Shown piece by piece: positions 1 to 64,000 of a stretch of 64,000 nucleotides of DNA. The translations under genes and the position numbers were made by a program. The notes below the pieces were generated by a model that was given only the letters and a program-made list of their open reading frames with translations, was not told the DNA's origin and did not search any database. Location of the stretch: assembly GCA_029834535.1 (NCBI GenBank), contig JAQMWT010000159.1, positions 24,656 to 88,655 on the forward strand, in the 5' to 3' direction. The stretch's first letter is position 1, and each line of letters starts with the position of its first letter. The stretch comes from Chrysophaeum taylorii. Lineage: Eukaryota; Sar; Pelagophyceae; Pelagomonadales; Pelagomonadaceae.

Positions 1-1
1 G

Positions 2-445
2 GTCCTCGGCGACCGCGACGTGATCGCCACCTTCAGCTCGAAAGGCGGCGACGTCGCGCGAGGGTATCAGACTCTGTGGCGCGCGGTTCGAGACTCGCGC
101 GGGGGCATTAACCTCGCGGCCGCGGTCGCCGAACCGGGTCGTTTAACGGAATTCTTGCGCCTCTTCGCCGCCGTCTCCCTCGTCGTCTCCCCCGTCGCGG
201 CCGCAACTCCCACGCTCGACCATTTTTTGCCTCTCGTGGACGTCCTGGCCGCCCTCTCGGCTATCCTGCTTTTCGGGAACGTAGGCGCGCTCCTCGTCGA
301 CGCGCGGGACGAAGTCCTCGCCGCCTCGATCCGGTCCGCCCTCGAGCTGGCCGAGGCCTCGGCAAAAACCGGGTCTCCCACTATCCTCGTGGTGGTGGGG
401 GGGCTCCACGTCAACGGCGTCCGCGCCCGCCTCCTCCGAGATTGA
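2..445 (+). CDS. TraB-domain protein, C-terminal part (5' end outside window)
   Basis: The reading frame is open from base 2 and ends at TGA 443-445, so only the last 147 residues are present. The fragment opens with V-L-G-D-R-D-V-I-A-T, which matches the LGDRxxxxT segment of the TraB/PrgY family, and it ends with VVVGGLHVNGV, matching the family's VVGxxHxxGI segment. A hydrophobic stretch lies between them. TraB-domain proteins (TRABD in animals, PrgY/TraB in bacteria) are related to the Tiki/EreA-like putative metalloprotease fold. In eukaryotes several are organelle-membrane associated, but the exact activity of this one cannot be inferred. GC-ending codons dominate. The gene converges with the coiled-coil gene downstream; only about 32 bases separate the two stops. 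The family call rests on two short motifs at the expected spacing. Upstream exons are unseen. Confidence 0.68.
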   Translation, partial: VLGDRDVIATFSSKGGDVARGYQTLWRAVRDSRGGINLAAAVAEPGRLTEFLRLFAAVSLVVSPVAAATPTLDHFLPLVDVLAALSAILLFGNVGALLVDARDEVLAASIRSALELAEASAKTGSPTILVVVGGLHVNGVRARLLRD

Positions 446-477
446 TCACTTTACTCCTCCTCCGTTTTTAATTACCG

Positions 478-999
478 TCAATCGTCCTCTTCTTCTTCTT
501 CGAGACACGTCTGAAAGACGCCAGCGACGATAATTTTCGGCGAGTGTCGTTTCTTCTTCTTTGGTTTGCGCTGGTCGCGGCGCTTCGTCACGAGATTCGT
601 GTGATGCTGGAGCATCTCGGCCTCTGACGACAACTCGGCCGCGCGAATTTTTACCCGGACCAACTCGGCCGTTAGCTCGGCGACGGTCGCGTCGCGCCTC
701 GCGCGCGCCGCCTCGACCCCGCGCCTCAACCGATCTCTCTCCCCGCACGCCGCGTTCACCTCGGACCGCAGCCGACTCACCTGTTCTTCGGAATCTCTCA
801 CAATTTTCTCCCACATCTCACGTTGCGACACGATCGACTCCCGCGTTTCGCTGATCTCCTTACGATACCGGGCCTCGCGCTTGTTCCGCGCGGCCTCGCG
901 CTCGGGGTCCAACGGGTCCTTCGCCTCCTCGAATTTTTCCTCTTCCTCATCCTCGAACACGTTCAGATCAATTGCTTCGTTCCGACGTCCACGCCACAT
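478..999 (-). CDS. Small coiled-coil protein, function unknown
   Basis: This single-exon ORF of 173 codons starts at ATG 997-999. I do not recognise the family. The N-terminal 40 residues are acidic (D-E-E-E-E-K-F-E-E). Residues about 40-130 are rich in E, R, K, A and L with heptad-like spacing and no helix breakers, typical of a long coiled coil. A lysine/arginine cluster near residue 145 (K-P-K-K-K-K-R) could act as a nuclear localisation signal. The C-terminus is a run of glutamates and aspartates. No signal peptide or membrane segment is visible. It ends tail to tail with the TraB gene. Strong codon bias toward GC-ending codons supports real coding. The role is probably structural or scaffolding, but that is a guess from composition only. 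Confidence 0.6.
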   Translation of the reverse strand: MWRGRRNEAIDLNVFEDEEEEKFEEAKDPLDPEREAARNKREARYRKEISETRESIVSQREMWEKIVRDSEEQVSRLRSEVNAACGERDRLRRGVEAARARRDATVAELTAELVRVKIRAAELSSEAEMLQHHTNLVTKRRDQRKPKKKKRHSPKIIVAGVFQTCLEEEEEDD

Positions 1000-1230
1000 T
1001 GACGATGGATGATGTCGAATTTTTTAGCGTTGTTGTCCATGGGATACAACAACAACCCTGCCTTGCGAATTTTACCCCTAATCTTTTTTTCTAGGCCAGT
1101 AGAAGAGATCTACAACTAAGAACCATGACCTAATAATTTAGCAGCACCAGCAGCCTTTTTGTGCATTTACTAAATAAATCTCAGTTTAGTAATAATGGAA
1201 CAACGACCATTATCTTTACCACACCTTTTT
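1000..1230. other. AT-rich intergenic stretch with short hairpins
   Basis: No coding signal is seen. Two perfect short inverted repeats lie side by side: an 8-bp pair, TTACTAAA with TTTAGTAA, at 1167-1192, and a 7-bp pair, ATAATGG with CCATTAT, at 1192-1213. They sit at the left border of the hAT-like relic and may be transposon-end or promoter hairpins of the coiled-coil gene. Confidence 0.35.
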
Positions 1231-2372
1231 GAGTAAAGTAATTCTTCGTAAAGTAAAAGTGTTGAGCATTATTACAGCCGGGGTGGCGCGTAAAGTAAAG
1301 GTAAAGGCTGCTGCTCGGGCTGAATTTTTTTTTAATTTTGCCGTATTTCTATTCTGGCAATGAAGACTCTCTCGAGCAGGGACGACGACGACGACGGAGC
1401 ACAACGCAGCAGCGATGTGATGAGCGGACTCGCTTGCTCTTAAAATGGTTAATCTTCGTGTGGTTAATCGTCTCGTCTCCTTTGTTTTTTTCTTCGAGGG
1501 GAATGAATGAATGATCTCGGACTTCTTGCACTCGAACTTCTTGAGGATCCATGTGGCCGCACTTGTCGCGAGCCAAAACTTAATAAATAAACTCCTTGTT
1601 CGTGCGCAGGGTCACGAGCTTGTCCAGCTCCGAGGAGGGTGTTGCAGCACCCTCAGTCATGACAGCGTTGGCAGCGGAGATGATGCGCTCGCAGAACCAC
1701 CTCTCAGCAGGCCAGGCAGCGCGCCGATATTGCCGTTCGAGCCTCGTGCGACGTCTGGAAGGTAGCCGTACTCCTGGATGCCTTCTATTCGCGCGAAGAG
1801 CTTGCCGACGACGTTGAGCAACATCATGTCCAAGAGCTTGGAATCCTGGAGGTGTCCGAGGAATCCGAGAGGTCGTCAGGAAATAATAAATTCCTTGAGC
1901 CACTCGATGGTGCGAGCGTACTGGACCCGCTTCATGAAGACGCGTTCGAACTCCACCTTGAAGTCCGGCATCGCCTCCTCCGATTAATCAGGTTGCTGCT
2001 GTTCTTCGGGCTGAGGAATGGCTTCGGCCCAGCAGTCGGGTTCGATGTCGCCATCGTCATCTGAGTCGGACGCCGGCGCAGTCGCATGAAGGCGTTGCCG
2101 TCCTCCTCCTCCTCCCCGTCGTCATTAGTACCACCCTCGATCTCATCCTCCACGTTGTGGCATGCCATCGGAGGCGACTGCTCCGCTTCGGCCGGCTTGG
2201 CTTTCGCATGCGGGGTTCGTAACGCAGACATAGTCTACAAGACCCCGCGACATCGCTCAACTCGACTCGTTCGACACATGTAGTACTGTAATGTAAAAAA
2301 GTTACTTTACCATCATTTTGAAACGACTGTAAAGTAATGGTAAAGTAAAGTAAAACAGGTAAAGTAAAGAAA
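1231..2372 (-). mobile_element. Decayed hAT-like DNA transposon with TAAAGTAA subterminal motifs
   Basis: Copies of TAAAGTAA (or its complement) cluster at 1231-1310 and again at 2300-2370, flanking the transposase relic on both sides. Short, dispersed subterminal motifs of this kind bind transposase in hAT elements. I could not define exact terminal inverted repeats or the 8-bp target duplication, so the borders are approximate. Between the motif clusters lies about 1 kb holding the broken transposase. The element is clearly dead. Confidence 0.5.
1580..2231 (-). pseudogene. hAT-like transposase C-terminal relic
   Basis: Reading leftward, an acidic N-terminal stretch (E-E-E-D-G-N) leads into a segment with M-P-D-F-K-V-E-F-E-R-V-F, broken by a stop after WLKEFIIS. 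It then continues in a second frame with KLLDMMLLNVVGKLFARIEG and in a third frame with AERWFCERIISAANAV, ending ELDKLVTLRTNKEFIY and a stop. The last part matches the hAT C-terminal dimerisation region (ER-F-S/C plus an SAA/SAG core, then L-x-x-L-x-x-L-R-x-N). At least two frameshifts and one in-frame stop separate the blocks. Identification rests on the C-terminal signature; the DDE catalytic region is not recognisable here. Confidence 0.55.
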
Positions 2373-2400
2373 TTTCGTAATAGTTTTTTAGAGATCGATA

Positions 2401-2782
2401 AAGCTTGGTCAATAAGTTTGGTCAATTCCTTTCAAGTTTTTTGCTCGATTTTGATGTATGTTTGAGGGAAAATTCGCAAGTTTGGTCACTTTCAATAGAA
2501 GTTTGATCAGCTAAGTTTGGTCACTCCGCAGTTGCATTTTTGTTTGATCAATCAACAATTCAAGTTTGATTAATAATCTTGTAAGTTTGGTCAACAAGTT
2601 TTTTGATCACTACTCCTCAAACTTCCACAGTATTGACCAAACATTGGCTTTTAAAATCAAACTTAAGAAGGCTTTTCAAGGGGGCGCGCGAGTTTTATCA
2701 CTAATCCTCAAACTTCCACAGTATTGACCAAACTTTGGCTTTTAAAATCAAACTTAAGAAGGCTTTTCACGGGGGCGCGTGA
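2401..2782. repeat. AAGTTTGGTCA-type subterminal repeats plus a 91-bp tandem duplication
   Basis: From 2401 to 2620 the words AAGTTTGGTCA, AAGTTTGATCA and TTTGATCA recur at least seven times in AT-rich DNA. A 91-bp unit beginning ATCACT follows at 2606 and again at 2697, differing at only a few bases and ending in a GC-rich GGGGGCGCG block. Related AAGTTTGAT words reappear at 3650-3715. This suggests the two arrays are the ends of one non-autonomous element of about 1.3 kb. Confidence 0.55.
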
Positions 2783-3640
2783 GCGCTTCTAGTGCGAAAA
2801 TGCTGTAAAAACGAGAGCTAGGTGCTGCAGCCACGCAGAATCTACCGTGGCGTTACACGCGCGGCATGCCCCCCCCCCCCCATGACCGCCCGCCTTAGAA
2901 GGAGGTCCATCCTAAGACAGCGCGGCGATACGCAAGGAGAGCGGGCAGCGACGCGCGGCCTCGAGAGCAGATTCCCACGGCTTGGCGCATTTAAGCTGGG
3001 TCCATTCTCGTACCTTCCATCGTTCGTAGAAGCCACCCAAACCGCGACTCACCACGGTGGTGTTGCCGTGGTCGTACGTCATTCTTCAGCAACAAGCGGA
3101 CATCGCACACCAGACTTATTACATGGTCGGCGTGAGACGGATCACCCCATTCTGCATCCCAAAATCTCTCCGAGAGGGAGCGCGTCTTTGATAATCGTCT
3201 CGGGTTCGAGAACGCGAAACTCGACGACCTCGAGAAACTGCGCGAGCAACACCCCTGGAGCACCAAAAGATTGTAGTCTCACACTTGTGCGGGACCGTAC
3301 AGGACCACGTTCAGGAGTTCCTCACTATCGCGTACCCGATCCGGAATTAGCTGTCCAGCTTGATCATGGGACGGCAACGCGAGCACGTGCCGTTACGCCA
3401 GCATAAACAACTCGCACGACCGTCCGTAAGCGAACACCTCCTTATCCTCCTCCTCCTAGCGCATCTCGACACCCCCGCCCTGCCGCAAGATCTCCCGCTG
3501 CTGCTGCACCGTCGAGCACTGTACGAGAGAGTCGGCAAATACAAGCTGCGGCGCGAAGGGATGTCAAGACGTCGACAGCCTCGCTCCAGAAGATCGCTGA
3601 CACCACCCCTGTACTTCTAACCCAGTCATCAGTACGAGTC
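2783..3640. other. Interior of a possible non-autonomous element; no supported gene
   Basis: A plus-strand frame is open from 2822 to 3406, but its arginine/proline-rich translation matches nothing I know and its codon use is unlike the genes nearby. A poly-C run of about 12 lies near 2870. Short protein-like stretches occur in different frames (for example E-R-V-F-D-N-R-L-G-F-E-N), consistent with a degraded transposon ORF. Confidence 0.25.
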
Positions 3641-4629
3641 TAAAATATGACAAGTTTGATGTGATTGTTCGAAATTTGATCACACCAAATTGAATGAATG
3701 CCTCCAAGTTTGACCATACACACGCATCAACATGCGAATACTCGCAGAACAACATCCACAAACAAGGCGTGCGTAAGACAACGCTGATACCACGCTGTTT
3801 CGTCGCCCAAGATTATTCGGATGCGCCTTAATAATTCGATGTGTATGACAGACTACAGCGAACGATCCCGGTTAGTCATCTCGTGCCTTTAGCGGATGAC
3901 ATTGTTGCAGATGTCTATCAAACGCATATGCCGAGAAGAGCCGCCTGACTTGCCCTCCATAAAGCCCTTGATGAGGACCGACACGGCCTCGCAGAAGTGC
4001 TTCGCGCGATAGCCGGATCTTTGTCGGCAAGAAGGTTCGGAGCAGGCGTGCCTTTTAGCACACGTGACGGTATTGTCTACTTGCACATCACAACGAGCAG
4101 CACGCACATAAACGCTGCATCTTGCATATAGCACTTGAACGACAGCGCTGTCGCACTTTAGACCATGTTGTTGTACGCGCCGTCAACTTGCCGCCCGTGT
4201 CGAACATCAACTGCTGCAAGTCGGCCTCGAGAACACACATGCTGAACTTGGCATCTTGGTTAGATCGAGTAAAGTGGACTACCCTCGTATTTGCGCGCTG
4301 CTCTGAGCTGCGACAGCGTACTCGGCGATCTCTCATAGTCGTTTACCTTCGTCTGGGCACGAGACTTCTTGTTTTCTTTCTCGGCGTCGTGGTCAACCGA
4401 CGTCGGCGTGTTACCACCACGCTCCCGCTCGACCTGAGCGAAGCCCGCATCGATACCGCCCTCCTCGTCGTTCGTTTCGAAGTCGAAGGACGCTCCGGAG
4501 TCACAGCGCGACATGCAGAACCGTTGAAAGCTTGATCACGGCGGGCCTTGTTTTGTCAGCGAACTGTATGTTTGCTCTCTAAGAGTACAAGTTCAGTCAA
4601 CCAAGATACGGATTGACTTAAGAACCGGC
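3641..4629. other. Gene-poor stretch with weak minus-strand coding traces
   Basis: The first 80 bases carry AAGTTTGAT/TTTGATCAC words like those near 2.4-2.6 kb. Further right, minus-strand fragments such as VLEADLQQLMFDTGGKLTA (about 4200) and AKHFCEAVSVLIKGFMEGK (about 4000) read like protein but lie in different frames with stops between them. I see no intact gene, and the fragments are probably remnants of one degraded ORF. Confidence 0.25.
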
Positions 4630-5169
4630 CTATTTTTTCGCCGTTATCGTTGTCGTCAGACTCGGCGTCCGGGCCGAGCGGGCGTCGTGGGCGGCGGCGC
4701 GGCGTTGGTGTTCGGCAGCGCGTCGTTCGCGACGGCTTCTGCGGTTGTAAGCGGCCTGCCGCGCTTCGACTTCTTCGTCGTCGACCCCTTCGGACGACCT
4801 AGCTTGATCTTGAAAAAAGCTCGTAATCAACGAGTTACCGAAGGCCTTCGCGGCGCTCGCGCTTTTGAACTTCTTCGACGGTATGCCTACTTTGCGCGCC
4901 TCGGCCAGCGTGTCGTCGTCGTCGTCTGAGTCGTCGTCGAGGCTATTGGTGTCTTCCTCGCCTCTAATCACCTCTTCGTCGTCGTCGCCGGCCGCAGCGC
5001 GAGTGGACCCGTCGATATGCGCGGCCTGGACGACGACGAGATCAGCGTCCGACGGGATCGGGCGCTGGAGCAACACGAAACCACCCTTCTCCATGTCTGT
5101 TATAGTTCGCACGCAGCGCTTTCCTCCGCGCACCTCCGCTCGAAATGCCGAATAAAGCGCTGCGCGCAT
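4630..5169 (-). CDS. Charged protein with acidic mid-region and basic C-terminus, unknown
   Basis: The ORF runs from ATG 5167-5169 to TAG 4630-4632, 179 residues. An inner ATG at 5092-5094 (M-E-K-G-G-F-V-L-L) would give a 152-residue protein and looks the more natural N-terminus. The middle holds a dense acidic run (D-D-D-E-E-V then S-D-D-D-D-D) and is followed by K-V-G-I-P-S-K-K-F-K-S. Residues 135-165 are a basic, arginine/glutamate-rich helix (R-R-S-R-R-E-R-R-A-A-E). This acidic-then-basic layout is common in nucleolar and ribosome-assembly factors, but I cannot assign a family. No signal peptide or membrane span is seen. Consistent GC-ending codons argue that it is real. Confidence 0.5.
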   Translation of the reverse strand: MRAALYSAFRAEVRGGKRCVRTITDMEKGGFVLLQRPIPSDADLVVVQAAHIDGSTRAAAGDDDEEVIRGEEDTNSLDDDSDDDDDTLAEARKVGIPSKKFKSASAAKAFGNSLITSFFQDQARSSEGVDDEEVEARQAAYNRRSRRERRAAEHQRRAAAHDARSARTPSLTTTITAKK

Positions 5170-5675
5170 CCACAAACGGCGCCGTCATTGTCCCGCACTT
5201 CCGGCATCCGCTTTGCGCGCGCAGCGACGATGTCCAGAGCAGAAGACATGTACCGATTCATGATTCAAAATTATTACAACGTCCGCACCGTCTGTCCTGG
5301 GGCGGGTGGGGGGTTGGTATGAAAAAAAGGTCCAAGATCGCCCTGGGAGCTGCCGCCTGTGTGGCGGCGGCATGGGGACCTCACGGACGAGTCTGTGATG
5401 GTCTTCTCACCTCTTGAAGTCATTATTAAGGAGAGTTCTTAATTGAGTCTATAATTAATTAATTAATTACTTAATTAATTTCTGACAAGGTGAATTTAGT
5501 CGTGCTCTAGAAACTTTTACACAATGGATCTTCGCGACTTTTCTGCGCGTAGAGGGGCCCAAGACGCGTCGTTTGCGCACATAAAAACCACATGTTGCTC
5601 ACACATCCCGGCCCCTGAATTTCGGCGCGCTTAGGTGGTTCTTCTTAATTGTAGATCTATTCTAGATAATAATAA
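5170..5675. other. Intergenic; possible short plus-strand exon, then AT-rich DNA
   Basis: A 30-codon plus-strand frame starts at ATG 5230 (M-S-R-A-E-D-M-Y-R-F-M-I-Q-N-Y-Y) and stops at 5322. It could be a first exon divergent from the acidic-protein gene, but no downstream exon is evident. An AATTAATT run lies at 5455-5480. Nothing else is supported. Confidence 0.25.
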
Positions 5676-6572
5676 CAAGTGCAGGCCAGTAAGTTCACCT
5701 AGTCCCAATCTCTAACCCCAGTAAGTTCACCTGGTCCCAGTAAGTTTCATATAAGTTCACCTGGTCAGTAAGTTCACCTAGCTCACACCAACTCCTTTGA
5801 GCTCGTCGCTCTCGCCTCCGCCAATCTAAGCTGCTTTGATCCGCACGCGCCGCCAACCTTTGAGTTTACTCTAAAAGCCCTTTACTCTAAAAACCCCAGT
5901 ATGTTCACCTGGTCCCAGTTTCACCTGGTCACTCAGTTCACCTAAACCCCAGTAAGTTCACCTGGACCCAGTAAGTTCACCTACAGTGCGCGTGTAGACG
6001 CCGGGAGGGGGCTTATCGGTATTGCGGAGAACGTGTGAGGTAGGGTGGAGTCGTCGACTCAGAAGAGCATATTCTCGGGGATGCCGATCGACAGAGAGCC
6101 ACGTAGAGCTGGACGTGGCAGAAGACGGGCTTGTGGGCAAGAGGACGCCGACCTCGCGGGGCGTCTGGCCCTGGCTCTTGTTGATCGTTTGGCGTAGGCG
6201 GACCTTAAGCGATACAGGTTGGAGGAGCCTCGGTGACAACGACACGATCGATCATGTATCTGGTATCGTTGCAGTGGCCGTGCGACGGGTCGAGGTTGCG
6301 AAGACATTAAGCTCGCGATCAAAGTCAGCATGCCGTTGGTTGTCAGGGAGTTGAAAACTCTACTGTAAAGAGCGAGGCGTCGTCTTCGGACCCAGCCTAG
6401 TCAGCCGAAAAGAACTCCGACGCCTCGTCTCCGGGAAAAAAAGGCCGCGGTCATGCGCGCGTTGTCAGCATCGACAACATCATTTCGACGGGGCGTGAGA
6501 ATGGCGCGCTGAAAGACCCGCCGCGGGTCGTGGAAATAGTCTGCGAGGTCGCCGTAGACGGCTTGGAGGATC
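5676..6572 (-). mobile_element. Single-arm copy of the Pif1-helicase foldback element
   Basis: The copy begins with CAAGTGCAGGCC and then runs of AGTAAGTTCACCTGGTCC-type words (5682-5985), the same tip found at both ends of the 31199-33436 element. It continues with a helicase C-terminus read on the minus strand: QTINKSQGQTPREVGVLLP is intact, then frame is lost. Its inner limit, a GGATC at 6568-6572, coincides with the inner limit of both arms of the foldback element and of the copy ending at 9154. There is no matching right arm here, so this is a half element. Confidence 0.6.
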
Positions 6573-6649
6573 ACTGTCTGGCTCTCGCGCCGACCTGATC
6601 CTTACTCTCGCTCCTACCTGATCCTTACCCTAAATCGAGGGACAAAACT

Positions 6650-7805
6650 TCATGCTCCCCACACACACCCCCCCCTCTTAGCAGTCGACATTTAAAGACA
6701 AACAGACAAACAACCGCTGCTGGGCTGAGATGTGTGCCCAGTACTTTGGCTACCCCTCTCCAGCTTGTTTGGGCCTCGTGGGCACTCTGGGCACTGACGT
6801 CGTTCTCGACGCTCACGGCAAGGTGCTTCTCACGCAGGCCAACCTTGTCAACCGCGGAGGAGCGCGGACCACCTGGCATGACGGCCAGCTCGACTGCGTC
6901 CACGGCAGCGTCAAAGAGGCCGGCATCCCAGCCCTGTCCGAGGTTTTCGGCATCTTTGCTGACGTCGTCGCCCCTACCATTCGCACGCGCCTCTACGGCC
7001 GGTACCGAGGCAATCTCGCCCGACGTCAAGTCGTCCCAGACATCCTCACCACGCTGGACAACAAGGAGCAACTCTACGACATCAAAACCCTCGCTTGGGG
7101 TTCGTTGTACACCGCCCACGCCCTCCATCCCTCCCACCCGTCGCCTGTCGATCGGCGCGCAGCGCAAGTCCACTCCGAATACCTCGCTCACGCCCGCGGC
7201 ATCGACGCCATCATCCCCCAGCCGGGTACAGCACCACCGCCTGGCTTCTTGGGCCCTGTCGAACAGCGGCTACGTAGCTACGGCACCGTCGCCGGCCTCG
7301 TCTTCGGTGCCTTCGGTGAGGCCAGCGCGGCGTGCCACGCTCGCCCAAACATGCGCAGAGCGCATCGCTGCGCGAACCTGGGTGACAAGCGGCTGCGCCA
7401 ACTTCACAGAGGCAAAGGCGGCCCAAACTCGCCGCATCTACCGTGAGTGGGGGATCGCCAACGCCTTAGGCCGGGCTCGCTGTGCCCTCACCGCCCTCAC
7501 CCATGTCGCCGCCTCGGGGAACCCCGCCCAGGCCGCCCGATCCCAACAGGACGTCACCCTTCGTCGCACATACGTCCGGCGGCAGCATGCGTACGACCTA
7601 CGGGCGGGGCCCGTCCTCTCTTCGCCTGCCCCACGCCTCGGCGATGACCCCGACTAGGTCCCGCGTACTTATCTCCGCCCGTCAGGCACATCCCTCATAC
7701 CCCACAAACCCACCCACATCCTTCATGCTCCCCACACACACCCCCCCCTCTTAGCAGTCGACATTTAAAGACAAACAAACAAACAAACAAACAAACAGAC
7801 AAACA
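6650..7805 (+). mobile_element. Nuclease-module transposable element fragment
   Basis: A sequence of about 60 bp with a poly-C run, CTCTTAGCAGTCGAC and ACATTTAAAGACAAAC occurs at 6650-6712 and again at 7722-7805. It brackets the nuclease-like ORF. The second copy passes into (ACAA)n and then an (ATA)n tract, like the tail of a retroelement. A diverged copy of the same 3' signature lies at 9190-9365, and several occur at 28186-28700. The repeated signature probably marks the 3' end of one family, with one copy inserted next to the tail of another. Confidence 0.5.
6730..7657 (+). pseudogene. PD-(D/E)XK nuclease-like ORF of a mobile element, frameshifted
   Basis: The frame opens upstream of ATG 6730 and reads about 200 residues in good codon bias. 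Visible features in order are W-H-D-G-Q-L-D-C, a helix, V-V-P-D-I-L, and 13 residues later L-Y-D-I-K. The H-D, P-D and D-x-K spacing fits the PD-(D/E)XK nuclease core seen in restriction-like endonucleases of mobile elements. Later comes PVEQRLRSYGTVAGLVFGAF. Around 7325 the coding sense moves to another frame (C-A-E-R-I-A-A-R-T-W, then REWGIANALGRARCALTALT), so a frameshift breaks the gene. The final 40 residues recur at 28020-28175. I infer an element-encoded endonuclease; alignment to the fold is not shown here. Confidence 0.45.
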
Positions 7806-7825
7806 TCTGTCGATTAGTAGTTAGG

Positions 7826-7859
<34 letters not shown>
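7826..7859. repeat. (ATA)n microsatellite
   Basis: About eleven uninterrupted trinucleotide copies lie between the nuclease element's (ACAA)n tract and the TAAC tail of the next retroposon fragment. It probably arose from a retroelement tail. Confidence 0.85.
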
Positions 7860-7860
<1 letters not shown>

Positions 7861-8135
7861 TAACTAACTTCAGACCGACAGGAGCCAGTCCGGAATCACG
7901 GGCCTGTAGACGAGGAGCGCCGAAAGGTCGGTCGGCGGAGAGTGACTATCAATCGCCATGCGACGAGGAGACCGCGATGTGACTGACAACCAACTCGTCG
8001 ATAACCTTCCGTCTTCGCCCCCCGGCCATACACCGTCCCACTGCGAACGTTCCGGCTGCCAACCGGCCCGCCCGGGAGGCGAACAGGTGCCAACCTACGC
8101 CGGGAGGACGGATGCCCTCGCAAGGCTCAGGATTC
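7857..8135 (-). mobile_element. Retroposon 3' end with TTAG-type tail (copy 1)
   Basis: Read on the minus strand, a GC-rich body with the peptide-like string FASRAGRLAAGTFAVG leads to GATTCCGGACTGGCTCCTGTCGG and then a short (GTTA)n tail. The same 3' end occurs at 11570-11835 on the plus strand and at 32150-32480 on the minus strand, each with a TTAG-type tail. This copy lacks part of the hairpin present in the other two. Confidence 0.5.
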
Positions 8136-8176
8136 ATGAGGCACCGTCCTCCATCGCAACCGCAGTCGGCGATCAG

Positions 8177-8178
<2 letters not shown>

Positions 8179-8221
<43 letters not shown>
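8179..8221. repeat. (TAA)n microsatellite
   Basis: About fourteen perfect TAA copies directly precede sequence (TTGGTCCCGAATCTCAAA) that resembles the subterminal words of the helicase element. Confidence 0.85.
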
Positions 8222-8222
<1 letters not shown>

Positions 8223-8426
8223 CAAGTTCGTTTATTACTTGGTCCCGAATCTCAAACTCCACTCTTAATCCCAAGTCTCAAACCCCACAATTTGGCATGC
8301 GCCGTCCTTCTCCCCTTCGCCCTTTGCTCAACACGCATGAGTCGGTGCTGCGGCCTGCTGGGCTCGACGACGCTGCTGTGGGCTAGAGGGCGGGCGGCTA
8401 CCCGAGACCTCGCAGTAGGCGATATG

Positions 8427-9154
8427 GCGTGTGTAGATAGAAATGCCCGTGGGCGTTGTCGGTATCGCGCAGCACGTGCGGGTTAGAGTCGTCGATCCAG
8501 AAGATTCTGTTCTCGTGAGAGCCACGTTGAGCTGGCCGCGGCTGAAGACGGGCAAGAGGACGCCGACCTTGCGGAACGTCTGACCCTGGCTCTTGTTGCT
8601 ATGGCGAAGACGGGCTGCTGCAAGGGAAACTGGCGCCGGCGCAGCTCGAAGGGGAGCTTGCCCTGCTTCGTGGTGAGGGTGACGCGCGGGACACGAAGGA
8701 CCGAACGAACGAACTAGCTAACTATAGGCCAGCCCAGTGCATGGGGCGTAGGCCTATCTCACGCGCCGTGGCGCGTGAGATCAGAAGTCACGGGACAACG
8801 AAGGTTTTTTGTCTCACCGTTCGCCCAATAGGCGAGTTAGATTCGAATTGGAGAAGCCTCGGCGGGACTATACGATCGATGATGTATCGGGTGCCGTTGC
8901 AGTGGCCGTACGACGCGTCGAGACTGCGAAGACTTTGAGCTCGCGATTAAAGTCGGCATGCAGCAGACTCTAAGGGAGTTGAGAAAACTCGGCGACTGGA
9001 AAGAGCGAGGCGTTGGTCTCCGGGAAAAAAAAGCCGCGGCGCGTTCACAGCATCGACTACATCGTTTTGGCGGGGCGCGAGAATGCCGCGCTGGAAGAGC
9101 CACCGCGAGTCGTGGAAATTGTCTGCGAGGTCGCCGTAGACGGCTTGGAGGATC
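8427..9154 (-). pseudogene. Helitron/Pif1-type helicase C-terminal fragment
   Basis: From right to left the minus strand gives LILQAVYGDLADNFHD, then RGILAPRQNDVVDAVNA, FFPGDQRLAL, and FLNSLRV in shifted frames. A degraded N-G-T-R-Y-I-I-D-R block follows, and finally SQGQTF-like and RVG-type remains. This is the order of the Helitron Pif1-like helicase (ERAILAPxNxxVxxxN, FLNSL, NGTR, TINKSQGQT). Several frameshifts are present. The fragment stops at the same GGATC used by the other three copies. It lacks the AGTAAGTTCACCT tip and is more diverged, so it is probably an older copy. Confidence 0.6.
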
Positions 9155-9189
9155 AGCCTACCTGAGCTCAAACCCTTACTCGCCAAAGA

Positions 9190-9365
9190 CAAACAGAGCC
9201 CGTCCTCTCTCTCTTCGCCTGCCCCACGGCTCGGCGATGACCCCGACTTGGTCCCGCACACCTCTCTACGCCCGTCAGGCACATCCTTCCTACCCCACAA
9301 AACCACGCACATCCTTCATGCACTACGCATACCCTCCCCTCTTAGTAGTCGACCTTTTAAAGAAA
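9190..9365 (+). repeat. 3' signature of the nuclease element (diverged copy)
   Basis: This sequence matches 7605-7770: CTTCGCCTGCCCCAC, GCGATGACCCCGACT, GTCAGGCACATCC and CCCCTCTTAGTAGTCGACC occur in the same order. It follows the helicase fragment within 40 bases, just as the signature at 6650 follows the helicase arm ending at 6572. Confidence 0.55.
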
Positions 9366-9979
9366 AACGGATATTTGCGGAAGGAAGCCGCGGTACCGCC
9401 CGAAAAGGTTCCGGCGGAGCCTTTGGCGCCTCCGCGCCGGCACCGTCTGCCGTCAGCCGTACGCGTACGCCGCGCGTCCGGTAATGGCGGCCGCGGTGTG
9501 GCACCCCGGACTTCCCGCGCCGCGTAGAAGGGCGATTCCGCGGCCTTCCGGCTCGAGGCTACGAGGTCGGACGCAAACCGGCCTCGGCGGGGTATGCTTT
9601 CTTACTTCTTTAATCTCAACTTGTTCCTGCGGCCGCGGACGGCAGGCGGCTTAGGGCCTGGGCTCGCAGGTATCCGGATTAGTCGGCGCTCGCGATGCGC
9701 GGCCGTTAGGCATCGGGGTCGAACTTGGTGTCGATCTGCGTTCGGAATTTGTGGAACTTTGGTCGCGTGATTGCAAAAGTCCACTTCTTGATTCCGTCGA
9801 GTTAAAACAGCGAGCTCTATGACGAGCTAATCTGAACGCGCTGATTGGTTCGTTTAGCTAGTCACACGTCGGCACCAGCCAATGAGAGGCCAGAATAGCT
9901 CGTCGCACGTCAGCATTTTGCGGCGCGTTGCTCGAGACTTTACGACGATCAAGCGACATCGACTCACAACTGACCGAAC
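9366..9979. other. GC-rich then CCAAT-containing spacer
   Basis: No gene is supported. A 60-codon minus-strand frame at 9602-9784 is open but unremarkable. Two CCAAT-box-like words in opposite directions, GATTGGTT near 9842 and CCAGCCAATGAG near 9876, lie 100-140 bases before the plus-strand ATG at 9980 and could be remains of its promoter. Confidence 0.3.
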
Positions 9980-11190
9980 GATGCCTCGGGGGAGGGATCT
10001 TCAGCAGCGAAAGCGCCGTACCAACAACGAAGAGATTGATCGCGACGAGCGTGCCGAGGAGGAGCGGGTAGCTCAAGCAACGCGACGCCGCGGAGGCTCG
10101 AAGGGGGGCCTTTTTCCAGCGGCGACCAGCCGCGAGGAAAGAGAGCCAAGTCCGTCAGGGACAACGGTGGAGTGCGTGACGAGGAGGACCAAGAGGACGA
10201 CACGTACACAAAGAGGTGATGTCAGAAGAAGAGCCGGTCAGGCCAACTCCTGGAAGTATCGACCGGGTTGACCTCTAAGGCGACGTGACCGACGTGAATC
10301 CGAGTAATTTGTGTGGACTCGGCGCCTTCGACCTGCAAGAGTACAGAGCTCTGGCATCGGGTTTTGTACCAACAGCACTCGATCGCGAAGGCGTCATCCC
10401 GGGCGAGCGAGCTCCTGCGCGGATGGACAATTATGTCTCGTTCTTCGGCTGACGGCGGTCGCTCTTGGCGCGCCCCAAGGAACTGTCCTCGGTCCTGCGG
10501 AAGCCGACACGACGCTCTGTTCGGTGCGAATGGGCGACTCGGTAGTCGACCTCTTGTTGGCCCTGTCGCACTACTGGGATGGGCTTTGCGTCGCGGCTTC
10601 GGAACCGCCCCCTTGGTTTCGGATCGTACGCCGTGCGGATTTCGCCGACGACGTGATGCGCAGTCTTATCGACGACGAGCAAATGACGTAATGCGCACGC
10701 CGACGGCAGAACGAGGTGGGCGACGGGCACTGTGGCTACCGTACCGTAGCGTGCGGCCGGTTCTCCTGAAGCGCGGTTTATTTTTGCGTCGACTCAATCA
10801 CTGCCGCGCAAATACGTCGAGATGGCCCGGTTGCAAGATGATTGGAGGACAACCCTGACGCCATCGTCAAGCTGTCACTCGACCCCAAATTTGCGGAGCA
10901 CCTTGCAAGGAGGCTGTCGGATCTTCGTGGACCCGTCGCGACTGCACTCAGCCCTGCTGTAGACCGCCACTACTGGTTTGGCGGTACCGACTCGATGGAC
11001 GGTCTAGTCCCAGGCCAATGTTTTTTACTCGACTTCGCTTTTGGACATCACTGTTCGGAGATTCGACGCTGATGGGACCTTCGAAGACATGCCGTACAGT
11101 CGCTGCACACCGAGTCGGGAAGACCTGATATTTGAACACGACGGCTGAGTTCATTACGCATCCTGGGTAAGCGTCGTCGAACTCGAGCAG
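9980..11190 (+). pseudogene. Broken unknown ORF, probably of a mobile element
   Basis: It starts M-P-R-G-R-D-L-Q-Q-R-K-R-R-T with a strongly charged, R/E-rich first 100 residues. Protein-like sequence then jumps frames: EEPVRPTPGSID, a stop, then NLCGLGAFDLQEYRALASGF, a further shift to DSVVDLLLALSHYWDGLCVA, and near 11060 RRFDADGTFEDMPYSRCTPS. At least three frame changes and several stops are needed. The charged N-terminus and the length resemble transposase or gag-type ORFs, but I see no diagnostic motif. A spliced host gene is less likely, because GT-AG boundaries do not join these blocks cleanly. Confidence 0.35.
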
Positions 11191-11569
11191 GCTGCCATCA
11201 CAGTACATAGATGATGCTACCCGCAGCCTGGTTATTTATTTATGCGCTCGCAACGACCGACACTTAGTGCTAATTCTCGCGCTTGCCGCATTGGCTGGAG
11301 ACAGATAGTGCGCAAGCTAGATAGGGCACGAGAAAGCGAGGTACGAGCTCGACCCATCAGCGTCGAGGACGAACTTCCTTCTCCTTTCTTTTTGCATACC
11401 AAAACTATAAGATTTTTCTAGAGCTCGCGCTATAAAATAAAAGCCGAGTCGCCCTTCGATGTAGTTGGCTTTCATGCCCTTCGCCGGTTCGAAGGTCCTG
11501 GGCATCGGACTCGATGGGCTCTTTTGCTTTGTGTAGACTACTTGCTCCAGCTGCGGCTTGGACGCGGCC

Positions 11570-11835
11570 GTCCCGGAGTGAGACGGTGCCTGCTCGCCAC
11601 CCGGACTGGCCGGTTAGCACCGGAAAGTCTGCGCTGGGATGGGGTTCGCTCGGTTGTTGGGTAGAACGCGACGGACGGGCCGATTATTCGTGGACCACCA
11701 AAACGTACTCGTCCCAATAACTGTGTGATTTTGAACAAAAGAAGATTTTCCTCTTGTGATCCTGGACCGGCACCTGCCGGTCCAGCCTGGCTCCGTTGCT
11801 CAGGAGAGGCCTGAACCTACTTTAGTTAGTTAGTT
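11570..11835 (+). mobile_element. Retroposon 3' end with TTAG-type tail (copy 2)
   Basis: The body contains GGTGCCTGCTCGCC and GGCCGGTTAGCACCGG, followed by peptide-like KSALGWGSLG. It ends with a strong stem-loop (GGACCGGCACCTGCCGGTCC, 11763-11782) and TTTAGTTAGTTAGTTG. The inverted copy at 32150-32480 shows the same order, including the hairpin and the ATTTTCCTCT segment. A 3' hairpin followed by a short simple-repeat tail is a common layout of non-LTR retrotransposon and SINE 3' ends. Confidence 0.55.
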
Positions 11836-11837
11836 GT

Positions 11838-12549
11838 AGACCGCCGCGAGGTACCGGCGTGTGAGGCCGAGAAGACCTGTTGGCGAGGGCGCGTTTTTTT
11901 GGCTAGTTTCCGCGTCCAACGATTCCATTCCTTTGATTTCGGCATTTTCCATTAAAAATCTGACCCACTTGAGCTGGCAACGTGTCCTGTCCTGGCGTTT
12001 CACGGTGGAAGGCGAGGATTTTCCCCAGCCACCCGACGACGACTTCCACGGCGGTGTCGCCACTGAGGTTGTCGAGGGCTGATGAGGGTGTTTGACCGGA
12101 AGACACGAGCTCGTCGTCGACTGTGATCGGCGTTGGAAGAGCGAGCGACCGCGGGGGTGCAAGCCGCGACGACGTAGGGTGGGAGAGGGCTTGGAGATTG
12201 CATGACCAAAGGCGGCATGAGTGCCGAAAGCGCGGGCGGGGGCATGACAACGACGGTGTGGTGCGGGGGCTGGTACGTTCACGATCGGCTCGGGCTGAGG
12301 CACGACAGGGGCCGGGAACGACGCCATTGCCTTCGCGGGAGGCAGCGGCGGAGGCGGCGGCGGCGGAACGATGGGGCTGTGCGCTGCTGGAGGCTGCAGG
12401 AGTGGCTGCTCCGGTGGCTGGATTGGCTGCAGCTGCGGTGGTTGGGCCGGCTGCGCGACTCCTACGCGATCGAGCAGGCTTTCAACCGTCGTCGTCAGCT
12501 GATCGACCGTTCGACAGAGGTCGCGGACTTCGTCGCGGTGACGATTCAT
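11838..12549 (-). pseudogene. Proline-rich ORF with N-terminal coil, gag-like, uncertain
   Basis: A minus-strand frame starts at ATG 12547-12549 and stays open for 239 codons. Residues 1-30 (R-D-L-C-R-T-V-D-Q-L-T-T-T-V-E-S-L-L) look like a short coiled coil. Residues 33-100 are almost pure P/Q/A. In the second half another frame reads more naturally (DNLSGDTAVEVVVGWLGKIL), suggesting a frameshift near 12240. Coil plus proline-rich linker recalls retrotransposon gag proteins, but no zinc knuckle is seen. It could be a host protein fragment. Confidence 0.3.
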
Positions 12550-12695
12550 CTCACTATCCTCGTCGCCTGGGACCCAGCACGGCCTGTGAGGTGAAGGTTG
12601 GCCTCGTCGAATGCAGCGCGAATTTTTTTTTCGCGGCTCCGTTGGCGGAGGACGGGCGCGCCGTACAGCGTAGGAAAGACATGCTTGACGGCGTC

Positions 12696-13600
12696 TCAGA
12701 GCTCTAAGTTAACGAACGGGAAATAAAAGCCTTCCTGCCGCTCGGTGTAGTACGTGACGATGCCGGCGAAGGCGGCCGTGATGAGGCTCCCGAGCTTTCC
12801 GTCGCGCCGGTAGCTCGTCGGGGTCGACGCCAAAAGCGAGGATGACGTCGACGGATACCGGCGCGGGACCGCGGGGTATTTGGCCCCACTCGGCTCGCGC
12901 CAGCCCGCGAGGATGATTGCGCGGGCATATGATATGGCAGTGCAAATTGCGGCAGTATTCGAAGAATGCTGATTCAGAGCAAAGCTCACCTTTTTTGTTT
13001 TCGCAGTGCTCGAAGACCAAAGAGCTCGTCTCGCGGAGGACACCGTTGCGGAAGCTAGCCGTGGAGACGCCGTCGGGAAGCTGGTCGTCGTCGCCAACAA
13101 TGGCGACGTCAGCGAAGCTGCGTACACGTTGGGTCGCCGTCGGGGAACGCGGCAACAGGTCCTTGACGTAGCGCCCGATCCTCTTCGCGTCGGTGCAGAG
13201 GAGGTCGGGGGAGAGCCAACGAGCGCCGCCGTCCTCCTGGATCTCGAGGCGATTAAGGACCACGTTGTCCGCGAAGGACGTAAGAATGCAGTGGTCCCAC
13301 CCGTTCCCCGCAATCCAGGCAGTGAACTTGCTCTCGGAGAGTGCGGCAACGTGATGAACCACGAACCTTGAACCCGACGTCGAAGCGCCGCACGCTTCCT
13401 AGCGCCATCCACCTTAGCTCGCTCGATCAAGCCTATCCAGAGGGGCCGTGGATCACGTGGAAACATCCATACCGCCGAAGGGTCCGGCCACCTTTGCCGA
13501 AAAGCATTGAAACGCCTGTTCGCTCGATCTCGATCCGCAGACATTCCTGAGCTCCCGATGTTTCGGGCGCCGCTCATGATTTGATCTACTACGCGTCTCT
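12696..13600 (-). pseudogene. Unknown minus-strand coding remnant
   Basis: One frame (13362 to 12709) reads WIAGNGWDHCILTSFADNVV, RFLEIQEDGGARW-like and SFADVAIVGDDDQLPDGVST with good codon bias. Near the end another frame becomes the protein-like one (LITAAFAGIVTYYTERQEGFYFP). A related string, AIQAAFASIITYYEGR, occurs on the opposite strand near 14200, so this family is represented twice in inverted orientation. I do not recognise it. Mobile-element origin is inferred from duplication and decay. Confidence 0.35.
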
Positions 13601-13639
13601 CTCGCTCTCTGCCCTCGGACCGTCGCGCGCGCAGTTATG

Positions 13640-14290
13640 AAGGTGTTGTGACGTCGTCGACGACTTGCGACCAAGTCATCGCGAGCAGAGGGGCTCGACC
13701 AGAAACCCGCGGGTCAGCCACGAGCGGCAAGTACTTCGCGCGGGCGGTGGAGCACGGGCACTTCTTTCCCATCATCGAGTGCTGCGAGCAGAATGGCTCG
13801 GCGGACGCCAACTTCTTCTTGCCCGGGACTCCGCCATCATCTGCGCTGGGCATCAAGTCGAATGTCGGGCCGAGGAGGCCCTTCGTAACGACATCTGCGC
13901 CGGTGGCTTCCGGCCCGGCGCCATCAACATAATCGCGTCGAAGATTCCCGAGTACTTCGTCGCCGGCAATACCAGAATCAGCGCCCACAGCAGCTCGTAC
14001 GACCCCGAGAAGTTGGTGTTATCATGACGCCGTGGCTGGCTGGCTCGCTGTTTTTTACCCCTGGGGCCATCTCGGGAATCGTCCCGCCCCCGCGGACTTT
14101 GAGGGCCTCTGCGTGTTGGTCGGCGGTTTTCGAGCTCGGCCAAGGATCGGCGAGCACTTCTACGTCATCGCGCCATACATACCAGCGAGGAGGCTTCTGT
14201 CTGCCGGCGATCCAAGCCGCGTTCGCGAGCATCATCACGTACTACGAGGGTCGGCGAGTCTGGCGAGAACTACGCTCCTGGTGGATTGGA
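13640..14290 (+). pseudogene. Unknown plus-strand coding remnant related to the 12.7-kb fragment
   Basis: Protein-like strings in changing frames include RDSAIICAGHQVECRAEEAL, GAINIIASKIPEYFVAGNTR followed by ISAHSSSYDPEKLV, and near the end AIQAAFASIITYYEGRR. The last resembles the end of the minus-strand remnant to its left. Frameshifts and a stop at about 14025 break it. Minus-strand frames here are also open, so strand choice rests on the shared peptide and codon use. Confidence 0.3.
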
Positions 14291-14864
14291 TAGCCCCCTT
14301 CGACCGCGGGCCCGGCAGCCGACGCGATATTCCGAGCCTAGCGGTCCACCAACTAAGCGCGGCATTGACGACTCGAAGCCCGTCGTCCAGGCTAACCGGC
14401 GGTTTCGAGCACAAACCATCGCTGAAGGAGGTGGTGACGTCGCGCCGGGAGATGGGAAACTCGGAAGAGCGCTTTTAAGACGCGACGCGTCGTCTAGGGT
14501 TAGCTCGCGCAGCGGCGGTGGCAGTGGACGTGGCTCGCCTGGAGGCGGCGGCTCAGCACGGTCGTGTCTTGAACCCCGCTCCGGCACCTGCAATGGACAT
14601 CTCGCAGGTGAGCGTTCCGCCTCTCGCCCGCGCTTGCTGTCTCTCCGCCTCGGATCGAGACTCGGGCATCGAAAGGCCGACGACGCGGGTTCGGGAATGC
14701 GACAAGAATGGCAACAAGCAGCGGAGCGCCAGGCCATGGAGGTTGGCAGCATCATCTGCGAGCAGCTGGAGTCGCTTCTTCCTAAGATGCAAGACCTCGA
14801 GAGAGCGCCTGCTCGGTCAAAGACGCGTCAAAAGAAACGATCCCGCACACTGGCCTTGACCTGA
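14286..14864 (+). CDS. Uncharacterised Gly/Ser/Arg-rich ORF, possibly gag-like
   Basis: 192 codons run from ATG 14286 to TGA. The first 110 residues are low-complexity G/S/R/P. Residues 130-175 form an amphipathic region (M-R-Q-E-W-Q-Q-A-A-E-R-Q-A-M-E-V-G-S-I-I-C-E-Q-L) that could be a coiled coil. The C-terminus is basic. It overlaps the end of the preceding remnant. Low-complexity linker plus coil is compatible with a retroelement gag or a random open frame in GC-rich DNA. Confidence 0.25.
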   Translation: MDSPLRPRARQPTRYSEPSGPPTKRGIDDSKPVVQANRRFRAQTIAEGGGDVAPGDGKLGRALLRRDASSRVSSRSGGGSGRGSPGGGGSARSCLEPRSGTCNGHLAGERSASRPRLLSLRLGSRLGHRKADDAGSGMRQEWQQAAERQAMEVGSIICEQLESLLPKMQDLERAPARSKTRQKKRSRTLALT

Positions 14865-15297
14865 CTTCCTTCCAGAAGACTTCCGGGAACGTGGCGCGCC
14901 GCGAAGTATTCTTGCTCGGCCCGCTCCAGAGCCGCGGCGCTCGGGATCCTCGGCGTCATCCTTCTCTCCCTCCCTCCCTCCTCCGAGGCGGAGCGAACCC
15001 CCGTCGAGCAAGAGCCCGAGGAGTCTTTACGTTAGTTATAGGGGGGTGGTGGTTGTGTTGGCACTGGAGGGAGGGAGGCTCCCGTTGATATTGGTCTGAC
15101 CTCGGCAGAGTACATGGTGGAGCGAGCGACAAGAGAGCCAAACGCCCGCCCGGCCTAGTAGCCGGCGGCCTGGGATCAGGGCAGTGAGAGCAGCCACCGC
15201 CGCGAGTCCCATCCTCGAGGCCTCTGTTTCTTCACCTGGAGCCTCGCATTGGGAAGCGGGATTACGATTTTGAGTGAATTAATTATTTGTACATTGG
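14865..15297. other. Intergenic, 3' of the SNARE gene
   Basis: No coding signal is visible. Short purine/pyrimidine tracts (CCCTCCCTCC near 14970, GGAGGGAGG near 15068) could pair to form a hairpin about 80 bases across. The last 40 bases before the SNARE stop are AT-rich and probably hold its 3' UTR. Confidence 0.3.
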
Positions 15298-16015
15298 CTA
15301 CCCGATGGACGGGTTGTCTTTTTTGGAGTCGTTCGTATTGATCCCCTTGCCGGTAAAAACGACGTAGACGATAACGACGAAGAATGCGACAAAGTTGAGA
15401 AAGGCAAGGATCTGTATCATTCTATCCCCGAGCATCCGCTTCGTGAAGTTCCTGATGAGTTTGTCGGCCCTCGCCAGGTTGTCCTCGATGCGAGTCACGT
15501 CGTCGGAAATTTTTGTCAGTTGCTCGCGTTGCCTTTGCTGCTCGGACAGCGTCGATTCGCCGACCTCTCGAGACGCCTCCACAAGCTTCAAGGTCCGCCC
15601 GAGGGATTCCTCCGTCTGGTCCTGAAGCCGGTCGGCTGCCTCTAAGTAATCGAGGTTTCCATTTCCGGAGGAGACTTCGTGAGCCGCCGCCCCCTCGAGC
15701 AGCCTTGCCCGCGAGATCGCCGCCTCCACCTCCTCGCACTGCGCGTCGAGCGCTGCCATCTTCGACCCGTACTGCGCCTTGACCTCCCTGTCGCGCACCA
15801 GCCGCAGCTCCAAAGCGAACGACTTCTTTTTCGTCCTGGATTCGACAAGTCGCGCGTCCAAAGTCACTCGCTCGCTCGCTCACTCACCGAGCATTCTTCA
15901 ACGCGCTCTCGCACCTCTCGATCCCTTCTGCCCCTGTCGATTTCTCGAGGCTCTTCGCCTCCTGCACAGCCTCGCTGTACCTCTCGCACCAATAATCCAC
16001 GTCCGAAGATGCCAT
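15298..16015 (-). CDS. Qb-SNARE protein (NPSN/Vti1-like), two exons
   Basis: Exon 1 runs from ATG 16013-16015 to 15888 and exon 2 from 15835 to the TAG at 15298. The spliced protein has 221 residues, the usual size for Vti1 and novel plant SNAREs. Residues 1-100 are the N-terminal Habc-type helical region. The SNARE motif spans about 115-175, with the central glutamine probably at Q145 in the R-Q-R-E-Q-L context typical of Qb SNAREs. A single C-terminal membrane anchor lies at about 183-203 (I-L-A-F-L-N-F-V-A-F-F-V-V-I-V-Y-V-V-F), followed by a short luminal tail. It would pair with Qa, Qc and R SNAREs in endomembrane fusion. The sequence after the motif (A-D-K-L-I-R-N-F-T-K-R-M) looks nearer NPSN than Vti1, so the subfamily is uncertain. 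Confidence 0.85.
15836..15887 (-). other. 52-nt GT-AG intron of the Qb-SNARE gene
   Basis: The donor is GTGAGT and the acceptor AATCCAG. The intron lies after the second base of an arginine codon. Reading through without splicing meets a stop at once, while splicing joins KNA-R-TKKKSFALEL in frame. The interior holds (GAGC)n. Other AG sites give introns that are too short or break the frame. Confidence 0.75.
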
Positions 16016-16096
16016 CTTTGACGATGGATGGTTGGTTGGTTGTGTTTGACCCAAGCCGACCTTCATTACCCTCGCCTTTTCCCAACAATGGGCTGG

Positions 16097-16170
16097 GTGA
16101 CGTCACGTGACGTGACGTGACGTGACGTGACGTGACGTGACGTGACGTGACGTGACGTGACGTGACGTGA
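16097..16170. repeat. (CGTGA)13 pentanucleotide array upstream of the SNARE gene
   Basis: Thirteen perfect CGTGA copies occupy 16106-16170, preceded by GTGACGTCA. They lie 91-155 bases before the SNARE start codon, in the expected 5' UTR or promoter. Each junction creates TGACGTGA, an ACGT-core bZIP-type site, and the first unit makes TGACGTCACGTG, a CRE fused to an E-box. Regulatory function is inferred from position and motif only. Confidence 0.8.
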
Positions 16171-17689
16171 CTCTAGAGCGTTAATAGCCCTTGAGACATC
16201 GACGGACGGATGGCAACTACGACAACGTGAAATGCCACGAGTCGGCAGGCCCGTGCGTGCGTGCCACCGTCCGGTTGGAGAATCGCGACGCAGCAACAGT
16301 TCCATCTGTTGGATACCACAACCACCACCAACCGCCAACAACAACAACAACAACAACAACAACGGCGAGCCTGGCTAGCACTTTGACGAAAGCAGCGCTC
16401 AAAGGGAGAACCTCGAGGACTACCACGTCCTCGACAACACGTGGCATCTGCGAGTGTTGTTGTTGGTTGGACACTTCGCTGCTGTCGATGCTCGCCAGGA
16501 CTCTTTTACGCGCCCAGCGTGCCTCGCGGATGTGTGAGGACTTCTTCTTCTTCTCGGATTGAAAAAATCAAATCCGCGCAGATCCGAAGGAAGTTTCGCG
16601 TCCACGACAGCTCCTCGAGACTTGGCTGCACACTGCAAGACCCACGGTGGACTGCGAGCCCGCAGCGACTGCCCCAAGGTTGCGGCCGGTCCCGACCGAG
16701 CGCGTGCCCTGGAGTCCGCGATTCGACACCACGTCGACGCGCTCGAGCAAGAGACACCGGGGCCTTCTTCAAAGGAAAGCGCTTTTATTTGGTCCCGCTT
16801 CAACCAATCCGACCCTGCTGTCTGGAGCCTTTTTTCGAAAGCCCGCGCTGCGCAATACCCAGTCGGGCTCGCGGCGATGTGGAGGCTCGAGGTCGAACCT
16901 TTGAACGAACGAACAGGCTCCCTGCGGCGAAGACGAAGCAGCATCTCGTGTCGATGAATAACCATTTTTTTGGGGGGTATTTTGGACGCGAGCGGTGGTG
17001 TAGCAATCGGCGAACGCGCGAGCACTCGTACAAGACGACGCGATCATCGAGATCTTTGCGCCATTCGGCAAAATCCAAAACACGATTAATTGCCTGTGAC
17101 TAATCTCGACATCGCACATGACGCTCGAAGGCGAGGCCACTTCGAGCCGGCCAACTCGCGCGTCAAGAACCGTTCCGTCCTCGGGATGCGCGTAGCACTC
17201 CCGACGAGCCTCTGGATTGTGAGACTGCCGACCACGTCAGTGGGCCAAAGAGCGTCATGGCCATCATCGAGGATCCCGTGAATGGCAAGGTGTCGGCCAA
17301 GGTCACGCCCCTCTTCAACTGGTGCCTACGTTGCCGCGGTCCGAGCTGTCGCTAAAGGCGCAGACACCAATTTTCTCGCAATGGACGGATCCCCCTAGAG
17401 CATGCGCGGCGTGCACCGCGTGCGCACGGCGTTGAGTGCCGGGACCTCTTCGAACTGCGGGTGGTCCGTCAGAAGACGCGGGTCGTTTGCCGCTCTGCCT
17501 TCAGCGTTCCGTCCATCTCGCGGTCGCGTCGCGCGCTTCAAGTTCGCGTGCACCTTGGATCACCTCGGCAGCACCTTGGACGAGGCCCCAAATTCTCCGT
17601 CTAACCACCCTGAACAACCGAAGGCTCCTCCTTCGGCAGCTAAGCTCCTGGATGGCGACCTCCACTCGGCCCCCGACGCGCACGATCTG
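16171..17689. other. Gene-poor stretch with (AAC)n and an RRM-like trace
   Basis: An (AAC)n tract of about nine copies lies near 16336-16363. Several frames are open for 60-200 codons on both strands, but none keeps good codon use. Near 17025-17095 the plus strand reads QDDAIIEIFAPFGKIQNTI, which fits helix 1 to strand 2 of an RRM domain, then meets a stop. No RNP1 or RNP2 block is found nearby. I treat it as a degraded exon at best. Confidence 0.3.
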
Positions 17690-18215
17690 CCGCCGCGGTT
17701 GCCCGAGTATCGGGGCGAGGACATCGGCGAGAGCAGCTGCTTTGTCGCCCGCAACAACGAGTCCGAGTTCATCGCCAAGAAGACATCGTCTTCGGGTAGC
17801 GAATATGATGTGTGTCGGCGACTGCTCGAGCTCCAAGATGTCGGCGTGAATTCGGGCTGTCCTCGGCATCGTTCCCAACCGCGAACGCGACGCCCCTGAA
17901 GTTTGTTGCGTGATTTCAACCGTATCCAGCTCGTCGCGGGCGGTCGCGTTCGAACAGCTCCGGACACAACGAAACGATTGTCTGATACAAAGCAAGTTTT
18001 TGCAGCTCGACACCGAAGTCAAAGAGGCCGGCGCTTCGTAGGTGCAACTCTTGGTCGAGGCAATTTTACTTTGCAAAAAGGACGAAGTGCTCGTGACGAA
18101 GAACCGTAGGGAGCCGTACGTGTCAATGTCGTGCACGCGCATCGTCACGACGCTGCGTGTTGTTGGCCGCGACATCGCTGCAGAGTACCGGGAGATCGCT
18201 CGCTCGCTCGCTCGC
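17690..18215 (+). pseudogene. Degraded ORF with kinase-N-lobe-like sequence
   Basis: The plus strand reads ESSCFVARNNESEFIAKKTS followed by S-S-G-S-E-Y-D-V-C-R-R-L-L-E-L. After a frame change near 17845 it reads LGIVPNRERDAPEVCCVIST, then a stop at about 18041, and VQLLVEAILLCKKDEVLVTK. The spacing of F-V-A, I-A-K-K, a glutamate-containing helix and a later beta-like stretch resembles a protein-kinase N-lobe. No HRD or DFG motif is present. A 250-codon minus-strand frame across the same DNA is probably its shadow. It ends at a (CGCT)n tract, 18196-18217. Confidence 0.25.
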
Positions 18216-18217
18216 TG

Positions 18218-18696
18218 ACTACGACGAGAAACCTCTCGAACATATCTCATCACGCCGAGCGCTTCGGAAGCTGCGTGACGCGAGCCTTTCCACCCTTGTT
18301 TTTCTCAGCAACTTGCCCCTACTCCTCCCTCTGCGATATTGATCTTGATGTCCTATGTATCGAATAAAAGTCGGGACGCGGCGCGAGCACCTTAACATCA
18401 ACAAAAACAAGAGCCTCACCGCGCTCTAAGGAGAAAACAATTTCGCGTGGGTCCGTCGAAGTAGATCTCTCGCCGACGTTGTCGTCGTGGCCCAAGACGT
18501 CGAGTTTTTTTTTTCTCGACGGTGAAGCTCGCGACTTAGAGGCGGGCAAAATGGAAATACCGTGCGGCGTTCAAAACATGCTTGGCTTGACACCATACAT
18601 CGGAGGAAGGACGCGGGGGAGTCCAGTTTCTGATTGCCGGCTCATTAATTAATGACGCGCCGATTATATTTGCGCTTTGTAATCCGGCCCTCCGCC
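18218..18696. other. Intergenic; nothing supported
   Basis: Open frames are short and lack coding bias. An AATAAA word lies near 18362 on the plus strand. Confidence 0.3.
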
Positions 18697-19275
18697 TTAA
18701 GAACCCACTCTCGAGCGACTGGGTCTCGCGCGGGCTTGGCCGACAGCCGTCATCCAATGCGGGAGCGTCGCAGGATCGAGGAAAACACCATGCGCCATAA
18801 CGTGGTCCGCCAGCGAGGTCACATTGATCTTCTCGAAGACGATGTGGACACACCCCCTCGGCTTGCACATGCCATGGTGCGACTCGTCGAGTCTCGAGTG
18901 TGCGCGCGCCTGGCAGATCGGTCGACGCGGACGCCGGACAGCACGCGGGTCGGGACACACGAGGCCAACGCACTTCTCGAGTCCGAGGCACCCGTCAATT
19001 GCCTGCTCGGCATACATCGTGCATTGCCCGCGGAATGGCGGGGGCGTGATGCAGAAGCGGTCGTCGCTCGGCAAATCACTCGAGACGCTGTGCGGATTCG
19101 TCGCGACGACGGCGCGGTACGACACTGCAGACACACACCAAGAGGGCCACAGAACAGCAGACAACCAACGCATCGCAAAGCCTACAACGCTGGCTCGACA
19201 CCGAACGCCCGACCAAAAGACTCCATCAAGCTCGAGGGTAAGTATCGAAACGCGGCCGTGGTCTCTATTTGACAT
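18697..19275 (-). pseudogene. Zinc-finger-like transposon remnant, possibly MULE-type
   Basis: A minus-strand frame of 192 codons contains C-L-G-L-E-K-C-V-G-L-V-C-P-D-P-R, then M-C-K-P-R-G-C-V-H-I-V-F-E-K and later L-A-D-H-V-M-A-H-G. The C-x-G...C-P, C-x-x-x-G-C and H-x-x-x-H spacing resembles the WRKY/GCM1-type zinc finger at the N-terminus of Mutator-like transposases. No catalytic DDE region follows. The frame lacks a convincing start and abuts the tandem array. The assignment is tentative. Confidence 0.3.
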
Positions 19276-19879
19276 TCACATCAAAAAGCAGCACCCGACG
19301 ACCTCATCTCCGACAGCATATAGGGCACCTCGGACGATGTCATGAAGCACAGCGAGCTTGCGGTCGCACGGTGTTTATCTGGCCTCGAGTCGACCCCTCG
19401 ATACATGCAGTCGCTCGTGTGCCTTCTCTGACTGCACCGGAGCCTCCTGTCTCTACACAATGTCAATCACCAATTGGACACCATCTCACGCCAATAGCAG
19501 GGTCGCTCTGCCCGCCGCGTCGGCAGTCTCGTTGGCCTGCCGGCGAGGACGACGACCTCCCCACTGCCGGCCTGTCGATTTCGGCTGCGTCACCTCCCCT
19601 CCGCGTGACGTGGTTTTCAAGACCACCAAGAACAAAATAAAGGACAAAGGCATGGCAGGCGTCCTCCTAGGAAACATCTCCAACATTCAATTTTGGGCTT
19701 GTCGTCACCAACGGATCGGAGCGTCGTCGCGATAGGGTCTTTGATTTATAGCCAAGTGCTTAGTGGGAGGTGATTATTAGGGTCGCTCGATTTGAAGGGA
19801 GCACGTTCAAAATTTCAAATACATCACAACACCACCCAAACTCAGCTTTAAGTGTTTGAACGTCAACACCAAGCACACG

Positions 19880-20458
19880 ATGTCGGCCTACTCGCAGACG
19901 ATGAACGTCGACGATGTGCCCACCACGGTCGCACGCGTCTTCGCGATGACCGCGCTTTGCGCCTTGAACGGCATGGCGGAGCTCGCTGCATCGGGAATGG
20001 CAAGCAAGGCGGCCCCGTTGATGATGCCAAGGAGTCGTCTGGACGATGACGACAACGGCGCCGACCGCGCCTACCACGAGGCTGATGCCCAAGGCGAGCT
20101 CGACGAGCCCGCCGCCCTCCTCGACCTCGGTCGCTCGGCCCAAGGCCCTGGCGACTTCACGTCCAGCGTCAAGACCCGAGGCTCAAACAGAGAGTTCTGC
20201 CTGCCAGCTCGCGTCGAGTGCGAGAGCGACGCCCGAGAGGCGGCCGACGAGGACAACAACACCGCAGTATCGCCGGTCGCGCGCCACTCTCCGAGCGCGC
20301 TGAGCACCAAAATCAAGGGCGACTTCTTTATCGCCTACACGAGGAGAGGAGTCAGACAATTGCGAAATCGCCACGCCCACCCGGCGTTTAGCTTTGCCCT
20401 CTCCTTTGATTGTGCTGATGACGACGACGTCGACTCGCATTCACCAAGTGCAAAGTGA
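19880..20458 (+). CDS. Array gene copy 1, unknown 192-residue protein
   Basis: The ORF begins M-S-A-Y-S-Q-T-M-N-V-D-D and ends in S-P-S-A-K. I do not recognise it. Residues about 13-45 are alanine-rich and mildly hydrophobic. Residues 50-85 are acidic (R-L-D-D-D-D-N-G-A-D-R-A). The tail has D-C-A-D-D-D-D. There is no clear membrane span, and it is not a standard signal peptide. Third codon positions are very GC-rich over the first 150 codons, more than in any other frame here, which is the main argument that this strand and frame are coding. A minus-strand frame with a valine-rich stretch overlaps it but has weaker codon bias. Product function is unknown. Confidence 0.5.
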   Translation: MSAYSQTMNVDDVPTTVARVFAMTALCALNGMAELAASGMASKAAPLMMPRSRLDDDDNGADRAYHEADAQGELDEPAALLDLGRSAQGPGDFTSSVKTRGSNREFCLPARVECESDAREAADEDNNTAVSPVARHSPSALSTKIKGDFFIAYTRRGVRQLRNRHAHPAFSFALSFDCADDDDVDSHSPSAK

Positions 20459-21252
20459 TCGGATCGAGTCGAAAACAAGTTGTGTGCGAGATCTTGTGGT
20501 CATAATAATAGAGGCGACCGAGCCGGTACTATATTAAGCGATCACCCCGCTTCTAGCATTGTAGTTGTAGGTGTCCTCCGAGCACCAGGAGCGGGACTCG
20601 AGGTCGCTTCATATTAGAGGCACACACTGGTGTGATCTGAGGTTGTCTGCTCGCACCACGGGTATGGCGCCATCCGGCCTCCGACAGCATATAGGGCACC
20701 TCGGACGATGTCATGAAGCACAGCGAGCTTGCGGTCGCACGGTGTTTATCTGGCCTCGAGTTGGCCCCTCGATACATGCAGTCGCTCGTGTGCCTTCTCT
20801 GACTGCACCGGAGCCTCCTGTCTCTACACAATGTCAATCACCAATTGGACACCATCTCACGCCAATAGCAGGGTCGCTCTGCCCGCCGCGTCGGCAGTCT
20901 CGTTGGCCTGCCGGCGAGGACGACGACCTCCCCACTGCCGGCCTGTCGATTTCGGCTGCGTCACCTCCCCTCCGCGTGACGTGGTTTTCAAGACCACCAA
21001 GGACAAAATAAAAGACAAAGGCATGGCAGGCGTCCTCCTAGGAAACATCTCCACCATTCGATTTTGGGCTTGTCGTCACCAACGGATCGGAGCGTCGTCG
21101 CGATAGGGTCTTTGATTTATAGCCAAGTGCTTAAAGTGGGAGGTGATTATTAGGGTCGCTCGATTTGAAGGGAGCACGTTCAAAATTTCAAATACATCAC
21201 AACACCACCCAAACTCAGCTTTAAGTGTTTGAACGTCAACACCAAGCACACG

Positions 21253-21831
21253 ATGTCGGCCTACTCGCAGACGATGAACGTCGACGATGTGCCCACCACG
21301 GTCGCACGCGTCTTCGCGATGACCGCGCTTTGCGCCTTGAACGGCATGGCGGAGCTCGCTGCATCGGGAATGGCAAGCAAGGCGGCCCCGTTGATGATGC
21401 CAAGGAGTCGTCTGGACGATGACGACAACGGCGCCGACCGCGCCTACCACGAGGCTGATGCCCAAGGCGAGCTCGACGAGCCCGCCGCCCTCCTCGACCT
21501 CGGTCGCTCGGCCCAAGGCCCTGGCGACTTCGCGTCCAGCGTCAAGACCCGAGGCTCAAACAGAGAGTTCTGCCTGCCAGCTCGCGTCGAGTGCGAGAGC
21601 GACGCCCGAGAGGCGGCCGACGAGGACAACAACACCGCAGTATCGCCGGTCGCGCGCCACTCTCCGAGCGCGCTGAGCACCAAAATCAAGGGCGACTTCT
21701 TTATCGCCTACACGAGGAGAGGAGTCAGACAATTGCGAAATCGCCACGCCCACCCGGCGTTTAGCTTTGCCCTCTCCTTTGATTGTGCTGATGACGACGA
21801 TCTCGACTCGCATTCACCAAGTGCAACGTGA
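21253..21831 (+). CDS. Array gene copy 2
   Basis: Same length as copy 1. It differs by Thr to Ala in the G-D-F-x-S-S-V segment, and near the C-terminus by Val to Leu (D-D-D-L-D-S-H) and Lys to Thr at the last residue. Intact. Confidence 0.5.
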   Translation: MSAYSQTMNVDDVPTTVARVFAMTALCALNGMAELAASGMASKAAPLMMPRSRLDDDDNGADRAYHEADAQGELDEPAALLDLGRSAQGPGDFASSVKTRGSNREFCLPARVECESDAREAADEDNNTAVSPVARHSPSALSTKIKGDFFIAYTRRGVRQLRNRHAHPAFSFALSFDCADDDDLDSHSPSAT

Positions 21832-22625
21832 TCGGATCGAGTCGAAAACAAGTTGTGTGCGAGATCTTGTGGTCATAATAATAGAGGCGACCGAGCCGGT
21901 ACTATATTAAGCGATGACTCCGCTTCTAGCAGTGTAGTTGTAGGTGTCCTCCGAGCACCAGGAGCGGAACTCGAGGTCGCTTCTTATTAGAGGCACACAC
22001 TGCTGTGATCTGAGGTTGTCTGCTCGCACCACGGGTATGGCGCCAGCCGGCCTCCGACAGCATATAGGGCACCTCGGACGATGTCATGAAGCACAGCGAG
22101 CTTGCGGTCGCACGGTGTTTATCTGGCCTCGAGTTGACCCCTCGATTCATGCAGTCGCTCGTGTGCCTTTTCTGACTGCACCGGAGCCTCCTGTCTCTAC
22201 ACAATGTCAATCACCAAATGGACACCATCTCACGCCAATAGCAGGGTCGCTCTGCCCGCCGCGTCGGCAGTCTCGTTGGCCTGCCGGCGAGGACGACGAC
22301 CCCCCCACTGCCGGCCTGTCGATTTCGGCTGCGTCACCTCCCCTCCGCGTGACGTGGTTTTCAAGACCACCAAGAACAAAATAAAGGACAAAGGCATGGC
22401 AGGCGTCCTCCTAGGCAACATCTCCACCATTCGATTTTGGGCTTGTCGTCACTAACGGATCGGAGCGTCGTCGCGATAGGGTCTTTGATTTATAGCCAAG
22501 TGCTTAGAGTGGGAGGTGATTATTAGGGTCGCTCGATTTGAAGGGAGCACGTTCAAAATTTCAAATACATCACAACACCACCCAAACTCAGCTTTAAGTG
22601 TTTGAACGTCAACACCAAGCACACG

Positions 22626-23207
22626 ATGTCGGCCTACTCGCAGACGATGAACGTCGACGATGTGCCCACCACGGTCGCACGCGTCTTCGCGATGACCGCG
22701 CTTTGCGCCTTGAACGGCATGGCGGAGCTCGCTGCATCGGGAATGGCAAGCAAGGCGGCCCCGTTGATGATGCCAAGGAGTCGTCTGGACGATGACGACA
22801 ACGGCGCCGACCGCGCCTACCACGAGGCTGATGCCCAAGGCGAGCTCGACGAGCCCGCCGCCCTCCTCGACCTCGGTCGCTCGGCCCAAGGCCCTGGCGA
22901 CTTCGCGTCCAGCGTCAAGACCCGAGGCTCAAACAGAGAGTTCTGCCTGCCAGCTCGCGTCGAGTGCGAGAGCGACGCCCCCCAAGAGGCGGCCGACGAG
23001 GACAACAACACCGCAGTATCGCCGGTCGCGCGCCACTCTCCGAGCGCGCTGAGCACCAAAATCAAGGGCGACTTCTTTATCGCCTACACGAGGAGAGGAG
23101 TCAGACAATTGCGAAATCGCCACGCCCACCCGGCGTTTAGCTTTGCCCTCTCCTTTGATTGTGCTGATGACGACGACGTCGACTCGCACTCACCAAGTGC
23201 AAAGTGA
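22626..23207 (+). CDS. Array gene copy 3
   Basis: Intact, one residue longer than copy 1: the run after E-S-D-A reads P-Q-E-A-A instead of R-E-A-A, caused by a net 3-bp expansion of a poly-C tract. The reading frame is kept. Confidence 0.5.
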   Translation: MSAYSQTMNVDDVPTTVARVFAMTALCALNGMAELAASGMASKAAPLMMPRSRLDDDDNGADRAYHEADAQGELDEPAALLDLGRSAQGPGDFASSVKTRGSNREFCLPARVECESDAPQEAADEDNNTAVSPVARHSPSALSTKIKGDFFIAYTRRGVRQLRNRHAHPAFSFALSFDCADDDDVDSHSPSAK

Positions 23208-24010
23208 TCGGATCGAGTCGAAAACAAGTTGTGTGCGTGATCTTGTGGTCATAATAATAGAGGCGACAGAGCCGGTACTATATTAAGCGATGACTCCGCT
23301 TCTAGCAGTGTAGTTGTAGGTGTCCTCCGAGCACCAGGAGCGGGACTCGAGGTCGCTTCTTATTAGAGGCACACACTGCTGTGATCTGAGGTTGTCTGCT
23401 CGCACCACGGGTATGACGCCAGCCGGCCTCCGACAGCATATACGGCACCTCGGACGATGTCATGAAGCACAGCGGGCTTGCGGTCGCACGGTGTTTATCT
23501 GGCCTCGAGTCGACCCCTCGATACATGCAGTCGCTCGTGTGCCTTTTCTGACTGCACCGGAGCCTCCTGTCTCTACACAATGTCAATCACCAATTGGACA
23601 CCATCTCACGCCAATAGCAGGGTCGCTCTGCCCGCCGCGTCGGCAGCGTCGGCAGTCTCGTTGGCCTGCCGGCGAGGACGAAGACCCCCCCACTGCCGGC
23701 CTGTCGATTTCGGCTGCGTCACCTCCCCTCCGCGTGACGTGGTTTTCAAGACCACCAAGGACAAAATAAAAGACAAAGGCATGGCAGGCGTCCTCCTAGG
23801 AAACATCTCCACCATTCGATTTTGGGCTTGTCTTCACTAACGGATCGGAGCGTCGTCGCGATAGGGTCTTTGATTTATAGCCAAGTGCTTAAAGTGGGAG
23901 GTGATTATTAGGGTCGCTCGATTTGAAGGGAGCACGTTCAAAATTTCAAATACATCACAACACCACCCAAACTCAGCTTTAAGTGTTTGAACGTCAACAC
24001 CAAGCACACG

Positions 24011-24593
24011 ATGTCGGCCTACTCGCAGACGATGAACGTCGACGATGTGCCCACCACGGTCGCACGCGTCTTCGCGATGACCGCGCTTTGCGCCTTGAAC
24101 GGCATGGCGGAGCTCGCTGCATCGGGAATGGCAAGCAAGGCGGCCCCGTTGATGATGCCAAGGAGTCGTCTGGACGATGACGACAACGGCGCCGACCGCG
24201 CCTACCACGAGGCTGATGCCCAAGGCGAGCTCGACGAGCCCGCCGCCCTCCTCGACCTCGGTCGCTCGGCCCAAGGCCCTGGCGACTTCGCGTCCAGCGT
24301 CAAGACCCGAGGCTCAAACAGAGAGTTCTGCCTGCCAGCTCGCGTCGAGTGCGAGAGCGACGCCCCCCCAAGAGGCGGCCGACGAGGACAACAACACCGC
24401 AGTATCGCCGGTCGCGCGCCACTCTCCGAGCGCGCTGAGCACCAAAATCAAGGGCGACTTCTTTATCGCCTACACGAGGAGAGGAGTCAGACAATTGCGA
24501 AATCGCCACGCCCACCCGGCGTTTAGCTTTGCCCTCTCCTTTGATTGTGCTGATGACGACGACGTCGACTCGCACTCACCAAGTGCAAAGTGA
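24011..24593 (+). pseudogene. Array gene copy 4, frameshifted at a poly-C tract
   Basis: The frame is identical to the other copies up to E-S-D-A-P-P at about 24367. One extra C in the run then shifts it, and it stops at 24526 in the wrong frame. The original C-terminal frame is still open behind it to 24593. Either the copy is newly dead or the homopolymer length is a sequencing error. Confidence 0.5.
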
Positions 24594-25391
24594 TCGGATC
24601 GAGTCGAAAACAAGTTGTGTGCGTGATCTTGTGGTCATAATAATAGAGGCGACAGAGCCGGTACTATATTAAGCGATGACTCCGCTTCTAGCAGTGTAGT
24701 TGTAGGTGTCCTCCGAGCACCAGGAGCGGGACTCGAGGTCGCTTCTTATTAGAGGCACACACTGCTGTGATCTGAGGTTGTCTGCTCGCACCACGGGTAT
24801 GACGCCAGCCGGCCTCCGACAGCATATACGGCACCTCGGACGATGTCATGAAGCACAGCGGGCTTGCGGTCGCACGGTGTTTATCTGGCCTCGAGTCGAC
24901 CCCTCGATACATGCAGTCGCTCGTGTGCCTTTTCTGACTGCACCGGAGCCTCCTGTCTCTACACAATGTCAATCACCAAATGGACACCATCTCACGCCAA
25001 TAGCAGGGTCGCTCTGCCCGCCGCGTCGGCAGTCTCGTTGGCCTGCCGGCGAGGACGACGACCCCCCCCACTGCCGGCCTGTCGATTTCGGCTGCGTCAC
25101 CTCCCCTCCGCGTGACGTGGTTTTCAAGACCACCAAGGACAAAATAAAAGACAAAGGCATGGCAGGCGTCCTCCTAGGAAACATCTCCACCATTCGATTT
25201 TGGGCTTGTCTTCACTAACGGATCGGAGCGTCGTCGCGATAGGGTCTGCCTTGGATTTATAGCCAAGTGCTTAAAGTGGGAGGTGATTATTAGGGTCGCT
25301 CGAGTTGAAGGGAGCACGTTCAAAATTTCAATACATCACAACACCACCCAAACTCAGCTTTAAGTGTTTGAACGTCAACACCAAGCACACG

Positions 25392-25973
25392 ATGTCGGCC
25401 TACTCGCAGACGATGAACGTCGACGATGTGCCCACCACGGTCGCACGCGTCTTCGCGATGACCGCGCTTTGCGCCTTGAACGGCATGGCGGAGCTCGCTG
25501 CATCGGGAATGGCAAGCAAGGCGGCCCCGTTGATGATGCCAAGGAGTCGTCTGGACGATGACGACAACGGCGCCGACCGCGCCTACCACGAGGCTGATGC
25601 CCAAGGCGAGCTCGACGAGCCCGCCGCCCTCCTCGACCTCGGTCGCTCGGCCCAAGGCCCTGGCGACTTCGCGTCCAGCGTCAAGACCCGAGGCTCAAAC
25701 AGAGAGTTCTGCCTGCCAGCTCGCGTCGAGTGCGAGAGCGACGCCCCCCAAGAGGCGGCCGACGAGGACAACAACACCGCAGTATCGCCGGTCGCGCGCC
25801 ACTCTCCGAGCGCGCTGAGCACCAAAATCAAGGGCGACTTCTTTATCGCCTACACGAGGAGAGGAGTCAGACAATTGCGAAATCGCCACGCCCACCCGGC
25901 GTTTAGCTTTGCCCTCTCCTTTGATTGTGCTGATGACGACGACGTCGACTCGCACTCACCAAGTGCAAAGTGA
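25392..25973 (+). CDS. Array gene copy 5
   Basis: Intact and, like copy 3, carries P-Q-E-A-A after E-S-D-A. Its 5' flank has lost one A in the AATTTCAA stretch, which joins an upstream frame to it. The ATG used here is the one shared by all copies. Confidence 0.5.
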   Translation: MSAYSQTMNVDDVPTTVARVFAMTALCALNGMAELAASGMASKAAPLMMPRSRLDDDDNGADRAYHEADAQGELDEPAALLDLGRSAQGPGDFASSVKTRGSNREFCLPARVECESDAPQEAADEDNNTAVSPVARHSPSALSTKIKGDFFIAYTRRGVRQLRNRHAHPAFSFALSFDCADDDDVDSHSPSAK

Positions 25974-26768
25974 TCGGATCGAGTCGAAAACAAGTTGTGT
26001 GCGTGATCTTGTGGTCATAATAATAGAGGCGACCGAGCCGGTACTATATTAAGCGATCCCCCCGCTTCTAGCATTGTAGTTGTAGGTGTCCTCCGAGCAC
26101 CAGGAGCGGCACTCGAGGTCGCTTCATATTTGATGCACACACTGGTGTGATCTGAGGTTGTCTGCTCGCACCACGGGTATGACGCCATCCGGCCTCCGAC
26201 AGCATATAGGGCACCTCGGACGATGTCATGAAGCACAGCGAGCTTGCGGTCGCACGGTGTTTATCTGGCCTCGAGTCGACCCCTCGATACATGCAGTCGC
26301 TCGTGTGCCTTCTCTGACTGCACCGGAGCCTCCTGTCTCTACACAATGTCAATCACCAAATGGATACCATCTCACGCCAATAGCAGGGTCGCTCTGCCCG
26401 CCGCGTCGGCAGTCTCGTTGGCCTGCCGGCGAAGACGACGACCCCCCCCACTGCCGGCCTGTCGATTTCGGCTGCGTCACCTCCCCTCCGCGTGACGTGG
26501 TTTTCAAGACCACCAAGAACAAAATAATGGACAAAGGCATGGCAGGCGTCCTCCTAGGAAACATCTCCACCATTCGATTTTGGGCTTGTCTTCACTAACG
26601 GATCGGAGCGTCGTCGCGATAGGGTCTTTGATTTATAGCCAAGTGCTTAAAGTGGGAGGTGATTATTAGGGTCGCTCGATTTGAAGGGAGCACGTTCAAA
26701 ATTTCAAATACATCACAACACCACCCAAACTCAGCTTTAAGTGTTTGAACGTCAACACCAAGCACACG

Positions 26769-27344
26769 ATGTCGGCCTACTCGCAGACGATGAACGTCGA
26801 CGATGTGCCCACCACGGTCGCGCGCGTCTTCGCGATGACCGCGCTTTGCGCCTTGAACGGCATGGCGGAGCTCGCTGCATCGGGAATGGCAAGCAAGGCG
26901 GCCACTTTGATGCCAAGGAGTCGTCTGGACGATGACGACGGCGGCGCCGACCGCGCCTACCACGAGGCTGATGCCCAAGGCGAGCTCGACGAGCCCGCCG
27001 CCCTCCTCGACCTCGGTCGCTCGGCCCAAGGCCCTGGCGACTTCGCGTCCAGCGTCAAGACCCAAGGCTCAAACAGAGAGTTCTGCCTGCCAGCTCGCGT
27101 CGAGTGCGAGAGCGACGCCCAAGAGGCGGCCGACGAGGACAACAACACCGCGGTATCGCCGGTCGCGCGCCACTCTCCGAGCGCGCTGAGCACCAAAATC
27201 AAGGGCGACTTCTTTATCGCCTACACGAGGAGAGGAGTCAGACAATTGCGAAATCGCCACGCCCACCCGGCGTTTAGCTTTGCCCTCTCCTTTGATTGTG
27301 CTGATGACGACGATCTCGACTCGCATTCACCAAGTGCAAAGTGA
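26769..27344 (+). CDS. Array gene copy 6
   Basis: Intact, 191 residues, and the most diverged full copy: A-A-T-L-M-P replaces A-A-P-L-M-M-P (net loss of one codon), D-D-D-G-G replaces D-D-D-N-G, and Q-E-A-A follows E-S-D-A. All length changes are multiples of three. Confidence 0.5.
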   Translation: MSAYSQTMNVDDVPTTVARVFAMTALCALNGMAELAASGMASKAATLMPRSRLDDDDGGADRAYHEADAQGELDEPAALLDLGRSAQGPGDFASSVKTQGSNREFCLPARVECESDAQEAADEDNNTAVSPVARHSPSALSTKIKGDFFIAYTRRGVRQLRNRHAHPAFSFALSFDCADDDDLDSHSPSAK

Positions 27345-27935
27345 TCGGATCGAGTCGAAAACAAGTTGTGTGCGAGATCTAGTGGTCATAATAACAGATG
27401 CGACCGCGCAAATGCCCCCAGGCCGATACTATATTAAGCGATCACCCCACTTCTAGCTTTGTAGTTGTGGGTGTCCTCCGAGCACCAGGAGCGGGACTCG
27501 AGGTCGCTTTTTATTAGAGGCACGCACTGGTGTGATCTGAGGTTGTCTGCTCGCACCACGGGTATGGCGCCAGCCGAACTCCGACAGCACAGGGCACCTC
27601 GGACGATGTCATGAAGCACAGCGAGCTTGCGGTCGCACGGTGTTTATCTGGCCTCGAGTCGACCCCTCGATACATGCAGTCGCTCGTGTGTCTTCTCTGC
27701 CTACACCGGAGCCTCCTGTCTCTACACAAAGCCAATCGCCAAATGGAGACCATTTCACGCCAATAGCAGGGTCGCTCTTCCCGCCGCGTCGGCAGTCTCG
27801 TTGGATTGCCGGCGAGGACGACGACACCCCCACTGCCGGGCTTTCGGCTGTGTCACCTACCCTCCACTACACCATTCGATTTTGGGCGTGTCGTCACCAC
27901 CAGATCGGAACGTCGTCGCGATAGGGTCTTTAAAT

Positions 27936-28290
27936 TTTGCGATTGGTGTCATTTGGTTATCCGAAAAACATGATTTGGTCACATCTTCCCCCTGAAACAC
28001 CGAAACCAAGGCGGCTCACGTTTAGCGAGTGGGGGATCGCTGGCGCCGTGGTCTGGGCGCGCTGTGCCCTCACCGCCCTCAGCGATGTCGCCGCCTCGTG
28101 CAGCCCCACCCAGGCCGCCCGCGCCCAGCAGGACGTCATACTTCGTCGCGCATACGTCCGTCGACAGTGTTGAGGCTCCCGAGACGCACCCCCCCCCGCT
28201 CGTTGCAGTCGACCTCAAAACCCTTTAGGCTTCGTCGCACATTCGTCCTCTCTTCGCCCGCCCCGCGGCTCGGCGATGACCCCGACTAGT
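27936..28290 (+). pseudogene. C-terminal fragment of the nuclease-element ORF
   Basis: From 28020 the plus strand reads SEWGIAGAVVWARCALTALS, then D-V-A-A-S-C-S-P-T-Q-A-A-R, and stops at 28173. This matches the last 45 residues of the ORF at 6730-7657 at most positions. A further match (S-S-P-A-P-R-L-G-D-D-P-D) follows at 28250-28289. Only the 3' end of the element is present, directly abutting the tandem array. Confidence 0.55.
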
Positions 28291-28700
28291 CCCGGCCTTT
28301 CAGGCAGCCCCCACGTCGGTAACCCCTATCACCTGAGCCGTATACCCAAGTCTGCCGGCCAGGCTTACTCCTCATGTCCTCTCACTGCGCACCAAAACCC
28401 TCGAGCCCCCGCACGCACCCTCCGAGCAGTCGACCCTCAAAAACGCTCGAGGCTGCCAAACAGAACGCACCAAAACCCTCAAGCCCTCACAAGCAACCCC
28501 CCCCCTCTTAGCAGTCGAGCTTTAAAAGCCCTTGAGGCACACGCAGCACCCCCCCACCCCCCCGCTCTTAGCAGGCGACCTTTAAAAACCCTGAAGCACC
28601 CACGCGCAGCCTTCATGCCCCCACACAACGCACCCGAAACCCTCAAGCACCCACACGCCCCCCCCCCTCTTAGCCGTCGACCTCTAAAACCCTTGAGGCT
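28186..28700 (+). repeat. Imperfect minisatellite of the CTCTTAGCAGTCGACC signature
   Basis: Five imperfect copies, spaced about 60-150 bp, consist of a poly-C run, CTCTTAGCAGTCGACC and TTTAAAACCCTTGAGG. The same words form the 3' signature of the nuclease element near 6.65, 7.73 and 9.33 kb, so the minisatellite seems to have grown from that element's end. Confidence 0.6.
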
Positions 28701-29657
28701 GGTGCCTGTGGCGAGTGCGAGGCCTACACAGTACATGGTTGCGCGAGATCGACCCCCCTTCCCCCGCTTCTTCTTCGAGTGCGTCGCCTTGGCCTCGTGC
28801 GCCGGCCCCTACTCCTCCTCCAAGGCCTCCTCGTCGCCGTGGTCTTCGCCATCTTCGGGCGCGGTGGCCGCAATAGCTCCTTCGCCAGGAGGTCAAGGGC
28901 GACTACAAGCGCGTTTGAGCATGAAGCCGGTTTCCCCCCGCAACTGCAGATCGACCGCCCCACCAACGCCGGCCCGGCTCCCATGCTCGGGAGACGTCTT
29001 AGAGACTGAAAATTTGATGTCACCTGGGCGGAGTCCTTTGTCGCAGTGGTAGAAGTGCGTGTCCTCTGTACGTCCTGTCTCCTTCGACGCAGGGACAGCA
29101 CTTGACAGTATCAGGTGACGGGCTTCTTGAGCGTGTACGCAGTGTGTTAGCGATATAGAGAGAGGGGGGGGTGGGGGGTCATGGCGAAAATGAATTTTTC
29201 TACCTCTAGGTCTGAAATTAGTTAGTTAGTCACCAACGCCGCCGCTAGACCACTTTCGAGTACGCATTCAACGGCGTCGATCGGTACCTGGAGGCCTGGC
29301 AAATGTCCCGATTAGCGAGTTTTAGGCAGCGCACTGGGTTTCGGGGGCAAGACCATCGAGTTTCGCGGGTCTCTTGGTGCCGATCGATAGCCCTTAGTCG
29401 ACTTTTTTGGGGGCTTGCTTCGTCAGAACACGTTGGATGACGAGCTTCAGTTGCGGGAAGCTTTTTCGTCCAATTTGGGCGCACACACTCAAAAAGAGGA
29501 TGCGACGGACCGACTTTCATTTGCCACCAGAAGTGGAGAAGCGTTGCGGCGTGTCTGACGCATGACGCGCCGTCCGAGCGCGCCGGACGATGCATCCACG
29601 CAGCCTGGTGGCTTTTGTCATCATGACTGCAGTCGGAGGTGAAGAGACACCAGAACC
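28701..29657. other. No supported gene
   Basis: Open frames on both strands are compositionally biased. A plus-strand frame near 28790 has a leucine/valine stretch (PLLLLQGLLVAVVFAIFGRG), but no homology is visible. A poly-G tract lies near 29163-29180 and a short TTAG-type run at 29219-29231, which may be a bare retroposon tail. Confidence 0.3.
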
Positions 29658-30522
29658 GTGCTCTTCTGGCCTCCAAAGGCACGGGAGGACTCTTTTGACC
29701 CACTCCTGCAGGGCGTGCGGCAGTACTCCAAGTTGCACAAGCACGCGGAGAAGTACTTCGTGTGCTTTGACTACCTCGAGCGAGGGCTAGAGCGAGGAAG
29801 GACCGAGATCGTCGAGGTGGGTGTCTACGACACTGTCGCAGAAGCCGTCCTGCTCGTCAACAAGCGTCGCCTCGCGCGCGAGCTCAAGCCCAACGCTGCC
29901 GGTCGCAAGAAGAAAACGAAAGAGGCCAAGGCGGACCCCGTTGCCGGTTCGCCAGTGAAGAAGGCGCGCGCGGCCTCGGCGGTTTCACTCGGAGCTCCCA
30001 CTGGGTCTCGCCGCAGCTCTCGTAGCTCGCAGTTCGCTCGACCGCACCAGTCCAAGCAGAATCACGACGGATCCTGGCGAACTGCACCGACTTCAAGGAT
30101 GAAAAGAACCTCCTCCAACAGCTCTTCGAGAACTGCAGCCACCTCCATCTCTGATCCCCAAAGTTCCATCCCGAGCTCACTGGCGACGGCGTCAGTACGG
30201 GCGTGGCAAGTCCACGCAGTACTACCGTCGCCACAACGACGGCACTGCGGCGCAGATGACTGCCAACCAACTCACCCTCATCTTCGAGTCCATTAGCGCT
30301 GCCATCCTGCCCGTCGCTCGCCTCGTGCGCTACTCGTGGAAGGCGCGCGAGTACAAGCTCGCGTACGCGAGCGAAAACCAAGGTGGCGCCGAAATGGACA
30401 ACACCGCCATCGAGGCCGCCAGGCAAACCCAGAAACTCCGCCGGGAACACCACACGCATCGCTCTTTCCTGCAAAGTGAGCTTACTCGCCTCAACGAGGC
30501 GGGAACACGAGCACGACTTTAA
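29658..30522 (+). pseudogene. Interrupted unknown gene (frameshift or unrecognised intron)
   Basis: Frame 1 from about 29658 reads YSKLHKHAEKYFVCFDYLER, then T-E-I-V-E-V-G-V-Y-D-T-V-A-E-A-V-L-L-V-N-K-R-R-L-A-R, followed by a basic Lys/Arg/Ser-rich linker to about 30100. A different frame then carries QYGRGKSTQYYRRHNDGTAA, MTANQLTLIFESISAAILPV, W-K-A-R-E-Y-K-L-A-Y-A and a final helical stretch, ending at TAA 30520-30522. Both blocks look like real protein with good codon use. I find no clean GT-AG pair joining them, so a frameshift is likelier. The family is unrecognised. Confidence 0.4.
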
Positions 30523-31198
30523 CAGCATCTGCCGCGTTTTATGATGCCACTTTCTCGAGGGTGATCGGGAGGGCATGTTGGCTGTCCCGCGCACGCGAAT
30601 CCGCTTCGAGATCGGATGGCATCGAGGCGTTGTGTCTGCGAAAAACCTCCCGAAGTCGCAAAATCGCCACCCCGGACGTAAAATACGATATCACCACGTT
30701 GCCGGGTCCGCCGAGCCCCATTCGAATCTTCAGGGACCGCCCAAGACACCCCTTCCGACGACTCTGTCGGCCGCTTGTCCGGCCAGGTCCGGGGTGGGGG
30801 TGGGTGGCGTTCAGCGCGAACTGGAATCGGTTTTAAGCTCAAAACTGGGTGTCAAAAGGCGTTTGTATGATTTCCATGTCAATCGAGCGTTATGTTTTTG
30901 CCACCTCATATCCACTACCGTTAAACCCGAGACTCGACCTCGTGTGACCAAATAACAATTGTTTTGAACATTTTATTGGGATCCTTACTACTAATCGGCA
31001 GATGTTTGTCAATTATTAGACAGTGTCACAAAAAAGAAGGTCCTTCCAAGGTATTGTCATCAATTAAAAGTATTTTGGTCGGGCGTGCCTAGAATTAAAT
31101 TAATAATAGTGGCTGAAGGGGTTTTAAATGCCGGAGTTGGTGACATGACCTACCTTCGAGAAAAAAGACCAAAAAAGTGTTGTATTGGTCTGTGTACA
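30523..31198. other. Spacer; no supported gene
   Basis: GC-rich with a short Tudor-like string (F-E-I-G-W-H-R-G-V-V) near 30600 that does not extend, then AT-rich DNA from 30950 up to the foldback element. Nothing firm is seen. Confidence 0.3.
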
Positions 31199-31549
31199 CA
31201 AGTGCAGGCCAGTAAGTTCACCTAGTCCCAATCTCTAACCCCAGTAAGTTCACCTCGTCCCAGTAAGTTCACCTGGTCAGTAAGTTCACCTAGTCCAAAT
31301 CTCTAACCCCAGTAAGTTCGGCGTGAACCCACTCGTGCTCACACCCACTCCTTCGAGCTCGTCGCTCTCGCCTCCGCCAATCTAAGTTGCCTTGATCCGC
31401 ACACACCGCTAACCTTTGCGTTTACTCTAAAAACCCCTGTAAGTTCACCTGGTCCAAGTAAGCTCACCTGGTCACAAACTTCACCTAGTCCCAATCTCAA
31501 ACCCCAGTAAGTTCACCTGGCCCCAGTAAGTTCACCTACAGTGCGCGTG

Positions 31550-32130
31550 TAGACGCCGGGTGGGGGCTTGTCGGTATTGCGCAGCACGTTTGGGGTAGGG
31601 TGGAGTCGTCGACCCAGAAGAGGACATCCTCGGGGTTGCCGACTCGACAGAGAACCACGTAGAGCTGGACGTGGCAGAAGACGGGCCTTGGGCAAGAGGA
31701 CGCCGACCTTGCGGGGCGTCTGCCCCTGGCTCTTGTTGATCGTTTGGCGTCGGCAGGGCTTAAGGGATACAGGTTGGAGGAGCCTCGGTGACACGACACG
31801 ATCGATCACGTATCTAGTACCGTTGCAGTGGCCGTGCGACGGGTCGAGGTTGCGAAGACCTTAAGCTCGCACTCAATGTCAGCATGCCGTTGGTTGTCAG
31901 GGAGTTGGAAACTCGACTGTAAAGAGCGAGGCGTCGTCTTCCGACCCAACCTAGTCTGCCTAAAAGAACTCCGACGCCTCGTCTCCGGGAAAAAAAGGCC
32001 GCGGTCATGCGTGCGTTGTCAGCATCGACAACATCGTTTCGACGGGTCGTGAGAATGGCGCGCTGGCTAAAAGAGCCGCCGCGGGTCGTGGAAATAGTCT
32101 GCGAGGTCGCCGTAGACGGCTTGGAGGATC
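31550..32130 (-). pseudogene. Pif1/Helitron helicase fragment, left arm
   Basis: From right to left it reads D-Y-F-H-D, R-A-I-L-T, F-F-S-R-R, S-N-S-L-T, Y-M-I-D-R-V-V-S-P-R-L-L-Q, then RRQTINKSQGQTPRKVGVLL. The last block is the Pif1 superfamily signature near helicase motif V. The following Q-L-Y-V-x-L-C-R-V block is in another frame. Walker A is outside the fragment, so it cannot be active. Confidence 0.65.
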
Positions 32131-32149
32131 AATGTCCGGCTCGCGCGCC

Positions 32150-32480
32150 TAACTAACTAACTAACTTCAGACCTCTCCCGATCATGGGAGCCAGGCCGGA
32201 CCGGCAGGAGCCGGTACGGAATCACAGAGGAAAATCACGCAGATGGGGCAGAGGCGAGGGACGAGGACGGACTTGTTGATGGTGGACCGCCACTGCGCGC
32301 GGTCTTGTGCGAGGTCGTGCAAAAGCGTCGCAGGCCGCGGACGTGTTGGTCCACGAACAATCGACCTGTCCGTCGCGTTCTGCCCAACCGAGCGAACCCC
32401 ATCCCAGCGCGGACTTTCCGGGTGCTAACCGGCCAGCCCGGGAGGCGAGCAGGCACCGTCTCACTCTGGAACGGCCAGGG
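32150..32480 (-). mobile_element. Retroposon 3' end with TTAG-type tail (copy 3), inside the foldback spacer
   Basis: On the minus strand it reads GGTGCCTGCTCGCC, KSALGWGSLG as peptide, ATTTTCCTCT, the GACCGGCAGGAGCCGGT-type stem, and a (GTTA)n tail next to the left arm. It is the inverse of the copy at 11570-11835. Its tail touches the arm boundary within 20 bases, so it either inserted at the junction or helped form it. Confidence 0.55.
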
Positions 32481-32577
32481 ACGCTCGCGCGCTTACCTGA
32501 GCCTTACCCTCATTCGGTAAAGTGTCACCCTTCCGTATTCAGAGAAGTGATTCGAAAATGAGGAAGGTCAATAAGGA

Positions 32578-33171
32578 GATCATCCAAGCCGTCTACGGCG
32601 CCCTCGCAGACTATTTCCACGACCCGCGGCGGCTCTTTTAGCCAGCGCGCCATTCTCACGCCCCGTCGAAACAATGTTGTCGATGCTGACAACGCGCGCA
32701 TGACCGCGGCCTTTTTTTCCCGGAGACGAGGCGTCGGAGTTCTTTTCGGCCGACTAGGTTGGGTCGGAAGACGACGCCTCGCTCTTTACAGTCGAGTTTC
32801 CAACTCCCTGACAACCAACGGCATGCTGACTTTGAGCGCGAGCTTAAGGTCTTCGCAACCTTGACCCGTCGCACAGCCACTGCAACGGTACCAGATACAT
32901 GATCGATCGTGTTGTGTCACCGAGGCTCCTCCAACCTGTATGCCTTAAGGCCCGCCGACGCCAAACGATCAACAAGAGCCAGGGCCAGACGCCCCGCGAG
33001 GTCGGCGTCCTCTTTCCCAAGCCCGTCTTCTGCCACGTCCAGCTCTACGTGGCTCTCTGTCGAGTCGGCAACCCCGAGATTATCCTCTTCTGGGTCGACG
33101 ACTCCACCCTACCCCAAACGTGCTGCGCAATACCGACAAGCCCCCACCCGGCGTCTACACGCGCACTGTAG
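32578..33171 (+). pseudogene. Pif1/Helitron helicase fragment, right arm
   Basis: It reads IIQAVYGALADYFHDPRRLF, A-I-L-T-P-R-R-N-N-V-V-D-A-D-N-A-R, then in shifted frames a SNSLTTNGML block and H-C-N-G-T-R-Y-M-I-D-R-V-V. It then stays open to the end through QTINKSQGQTPREVGVLFPK, P-V-F-C-H-V-Q-L-Y-V-A-L-C-R-V-G and TAG 33169-33171. The best-preserved copy in the window; only the last 90 residues are in one frame. Confidence 0.65.
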
Positions 33172-33436
33172 GTGAACTTACTGGGACCAGGTGAACTTAC
33201 AGGGGTTTTTAGAGTAAACGCAAAGGTTAGCGGTGTGTGCGGATCGAAGCGCCTTAGATTGGCGGGGGAAAGAGCGACGAGCTCAAAGGAGAGTGAGTGG
33301 GTGTGAGCACGAGTGGGTTTACGCCGGGTTTGAGATTGGGACGAAGTGAACAAACTGACCAGGTGAACTTACTGGGACGAGGTGAACTTACTAGGATTAG
33401 AGATTTGGACTAGGTGAACTTACTGGCCTGCACTTG

Positions 33437-33524
33437 TTAGTTAGACTGATAAGGATGATAAGGATGATCCTCGTTGTGGCAAAAGGTAGGGCAAGGGAGT
33501 AGATAGAAAAAGTGCTCGGTTGGT
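33437..33524 (+). promoter_or_regulatory. Short gap between foldback element and giant ORF
   Basis: These 88 bases are all that separate the element tip from the giant ORF's ATG. They include a perfect direct repeat, GATAAGGAT twice, at 33448-33465. No TATA box is evident. If the promoter is proximal, part of it must lie within the mobile element. Confidence 0.3.
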
Positions 33525-36500
33525 ATGAGCCGCGGCGATATGGGCCGCGCGTCATCGTTCGACGACTCGTCCGGATGGTCGGACTCGTCGTACGCCTCGA
33601 GCACCAACGGCGAGGAGGAGGAGGAGCTCGAGACTATCGCCCCAGACCACTTTCGATCATCCGTGATGCGGCGCGCGTTGGGGGGTGTCGTTGTCCCTGA
33701 GGAGGAAGAGTCACCCGAAGATTCGCCCGTTGAGGAGTCGTCCGTTCTCTTCGACGCGCTTCGCGCGGCCGAGTTGCGCCAGGACTCGACCGCCTTCTGG
33801 GAGAGCACCTGGGACAGCGATGAGTCGGGGGAAATAGAAACCGATCTCTGGAACATGGGTCGAAGTATTTTTTTCTCTCGCTCGCGCCGCGAGCTCGCGC
33901 TGCCAAAGGAGGTGGCCGTCGCGGGTTCGACGCCGGAGAACCCCGCTAATCCCGCGGCGCACCTGGCTCATCGCGCCTCCCCCCGCGAATCGCAGTTTCT
34001 TGAAGCACCCGACGCGAGCCCTTCCCTCGAACCACTTCCCGACGAAAGATCTCGGTATTACGCGGACGAATCGGCCGAACGAACACCTCCGGAGTCTGAT
34101 GAGCCGTCCAGAAGAGCGGAACAGCCTCCAGACCCGTGCGATTTGAGCGCGTCGTCGCCACCTCTCGAGCACCCCCCGAAGCAGTCGTCGCCCAAACCGC
34201 GCCGATCGCTTCCGCTCGTCGCCCGCTCTACGCTTCTCGGTCGCCACTCTTCGGATCCAGCGCGACGGTCGACGGCGAGGGCACCCCCCGAGCAGCAACC
34301 TCGGCAGCAGCCAGGAGGAACGCCCGTTGCGCCGCCTTCCTCTCCTCGAGAATCTCGAAACGCCACCGCCGCGAGCTCGACGTTACGGGCGAGTAGTCGA
34401 GCCGAGTCCGAGTCCTCGACGGCTGCTGCCCAATTGACGCCAAAAAATCGGCGCTCGCTCGCCCAACGAATAGTCCCTGCCCGCACGACGCTCCTTGCTC
34501 GCCACGCTCCGACCTCAGATCGGGATCCAGCGCGACGTTCGACGTCGAGCTCGTCTCGGAAGCGGTTAGCACCGACGAGCAATCCATCAGCACGAGCGAC
34601 GCCCGTTGCCCCGCCGTCCTCTCCTCGAGACTCTGTTGTTGCTGCCGCAAACGCGAGCGTTGTCGCTGATGAGCAGGCGGGTGCGGCGCCGACCAAACTT
34701 GTGTCAACATCACTAGCGAGCCCGCCCGCATCGTCGACGCCGAACGAGTCGACGGCGAGGAGCTCTTCTTTTTCGAGGGCACCGCCCGAGGCGCGAGGGC
34801 GTCGAGATTCCCCAGCAACACACTCCACACCCGTCGTGCCGCCGTCCTCTCCTCGAGAATCTGCGTACGAGAGCACCGCTGATAATGAGCAGACGGGCGT
34901 GGTGCCGACCAAACCCGTGCCGACGTCGCCGGCGACCTCGACCAAACAACCCGTGCCGCCAACGTCGCCAGCGACCTCGACCCCCAAACCCTGCGTGCCG
35001 CCAACGTCGCCAGCGAGACCGTCTCCGGCGTCATTGTCAGCTAACGAGCAGCAGAACCCGAAACAACGACGCTCGCTTGCCCAGCGAATAATCCCGGCAC
35101 GCACGACACTCCTTTCTCGTCACTCTCCGACTTCAGATCGGGATCCAGCACGACGGCCGACGTCGACCGCGAGCCCGTCGTCGCGGGCGCTCGAGCATAA
35201 AGCGCGGAGCGTTCCAACAACGCCCGTACACGCGACGCCCGTCGCGCCGCCTTCCTCTCCTCGAGAATCTTCAAACGCGAGCGCCGCTGATGATGAGCAG
35301 GTTGCGCCGACCAAACCCGTGCCAACGTCATTGGCGAGCCCGGACGAGTCGTCGACAGCTTATTACGAGCAGCAGCAGCAACAGACCCCGAAAGAACGGC
35401 GCTCGCTCGCCCAACGAATAATCCCAGCCCGCACGACGCTTATTGCTCGCCAAACTCCGACCTCGGATCGGGATCCAGCGCGACAGCCGACGTCGCCCGC
35501 CAGCCATTCCCGGGTACCAAAGAAACAACTACAGAGCGATCCATCACCCGTGCCCGCGACGCCCGTTTCGCCGCCTGCACCACCTCCTCGAGACTCTGCA
35601 AACACCAGCGACGTGCAGACAGGAGCACTGTTGGCCAAACCTATGCCAACATCGCCATCGAGCTCTCCCGGGTCGTCGTCGATAACCAACGAACAGACCC
35701 TGAAAGAACGGCGCTCGTTCGCCCAACGAATAATCCCGGCTCGCACGACGCTGATTGCTCGCCACTCTCCGACTTCGGATCAGCCAGCGCGAAAGCAGCC
35801 AACGTCGCCGGCCAGGGTATCCAAGCAGCCAGGGCAGCGCGATCGATCACCCATACCTGCGACGTTCGTTGCGCCGCCTCCCTCTCGTCGAGACTCTGCA
35901 AACGCGAGCGCCGACGAGCAGACGGGAGCACGGCCGACCAGCAGACCGACGGCAACGTTTCCGGCGAGCTCTCCCGTGTCGTCGTCGACAGCTAACGAGC
36001 AGCAGACCCCGAAACAACGACGTTCGCTCGCCCAACGCATAATCCCGTCACGAACAACGCTTATTGCTCGCCACTCCTCGACCTCGGATAAGGCAGCGCG
36101 ACAACCAGCGTCGCCCGCCAGCCCTCCGCGGGTACCCAAGCAGCCAGGGCATCGCGATCGATCACCCGTACACGCGACGCCCGTTGCGCCGCCTCCCTCT
36201 CCTCGAGAATCTTCAAACGCGAGCGCCGCTGCTGATGAGCAAGTAGGAGCAGTGCCGACCAAACCTATGCCAACGTCACCAGCGAGCTCTCCCGCGTCGT
36301 CGACAGTAAGTGCGCTTACCCCAAAACAACGACGCACGCTCGCCCAGCGCATAATCCCGGCACGCACGACGCTCCTTTCTCGTCACTCTCCGACCTCGGA
36401 TCAGCCATCGCGACCTACGACATCGCTCGCCAGCCCTTCGCGGGTACCCAAGCACCAAGGGCAGAGCGACCCATCAGCACCCATACATGCGACACCCATT

Positions 36501-39500
36501 GCGCCGCCTCCCTCTCCTCGAGAATCTTCGAACGCGAGCGCTGGTGACGAGCAAGCAGGTGCGGTACCGACGAACCTGCGGATCGCTCAACTGGCACCAG
36601 ATCCATCGCCCGACGACACTGCGAAGCAGCATCCTTTTCGGCGGCCGTGGAGTGCCTTGCGAGGGCCATCGCGACGAATAGTGCCCGCGCACACGATTCT
36701 TACTGCTCGGTCTTCGCCCGAAATACCCTCCAAACAGCCAGTTGCCTCTCGCGAACCGGCGTCGCCTGCTACACCCAACGACCTTTCTCTTACGTCAGCA
36801 GACAAGGAGCTCTTTCAGCCGCAGAGTGCTTCGCCCGCAGTAGAGCAACCGACAGGGGCTAACTCGATGATGAGCACACGCCTCTCTCTCGTGGAACCAT
36901 CACCCTCTAAAACTGGCACCTTCGAACAGCCGGGTGCATTGCTGCCGTTGCCGGTTCCCCGTCCTTCTCTCGCAGCAAGTGACAGTGCTGACTGGCCTTC
37001 AGAGCCGCGAAGTCCGTGGCAGGTAGCCGAGGGACCCGCAGCGGCGGCACCGGTGATGAACATTCGCCCTGCTCCTGAATCATCTTCGAACACCCGCAAA
37101 AAGACCAGCTCCCACGAGCAGCCAGGCACCCCGGAGCGACCTACGAAGCCGATAGCTCTGCCTGCTGTCGCATCATCAGGCGAAAGAGCGAAGGAGCTGA
37201 GGGCGTTGAAAGGTGTCCCAGGACCAACAATGCCCGCGCGCCCTACTGCCGTTCCTCGCTCTACTTCGACGCCGCACGAACAACAAACACCACAACTTGT
37301 AGCAACACGATTGACGCAGCACCTCGAGCCCACGCGTGCATCAAGAGAGATCCCCAAGCATCAGTCACAAAGGCCACTGTTGGAAAGAGGGCTGCTGGAG
37401 GAGCCCGGAGTCATTGATTTTTCCATAGATTCGGAATCATCGGCCGCCAGTTATGGGCAACGAGACGCGGAGACGCAACCGGGGACTCCAATCCCACCGT
37501 CGCCAGGATGTCCAGACGGCGCGAACGTAGGACAGCCACGTGCGCGTTCAGGAGCACTGCAACCGATGCCACTCACACGTGTCACTCCTGTATCTCGCCC
37601 CGCATATCCTCCTGCGACTTCATCTCCTTCGAGGACGGATAAGCAGCAGCCGAATACCCCATCGAAACAATTGACTAGCCTGCCGTTGGCACCAAGAGAT
37701 AAACAAACAGCGCCTGCGAACGCAACCGAGTTGCTAGACCCCATCGTCCCCATCGTTGAACAGGATACACGGTCACCGCCAACACCGGCGCAATCAAGGA
37801 CAAGCCCTCCTGGCCTCGGCACTATGTCACCGCAAATTGATAGGTTGCCCGGTGTTACCGCGCTGCTTGGAGCTCGGTCTGCACTTGAACTCGAATCGGA
37901 GGAGCCGTTTGATCATCTCTCAAGTGTTGCGCAGCCGGTGGTCCCGGCGTCTGTCAAAGAGCCAATGTTTCGAGAGCATACTGAATCGTCAGCAACAAAA
38001 TTTGAGCAGCCGTCGAAGCCACACATTGCAGTGGGTTCGCAACGCGTAAACGTGAAACTCTCTTCTTTAACGCCACCAATAAGGCGCAGCTCTGAAGAGC
38101 CAGTGAAAACATTGCAACCACCAGCACCGTCTTCTCACAGCAATCGTGCTGCTAACTCATCGTCGAGAGATGCTCCTGGTGGTAAAGAGCTTCGCGTTGC
38201 ATCTCCGGTAACTGCTCTGTGCTCGACGATGTCATCACGCCCAACCCCAATATCTCCATCGCCGCAAGCGTCGTCAAAGGTACCCGCGCGCACGACTCCG
38301 ATTGCTCGCCCTTATTCAGCAGCAGGGTCGCCTGGCGTGCAGCTGCCGCAACAATTCTCATTGCCGCAAAAGATGCTAGCACCTGCTCAACGACCGGCAT
38401 CGTCCACCCACGCGATGCCCATCACTCGACCCCCCGGGTTTGCAGCTGACGTCGATTCCGAGCACCCTCCCGAATATGCTTTGAGTAAAGTACAGCCTGA
38501 AATCCCGGCGTCCGCGAAAGAACCAATTTTTAAACCAACGTTGTCCGAGGACGCTGATTTGTCGGCAAACACGTTTGAGCAACCGTCAATGCCGCGAAGT
38601 GATGTGGATTTGCAACCTGCTAATGTGAAATTGTCCCCTCCAGCACCTCCATTACGGCCCCGTTCCGAACAGCCAGTGGAGACGCCAATTCCGGCAGCGC
38701 CAGCTACCCCAGCTACCCCGTTCGATTGCGCCGTACCGTCTTCGTCGATTTGTGATCATGATGGAAAGCAGCCTGACGTTGGATTACCTGTAGCTTCTCG
38801 ACGGTCGACAACACCCACACGCGTGGCTCCAGTGGCTAGTCCATCGCCACAGCACCAGCTGTCGATGGTACCCGCAAGTACGCCTTACATCGCTCACCCT
38901 TTTCCGCCGCGCCCAGATGCAGAAGGACAAGGCACGCTACTGCCGCAGCAGCTTTCACCGCATCGAAGTGCGCAACGCCCACCACAGCAGAGCATGTTAC
39001 CTTCCGCTCAACGACCGACACCGCCTTCGCGCTTGACTCCTATAGCTTGCCCGCCGGGATTTCCTGCCGATGTCAAATCCAACCAGCTTTCCAAGCATCT
39101 GCTGCGTGATGCGCAGCCGAAGATCCCGGCATCTGTAAAGGAACCAACGTTTGGTGAGGACGTCGCAAGCACATTCGAGCAGCCGTCAAGGCCTCGTAGT
39201 GCTCTGGATTATCAACATGCTAACGCGAGATTTTCCTCTATGCCACCACCATTTAGCCTTGATTCCGAACAGCCAGTGGAGACGTCAAGACCGGCATCGC
39301 CAGCTATCCCGATCGATTGTCCCGCAACGTCATCGTCGATTTGTATTCGTGATGGAGAGCAGCCCCTCGTTGCATTACCGGTGGCTTCTCGGCGGTCGAC
39401 GACATCGCCACAGCAGTCGTCGATTGCACCCGCATGTCCGCCTCCCATCGCTCACCCTTCTCGGCCTCGCCCCGATGCAGAAGGACAAGGTGCGCAGCCG

Positions 39501-42500
39501 CTGCAGCAGTCCTCATGGCATCGAAGTGCGCAACGCCCACCACAGCAGGGTGTGTCACTATCTGCTCAACGACCGACATCGCCCGCATGTTCGACTCCTA
39601 TCGCCCCCCCGCCGGGGTTTGTAGCTGAAGTCGACACTGGTCAGCATTCAGCTTATGTACCGAGTGGTGCTCAGCGCGCGGTGCTTGCGTCCGGCATGGA
39701 GCCAGCGTTTCACGAACACGCTCATTCGTCCGCAAACACTTTTGAGGAACAGTCAATAACTTGTAGTGCGCTGGATTCGCAACTTACTGACAGAACTTTT
39801 TCCGCTACAACACAATCATTAAGCCGCGGGTCTGAGCAGCCAGCTGAGACTTCAAGACGGGTAGCCCCCGAACGGTTTTCGAGCGCACCTGCAAGCACGG
39901 CTTTCATCGCTCGCCCTTCTCCACGTCGTCCTAATGCTATGCATCAGAGAGTGCAATCGTCGCAGCAGCACTCAACGCAGCAAGGTGGGCAATTCTCTCC
40001 TCGGAAAAGTACGTTACCAGCTGCTAAACGACCGACATCGCCCGGACGCGCGATTTCTGTTTCTCTCATGCCGGGACTCGTGTCAGAAGTCGACGCTGTG
40101 CAGTCTTCCGATCATCTGGCGCGTGACGCACAGCCGGATGTCCCGGCGTCCGCACAGCAGCCAATCTTTTGCGAGTATGCCGATTCGGCAGGGAGCACGT
40201 TTGAACAAACTCCATTGCCGCGAAGTGTGCTGGCTTCGCAGCCGGCGCGACCCGGAAATGTGAGTCTCTCCCCTACAGGTCCACGATTAAGCCACAGCAC
40301 CAATCAGCCAGTGGAGCCATCAAGACAGGCAGCGACAACTGCCAGAACTGATCGGCTCGCTCTGTCAACGTCAACGATTCATGTTCATGATGGAAGACAC
40401 CCCCCTGGTGCAACTGCGCTTGATCCTCTGCGATCCACGATGCCCACGCTGTCAAGGACACCTGCAACCACGGCTGCCACGGCTCACAATTCTCCACGCC
40501 AACCTGATGCAGGACGATCGAGCATGCAGCCGTCGCCGCAGCTCTTGCCGCATCAAGATGGGAAACTTCCACCGCGGCAGAGTATGATTCGAGCTGCTCA
40601 ACGACCAACATTGCTCGGGCGCTCGATTCCTATTCCTCACATGCCGGGACTCGCGGCAGAAGTCAGCCTCTCGCAGCCGTCCGACCATCTGCCGAGTGAT
40701 ACTCAGCCGGCCTTGACGGCATCCGGTCAGGAGCCAGCACTTGGTGAGCTCTCATATTTTTCAGCAAACACCGTTGAGAAATCATCGGAGCGGCGTGGTA
40801 CGCCAGTTGCACACCCGGCGCCGCTTGGAAGAGCGAGTCTCGCCTTTACAACGCCATCATTAAGCGGAATGTTGGTAAAGCCGGTGCACGCATCGGGAAG
40901 CCTAGAGCCAGCTGCTCCGATCGATGACGCCGTTCCAGCATCGTCGATTTATGGTCATGATGGAAAGCAATCCCTCGTTGCATCGCCGGTGGTGACTCCT
41001 GTGCAATCGGAAACTCCTACATGTGTAGCTCAAATAACTCGGCCATCGCTACAACAGTCGTCGAAGGCCCCCGCAAGCACTGCTCCCTTCGTGCGCCCTT
41101 CTCCGCGTCGTTCCGGGGCAGGATGTCCGCCTCGGCCGCAGCAGCTCCCGCCGCATCAAATGGCTCAGTATCCACCACAGCGAAGCACATTACTTGATAG
41201 TTTACAAGCAACATCCCCCCCCCACACGATTTTCATCGCTCGCCCACCAGGATTTGCAGTTGAAGTCGACTCCGATCAGCCTTCCGAACATCTGCGTCGT
41301 GATGCGCAACCGGGCGTCCCGGCGCCCTCGCGAGAACCAACTTTTCGCGAGTATGCCGATGTGGCTACAAACACTTTGGAGCAGCTCTCAAAGCCGCGTA
41401 TTGGGCTGGATTCGCAGCAAGCGCCGCATGGAAACTCATCTACAGTACCAAGAACAAGCCGCACCAAACAGCCTTTGGAGACGTCGAGACCGTCGGCGCC
41501 AGAGATCCTGATCGATCATGAGACGCTATCATCGACGATCTACGCAAGTGATGGGAAGCAGCCCCACACCGCTTCGCCGGTAGCTCCGCTGCGACCAAAG
41601 ACGCCGACACAAGTGGCTCCAATAAGTCGCCCATCACCGCAACAGCTGTCAAAGATACCTGCACGCGAGGTTTCAGTAGATCACCGGTCTCCGAGTAGCC
41701 CCGAGGCTAGACGACAGGACGTGCAGTCGTCGCAGCAGCTCCCACCTCATGAAAGTGCTCAAGGTTCACCACCTTCGAAAACGTTGCCAGCTGTTCCACG
41801 ACCGACGCCGCCTGCACGCTCCAGTCGTATTGTACAGCCGCCGGGGCTTACGACCGAAATCTACTCTGCGCAGCGGACTGATCATGTGTTGGGTGAGATA
41901 AAGCCGGCGATTCCGGTGTCTGTGAAACAGGCATCGCTCAGTGAGCACGCTGCGAGCACCGTTGAGCAGCCGACCAAGCCGAGTAGTGTGCTGACTTTGC
42001 GACGAGTGCAACCCGCGAATGCAAATCATTCCTCAACAGGATCAGTATTGAGTTACAGCTCCGAGCAACCAGTGGAGGCATCGCGACCACCAGCACCAGC
42101 TATTCAGATCGATTGCGCCGCAGTATCATCGATCGACGCTTTTGACGGAAAGCGGCCTCGAGGTGTGTCCCCGATGGCTCCTGAACGATCAATGGCGCCC
42201 ACACGCGTGGCTCCAATAGCTTGCCCATCACCACAACAGCAGACGAGGGTACCCATGATCACGGCTTCCACATCCCGCTCTTCTTCTTGTCGCCCTGATG
42301 CAACACAACCGGACGCGCAGGTGCTACAGCAATTCCCAATGCAAGAGAGATCGTTGTCAGCTGCTAAGCGACCGACATCGCCCGTGCGCTCTATTCCCAT
42401 CGCACCCCCTCCGGGATTTGCACAGCACTCCGATCATCTGCAGAATGAAGCGCAGCAGGCGGTCCCGGCGTCAAAAATACTGCCAACATTTTGCGAACGA

Positions 42501-45500
42501 GCTGGTCCCTCAGAAGACACGGTTGAATCACCAAAGCTGCAAAGTGCTTCGGCTTTGCTGCAATCAGAGCGCCTCGACACGAGTGCGACTTCCATCTCTC
42601 TCTCGTCTGCAAAGTTAGCTACAGGAGGAGAAAGAGCAGCAGTTGCAAGTCACGATTTCGAACCGCGTGTAGAGTCTCCGCCAGTGACCGGATATCCGAT
42701 GGATCGTGCGGTTCCCGCCTCGTCTGCGGACACTCATGATGAAGAGCAGCCATTTAATATGTCGCAACCGAGTGCTCCGCAATCAATGACACCAACACGT
42801 GCGGCTCCTGCATCGTCTACCGACACTCATGATGGGAAACAGCCATTTACTGTGTCGAACCGGAGTGATCCGCGATCGACGACGCCCAGACGCGTGACTC
42901 CCTTAGGTAAGGCATCGCCACGTATATCACAACGGTTGCCAAGGGTTCGTGCACGGGCGGCTCATCGTGCACCGTTTCGGCATGAAGCAGGACAAACAGT
43001 CTGGAAGCTCCCGCCAGTGGTCCAAGTAACACTTAGTGACAGAGAGCCGCACCCTTATGAGCGAGGGAGACGATCGATTCCAAGTCTAGCGCCTCGTTTG
43101 AAGAAAGGCGAAACGCGACTCCTACAAATCGATGACCACCGTGATGCGAGCCGCACTCGACTCACGACACCAAGGCTGAGCCCAGTGATAGAAACGCAAC
43201 TGCGATCTGCGGCGGTCGATGAACACGACGGCCTTGCGGCTCTAGCAGTACCGCCGCGATCAATCGAGAATGGGGTCACCCACGAGCCGGCTGTTGAGTG
43301 GACAGATACGTCGGTTCCCCTCTCACATAAACTGAGCTCGCTCGTTCATGAGGCTACAGTGAACGATGAGCCAACGATTCTACTTAGTAGTGAAGCCGTC
43401 AGTGCTATGCTTCCTCCTCAAGCCGTGATAGTTGCCAGCCCACCTATCCCGCCTGATGTTTCGCTGCGCGCAGCTCAACATACGACTACGCAGGCTCCTC
43501 GGCCACCTACCATCCATCGATGTGGTGCTTTTCCCGCGTTTGTGTCACCCTCTAAGTGGCTGGAGGAGCTCGATGCAGCACCGAACATGCTGATCCCGAG
43601 CTCATTTGTTCCTTTAAACCCAGAGTCGAGCAATGAACCACATATGTCTTTTCGAGACGAGGCGCACGCCGCCGCAGCCGTACTTAGGAGTGGGTCTTCG
43701 CCAGTTGCAACTACAGCTCTTAGTGACCCGCTGCCTGTAACGACGGATCTTTGCGGCGTGCTCCAGCGTCTAACGGTCCGGACAATGACAGAAAAGACGG
43801 CCTCGTTCGACAGCATACTGCTTCAACGCGAGCCCGTTTTCGCGCCAGTAGAGCATGTTGAATCTTCGCTATTCGTGAGAGAACTTCAGTCCTTCACCTG
43901 CGGCGCGGCGCTGGGAAACGAACCGCACTTCATCTGCGCGGACGAGCATCGGACAGCGTCGCCAGGGCAAGCAGCAGCTGCAGACATGCATGTCGCATAC
44001 CCGCAGTGCCCGAGCGAACAGCTTTTCCGAACATCAATATACTGTGATCTTGACCACGATGCCTTGCCTTTGTCAAAAGCCTCGTCATTTGATCCAGACG
44101 CTAGCTTCGTTTTGTCGGCGCCAGCTACGAGTCTTACTTATTTTCAGCAAGAACCGAGATTGGTTGTGAAGGACGAATCGCCTCTCCGCTTCTTTACGCT
44201 TTCTACGCCCTCTCACGACCTTGCACTTTGGGATGTTCCCGATGTTCCTCCGAAAGCAGACTTACCAAGCGAACCAGCCAAAAGCTTGCGGAATGCACGA
44301 AGCCCTCCTCAACATCCTACGAGTGTAGTCCTGCAGCAAGTTGATCAGGGACCTGACATCGAGAGTCTTGCACCACTTTACGTTGGCGCTCTCCGTGGTC
44401 TACTTCCGGACGTCGCCGTATCGGCTCGCCTTTTGATGCAACGTGGCGATGTGGACCCTCTTGAGACTCTCTCCAGCGAAACACAGCCAAAACACCCACC
44501 AACTTCGGGTGACGAACTGTCGTTAAGATCAATAGAAGATGAAAAGACCAATACTCGCACAGCCGATTTTCCAACAATTCTAGTGACGCCGCATGAACCA
44601 ATACTAAACCTAGCGCTGGAATCAACGCAAGAGCCTCTCGCGTCGCTCCCTAATGCGATGCAGCCGTTATCTATTGATGCGCCTGATGATGCACTCGATA
44701 CAGAGGGCTATGAAAAAGAGCCTTGCCTGAGCACAAACGAAGACGATCTGACTCCTTTCACTGATCCACTGGATTTGCCGAATCATGGTGTAATTCTCAT
44801 TTCAACGCCGGGGATTGTATCACATGACTTTGCGGAAGAAAGTGCATTAAGGTCTCCGCGAGTGTCTGGGCCAGTTCCGCCTGCGAGCGTCGCTGTGGAC
44901 TACTACGATACGCCAGACCTTGAAGGTAAAAGCGCAATAGAAAAGAGAAGTCCCTTTTTGAGTGATCTGACTCCGTCACTTCCAAGAGTAGCTCACGTAA
45001 CTGACGAGTCTGAAGCCCAGGAGGCAAAGGAGATCAAGCCGACAACACCTGTTTACAGCGACGAACCGGTGCAGACTGAAATCGATATAGCGCCGAGTGA
45101 AGGCAGTGCTGATCATGCGGGCTGCCTGGTAAGCGATGCGCCGAGATCGGTGGATTGCAGCAGCGAGCCGTTGTTTGAAGTAGTGTATGATGAGTTTATA
45201 TCCGCTCCCTCGCACCCAACGTCGGAGTTCGTCAATGTGCCGCACGAGCCGTCGCGTGTCGACCAGGCGGAGTCGTTGGAGCTGGAGCCCAACGCGCTTG
45301 CATCGGCTGCAAATGCTGATAACAACGTAGAGCTTGATTCGCTTGACGTGGAACGAGAGCCTTGCCTTGGCACGGAGGAAGGCGCGCGGACGCCTCTCAC
45401 TGATTCGCTTGATGTGCCGGTGCACGATGTCCATCTCACAGCTACGCCGGAGATATCGTCAGCAGATGTGGCTGGAGAGTCGGCGCCAAGGTCTCGGGAG

Positions 45501-48500
45501 CTCTCTGAGCTTGCTCCGCCGTCGAGTGTCGACGTTACAGACGACCACTTCGTGCCAAATCTCGAGAGTCTTGGGGCTGTTGGGATCGACGTTGCGTTTC
45601 CAAGTGATCTGCCACCGAGGCGCCCGGATGTGGCAGACAATGACTTGGAGTCTGAAGCCCAGGAGGCAAAGGAGATCAAGCCGACGACGCCTGTTTGTAA
45701 CGACGAACCGGTGCAGACTGAAATCGATATAGCGCCGAGTGAAGGCAGTGCTGATCATGCGGGCTGCCTGGTAAGCGATGCGCCGAGATCGGTGGATTGC
45801 AGCAGCGAGCCGTTGTTTGAAGTAGTGTATGATGAGTTTATATCCGCTCCCTCGCACCCAACGTCGGAGTTCGTCAATGCGCCGCACGAGCCGTCGCGTG
45901 TCGACCAGGCGGAGTCGTTGGAGCTGGAGCCCAACGCGCTTGCATCGGCTGCAAATGCTGATAACAACGTAGAGCTTGATCCGCTTGACGTGGAACGAGA
46001 GCCTTGCCTTGGCACGGAGGAAGACGCGCGGACGCCTCTCACTGATTCGCTTGATGTGCCGGTGCACGATGTCCATCTCACAGCTACGCCGGAGATATCG
46101 TCAGCAGATGTGGCTGGAGAGTCGGCGCCAAGGTCTCGGGAGCTCTCTGAGCTTGCTCCGCCGTCGAGTGTCGACGTTACAGACGACCACTTCGTGCCAA
46201 ATCTCGAGAGTCTTGGGGCTGTTGGGATCGACGTTGCGTTTCCAAGTGATCTGCCACCGAGGCGCCCGGATGTGGCAGACAATGACTTGGAGTCTGAAGC
46301 CCAGGAGGCAAAGGAGATCAAGCCGACGACGCCTGTTTGTAACGACGAACCGGTGCAGACTGAAATCGATATAGCGCCGAGTGAAGGCAGTGCTGATCAT
46401 GCGGGCTGCCTGGTAAGCGATGCGCCGAGATCGGTGGATTGCAGCAGCGAGCCGTTGTTTGAAGTAGTGTATGATGAGTTTATATCCGCTCCCTCGCACC
46501 CAACGTCGGAGTTCGTCAATGCGCCGCACGAGCCGTCGCGTGTCGACCAGGCGGAGTCGTTGGAGCTGGAGCCCAACGCGCTTGCATCGGCTGCAAATGC
46601 TGATAACAACGTAGAGCTTGATCCGCTTGACGTGGAACGAGAGCCTTGCCTTGGCACGGAGGAAGACGCGCGGACGCCTCTCACTGATTCGCTTGATGTG
46701 CCGGTGCACGATGTCCATCTCACAGCTACGCCGGAGATATCGTCAGCAGATGTGGCTGGAGAGTCGGCGCCAAGGTCTCGGGAGCTCTCTGAGCTTGCTC
46801 CGCCGTCGAGTGTCGACGTTACAGACGACCACTTCGTGCCAAATCTCGAGAGTCTTGGGGCTGTTGGGATCGACGTTGCGTTTCCAAGTGATCTGCCACC
46901 GAGGCGCCCGGATGTGGCAGACAATGACTTGGAGTCTGAAGCCCAGGAGGCAAAGGAGATCAAGCCGACGACGCCTGTTTGTAACGACGAACCGGTGCAG
47001 ACTGAAATCGATATAGCGCCGAGTGAAGGCAGTGCTGATCATGCGGGCTGCCTGGTAAGCGATGCGCCGAGATCGGTGGATTGCAGCAGCGAGCCGTTGT
47101 TTGAAGTAGTGTATGATGAGTTTATATCCGCTCCCTCGCACCCAACGTCGGAGTTCGTCAATGCGCCGCACGAGCCGTCGCGTGTCGACCAGGCGGAGTC
47201 GTTGGAGCTGGAGCCCAACGCGCTTGCATCGGCTGCAAATGCTGATAACAACGTAGAGCTTGATCCGCTTGACGTGGAACGAGAGCCTTGCCTTGGCACG
47301 GAGGAAGACGCGCGGACGCCTCTCACTGATTCGCTTGATGTGCCGGTGCACGATGTCCATCTCACAGCTACGCCGGAGATATCGTCAGCAGATGTGGCTG
47401 GAGAGTCGGCGCCAAGGTCTCGGGAGCTCTCTGAGCTTGCTCCGCCGTCGAGTGTCGACGTTACAGACGACCACTTCGTGCCAAATCTCGAGAGTCTTGG
47501 GGCTGTTGGGATCGACGTTGCGTTTCCAAGTGATCTGCCACCGAGGCGCCCGGATGTGGCAGACAATGACTTGGAGTCTGAAGCCCAGGAGGCAAAGGAG
47601 ATCAAGCCGACGACGCCTGTTTGTAACGACGAACCGGTGCAGACTGAAATCGATATAGCGCCGAGTGAAGGCAGTGCTGATCATGCGGGCTGCCTGGTAA
47701 GCGATGCGCCGAGATCGGTGGATTGCAGCAGCGAGCCGTTGTTTGAAGTAGTGTATGATGAGTTTATATCCGCTCCCTCGCACCCAACGTCGGAGTTCGT
47801 CAATGCGCCGCACGAGCCGTCGCGTGTCGACCAGGCGGAGTCGTTGGAGCTGGAGCCCAACGCGCTTGCATCGGCTGCAAATGCTGATAACAACGTAGAG
47901 CTTGATCCGCTTGACGTGGAACGAGAGCCTTGCCTTGGCACGGAGGAAGACGCGCGGACGCCTCTCACTGATTCGCTTGATGTGCCGGTGCACGATGTCC
48001 ATCTCACAGCTACGCCGGAGATATCGTCAGCAGATGTGGCTGGAGAGTCGGCGCCAAGGTCTCGGGAGCTCTCTGAGCTTGCTCCGCCGTCGAGTGTCGA
48101 CGTTACAGACGACCACTTCGTGCCAAATCTCGAGAGTCTTGGGGCTGTTGGGATCGACGTTGCGTTTCCAAGTGATCTGCCACCGAGGCGCCCGGATGTG
48201 GCAGACAATGACTTGGAGTCTGAAGCCCAGGAGGCAAAGGAGATCAAGCCGACGACGCCTGTTTGTAACGACGAACCGGTGCAGACTGAAATCGATATAG
48301 CGCCGAGTGAAGGCAGTGCTGATCATGCGGGCTGCCTGGTAAGCGATGCGCCGAGATCGGTGGATTGCAGCAGCGAGCCGTTGTTTGAAGTAGTGTATGA
48401 TGAGTTTATATCCGCTCCCTCGCACCCAACGTCGGAGTTCGTCAATGCGCCGCACGAGCCGTCGCGTGTCGACCAGGCGGAGTCGTTGGAGCTGGAGCCC

Positions 48501-51500
48501 AACGCGCTTGCATCGGCTGCAAATGCTGATAACAACGTAGAGCTTGATCCGCTTGACGTGGAACGAGAGCCTTGCCTTGGCACGGAGGAAGACGCGCGGA
48601 CGCCTCTCACTGATTCGCTTGATGTGCCGGTGCACGATGTCCATCTCACAGCTACGCCGGAGATATCGTCAGCAGATGTGGCTGGAGAGTCGGCGCCAAG
48701 GTCTCGGGAGCTCTCTGAGCTTGCTCCGCCGTCGAGTGTCGACGTTACAGACGACCACTTCGTGCCAAATCTCGAGAGTCTTGGGGCTGTTGGGATCGAC
48801 GTTGCGTTTCCAAGTGATCTGCCACCGAGGCGCCCGGATGTGGCAGACAATGACTTGGAGTCTGAAGCCCAGGAGGCAAAGGAGATCAAGCCGACGACGC
48901 CTGTTTGTAACGACGAACCGGTGCAGACTGAAATCGATATAGCGCCGAGTGAAGGCAGTGCTGATCATGCGGGCTGCCTGGTAAGCGATGCGCCGAGATC
49001 GGTGGATTGCAGCAGCGAGCCGTTGTTTGAAGTAGTGTATGATGAGTTTATATCCGCTCCCTCGCACCCAACGTCGGAGTTCGTCAATGCGCCGCACGAG
49101 CCGTCGCGTGTCGACCAGGCGGAGTCGTTGGAGCTGGAGCCCAACGCGCTTGCATCGGCTGCAAATGCTGATAACAACGTAGAGCTTGATCCGCTTGACG
49201 TGGAACGAGAGCCTTGCCTTGGCACGGAGGAAGACGCGCGGACGCCTCTCACTGATTCGCTTGATGTGCCGGTGCACGATGTCCATCTCACAGCTACGCC
49301 GGAGATATCGTCAGCAGATGTGGCTGGAGAGTCGGCGCCAAGGTCTCGGGAGCTCTCTGAGCTTGCTCCGCCGTCGAGTGTCGACGTTACAGACGACCAC
49401 TTCGTGCCAAATCTCGAGAGTCTTGGGGCTGTTGGGATCGACGTTGCGTTTCCAAGTGATCTGCCACCGAGGCGCCCGGATGTGGCAGACAATGACTTGG
49501 AGTCTGAAGCCCAGGAGGCAAAGGAGATCAAGCCGACGACGCCTGTTTGTAACGACGAACCGGTGCAGACTGAAATCGATATAGCGCCGAGTGAAGGCAG
49601 TGCTGATCATGCGGGCTGCCTGGTAAGCGATGCGCCGAGATCGGTGGATTGCAGCAGCGAGCCGTTGTTTGAAGTAGTGTATGATGAGTTTATATCCGCT
49701 CCCTCGCACCCAACGTCGGAGTTCGTCAATGCGCCGCACGAGCCGTCGCGTGTCGACCAGGCGGAGTCGTTGGAGCTGGAGCCCAACGCGCTTGCATCGG
49801 CTGCAAATGCTGATAACAACGTAGAGCTTGATCCGCTTGACGTGGAACGAGAGCCTTGCCTTGGCACGGAGGAAGACGCGCGGACGCCTCTCACTGATTC
49901 GCTTGATGTGCCGGTGCACGATGTCCATCTCACAGCTACGCCGGAGATATCGTCAGCAGATGTGGCTGGAGAGTCGGCGCCAAGGTCTCGGGAGCTCTCT
50001 GAGCTTGCTCCGCCGTCGAGTGTCGACGTTACAGACGACCACTTCGTGCCAAATCTCGAGAGTCTTGGGGCTGTTGGGATCGACGTTGCGTTTCCAAGTG
50101 ATCTGCCACCGAGGCGCCCGGATGTGGCAGACAATGACTTGGAGTCTGAAGCCCAGGAGGCAAAGGAGATCAAGCCGACGACGCCTGTTTGTAACGACGA
50201 ACCGGTGCAGACTGAAATCGATATAGCGCCGAGTGAAGGCAGTGCTGATCATGCGGGCTGCCTGGTAAGCGATGCGCCGAGATCGGTGGATTGCAGCAGC
50301 GAGCCGTTGTTTGAAGTAGTGTATGATGAGTTTATATCCGCTCCCTCGCACCCAACGTCGGAGTTCGTCAATGCGCCGCACGAGCCGTCGCGTGTCGACC
50401 AGGCGGAGTCGTTGGAGCTGGAGCCCAACGCGCTTGCATCGGCTGCAAATGCTGATAACAACGTAGAGCTTGATCCGCTTGACGTGGAACGAGAGCCTTG
50501 CCTTGGCACGGAGGAAGACGCGCGGACGCCTCTCACTGATTCGCTTGATGTGCCGGTGCACGATGTCCATCTCACAGCTACGCCGGAGATATCGTCAGCA
50601 GATGTGGCTGGAGAGTCGGCGCCAAGGTCTCGGGAGCTCTCTGAGCTTGCTCCGCCGTCGAGTGTCGACGTTACAGACGACCACTTCGTGCCAAATCTCG
50701 AGAGTCTTGGGGCTGTTGGGATCGACGTTGCGTTTCCAAGTGATCTGCCACCGAGGCGCCCGGATGTGGCAGACAATGACTTGGAGTCTGAAGCCCAGGA
50801 GGCAAAGGAGATCAAGCCGACGACGCCTGTTTGTAACGACGAACCGGTGCAGACTGAAATCGATATAGCGCCGAGTGAAGGCAGTGCTGATCATGCGGGC
50901 TGCCTGGTAAGCGATGCGCCGAGATCGGTGGATTGCAGCAGCGAGCCGTTGTTTGAAGTAGTGTATGATGAGTTTATATCCGCTCCCTCGCACCCAACGT
51001 CGGAGTTCGTCAATGCGCCGCACGAGCCGTCGCGTGTCGACCAGGCGGAGTCGTTGGAGCTGGAGCCCAACGCGCTTGCATCGGCTGCAAATGCTGATAA
51101 CAACGTAGAGCTTGATCCGCTTGACGTGGAACGAGAGCCTTGCCTTGGCACGGAGGAAGACGCGCGGACGCCTCTCACTGATTCGCTTGATGTGCCGGTG
51201 CACGATGTCCATCTCACAGCTACGCCGGAGATATCGTCAGCAGATGTGGCTGGAGAGTCGGCGCCAAGGTCTCGGGAGCTCTCTGAGCTTGCTCCGCCGT
51301 CGAGTGTCGACGTTACAGACGACCACTTCGTGCCAAATCTCGAGAGTCTTGGGGCTGTTGGGATCGACGTTGCGTTTCCAAGTGATCTGCCACCGAGGCG
51401 CCCGGATGTGGCAGACAATGACTTGGAGTCTGAAGCCCAGGAGGCAAAGGAGATCAAGCCGACGACGCCTGTTTGTAACGACGAACCGGTGCAGACTGAA

Positions 51501-54500
51501 ATCGATATAGCGCCGAGTGAAGGCAGTGCTGATCATGCGGGCTGCCTGGTAAGCGATGCGCCGAGATCGGTGGATTGCAGCAGCGAGCCGTTGTTTGAAG
51601 TAGTGTATGATGAGTTTATATCCGCTCCCTCGCACCCAACGTCGGAGTTCGTCAATGCGCCGCACGAGCCGTCGCGTGTCGACCAGGCGGAGTCGTTGGA
51701 GCTGGAGCCCAACGCGCTTGCATCGGCTGCAAATGCTGATAACAACGTAGAGCTTGATTCGCTTGACGTGGAACGAGAGCCTTGCCTTGGCACGGAGGAA
51801 GACGCGCGGACGCCTCTCACTGATTCGCTTGATGTGCCGGTGCACGATGTCAATCCTCTAACGAAACCGGAGATAGGAGCGGCAGATGTTCCTGGAGAAT
51901 CGGCACCAAGGTCTCAGTGGCTACCCGAGCCTGTACCGCCGGCGAATGTCGACGTTTCCGACGACCGCCTCCTTCCAGATCTCGATGGTCTTGACACCGC
52001 GAACATCGGCAGCGCTCTTCCAAGCGATCTGCCTCCGACGACGCCGCAAGTGGTTGAAGCTGATTTCGACTCTGAAGCCCATGGGGCGAAAGATATCGAG
52101 CCGGAAGCACCCATATGCGGCAGCATGCCGGAGCTGAAGGACGTTGTGGACGAGGTGACGAGTTCTCTCGCTTTGGGAGCGCCAGTGCATGTCGCGGCGC
52201 CGGGTGATCCGCCCTTTGATGCCGAGCCGGGTGTTGAGGAAGTTGAGCTCGCCTCTCTGGCATTCATGCCAACTGACGATCATCAATTCGATGCTGCGGA
52301 TTTCCAGAAAGAGCCAGCACTTTTCAATCCCGATGACGCGTTGGTGGAAACCAGGCAGACTAGTTCTGGAGACTGCGATGCCGTTCTCGAGGAAGAACCC
52401 GAGGTCGTCGTCGTCGACGGCGCGCCCAGCCAACCAGCGGAAAAATCTGACTCGTTGTCGTGCCTTCCCGCACCGGCGCGAGTCGAAGAACTGAACGGTG
52501 ATAAAGCATGCGACGGCCTCGGCACTTTGCCATTGGATTCTGGCGATCTAGAAACGTTGCTGCCACGCGTCTCTCCATCCCCTCGAGATCCGTTTCTTGC
52601 TGAGGAGGAAGCGGATCCAGATGACACTCTCGCGGTCGATGCAGAGCCAGAGAGAGGCGTGCTTGTGCAGGAGCCAGAAACTAGCAATGTGCCCGATGAG
52701 TGGTGTGAGGCCACAGTCGACGCGTTGCCGTTGGCGGCTTCAGCGCCGAGTGAACCGACGTGTGAGGATTCGACGCCAATCACCGGTGATCTCGAGGGTT
52801 GCCCAGCGAGCGATGCACCGACGAAGGTGGATTGCGGCGGCGAGCCATCGCTCGACGTTGTAAATGACGAGTGCGAACCAACTCCAACTCACGCGGCGCC
52901 GGACTTGGTCACATCGCCACGCGAGCAATCGAGCCTGGACCAAGCGGAGTCTTTGGAGCTGGAACCCGCGGCGCTTGCTTTGGCTGCAAACGCCGACGGT
53001 GACGTAACGGTTGATACGGCTGGGCCTGAAAACGAGCCTTGGCTTGGCACGGACGAAGACGCTCTGACTCCCTTCGCTGATCCGCTGGATCAGCCTGATC
53101 ACGATGTCAATCCTCTAACGACACCGGAGATAGGGGCGGCAGATGTTCCTGGAGAATCGGCACCAAGGTCTCAGTGGCTACCCGAGCCTGCACCGCCGGC
53201 GAATGTCGACGTTTCCGACGACCGCCTCCTTCCAGATCTCGATGGTCTTGACGCCGCGAACATCGGCAGCGCTCTTCCAAGCGATCTGCCTCCGACGACG
53301 CCGCAAGTGGTAGAAGCTGATTTCGACTCTGAAGCCCAGGGGGCGAAAGATATCGAGCCGGAAGCACCCATATGCGGCAGCATGCCGGAGCTGAAGGACG
53401 TTGTGGACGAGGTGACGAGCTCTCTCGCTTTGGGAGCGCCAGTGCACGTCGCGGCGCCGAGTGATCCGCCCTTTGATGCCGAGCCGGGTGTTGAGGAAGT
53501 TGAGCTCGCCTCTCTGGCATTCATGCCAACTGACGATCATCAATTCGACGCTGCGGATTTCCAGAAAGAGCCAGCGCTTTTCAATCCCGATGACGCGTTG
53601 GTGGAAACCAGGCAAACTAGTTCTGGAGACTGCGATGCCGTTCTCGAGGAAGAACCCGAGGTCGTCGTCGTCGACGGCGCGCCCAGCCAACCAGCGGAAA
53701 AATCTGACTCGTTGTCGTGCCTTCCCGCACCGGCGCGAGTCGAAGAACTGAACGGTGATAAAGCATGCGACGGCCTCGGCACTTTGCCATTGGATTCTGG
53801 CGATCTAGAAACGTTGCTGCCACGCGTCTCTCCATCCCCTCGAGATCCGTTTCTTGCTGAGGTGGAAGCGGATCCAGATGACACTCTCGCGGTCGATGCA
53901 GAGCCAGAGAGAGGCGTGCTTGTGCAGGAGCCAGAAACTAGCAATGTGCCCGATGAGTGGTGTGAGGCCACAGTCGACGCGTTGCCGTTGGCGGCTTCAG
54001 CGCCGAGTGAACCGACGTGTGAGGATTCGACGCCAATCACCGGTGATCTCGAGGGTTGCCCAGCGAGCGATGCACCGACGAAGGTGGATTGCGGCGGCGA
54101 GCCATCGCTCGACGTTGTAAATGACGAGTGCGAACCAACTCCAACTCACGCGGCGCCGGACTTGGTCACATCGCCACGCGAGCAATCGAGCCTGGACCAA
54201 GCGGAGTCTTTGGAGCTGGAACCCGCGGCGCTTGCTTTGGCTGCAAACGCCGACGGTGACGTGACGGTTGATACGGCTGGGCTTGAAAGCGAGCCTTGGC
54301 TGGGCACGGACGAAGACGCTCTGACTCCCTTCGCTGATCCGCTGGATCAGCCTGATCACGATGTCAATCCTCTAACGACACCGGAGATAGGGGCGGCAGA
54401 TGTTCCTGGAGAATCGGCACCAAGGTCTCAGTGGCTACCCGAGCCTGCACCGCCGGCGAATGTCGACGTTTCCGACGACCGCCTCCTTCCAGATCTCGAT

Positions 54501-57500
54501 GGTCTTGACGCCGCGAACATCGGCAGCGCTCTTCCAAGGGATCTGCCTCCGACGACGCCGCAAGTGGTAGAAGCTGATTTCGACTCTGAAGCCCAGGGGG
54601 CGAAAGATATCGAGCCGGAAGCACCCATATGCGGCAGCATGCCGGAGCTGAAGGACGTTGTGGACGAGGTGACGAGCTCTCTCGCTTTGGGAGCGCCAGT
54701 GCACGTCGCGGCGCCGAGTGATCCGCCCTTTGATGCCGAGCCGGGTGTTGAGGAAGTTGAGCTCGCCTCTCTGGCATTCATGCCAACTGACGATCATCAA
54801 TTCGACGCTGCGGATTTCCAGAAAGAGCCAGCGCTTTTCAATCCCGATGACGCGTTGGTGGAAACCAGGCAAACTAGTTCTGGAGACTGCGATGCCGTTC
54901 TCGAGGAAGAACCCGAGGTCGTCGTCGTCGACGGCGCGCCCAGCCAACCAGCGGAAAAATCTGACTCGTTGTCGTGCCTTCCCGCACCGGCGCGAGTCGA
55001 AGAACTGAACGGTGATAAAGCATGCGACGGCCTCGGCACTTTGCCATTGGATTCTGGCGATCTAGAAACGTTGCTGCCACGCGTCTCTCCATCCCCTCGA
55101 GATCCGTTTCTTGCTGAGGTGGAAGCGGATCCAGATGACACTCTCGCGGTCGATGCAGAGCCAGAGAGAGGCGTGCTTGTGCAGGAGCCAGAAACTAGCA
55201 ATGTGCCCGATGAGTGGTGTGAGGCCACAGTCGACGCGTTGCCGTTGGCGGCTTCAGCGCCGAGTGAACCGACGTGTGAGGATTCGACGCCAATCACCGG
55301 TGATCTCGAGGGTTGCCCAGCGAGCGATGCACCGACGAAGGTGGATTGCGGCGGCGAGCCATCGCTCGACGTTGTAAATGACGAGTGCGAACCAACTCCA
55401 ACTCACGCGGCGCCGGACTTGGTCACATCGCCACGCGAGCAATCGAGCCTGGACCAAGCGGAGTCTTTGGAGCTGGAACCCGCGGCGCTTGCTTTGGCTG
55501 CAAACGCCGACGGTGACGTGACGGTTGATACGGCTGGGCTTGAAAACGAGCCTTGGCTGGGCACGGACGAAGACGCTCTGACTCCCTTCGCTGATCCGCT
55601 GGATCAGCCTGATCACGATGTCAATCCTCTAACGACACCGGAGATAGGGGCGGCAGATGTTCCTGGAGAATCGGCACCAAGGTCTCAGTGGCTACCCGAG
55701 CCTGCACCGCCGGCGAATGTCGACGTTTCCGACGACCGCCTCCTTCCAGATCTCGATGGTCTTGACGCCGCGAACATCAGCAGCGCTCTTCCAAGGGATC
55801 TGCCTCCGACGACGCCGCAAGTGGTAGAAGCTGATTTCGACTCTGAAGCCCAGGGGGCGAAAGATATCGAGCCGGAAGCACCCATATGCGGCAGCATGCC
55901 GGAGCTGAAGGACGTTGTGGACGAGGTGACGAGCTCTCTCGCTTTGGGAGCGCCAGTGCACGTCGCGGCGCCGAGTGATCCGCCCTTTGATGCCGAGCCG
56001 GGTGTTGAGGAAGTTGAGCTCGCCTCTCTGGCATTCATGCCAACTGACGATCATCAATTCGACGCTGCGGATCTCCAGAAAGAGCCAGCGCTTTTCAATC
56101 CCGATGACGCGTTGGTGGAAACCAGGCAAACTAGTTCTGGAGACTGCGATGCCGTTCTCGAGGAAGAACCCGAGGTCGTCGTCGTCGACGGCGCGCCCAG
56201 CCAACCAGCGGAAAAATCTGACTCGTTGTCGTGCCTTCCCGCACCGGCGCGAGTCGAAGAACTGAACGGTGATAAAGCATGCGACGGCCTCGGCACTTTG
56301 CCGTTGGATTCTGGCGATCTAGAAACGTTGCTGCCACGCGTCTCTCCATCCCCTCGAGATCCGTTTCTTGCTGAGGAGGAAGCGGATCCAGATGACACTC
56401 TCGCGGTCGATGCAGAGCCAGAGAGAGGCGTGCTTGTGCAGGAGCCAGAAACTAGCAATGTGCCCGATGAGTGGTGTGAGGCCACAGTCGACGCGTTGCC
56501 GTTGGCGGCTTCAGCGCCGAGTGAACCGACGTGTGAGGATTCGACGCCAATCACCGGTGATCTCGAGGGTTGCCCAGCGAGCGATGCACCGGCGAAGGTG
56601 GATTGCGGCGGCGAGCCATCGCTCGACGTTGTAAATGACGAGTGCGAACCAATTCCAACTCACGCGGTGCCGGACTTGGTCACATCGCCACGCGAGCAAT
56701 CGAGCCTGGACCAAGCGGAGTCTTTGGAGCTGGAACCCGCGGCGCTTGCTTTGGCTGCAAACGCCGACGGTGACGTGACGGTTGATACGGCTGGGCTTGA
56801 AAGCGAGCCTTGGCTGGGCACGGACGAAGACGTTCTGACTCCCTTCGCTGATCCGCTGGATCAGCCTGATCACGATGTCAATCCTCTGACGACACCGGAG
56901 ATAGGGGCGGCAGATGTTCCTGGAGAATCGGCACCAAGGTCTCAGTGGCTACCCGAGCCTGCACCGCCGGCGAATGTCGACGTTTCCGACGACCGCCTCC
57001 GTCCAGATCTCGATGGTCTTGACACCGCGAACATCGGCAGCGCTCTTCCAAGGGATCTGCCTCCGACGACGCCGCAAGTGGTAGAAGCTGATTTCGACTC
57101 TGAAGCCCAGGGGGCGAAAGATATCGAGCCGGAAGCACCCATATGCGGCAGCATGCCGGAGCTGAAGGACGTTGTGGACGAGGTGACGAGCTCTCTCGCT
57201 TTGGGAGCGCCAGTGCACGTCGCGGCGCCGAGTGATCCGCCCTTTGATGCCGAGCCGGGTGTTGAGGAAGTTGAGCTCGCCTCTCTGGCATTCATGCCAA
57301 CTGACGATCATCAATTCGACGCTGCGGATTTCCAGAAAGAGCCAGCGCTTTTCAATCCCGATGACGCGTTGGTGGAAACCAGGCAAACTAGTTCTGGAGA
57401 CTGCGATGCCGTTCTCGAGGAAGAACCCGAGGTCGTCGTCGTCGACGGCGCGCCCAGCCAACCAGCGGAAAAATCTGACTCGTTGTCGTGCCTTCCCGCA

Positions 57501-60500
57501 CCGGCGCGAGTCGAAGAACTGAACGGTGATAAAGCATGCGACGGCCTCGGCACTTTGCCATTGGATTCTGGCGATCTAGAAACGTTGCTGCCACGCGTCT
57601 CTCCATCCCCTCGAGATCCGTTTCTTGCTGAGGTGGAAGCGGATCCAGATGACACTCTCGCGGTCGATGCAGAGCCAGAGAGAGGCGTGCTTGTGCAGGA
57701 GCCAGAAACTAGCAATGTGCCCGATGAGTGGTGTGAGGCCACAGTCGACGCGTTGCCGTTGGCGGCTTCAGCGCCGAGTGAACCGACGTGTGAGGATTCG
57801 ACGCCAATCACCGGTGATCTCGAGGGTTGCCCAGCGAGCGATGCACCGACGAAGGTGGATTGCGGCGGCGAGCCATCGCTCGACGTTGTAAATGACGAGT
57901 GCGAACCAACTCCAACTCACGCGGTGCCGGACTTGGTCACATCGCCACGCGAGCAATCGAGCCTGGACCAAGCGGAGTCTTTGGAGCTGGAACCCGCGGC
58001 GCTTGCTTTGGCTGCAAACGCCGACGGTGACGTGACGGTTGATACGGCTGGGCTTGAAAGCGAGCCTTGGCTGGGCACGGACGAAGACGCTCTGACTCCC
58101 TTCGCTGATCCGCTGGATCAGCCTGATCACGATGTCAATCCTCTAACGACACCGGAGATAGGGGCGGCAGATGTTCCTGGAGAATCGGCACCAAGGTCTC
58201 AGTGGCTACCCGAGCCTGCACCGCCGGCGAATGTCGACGTTTCCGACGACCGCCTCCTTCCAGATCTCGATGGTCTTGACGCCGCGAACATCGGCAGCGC
58301 TCTTCCAAGGGATCTGCCTCCGACGACGCCGCAAGTGGTAGAAGCTGATTTCGACTCTGAAGCCCAGGGGGCGAAAGATATCGAGCCGGAAGCACCCATA
58401 TGCGGCAGCATGCCGGAGCTGAAGGACGTTGTGGACGAGGTGACGAGCTCTCTCGCTTTGGGAGCGCCAGTGCACGTCGCGGCGCCGAGTGATCCGCCCT
58501 TTGATGCCGAGCCGGGTGTTGAGGAAGTTGAGCTCGCCTCTCTGGCATTCATGCCAACTGACGATCATCAATTCGACGCTGCGGATTTCCAGAAAGAGCC
58601 AGCGCTTTTCAATCCCGATGACGCGTTGGTGGAAACCAGGCAAACTAGTTCTGGAGACTGCGATGCCGTTCTCGAGGAAGAACCCGAGGTCGTCGTCGTC
58701 GACGGCGCGCCCAGCCAACCAGCGGAAAAATCTGACTCGTTGTCGTGCCTTCCCGCACCGGCGCAAGTCGAAGAACTGGACGGTGATAAAGCATGCGACG
58801 GCCTCGGCACTTTGCCATTGGATTCTGGCGATCTAGAAACGTTGCTGCCACGCGTCTCTCCATCCCCTCGAGATCCGTTTCTTGCTGAGGTGGAAGCGGA
58901 TCCAGATGACACTCTCGCGGTCGATGCAGAGCCAGAGAGAGGCGTGCTTGTGCAGGAGCCAGAAACTAGCAATGTGCCCGATGAGTGGTGTGAGGCCACA
59001 GTCGACGCGTTGCCGTTGGCGGCTTCAGCGCCGAGTGAACCGACGTGTGAGGATTCGACGCCAATCACCGGTGATCTCGAGGGTTGCCCAGCGAGCGATG
59101 CACCGACGAAGGTGGATTGCGGCGGCGAGCCATCGCTCGACGTTGTAAATGACGAGTGCGAACCAACTCCAACTCACGCGGCGCCGGACTTGGTCACATC
59201 GCCACGCGAGCAATCGAGCCTGGACCAAGCGGAGTCTTTGGAGCTGGAACCCGCGGCGCTTGCTTTGGCTGCAAACGCCGACGGTGACGTGACGGTTGAT
59301 ACGGCTGGGCTTGAAAGCGAGCCTTGGCTGGGCACGGACGAAGACGCTCTGACTCCCTTCGCTGATCCGCTGGATCAGCCTGATCACGATGTCAATCCTC
59401 TAACGACACCGGAGATAGGGGCGGCAGATGTTCCTGGAGAATCGGCACCAAGGTCTCAGTGGCTACCCGAGCCTGCACCGCCGGCGAATGTCGACGTTTC
59501 CGACGACCGCCTCCTTCCAGATCTCGATGGTCTTGACGCCGCGAACATCAGCAGCGCTCTTCCAAGGGATCTGCCTCCGACGACGCCGCAAGTGGTAGAA
59601 GCTGATTTCGACTCTGAAGCCCAGGGGGCGAAAGATATCGAGCCGGAAGCACCCATATGCGGCAGCATGCCGGAGCTGAAGGACGTTGTGGACGAGGTGA
59701 CGAGCTCTCTCGCTTTGGGAGCGCCAGTGCACGTCGCGGCGCCGAGTGATCCGCCCTTTGATGCCGAGCCGGGTGTTGAGGAAGTTGAGCTCGCCTCTCT
59801 GGCATTCATGCCAACTGACGATCATCAATTCGACGCTGCGGATTTCCAGAAAGAGCCAGCGCTTTTCAATCCCGATGACGCGTTGGTGGAAACCAGGCAA
59901 ACTAGTTCTGGAGACTGCGATGCCGTTCTCGAGGAAGAACCCGAGGTCGTCGTCGTCGACGGCGCGCCCAGCCAACCAGCGGAAAAATCTGACTCGTTGT
60001 CGTGCCTTCCCGCACCGGCGCAAGTCGAAGAACTGAACGGTGATAAAGCATGCGACGGCCTCGGCACTTTGCCATTGGATTCTGGCGATCTAGAAACGTT
60101 GCTGCCACGCGTCTCTCCATCCCCTCGAGATCCGTTTCTTGCTGAGGTGGAAGCGGATCCAGATGACACTCTCGCGGTCGATGCAGAGCCAGAGAGAGGC
60201 GTGCTTGTGCAGGAGCCAGAAACTAGCAATGTGCCCGATGAGTGGTGTGAGGCCACAGTCGACGCGTTGCCGTTGGCGGCTTCAGCGCCGAGTGAACCGA
60301 CGTGTGAGGATTCGACGCCAATCACCGGTGATCTCGAGGGTTGCCCAGCGAGCGATGCACCGACGAAGGTGGATTGCGGCGGCGAGCCATCGCTCGACGT
60401 TGTAAATGACGAGTGCGAACCAACTCCAACTCACGCGGCGCCGGACTTGGTCACATCGCCACGCGAGCAATCGAGCCTGGACCAAGCGGAGTCTTTGGAG

Positions 60501-62924
60501 CTGGAACCCGCGGCGCTTGCTTTGGCTGCAAACGCCGACGGTGACGTGACGGTTGATACGGCTGGGCTTGAAAACGAGCCTTGGCTGGGCACGGACGAAG
60601 ACGCTCTGACTCCCTTCGCTGATCCGCTGGATCAGCCTGATCACGATGTCAATCCTCTAACGACACCGGAGATAGGGGCGGCAGATGTTCCTGGAGAATC
60701 GGCACCAAGGTCTCAGTGGCTACCCGAGCCTGCACCGCCGGCGAATGTCGACGTTTCCGACGACCGCCTCCTTCCAGATCTCGATGGTCTTGACGCCGCG
60801 AACATCGGCAGCGCTCTTCCAAGCGATCTGCCTCCGACGACGCCGCAAGTGGTAGAAGCTGATTTCGACTCTGAAGCCCAGGGGGCGAAAGATATCGAGC
60901 CGGAAGCACCCATATGCGGCAGCATGCCGGAGCTGAAGGACGTTGTGGACGAGGTGACGAGTTCTCTCGCTTTGGGAGCGCCAGTGCACGTCGCGGCGCC
61001 GAGTGATCCGCCCTTTGATGCCGGGCCGGGTGTTGAGGAAGTTGAGCTCGCCTCTCTGGCATTCATGCCAACTGACGATCATCAATTCGACGCTGCGGAT
61101 TTCCAGAAAGAGCCAGCGCTTTTCAATCCCGATGACGCGTTGGTGGAAACCAGGCAAACTAGTTCTGGAGACTGCGATGCCGTTCTCGAGGAAGAACCCG
61201 AGGTCGTCGTCGTCGACGGCGCGCCCAGCCAACCAGCGAAAAAATCTGACTCGTTGTCGCGCCTTCCCGCACCGGCGCAAGTCGAAGAACTGAACGGTGA
61301 TAAAGCACGCGACGGCCTCGGCACTTTGCCATTGGATTCTGGCGATCTAGAAACGTTGCTGCCACGCGTCTCTCCATCCCCTCGAGATCCATTTCTTGCT
61401 GAGGTGGAAGCGGATCCAGATGACACTCTCGCGGTCGATGCAGAGCCAGAGAGAGGCGTGCTTGTGCAGGAGCCAGAAACTAGCAATGTGCCCGATGAGT
61501 GGTGTGAGGCCACAGTCGACGCGTTGCCGTTGGCGGCTTCAGCGCCGAGTGAACCGACGTGTGAGGATTCGACGCCAATCACCGGTGATCTCGAGGGTTG
61601 CCCAGCGAGCGATGCACCGACGAAGGTGGATTGCGGCGGCGAGCCATCGCTCGACGTTGTAAATGACGAGTGCGAACCAACTCCAACTCACGCGGCGCCG
61701 GACTTGGTCACATCGCCACGCGAGCAATCGAGCCTGGACCAAGCGGAGTCTTTGGAGCTGGAACCCGCGGCGCTTGCTTTGGCTGCAAACGCCGACGGTG
61801 ACGTGACGGTTGATACGGCTGGGCTTGAAAACGAGCCTTGGCTGGGCACGGACGAAGACGCTCTGACCCCCTTCGCTGATCCGCTGGATCAGCCTGATCA
61901 CGATGTCAATCCTCTAACGACACCGGAGATAGGGGCGGCAGATGTTCCTGGAGAATCGGCACCAAGGTCTCAGTGGCTACCCGAGCCTGCACCGCCGGCG
62001 AATGTCGACGTTTCCGACGACCGCCTCCTTCCAGATCTCGATGGTCTTGACGCCGCGAACATCAGCAGCGCTCTTCCAAGCGATCTGCCTCCGACGACGC
62101 CGCAAGTGGTAGAAGCTGATTTCGACTCTGAAGCCCAGGGGGCGAAAGATATCGAGCCGGAAGCACCCATATGCGGCAGCATGCCGGAGCTGAAGGACGT
62201 TGTGGACGAGGTGACGAGTTCTCTCGCTTTGGGAGCGCCAGTGCACGTCGCGGCGCCGAGTGATCCGCCCTTTGATGCCGAGCCGGGTGTTGAGGAAGTT
62301 GAGCTCGCCTCTCTGGCATTCATGCCAACTGACGATCATCAATTCGACGCTGCGGATTTCCAGAAAGAGCCAGCGCTTTTCAATCCCGATGACGCGTTGG
62401 TGGAAACCAGGCAAACTAGTTCTGGAGACTGCGATGCCGTTCTCGAGGAAGAACCCGAGGTCGTCGTCGTCGACGGCGCGCCCAGCCAACCAGCGGAAAA
62501 ATCTGACTCGTTGTCGTGCCTTCCCGCACCGGCGCAAGTCGAAGAACTGGACGGTGATAAAGCATGCGACGGCCTCGGCACTTTGCCATTGGATTCTGGC
62601 GATCTAGAAACGTTGCTGCCACGCGTCTCTCCATCCCCTCGAGATCCGTTTCTTGCTGAGGTGGAAGCGGATCCAGATGACACTCTCGCGGTCGATGCAG
62701 AGCCAGAGAGAGGCGTGCTTGTGCAGGAGCCAGAAACTAGCAATGTGCCCGATGAGTGGTGTGAGGCCACAGTCGACGCGTTGCCGTTGGCGGCTTCAGC
62801 GCCGAGTGAACCGACGTGTGAGGATTCGACGCCAATCACCGGTGATCTCGAGGGTTGCCCAGCGAGCGATGCACCGACGAAGGTGGATTGCCGCGGCGAA
62901 CCATCGCTCGACGTTGGAGGATGA
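33525..62924 (+). CDS. Giant repetitive protein, 9,799 codons, intronless, function unknown
   Basis: One frame runs 29.4 kb from ATG 33525 without a stop. The N-terminus (M-S-R-G-D-M-G-R-A-S-S-F-D-D-S-S-G-W-S-D) has no signal peptide, and I see no membrane span or enzyme domain. In order: acidic/Ser head (1-220); a Pro/Ser-rich basic array with Q-R-R-S-L-A-Q-R-I-I-P-A-R-T-T every ~105 residues (~220-1080); a linker; a second Pro/Ser-rich array of ~150-205-residue units with P-P-G-F (~1430-2990); a more unique segment (~2990-3830); ten full and one partial 214-residue acidic units (~3830-6108); then nearly nine 419-residue acidic units to the end. The predicted mass is about 1 MDa. It is probably disordered, with the C-terminal two thirds strongly acidic. 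A scaffold, spring or phosphoprotein role is only a guess. The stop is doubtful because a damaged further repeat follows. Confidence 0.85.
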   Translation: MSRGDMGRASSFDDSSGWSDSSYASSTNGEEEEELETIAPDHFRSSVMRRALGGVVVPEEEESPEDSPVEESSVLFDALRAAELRQDSTAFWESTWDSDESGEIETDLWNMGRSIFFSRSRRELALPKEVAVAGSTPENPANPAAHLAHRASPRESQFLEAPDASPSLEPLPDERSRYYADESAERTPPESDEPSRRAEQPPDPCDLSASSPPLEHPPKQSSPKPRRSLPLVARSTLLGRHSSDPARRSTARAPPEQQPRQQPGGTPVAPPSSPRESRNATAASSTLRASSRAESESSTAAAQLTPKNRRSLAQRIVPARTTLLARHAPTSDRDPARRSTSSSSRKRLAPTSNPSARATPVAPPSSPRDSVVAAANASVVADEQAGAAPTKLVSTSLASPPASSTPNESTARSSSFSRAPPEARGRRDSPATHSTPVVPPSSPRESAYESTADNEQTGVVPTKPVPTSPATSTKQPVPPTSPATSTPKPCVPPTSPARPSPASLSANEQQNPKQRRSLAQRIIPARTTLLSRHSPTSDRDPARRPTSTASPSSRALEHKARSVPTTPVHATPVAPPSSPRESSNASAADDEQVAPTKPVPTSLASPDESSTAYYEQQQQQTPKERRSLAQRIIPARTTLIARQTPTSDRDPARQPTSPASHSRVPKKQLQSDPSPVPATPVSPPAPPPRDSANTSDVQTGALLAKPMPTSPSSSPGSSSITNEQTLKERRSFAQRIIPARTTLIARHSPTSDQPARKQPTSPARVSKQPGQRDRSPIPATFVAPPPSRRDSANASADEQTGARPTSRPTATFPASSPVSSSTANEQQTPKQRRSLAQRIIPSRTTLIARHSSTSDKAARQPASPASPPRVPKQPGHRDRSPVHATPVAPPPSPRESSNASAAADEQVGAVPTKPMPTSPASSPASSTVSALTPKQRRTLAQRIIPARTTLLSRHSPTSDQPSRPTTSLASPSRVPKHQGQSDPSAPIHATPIAPPPSPRESSNASAGDEQAGAVPTNLRIAQLAPDPSPDDTAKQHPFRRPWSALRGPSRRIVPAHTILTARSSPEIPSKQPVASREPASPATPNDLSLTSADKELFQPQSASPAVEQPTGANSMMSTRLSLVEPSPSKTGTFEQPGALLPLPVPRPSLAASDSADWPSEPRSPWQVAEGPAAAAPVMNIRPAPESSSNTRKKTSSHEQPGTPERPTKPIALPAVASSGERAKELRALKGVPGPTMPARPTAVPRSTSTPHEQQTPQLVATRLTQHLEPTRASREIPKHQSQRPLLERGLLEEPGVIDFSIDSESSAASYGQRDAETQPGTPIPPSPGCPDGANVGQPRARSGALQPMPLTRVTPVSRPAYPPATSSPSRTDKQQPNTPSKQLTSLPLAPRDKQTAPANATELLDPIVPIVEQDTRSPPTPAQSRTSPPGLGTMSPQIDRLPGVTALLGARSALELESEEPFDHLSSVAQPVVPASVKEPMFREHTESSATKFEQPSKPHIAVGSQRVNVKLSSLTPPIRRSSEEPVKTLQPPAPSSHSNRAANSSSRDAPGGKELRVASPVTALCSTMSSRPTPISPSPQASSKVPARTTPIARPYSAAGSPGVQLPQQFSLPQKMLAPAQRPASSTHAMPITRPPGFAADVDSEHPPEYALSKVQPEIPASAKEPIFKPTLSEDADLSANTFEQPSMPRSDVDLQPANVKLSPPAPPLRPRSEQPVETPIPAAPATPATPFDCAVPSSSICDHDGKQPDVGLPVASRRSTTPTRVAPVASPSPQHQLSMVPASTPYIAHPFPPRPDAEGQGTLLPQQLSPHRSAQRPPQQSMLPSAQRPTPPSRLTPIACPPGFPADVKSNQLSKHLLRDAQPKIPASVKEPTFGEDVASTFEQPSRPRSALDYQHANARFSSMPPPFSLDSEQPVETSRPASPAIPIDCPATSSSICIRDGEQPLVALPVASRRSTTSPQQSSIAPACPPPIAHPSRPRPDAEGQGAQPLQQSSWHRSAQRPPQQGVSLSAQRPTSPACSTPIAPPPGFVAEVDTGQHSAYVPSGAQRAVLASGMEPAFHEHAHSSANTFEEQSITCSALDSQLTDRTFSATTQSLSRGSEQPAETSRRVAPERFSSAPASTAFIARPSPRRPNAMHQRVQSSQQHSTQQGGQFSPRKSTLPAAKRPTSPGRAISVSLMPGLVSEVDAVQSSDHLARDAQPDVPASAQQPIFCEYADSAGSTFEQTPLPRSVLASQPARPGNVSLSPTGPRLSHSTNQPVEPSRQAATTARTDRLALSTSTIHVHDGRHPPGATALDPLRSTMPTLSRTPATTAATAHNSPRQPDAGRSSMQPSPQLLPHQDGKLPPRQSMIRAAQRPTLLGRSIPIPHMPGLAAEVSLSQPSDHLPSDTQPALTASGQEPALGELSYFSANTVEKSSERRGTPVAHPAPLGRASLAFTTPSLSGMLVKPVHASGSLEPAAPIDDAVPASSIYGHDGKQSLVASPVVTPVQSETPTCVAQITRPSLQQSSKAPASTAPFVRPSPRRSGAGCPPRPQQLPPHQMAQYPPQRSTLLDSLQATSPPHTIFIARPPGFAVEVDSDQPSEHLRRDAQPGVPAPSREPTFREYADVATNTLEQLSKPRIGLDSQQAPHGNSSTVPRTSRTKQPLETSRPSAPEILIDHETLSSTIYASDGKQPHTASPVAPLRPKTPTQVAPISRPSPQQLSKIPAREVSVDHRSPSSPEARRQDVQSSQQLPPHESAQGSPPSKTLPAVPRPTPPARSSRIVQPPGLTTEIYSAQRTDHVLGEIKPAIPVSVKQASLSEHAASTVEQPTKPSSVLTLRRVQPANANHSSTGSVLSYSSEQPVEASRPPAPAIQIDCAAVSSIDAFDGKRPRGVSPMAPERSMAPTRVAPIACPSPQQQTRVPMITASTSRSSSCRPDATQPDAQVLQQFPMQERSLSAAKRPTSPVRSIPIAPPPGFAQHSDHLQNEAQQAVPASKILPTFCERAGPSEDTVESPKLQSASALLQSERLDTSATSISLSSAKLATGGERAAVASHDFEPRVESPPVTGYPMDRAVPASSADTHDEEQPFNMSQPSAPQSMTPTRAAPASSTDTHDGKQPFTVSNRSDPRSTTPRRVTPLGKASPRISQRLPRVRARAAHRAPFRHEAGQTVWKLPPVVQVTLSDREPHPYERGRRSIPSLAPRLKKGETRLLQIDDHRDASRTRLTTPRLSPVIETQLRSAAVDEHDGLAALAVPPRSIENGVTHEPAVEWTDTSVPLSHKLSSLVHEATVNDEPTILLSSEAVSAMLPPQAVIVASPPIPPDVSLRAAQHTTTQAPRPPTIHRCGAFPAFVSPSKWLEELDAAPNMLIPSSFVPLNPESSNEPHMSFRDEAHAAAAVLRSGSSPVATTALSDPLPVTTDLCGVLQRLTVRTMTEKTASFDSILLQREPVFAPVEHVESSLFVRELQSFTCGAALGNEPHFICADEHRTASPGQAAAADMHVAYPQCPSEQLFRTSIYCDLDHDALPLSKASSFDPDASFVLSAPATSLTYFQQEPRLVVKDESPLRFFTLSTPSHDLALWDVPDVPPKADLPSEPAKSLRNARSPPQHPTSVVLQQVDQGPDIESLAPLYVGALRGLLPDVAVSARLLMQRGDVDPLETLSSETQPKHPPTSGDELSLRSIEDEKTNTRTADFPTILVTPHEPILNLALESTQEPLASLPNAMQPLSIDAPDDALDTEGYEKEPCLSTNEDDLTPFTDPLDLPNHGVILISTPGIVSHDFAEESALRSPRVSGPVPPASVAVDYYDTPDLEGKSAIEKRSPFLSDLTPSLPRVAHVTDESEAQEAKEIKPTTPVYSDEPVQTEIDIAPSEGSADHAGCLVSDAPRSVDCSSEPLFEVVYDEFISAPSHPTSEFVNVPHEPSRVDQAESLELEPNALASAANADNNVELDSLDVEREPCLGTEEGARTPLTDSLDVPVHDVHLTATPEISSADVAGESAPRSRELSELAPPSSVDVTDDHFVPNLESLGAVGIDVAFPSDLPPRRPDVADNDLESEAQEAKEIKPTTPVCNDEPVQTEIDIAPSEGSADHAGCLVSDAPRSVDCSSEPLFEVVYDEFISAPSHPTSEFVNAPHEPSRVDQAESLELEPNALASAANADNNVELDPLDVEREPCLGTEEDARTPLTDSLDVPVHDVHLTATPEISSADVAGESAPRSRELSELAPPSSVDVTDDHFVPNLESLGAVGIDVAFPSDLPPRRPDVADNDLESEAQEAKEIKPTTPVCNDEPVQTEIDIAPSEGSADHAGCLVSDAPRSVDCSSEPLFEVVYDEFISAPSHPTSEFVNAPHEPSRVDQAESLELEPNALASAANADNNVELDPLDVEREPCLGTEEDARTPLTDSLDVPVHDVHLTATPEISSADVAGESAPRSRELSELAPPSSVDVTDDHFVPNLESLGAVGIDVAFPSDLPPRRPDVADNDLESEAQEAKEIKPTTPVCNDEPVQTEIDIAPSEGSADHAGCLVSDAPRSVDCSSEPLFEVVYDEFISAPSHPTSEFVNAPHEPSRVDQAESLELEPNALASAANADNNVELDPLDVEREPCLGTEEDARTPLTDSLDVPVHDVHLTATPEISSADVAGESAPRSRELSELAPPSSVDVTDDHFVPNLESLGAVGIDVAFPSDLPPRRPDVADNDLESEAQEAKEIKPTTPVCNDEPVQTEIDIAPSEGSADHAGCLVSDAPRSVDCSSEPLFEVVYDEFISAPSHPTSEFVNAPHEPSRVDQAESLELEPNALASAANADNNVELDPLDVEREPCLGTEEDARTPLTDSLDVPVHDVHLTATPEISSADVAGESAPRSRELSELAPPSSVDVTDDHFVPNLESLGAVGIDVAFPSDLPPRRPDVADNDLESEAQEAKEIKPTTPVCNDEPVQTEIDIAPSEGSADHAGCLVSDAPRSVDCSSEPLFEVVYDEFISAPSHPTSEFVNAPHEPSRVDQAESLELEPNALASAANADNNVELDPLDVEREPCLGTEEDARTPLTDSLDVPVHDVHLTATPEISSADVAGESAPRSRELSELAPPSSVDVTDDHFVPNLESLGAVGIDVAFPSDLPPRRPDVADNDLESEAQEAKEIKPTTPVCNDEPVQTEIDIAPSEGSADHAGCLVSDAPRSVDCSSEPLFEVVYDEFISAPSHPTSEFVNAPHEPSRVDQAESLELEPNALASAANADNNVELDPLDVEREPCLGTEEDARTPLTDSLDVPVHDVHLTATPEISSADVAGESAPRSRELSELAPPSSVDVTDDHFVPNLESLGAVGIDVAFPSDLPPRRPDVADNDLESEAQEAKEIKPTTPVCNDEPVQTEIDIAPSEGSADHAGCLVSDAPRSVDCSSEPLFEVVYDEFISAPSHPTSEFVNAPHEPSRVDQAESLELEPNALASAANADNNVELDPLDVEREPCLGTEEDARTPLTDSLDVPVHDVHLTATPEISSADVAGESAPRSRELSELAPPSSVDVTDDHFVPNLESLGAVGIDVAFPSDLPPRRPDVADNDLESEAQEAKEIKPTTPVCNDEPVQTEIDIAPSEGSADHAGCLVSDAPRSVDCSSEPLFEVVYDEFISAPSHPTSEFVNAPHEPSRVDQAESLELEPNALASAANADNNVELDPLDVEREPCLGTEEDARTPLTDSLDVPVHDVHLTATPEISSADVAGESAPRSRELSELAPPSSVDVTDDHFVPNLESLGAVGIDVAFPSDLPPRRPDVADNDLESEAQEAKEIKPTTPVCNDEPVQTEIDIAPSEGSADHAGCLVSDAPRSVDCSSEPLFEVVYDEFISAPSHPTSEFVNAPHEPSRVDQAESLELEPNALASAANADNNVELDPLDVEREPCLGTEEDARTPLTDSLDVPVHDVHLTATPEISSADVAGESAPRSRELSELAPPSSVDVTDDHFVPNLESLGAVGIDVAFPSDLPPRRPDVADNDLESEAQEAKEIKPTTPVCNDEPVQTEIDIAPSEGSADHAGCLVSDAPRSVDCSSEPLFEVVYDEFISAPSHPTSEFVNAPHEPSRVDQAESLELEPNALASAANADNNVELDSLDVEREPCLGTEEDARTPLTDSLDVPVHDVNPLTKPEIGAADVPGESAPRSQWLPEPVPPANVDVSDDRLLPDLDGLDTANIGSALPSDLPPTTPQVVEADFDSEAHGAKDIEPEAPICGSMPELKDVVDEVTSSLALGAPVHVAAPGDPPFDAEPGVEEVELASLAFMPTDDHQFDAADFQKEPALFNPDDALVETRQTSSGDCDAVLEEEPEVVVVDGAPSQPAEKSDSLSCLPAPARVEELNGDKACDGLGTLPLDSGDLETLLPRVSPSPRDPFLAEEEADPDDTLAVDAEPERGVLVQEPETSNVPDEWCEATVDALPLAASAPSEPTCEDSTPITGDLEGCPASDAPTKVDCGGEPSLDVVNDECEPTPTHAAPDLVTSPREQSSLDQAESLELEPAALALAANADGDVTVDTAGPENEPWLGTDEDALTPFADPLDQPDHDVNPLTTPEIGAADVPGESAPRSQWLPEPAPPANVDVSDDRLLPDLDGLDAANIGSALPSDLPPTTPQVVEADFDSEAQGAKDIEPEAPICGSMPELKDVVDEVTSSLALGAPVHVAAPSDPPFDAEPGVEEVELASLAFMPTDDHQFDAADFQKEPALFNPDDALVETRQTSSGDCDAVLEEEPEVVVVDGAPSQPAEKSDSLSCLPAPARVEELNGDKACDGLGTLPLDSGDLETLLPRVSPSPRDPFLAEVEADPDDTLAVDAEPERGVLVQEPETSNVPDEWCEATVDALPLAASAPSEPTCEDSTPITGDLEGCPASDAPTKVDCGGEPSLDVVNDECEPTPTHAAPDLVTSPREQSSLDQAESLELEPAALALAANADGDVTVDTAGLESEPWLGTDEDALTPFADPLDQPDHDVNPLTTPEIGAADVPGESAPRSQWLPEPAPPANVDVSDDRLLPDLDGLDAANIGSALPRDLPPTTPQVVEADFDSEAQGAKDIEPEAPICGSMPELKDVVDEVTSSLALGAPVHVAAPSDPPFDAEPGVEEVELASLAFMPTDDHQFDAADFQKEPALFNPDDALVETRQTSSGDCDAVLEEEPEVVVVDGAPSQPAEKSDSLSCLPAPARVEELNGDKACDGLGTLPLDSGDLETLLPRVSPSPRDPFLAEVEADPDDTLAVDAEPERGVLVQEPETSNVPDEWCEATVDALPLAASAPSEPTCEDSTPITGDLEGCPASDAPTKVDCGGEPSLDVVNDECEPTPTHAAPDLVTSPREQSSLDQAESLELEPAALALAANADGDVTVDTAGLENEPWLGTDEDALTPFADPLDQPDHDVNPLTTPEIGAADVPGESAPRSQWLPEPAPPANVDVSDDRLLPDLDGLDAANISSALPRDLPPTTPQVVEADFDSEAQGAKDIEPEAPICGSMPELKDVVDEVTSSLALGAPVHVAAPSDPPFDAEPGVEEVELASLAFMPTDDHQFDAADLQKEPALFNPDDALVETRQTSSGDCDAVLEEEPEVVVVDGAPSQPAEKSDSLSCLPAPARVEELNGDKACDGLGTLPLDSGDLETLLPRVSPSPRDPFLAEEEADPDDTLAVDAEPERGVLVQEPETSNVPDEWCEATVDALPLAASAPSEPTCEDSTPITGDLEGCPASDAPAKVDCGGEPSLDVVNDECEPIPTHAVPDLVTSPREQSSLDQAESLELEPAALALAANADGDVTVDTAGLESEPWLGTDEDVLTPFADPLDQPDHDVNPLTTPEIGAADVPGESAPRSQWLPEPAPPANVDVSDDRLRPDLDGLDTANIGSALPRDLPPTTPQVVEADFDSEAQGAKDIEPEAPICGSMPELKDVVDEVTSSLALGAPVHVAAPSDPPFDAEPGVEEVELASLAFMPTDDHQFDAADFQKEPALFNPDDALVETRQTSSGDCDAVLEEEPEVVVVDGAPSQPAEKSDSLSCLPAPARVEELNGDKACDGLGTLPLDSGDLETLLPRVSPSPRDPFLAEVEADPDDTLAVDAEPERGVLVQEPETSNVPDEWCEATVDALPLAASAPSEPTCEDSTPITGDLEGCPASDAPTKVDCGGEPSLDVVNDECEPTPTHAVPDLVTSPREQSSLDQAESLELEPAALALAANADGDVTVDTAGLESEPWLGTDEDALTPFADPLDQPDHDVNPLTTPEIGAADVPGESAPRSQWLPEPAPPANVDVSDDRLLPDLDGLDAANIGSALPRDLPPTTPQVVEADFDSEAQGAKDIEPEAPICGSMPELKDVVDEVTSSLALGAPVHVAAPSDPPFDAEPGVEEVELASLAFMPTDDHQFDAADFQKEPALFNPDDALVETRQTSSGDCDAVLEEEPEVVVVDGAPSQPAEKSDSLSCLPAPAQVEELDGDKACDGLGTLPLDSGDLETLLPRVSPSPRDPFLAEVEADPDDTLAVDAEPERGVLVQEPETSNVPDEWCEATVDALPLAASAPSEPTCEDSTPITGDLEGCPASDAPTKVDCGGEPSLDVVNDECEPTPTHAAPDLVTSPREQSSLDQAESLELEPAALALAANADGDVTVDTAGLESEPWLGTDEDALTPFADPLDQPDHDVNPLTTPEIGAADVPGESAPRSQWLPEPAPPANVDVSDDRLLPDLDGLDAANISSALPRDLPPTTPQVVEADFDSEAQGAKDIEPEAPICGSMPELKDVVDEVTSSLALGAPVHVAAPSDPPFDAEPGVEEVELASLAFMPTDDHQFDAADFQKEPALFNPDDALVETRQTSSGDCDAVLEEEPEVVVVDGAPSQPAEKSDSLSCLPAPAQVEELNGDKACDGLGTLPLDSGDLETLLPRVSPSPRDPFLAEVEADPDDTLAVDAEPERGVLVQEPETSNVPDEWCEATVDALPLAASAPSEPTCEDSTPITGDLEGCPASDAPTKVDCGGEPSLDVVNDECEPTPTHAAPDLVTSPREQSSLDQAESLELEPAALALAANADGDVTVDTAGLENEPWLGTDEDALTPFADPLDQPDHDVNPLTTPEIGAADVPGESAPRSQWLPEPAPPANVDVSDDRLLPDLDGLDAANIGSALPSDLPPTTPQVVEADFDSEAQGAKDIEPEAPICGSMPELKDVVDEVTSSLALGAPVHVAAPSDPPFDAGPGVEEVELASLAFMPTDDHQFDAADFQKEPALFNPDDALVETRQTSSGDCDAVLEEEPEVVVVDGAPSQPAKKSDSLSRLPAPAQVEELNGDKARDGLGTLPLDSGDLETLLPRVSPSPRDPFLAEVEADPDDTLAVDAEPERGVLVQEPETSNVPDEWCEATVDALPLAASAPSEPTCEDSTPITGDLEGCPASDAPTKVDCGGEPSLDVVNDECEPTPTHAAPDLVTSPREQSSLDQAESLELEPAALALAANADGDVTVDTAGLENEPWLGTDEDALTPFADPLDQPDHDVNPLTTPEIGAADVPGESAPRSQWLPEPAPPANVDVSDDRLLPDLDGLDAANISSALPSDLPPTTPQVVEADFDSEAQGAKDIEPEAPICGSMPELKDVVDEVTSSLALGAPVHVAAPSDPPFDAEPGVEEVELASLAFMPTDDHQFDAADFQKEPALFNPDDALVETRQTSSGDCDAVLEEEPEVVVVDGAPSQPAEKSDSLSCLPAPAQVEELDGDKACDGLGTLPLDSGDLETLLPRVSPSPRDPFLAEVEADPDDTLAVDAEPERGVLVQEPETSNVPDEWCEATVDALPLAASAPSEPTCEDSTPITGDLEGCPASDAPTKVDCRGEPSLDVGG
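34190..36760 (+). repeat. Array A in giant ORF: ~8 units with RRSLAQRIIPARTT motif
   Basis: A basic motif of the form R-R-S/T-L/F-A-Q-R-I-I-P-A-R-T-T-L, then R-H-S-P-T-S-D, recurs near 34196 (variant), 34450, 35068, 35400, 35710, 36015, 36330 and 36675 (variant). Spacing is mostly 305-335 bp. Between motifs are P-V-A-P-P-S-S-P-R-E-S and P-T-K-P-x-P-T-S. R-R-S-L fits an R-R-x-S phosphorylation consensus, and S-P/T-P pairs are dense. Confidence 0.8.
37800..42480 (+). repeat. Array B in giant ORF: ~9 diverged ~150-205-residue units
   Basis: The recurrent order is S-E-Q-P-V-E-T-S-R, H-D-G-K-Q-P, P-x-R-V-A-P-I, A-Q-R-P-T-S-P, then P-P-G-F/L and A-Q-P-x-x-P-A-S-x-K-E-P. P-P-G-F-like anchors lie near 37810, 38436, 39053, 39610, 40070, 40640, 41248, 41842 and 42408. 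Units are only partly alike, so this array is older than C and D. Confidence 0.75.
45011..51849 (+). repeat. Array C in giant ORF: 642-bp units, ten full and one partial, mostly identical
   Basis: Units begin at the codons for S-E-A-Q-E-A-K-E-I-K at 45011, 45653, 46295, 46937, 47579, 48221, 48863, 49505, 50147, 50789 and 51431 (partial). Units 2-10 translate identically and I see no base differences between them. Unit 1 has Y-S-D for C-N-D, V-P-H for A-P-H, S for P in L-D-S-L, and G for D in E-G-A-R. A strongly diverged ancestor-like copy precedes at about 44680-45010. Confidence 0.92.
51850..62924 (+). repeat. Array D in giant ORF: 1257-bp units, nearly nine copies
   Basis: Units begin at N-P-L-T-x-P-E-I-G-A-A-D at 51850, 53107, 54364, 55621, 56878, 58135, 59392, 60649 and 61906, an exact 1257-bp period. 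Copies differ by scattered substitutions only (for example S-D-L versus R-D-L, E-E-A versus V-E-A, N-I-G versus N-I-S). Each 419-residue unit contains a 214-residue stretch related to the array C unit plus about 205 extra residues starting S-M-P-E-L-K-D-V-V-D-E-V. Confidence 0.92.
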
Positions 62925-64000
62925 CGAGTGCGAACCAACTCCAACTCAAACCTTGCCGGACATTGTGGAATCACCGACGGAAGCCGTTTGTGTGTATCTT
63001 GATGCGAATTCTGATGGAATCTCTGTTGCTGCCATCCCGTGTGACTGCATACGCCGACGGTGACGTGACGGTTGATACGGCTGGGCTTGAAAGCGAGCCT
63101 TGGCTGGGCACGGACGAAGACGCTCTGACTCCCTTCGCTGATCCGCTGGATGATGCCTGATGCAGGATGTCAAGTTCAAAAGTGACACCGTTCCTACGGA
63201 TGCCGCGATAAAGATGGAATTGGTTCCAGTGTTGATGGCGTCTGCCCGAGCCTGCACCGCCGGCGAATGTCGACGTTTCCGACGACCGCCTCCTTCCAGA
63301 TCTCGATGGTCTTGACGCCGCGAACATCAGCAGCGCTCTTCCAAGTGATCTGCCTCCGACGACGCCGCAAGTGGTAGAAGCTGATTTCGACTCTGAAGCC
63401 CAGGGGCGAAAGATATCGAGCCGGAAGCACCCATATGCGGCAGCATGCCGGAGCTGAAGGACGTTGTGGACGAGGTGACGAGCTCTCTCGCTTTGGGAGC
63501 GCCAGTGCACGTCGCGGCGCCGAGTGATCCGCCCTTTGATGCCGAGCCGGGTGTTGAGGAAGTTGAGCTCGCCTCTCTGGCATTCATGCCAACTGACGAT
63601 CATCAATTCGACGCTGCGGATTTCCAGAAAGAGCCAGCGCTTTTCAATCCCGATGACGCGTTGGTGGAAACCAGGCAAACTAGTTCTGGAGACTGCGATG
63701 CCGTTCTCGAGGAAGAACCCGAGGTCGTCGTCGTCGACGGCGCGCCCAGCCAACCAGCGAAAAATCTGACTCGTTGTCGTGCCTTCCCGCACCGGCGCAG
63801 TCGAAGAACTGGACGGTGATAAAGCATGCGACGGCCTCGGCACTTTGCCATTGGATTCTGGCGATCTAGAAACGTTGCTGCCACGCGTCTCTCATCCCCT
63901 CGAGATCCGTTTCTTGCTGAGGTGGATACGGATCCAGATGACACTCTCGCGGTCGATGCAGAGCCAGAGAGAGCGTGCTTGTGCAGGCAGAAACTAGCAA
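62925..64000 (+). pseudogene. Damaged continuation of array D (tenth unit), running off the window
   Basis: After the stop, repeat sequence resumes in other frames. 62930-63060 and 63160-63240 are diverged from array D, but 63060-63158 and 63243-64000 match it closely. Against unit 9 there are single-base losses near 63401, 63761, 63801, 63889 and 63975 and a 3-base loss near 63985. The stop at 62924 itself comes from a one-base insertion (GTTGGAGGATGAC where other units have GTTGTAAATGAC). All changes except that one are deletions, a pattern typical of uncorrected long reads at a contig end. Alternatively it is a true decayed 3' end. Confidence 0.6.

Follow-up and report, generated by a model that had tools for sequence, protein, structure and literature searches.

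Does the very long open frame in this stretch of Chrysophaeum taylorii DNA encode a protein, and where would its gene end? The window, by which we mean the whole stretch of 64,000 nucleotides analysed, is C159:24656-88655 of a 70.8-Mb assembly in 697 contigs. A frame scan of the assembled letters confirmed the intronless reading frame reported by the first-pass annotation: from the ATG at 33525 to the stop at 62924 there are 9,799 codons and no internal stop, and an upstream in-frame stop lies at 33504, 21 bases 5' of the ATG. As assembled, the product has a mass of 1.03 MDa, a net charge of -1115 and a composition of 13.2% P, 11.5% A, 10.7% S, 9.0% D and 8.7% E, in agreement with the acidic, repeat-built protein that had been described (Table 1).

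Table 1. Parts of the giant locus, its continuation and its paralog. Positions without a contig name are those of the window.
Feature	Location	Strand	Remarks
Transposable-element-like copy	31198..33439	.	Two inverted arms, 31198-32149 and 32578-33439; 85 bases lie between it and the ATG
N-terminal head, aa 1-125	33525..33899	+	Without a hydrophobic signal stretch; conserved in the C38 paralog
Array A, aa 302-1032	34428..36620	+	Six anchored basic Pro/Ser-rich repeats; core K-x-RRSLAQRIIPARTTLIARHSPTSD
Block W-ALRGPSRR, aa 1036-1100	36630..36824	+	Collinear with the C38 paralog
Block, aa 1330-1395	37512..37709	+	Last stretch clearly collinear with the C38 paralog
Array B, aa 1636-3036	38430..42632	+	Old, diverged Pro/Ser-rich repeats; eight anchored units
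First diverged copies of the ~142-residue acidic module	44214..45110	+	Profile search
Array C	45111..51530	+	Ten 642-bp units (214 aa), nine of ten identical
Junction unit	51531..52200	+	C-D intermediate; matches D at 84.5% across 671 bp
Array D	52201..62916	+	Eight full 1257-bp units and a partial one, in frame; continues on C399
Chimeric, indel-rich contig end	62917..64000	+	Holds the frameshift creating the stop at 62924
Array E, 1101-bp units	C399 frame, module pairs from ~residues 2462, 2829, 3196, 3563		Profile search
Further diverged modules	C399 frame, to residue 4,585		3' of array E
C-terminal block	C399 frame		13 IRTNF motifs 28-49 residues apart; followed by the tail
Diverged paralog	C38:44235-47585		1,107 residues from the first Met; head and collinear blocks

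The claim that this openness is beyond chance was upheld. In the low-copy 5' 11.4 kb (33525-44973), the frame has no stop in 3,816 codons, compared with ~101 expected from the base frequencies by codon position and 77-147 found in the other five frames. Similarly, the post-array part of contig C399, which we assign to the same gene below, has no stop in 3,458 codons, compared with ~73 expected and 58-180 in the other frames. The head, in turn, appears constrained: between the giant gene and a diverged paralog on contig C38, dS is 1.28 and dN 0.27 (pS 0.61, pN 0.22; 91 codons), and 45 of the 86 differences fall at third positions. The absence of the expected stops, together with the constraint on the head, indicates that the giant frame is a real protein-coding gene, held open by selection.

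Further comparisons were made among the repeat units. The 26-residue core of array A (all pairs of six copies) has a pS of 0.33 and a pN of 0.09, giving a pN/pS of 0.26; for the A units the ratio is 0.66 (mean pS 0.35), and for the array B block it is 0.67 (mean pS 0.57). Between a C and a D unit, dS is 0.66 and dN 0.30 (dN/dS 0.46). These values point to purifying selection on the head, on the A core, and between C and D units; the comparison of synonymous and non-synonymous changes between diverged units, proposed beforehand as a check, left the gene standing. Variation among the recent D units appears weakly constrained, with 13 synonymous and 27 non-synonymous variants and a pN/pS of 0.68 (40 variants in 16 units, 4 of the 20 full units having been left out for indels). 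Adjacent E units gave 1.62 and 0.75 on few changes, and a diverged E pair gave 0.85.

Could the locus nevertheless be idle, that is, functionless and hardly or not expressed, growing by tandem duplication and open because open units were amplified? The near-neutral variation in recent D and E units would fit such a locus, as would the low third-position GC. Measured in-frame in three 5' segments, the latter is 0.62 in array A and 0.48 in array B and in the stretch after B, compared with 0.80 in reference frames taken mechanically from eight tubulin/FtsZ-family loci, one of which yields 66 codons only; the codon usage of the giant gene is no closer to these frames than that of other reading frames is. 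Furthermore, a non-coding 1372-bp array ~5.7 kb upstream shows that arrays here also grow without coding. Against this stand the stops missing from both the 5' and the 3' low-copy regions and the constraint on the head, on the A core and in the C-D divergence, and we consider an idle locus unlikely.

The 3' end of the coding gene is not where the assembled frame stops. Contig C159 has 88,655 bases, and its last base is the last base of the window. The unit that follows 62,917 is 91.6% identical to D with 29 gapped positions, compared with none in the eight preceding full units. Between 62,960 and 63,249, the tail contains 86-bp and 64-bp exact pieces of C399 post-array sequence (from 17547 and 17797), which are absent from every D unit examined, and D pieces lie before, between and after both. 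Such a chimeric tail is the pattern expected when reads from separate parts of a single array are merged into a consensus; the contig end is an assembly artefact, and the gene does not end with the stop at 62924.

C399 starts inside the 1257-bp array, on the same strand as the array of C159. Its D array runs from base 1 (noisy to ~930), with 12 full units from 1752, to ~17,475, a span of ~13.9 units compared with ~9.4 on C159, and its frame is whole from 10712 to a stop at 27856. Four of the 12 full units carry frame-breaking one-base indels, at three places that are all in short G runs, and these are probably consensus errors. The same array, the same strand, the open frame and the C399 flank pieces in the C159 tail all argue that one gene was cut by the assembler inside its longest tandem array and that its 3' part is C399:1-27856. 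The earlier product of ~1 MDa ending at 62924 is thus to be replaced by a longer one, since the gene goes on into C399 and that stop follows a frameshift in the noisy tail.

Taken at face value, the assembled letters do read as a stop at 62924, and the gene, or this allele, could encode a truncated protein of 9,799 residues. That stop, however, sits just inside the indel-rich contig end in which C399 pieces alternate with D pieces, and the array runs on for ~13.9 units in the same orientation on C399, which makes truncation extremely improbable. A second, closely related giant gene on C399 is also very unlikely. The variant patterns of the 8 C159 and 12 C399 D units are not collinear, so the two contigs hold mostly different copies, as two genes would; different copies are equally expected from two parts of one long array, however, and the C159 tail includes C399 flank. 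Moreover, the head occurs in the genome only at the giant locus and, diverged, in the single paralog on C38, the C-terminal 950 residues matched only themselves (five candidates scored), and matches to the E region were confined to C399 and the chimeric C159 tail (five matches, eight candidates scored).

For the single gene continued on C399, full overlap of the two arrays gives ~6,225 + 13.9 x 419 + 3,460 = ~15,500 codons, and no overlap (9.4 + 13.9 units) gives ~19,450 codons, or more if a gap exists. The protein would consequently have ~15,500-19,500 or more residues and a mass of 1.6-2.0 MDa. We hold this overall anatomy with high confidence. It illustrates that gene models at contig ends inside tandem arrays can be halved, and contig breaks of this kind may often hide long genes in microalgae.

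Is the gene composed of four repeat systems, as the first-pass annotation had it? All four proposed periods stood. Array A repeats at ~312 bp, its anchors being spaced by 103-110 residues except for a single interval of 206, array C at 642 bp and array D at 1257 bp. The eight units of array B were delimited by anchors, which lie 153-207 residues apart; one further unit, recognised by eye, precedes the array, and a blastp self-comparison of array B gave no off-diagonal rows. The separateness of C and D did not stand, since these arrays, and array E beyond them, hold copies of one module.

This module was traced with a profile built from four E-region modules only, with a strict inclusion threshold and with shuffled decoys kept apart from the model; a looser iterated profile was dropped because shuffled decoys had entered it. 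The best of 20 local shuffles reached E 0.011, and scores called untrained are those obtained before any training on the targets. Untrained, in the first profile round, aa 3564-3712 matched at E 9.1e-10. The copies in array D matched untrained at 2.1e-10 and 6.4e-9, those in array C at 3.2e-4 and 1e-5, and four 3' stretches at 4.2e-10 to 1.7e-7. Two further copies in the D unit gave untrained values of 8.9e-4 and 0.011, the latter no better than the best decoy. The second early copy (aa 3756-3902) rose from 0.28 untrained to 1.9e-28 trained, a rise that proves little by itself. After training, 55 long matches (at least 80 profile positions) were found, 30 and 25 on the two frames. These results indicate that a single acidic module of ~142 residues underlies arrays C, D and E and was amplified anew in units of three different lengths. 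The junction unit has a dS of 0.31 to D and 0.20 to C. Some B units bear a weak resemblance to one part of the module, with a best untrained score of 0.0021 and scores that overlap in part with those of the decoys, and a common origin of array B and the acidic module is possible.

Expansion by duplication was borne out by near-identical units in arrays C, D and E, and the C-terminal block includes one 237-bp pair 99.6% alike. The proposed gradient from old units at the 5' end to young ones at the 3' end was not. Array B looks older than A from its mean pS (0.57 compared with 0.35), and array C looks younger than D, as nine of ten C units are identical and any two of the 20 full D units are separated by 0-22 differences. 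Furthermore, 3' of array D, C399 has both near-identical units (E and the 237-bp pair) and strongly diverged ones. Growth at the 3' side fared no better: array E, older modules, the C-terminal block and the tail all lie beyond D, and amplification is internal and has occurred at several places, namely in C, D, E and the one C-terminal pair, all amid older sequence. At 45753-51530, nine consecutive 642-bp units show zero differences, the product of a very recent burst, of strong homogenisation, or of the assembler copying one consensus.

The paralog on C38 offers a view of how the gene may have begun. Its head region is 38% identical to that of the giant gene over positions 10-308 of the first 313 residues (E 9.7e-15), and its parts follow in the same order: the head, one A-type motif (by eye), the W-ALRGPSRR block and the block at aa 1335. 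It has a near-neutral charge and a recent internal duplication of its own of ~210 residues (by eye); no match to the acidic module was found in it, and neither arrays C, D and E nor the C-terminal block are present. Most simply, the giant descends from an ancestor of ~1,100 codons: in one lineage, A multiplied and the remaining parts were added; alternatively, the later parts were lost in the paralog. On the simplest reading, the locus shows a protein growing, with the short paralog likely picturing the start and old arrays lying beside identical new ones.

C38 holds other long frames. A 589-codon frame (C38:42493-44259, minus strand) lies directly after the paralog, and part of it, by eye, looks like a cyclic-nucleotide-binding protein. 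A frame of 2,128 codons is open at C38:10656-17039 (plus strand; first 60 residues read), and opposite-strand frames contain repeated short Arg/Leu/Ser-rich units. The genome may be rich in long repeat frames.

What could such a chain do? Its charge is distributed unevenly. Per 100 residues, array A carries +6.0, array B +0.8 and the C-terminal block +3.5, and the acidic segments carry -12.8 (first modules), -17.8 (C), -20.0 (D), -13.6 (E) and -14.1 (3' modules); summed over the pieces, the whole product has a net charge of ~-1,800 to -2,700. On the charge-hydropathy line, 6 of the 14 segments plot as disordered (head, A, first modules, C, D and, barely, 1030-1420) and 8 do not (B, 3100-3560, the E region, the 3' modules, 4590-4880, the C-terminal block, the tail and the paralog), a mixed result that makes a partly folded or collapsed chain possible. 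By simple hydropathy, neither a signal peptide nor an anchor was detected: the best 19-residue mean is 0.26 among the N-terminal 60 residues, 1.0 among the C-terminal 60 and 1.63 anywhere in the giant.

Walls and mucins typically contain long repeats rich in Pro, Ser and Ala, and the repeats of the giant could accordingly place it in the wall, in mucilage or on the surface, with a signal peptide on an unseen upstream exon. The in-frame stop 21 bases before the ATG and the transposon-like copy just beyond it speak against such an exon. Furthermore, the paralog begins at almost the same residue and has no hydrophobic stretch either (best 19-residue hydropathy of its first 60 residues, 0.14), and the giant has no hydrophobic C-terminal anchor. 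A secreted product is improbable in our judgement.

It is more plausible that the product would be intracellular and disordered at least in part, built of a basic N-terminal part with repeated motifs, an acidic spacer and a mildly basic C-terminal part with the IRTNF motifs. Through the repeated basic motifs at both ends, the protein might bind partners or anionic surfaces. The acidic stretch between the ends would serve as a spacer; the count of tandem units would fix its length, and unequal exchange would alter it. The constrained basic motifs at one end, the repeated motifs at the other and the long acidic middle are what suggest, tentatively, a multivalent tether or scaffold. Could size and charge be all that matters, and the ends not? 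An intracellular counter-ion or calcium-binding polyanion, serving as a buffer or associated with mineral, would account for a net charge in the thousands; the strongest constraint, however, lies in the head and the basic A core and not in the acidic units, and we regard a mere polyanion as unlikely too. The best explanation of the whole, a single intronless nuclear gene encoding an intracellular tether, has in our estimate a little under an even chance of being right.

Around the giant gene, the transposable-element-like copy has ends that read AGTGCAGGCCAGTAAGTTCACC, and 36 of the 48 genome matches listed (best 40 of 2,940 candidates scored) stop at 33436-33441. Its right arm presumably encodes, by eye, a Pif1/Helitron-like helicase remnant. 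The element is a neighbour, outside the giant gene unless it supplies the promoter. A further copy of the element arm lies at 5673-6591 and is 82-86% identical to those that precede the giant gene. The tandem array at 19308-27865 consists of six units of ~1372-1387 bp and a partial one, the full units matching the first at 96-99%, with indels. Every one of the six frames of the first unit is interrupted by stops; the array as a whole does not code for protein and is separate from the giant gene. Pfam gave no hits on 10 frames upstream of the giant gene (E <= 0.1) and none above the cut-off on 3 frames downstream on C399; Rfam gave no matches in the window to 4,227 families at gathering scores, and an rRNA pattern search gave none. 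Elsewhere in the genome, all eight tubulin/FtsZ-family matches lie each in one open frame of 420-562 codons, and one of them reads by eye as FtsZ. Contig C697 (103.6 kb) carries a RuBisCO large-chain frame, which we take by eye to be of the red type, with rbcS, cbbX, ycf39, chlI and clpC beside it. The RuBisCO and tubulin/FtsZ-family frames support a eukaryotic alga that has a plastid.

The earlier statement that no known domain is visible agrees with our searches. Pfam recognised no domain in four pieces of the window frame (E <= 1) or two pieces of the C399 frame (E <= 0.5); the scores for Ribul_P_3_epim, Prok_Ub, KdpD and PTS_EIIA_1 were repeat-summed partial hits to short parts of the profiles, with no stretch significant alone. 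Among PDB sequences, no match up to E 1 was found for either end piece, the N-terminal 1,100 and the C-terminal 950 residues; viral contigs contained no relative of the N-terminal or C-terminal pieces, and prokaryote genome contigs contained none of the C-terminal piece. A giant polyketide synthase was rejected because Pfam found no PKS domains. A transposable-element protein was rejected likewise, as Pfam found no TE domain and the head occurs at two loci, the C-terminus at one and the E region at this locus. A titin-like Ig/FN3 giant was rejected on the absence of Pfam domains and of PDB matches to both terminal pieces.

If the protein is made, a chain of ~2 MDa with ~-2,500 charges raises questions of translation, of transport and of the partners that it would tether. 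If it is a giant tether, its length would differ between strains, and the central arrays would still be changing. It is conceivable, though we put it well below an even chance, that this is one of the longest single-exon genes of eukaryotes, encoding a basic-polyanion-basic tether of ~18,000-20,000 residues, built up from a progenitor of ~1,100 codons through nested tandem duplications and varying in length between strains.

How does it compare with known systems? Our literature search found no giant repetitive or disordered proteins for algae and protists, nor any paper that names this assembly. PKZILLA-1 and -2 of Prymnesium parvum are reported to have masses of 4.7 and 3.2 MDa (PMC12194139); they are, like the giant, megadalton proteins of a microalga, but they are described there as multidomain polyketide synthases, whereas the giant gene has no recognised catalytic domain. 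The surface proteins Giant1-5 of Apilactobacillus kunkeei are similarly very long (PMC12863079), but they are bacterial and extracellular, with 3,000-8,000 residues. Tandem repeats of Borgs are reported to be recent and fast-changing and to create disordered protein regions (PMC9879509); those repeats belong to archaeal extrachromosomal elements, whereas the giant gene has kilobase-scale units in a eukaryote gene. Set against the Pfam, PDB, viral and prokaryote collections, the product would be a giant repetitive spacer protein, whereas the known giant proteins of algae, the PKZILLAs, are enzymes. Titin PEVK and other entropic spacers place a charged, Pro-rich segment of adjustable length between ends that anchor it, PEVK being Lys-rich. 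The giant may work like the PEVK spacer, but with acidic residues in place of the lysines.
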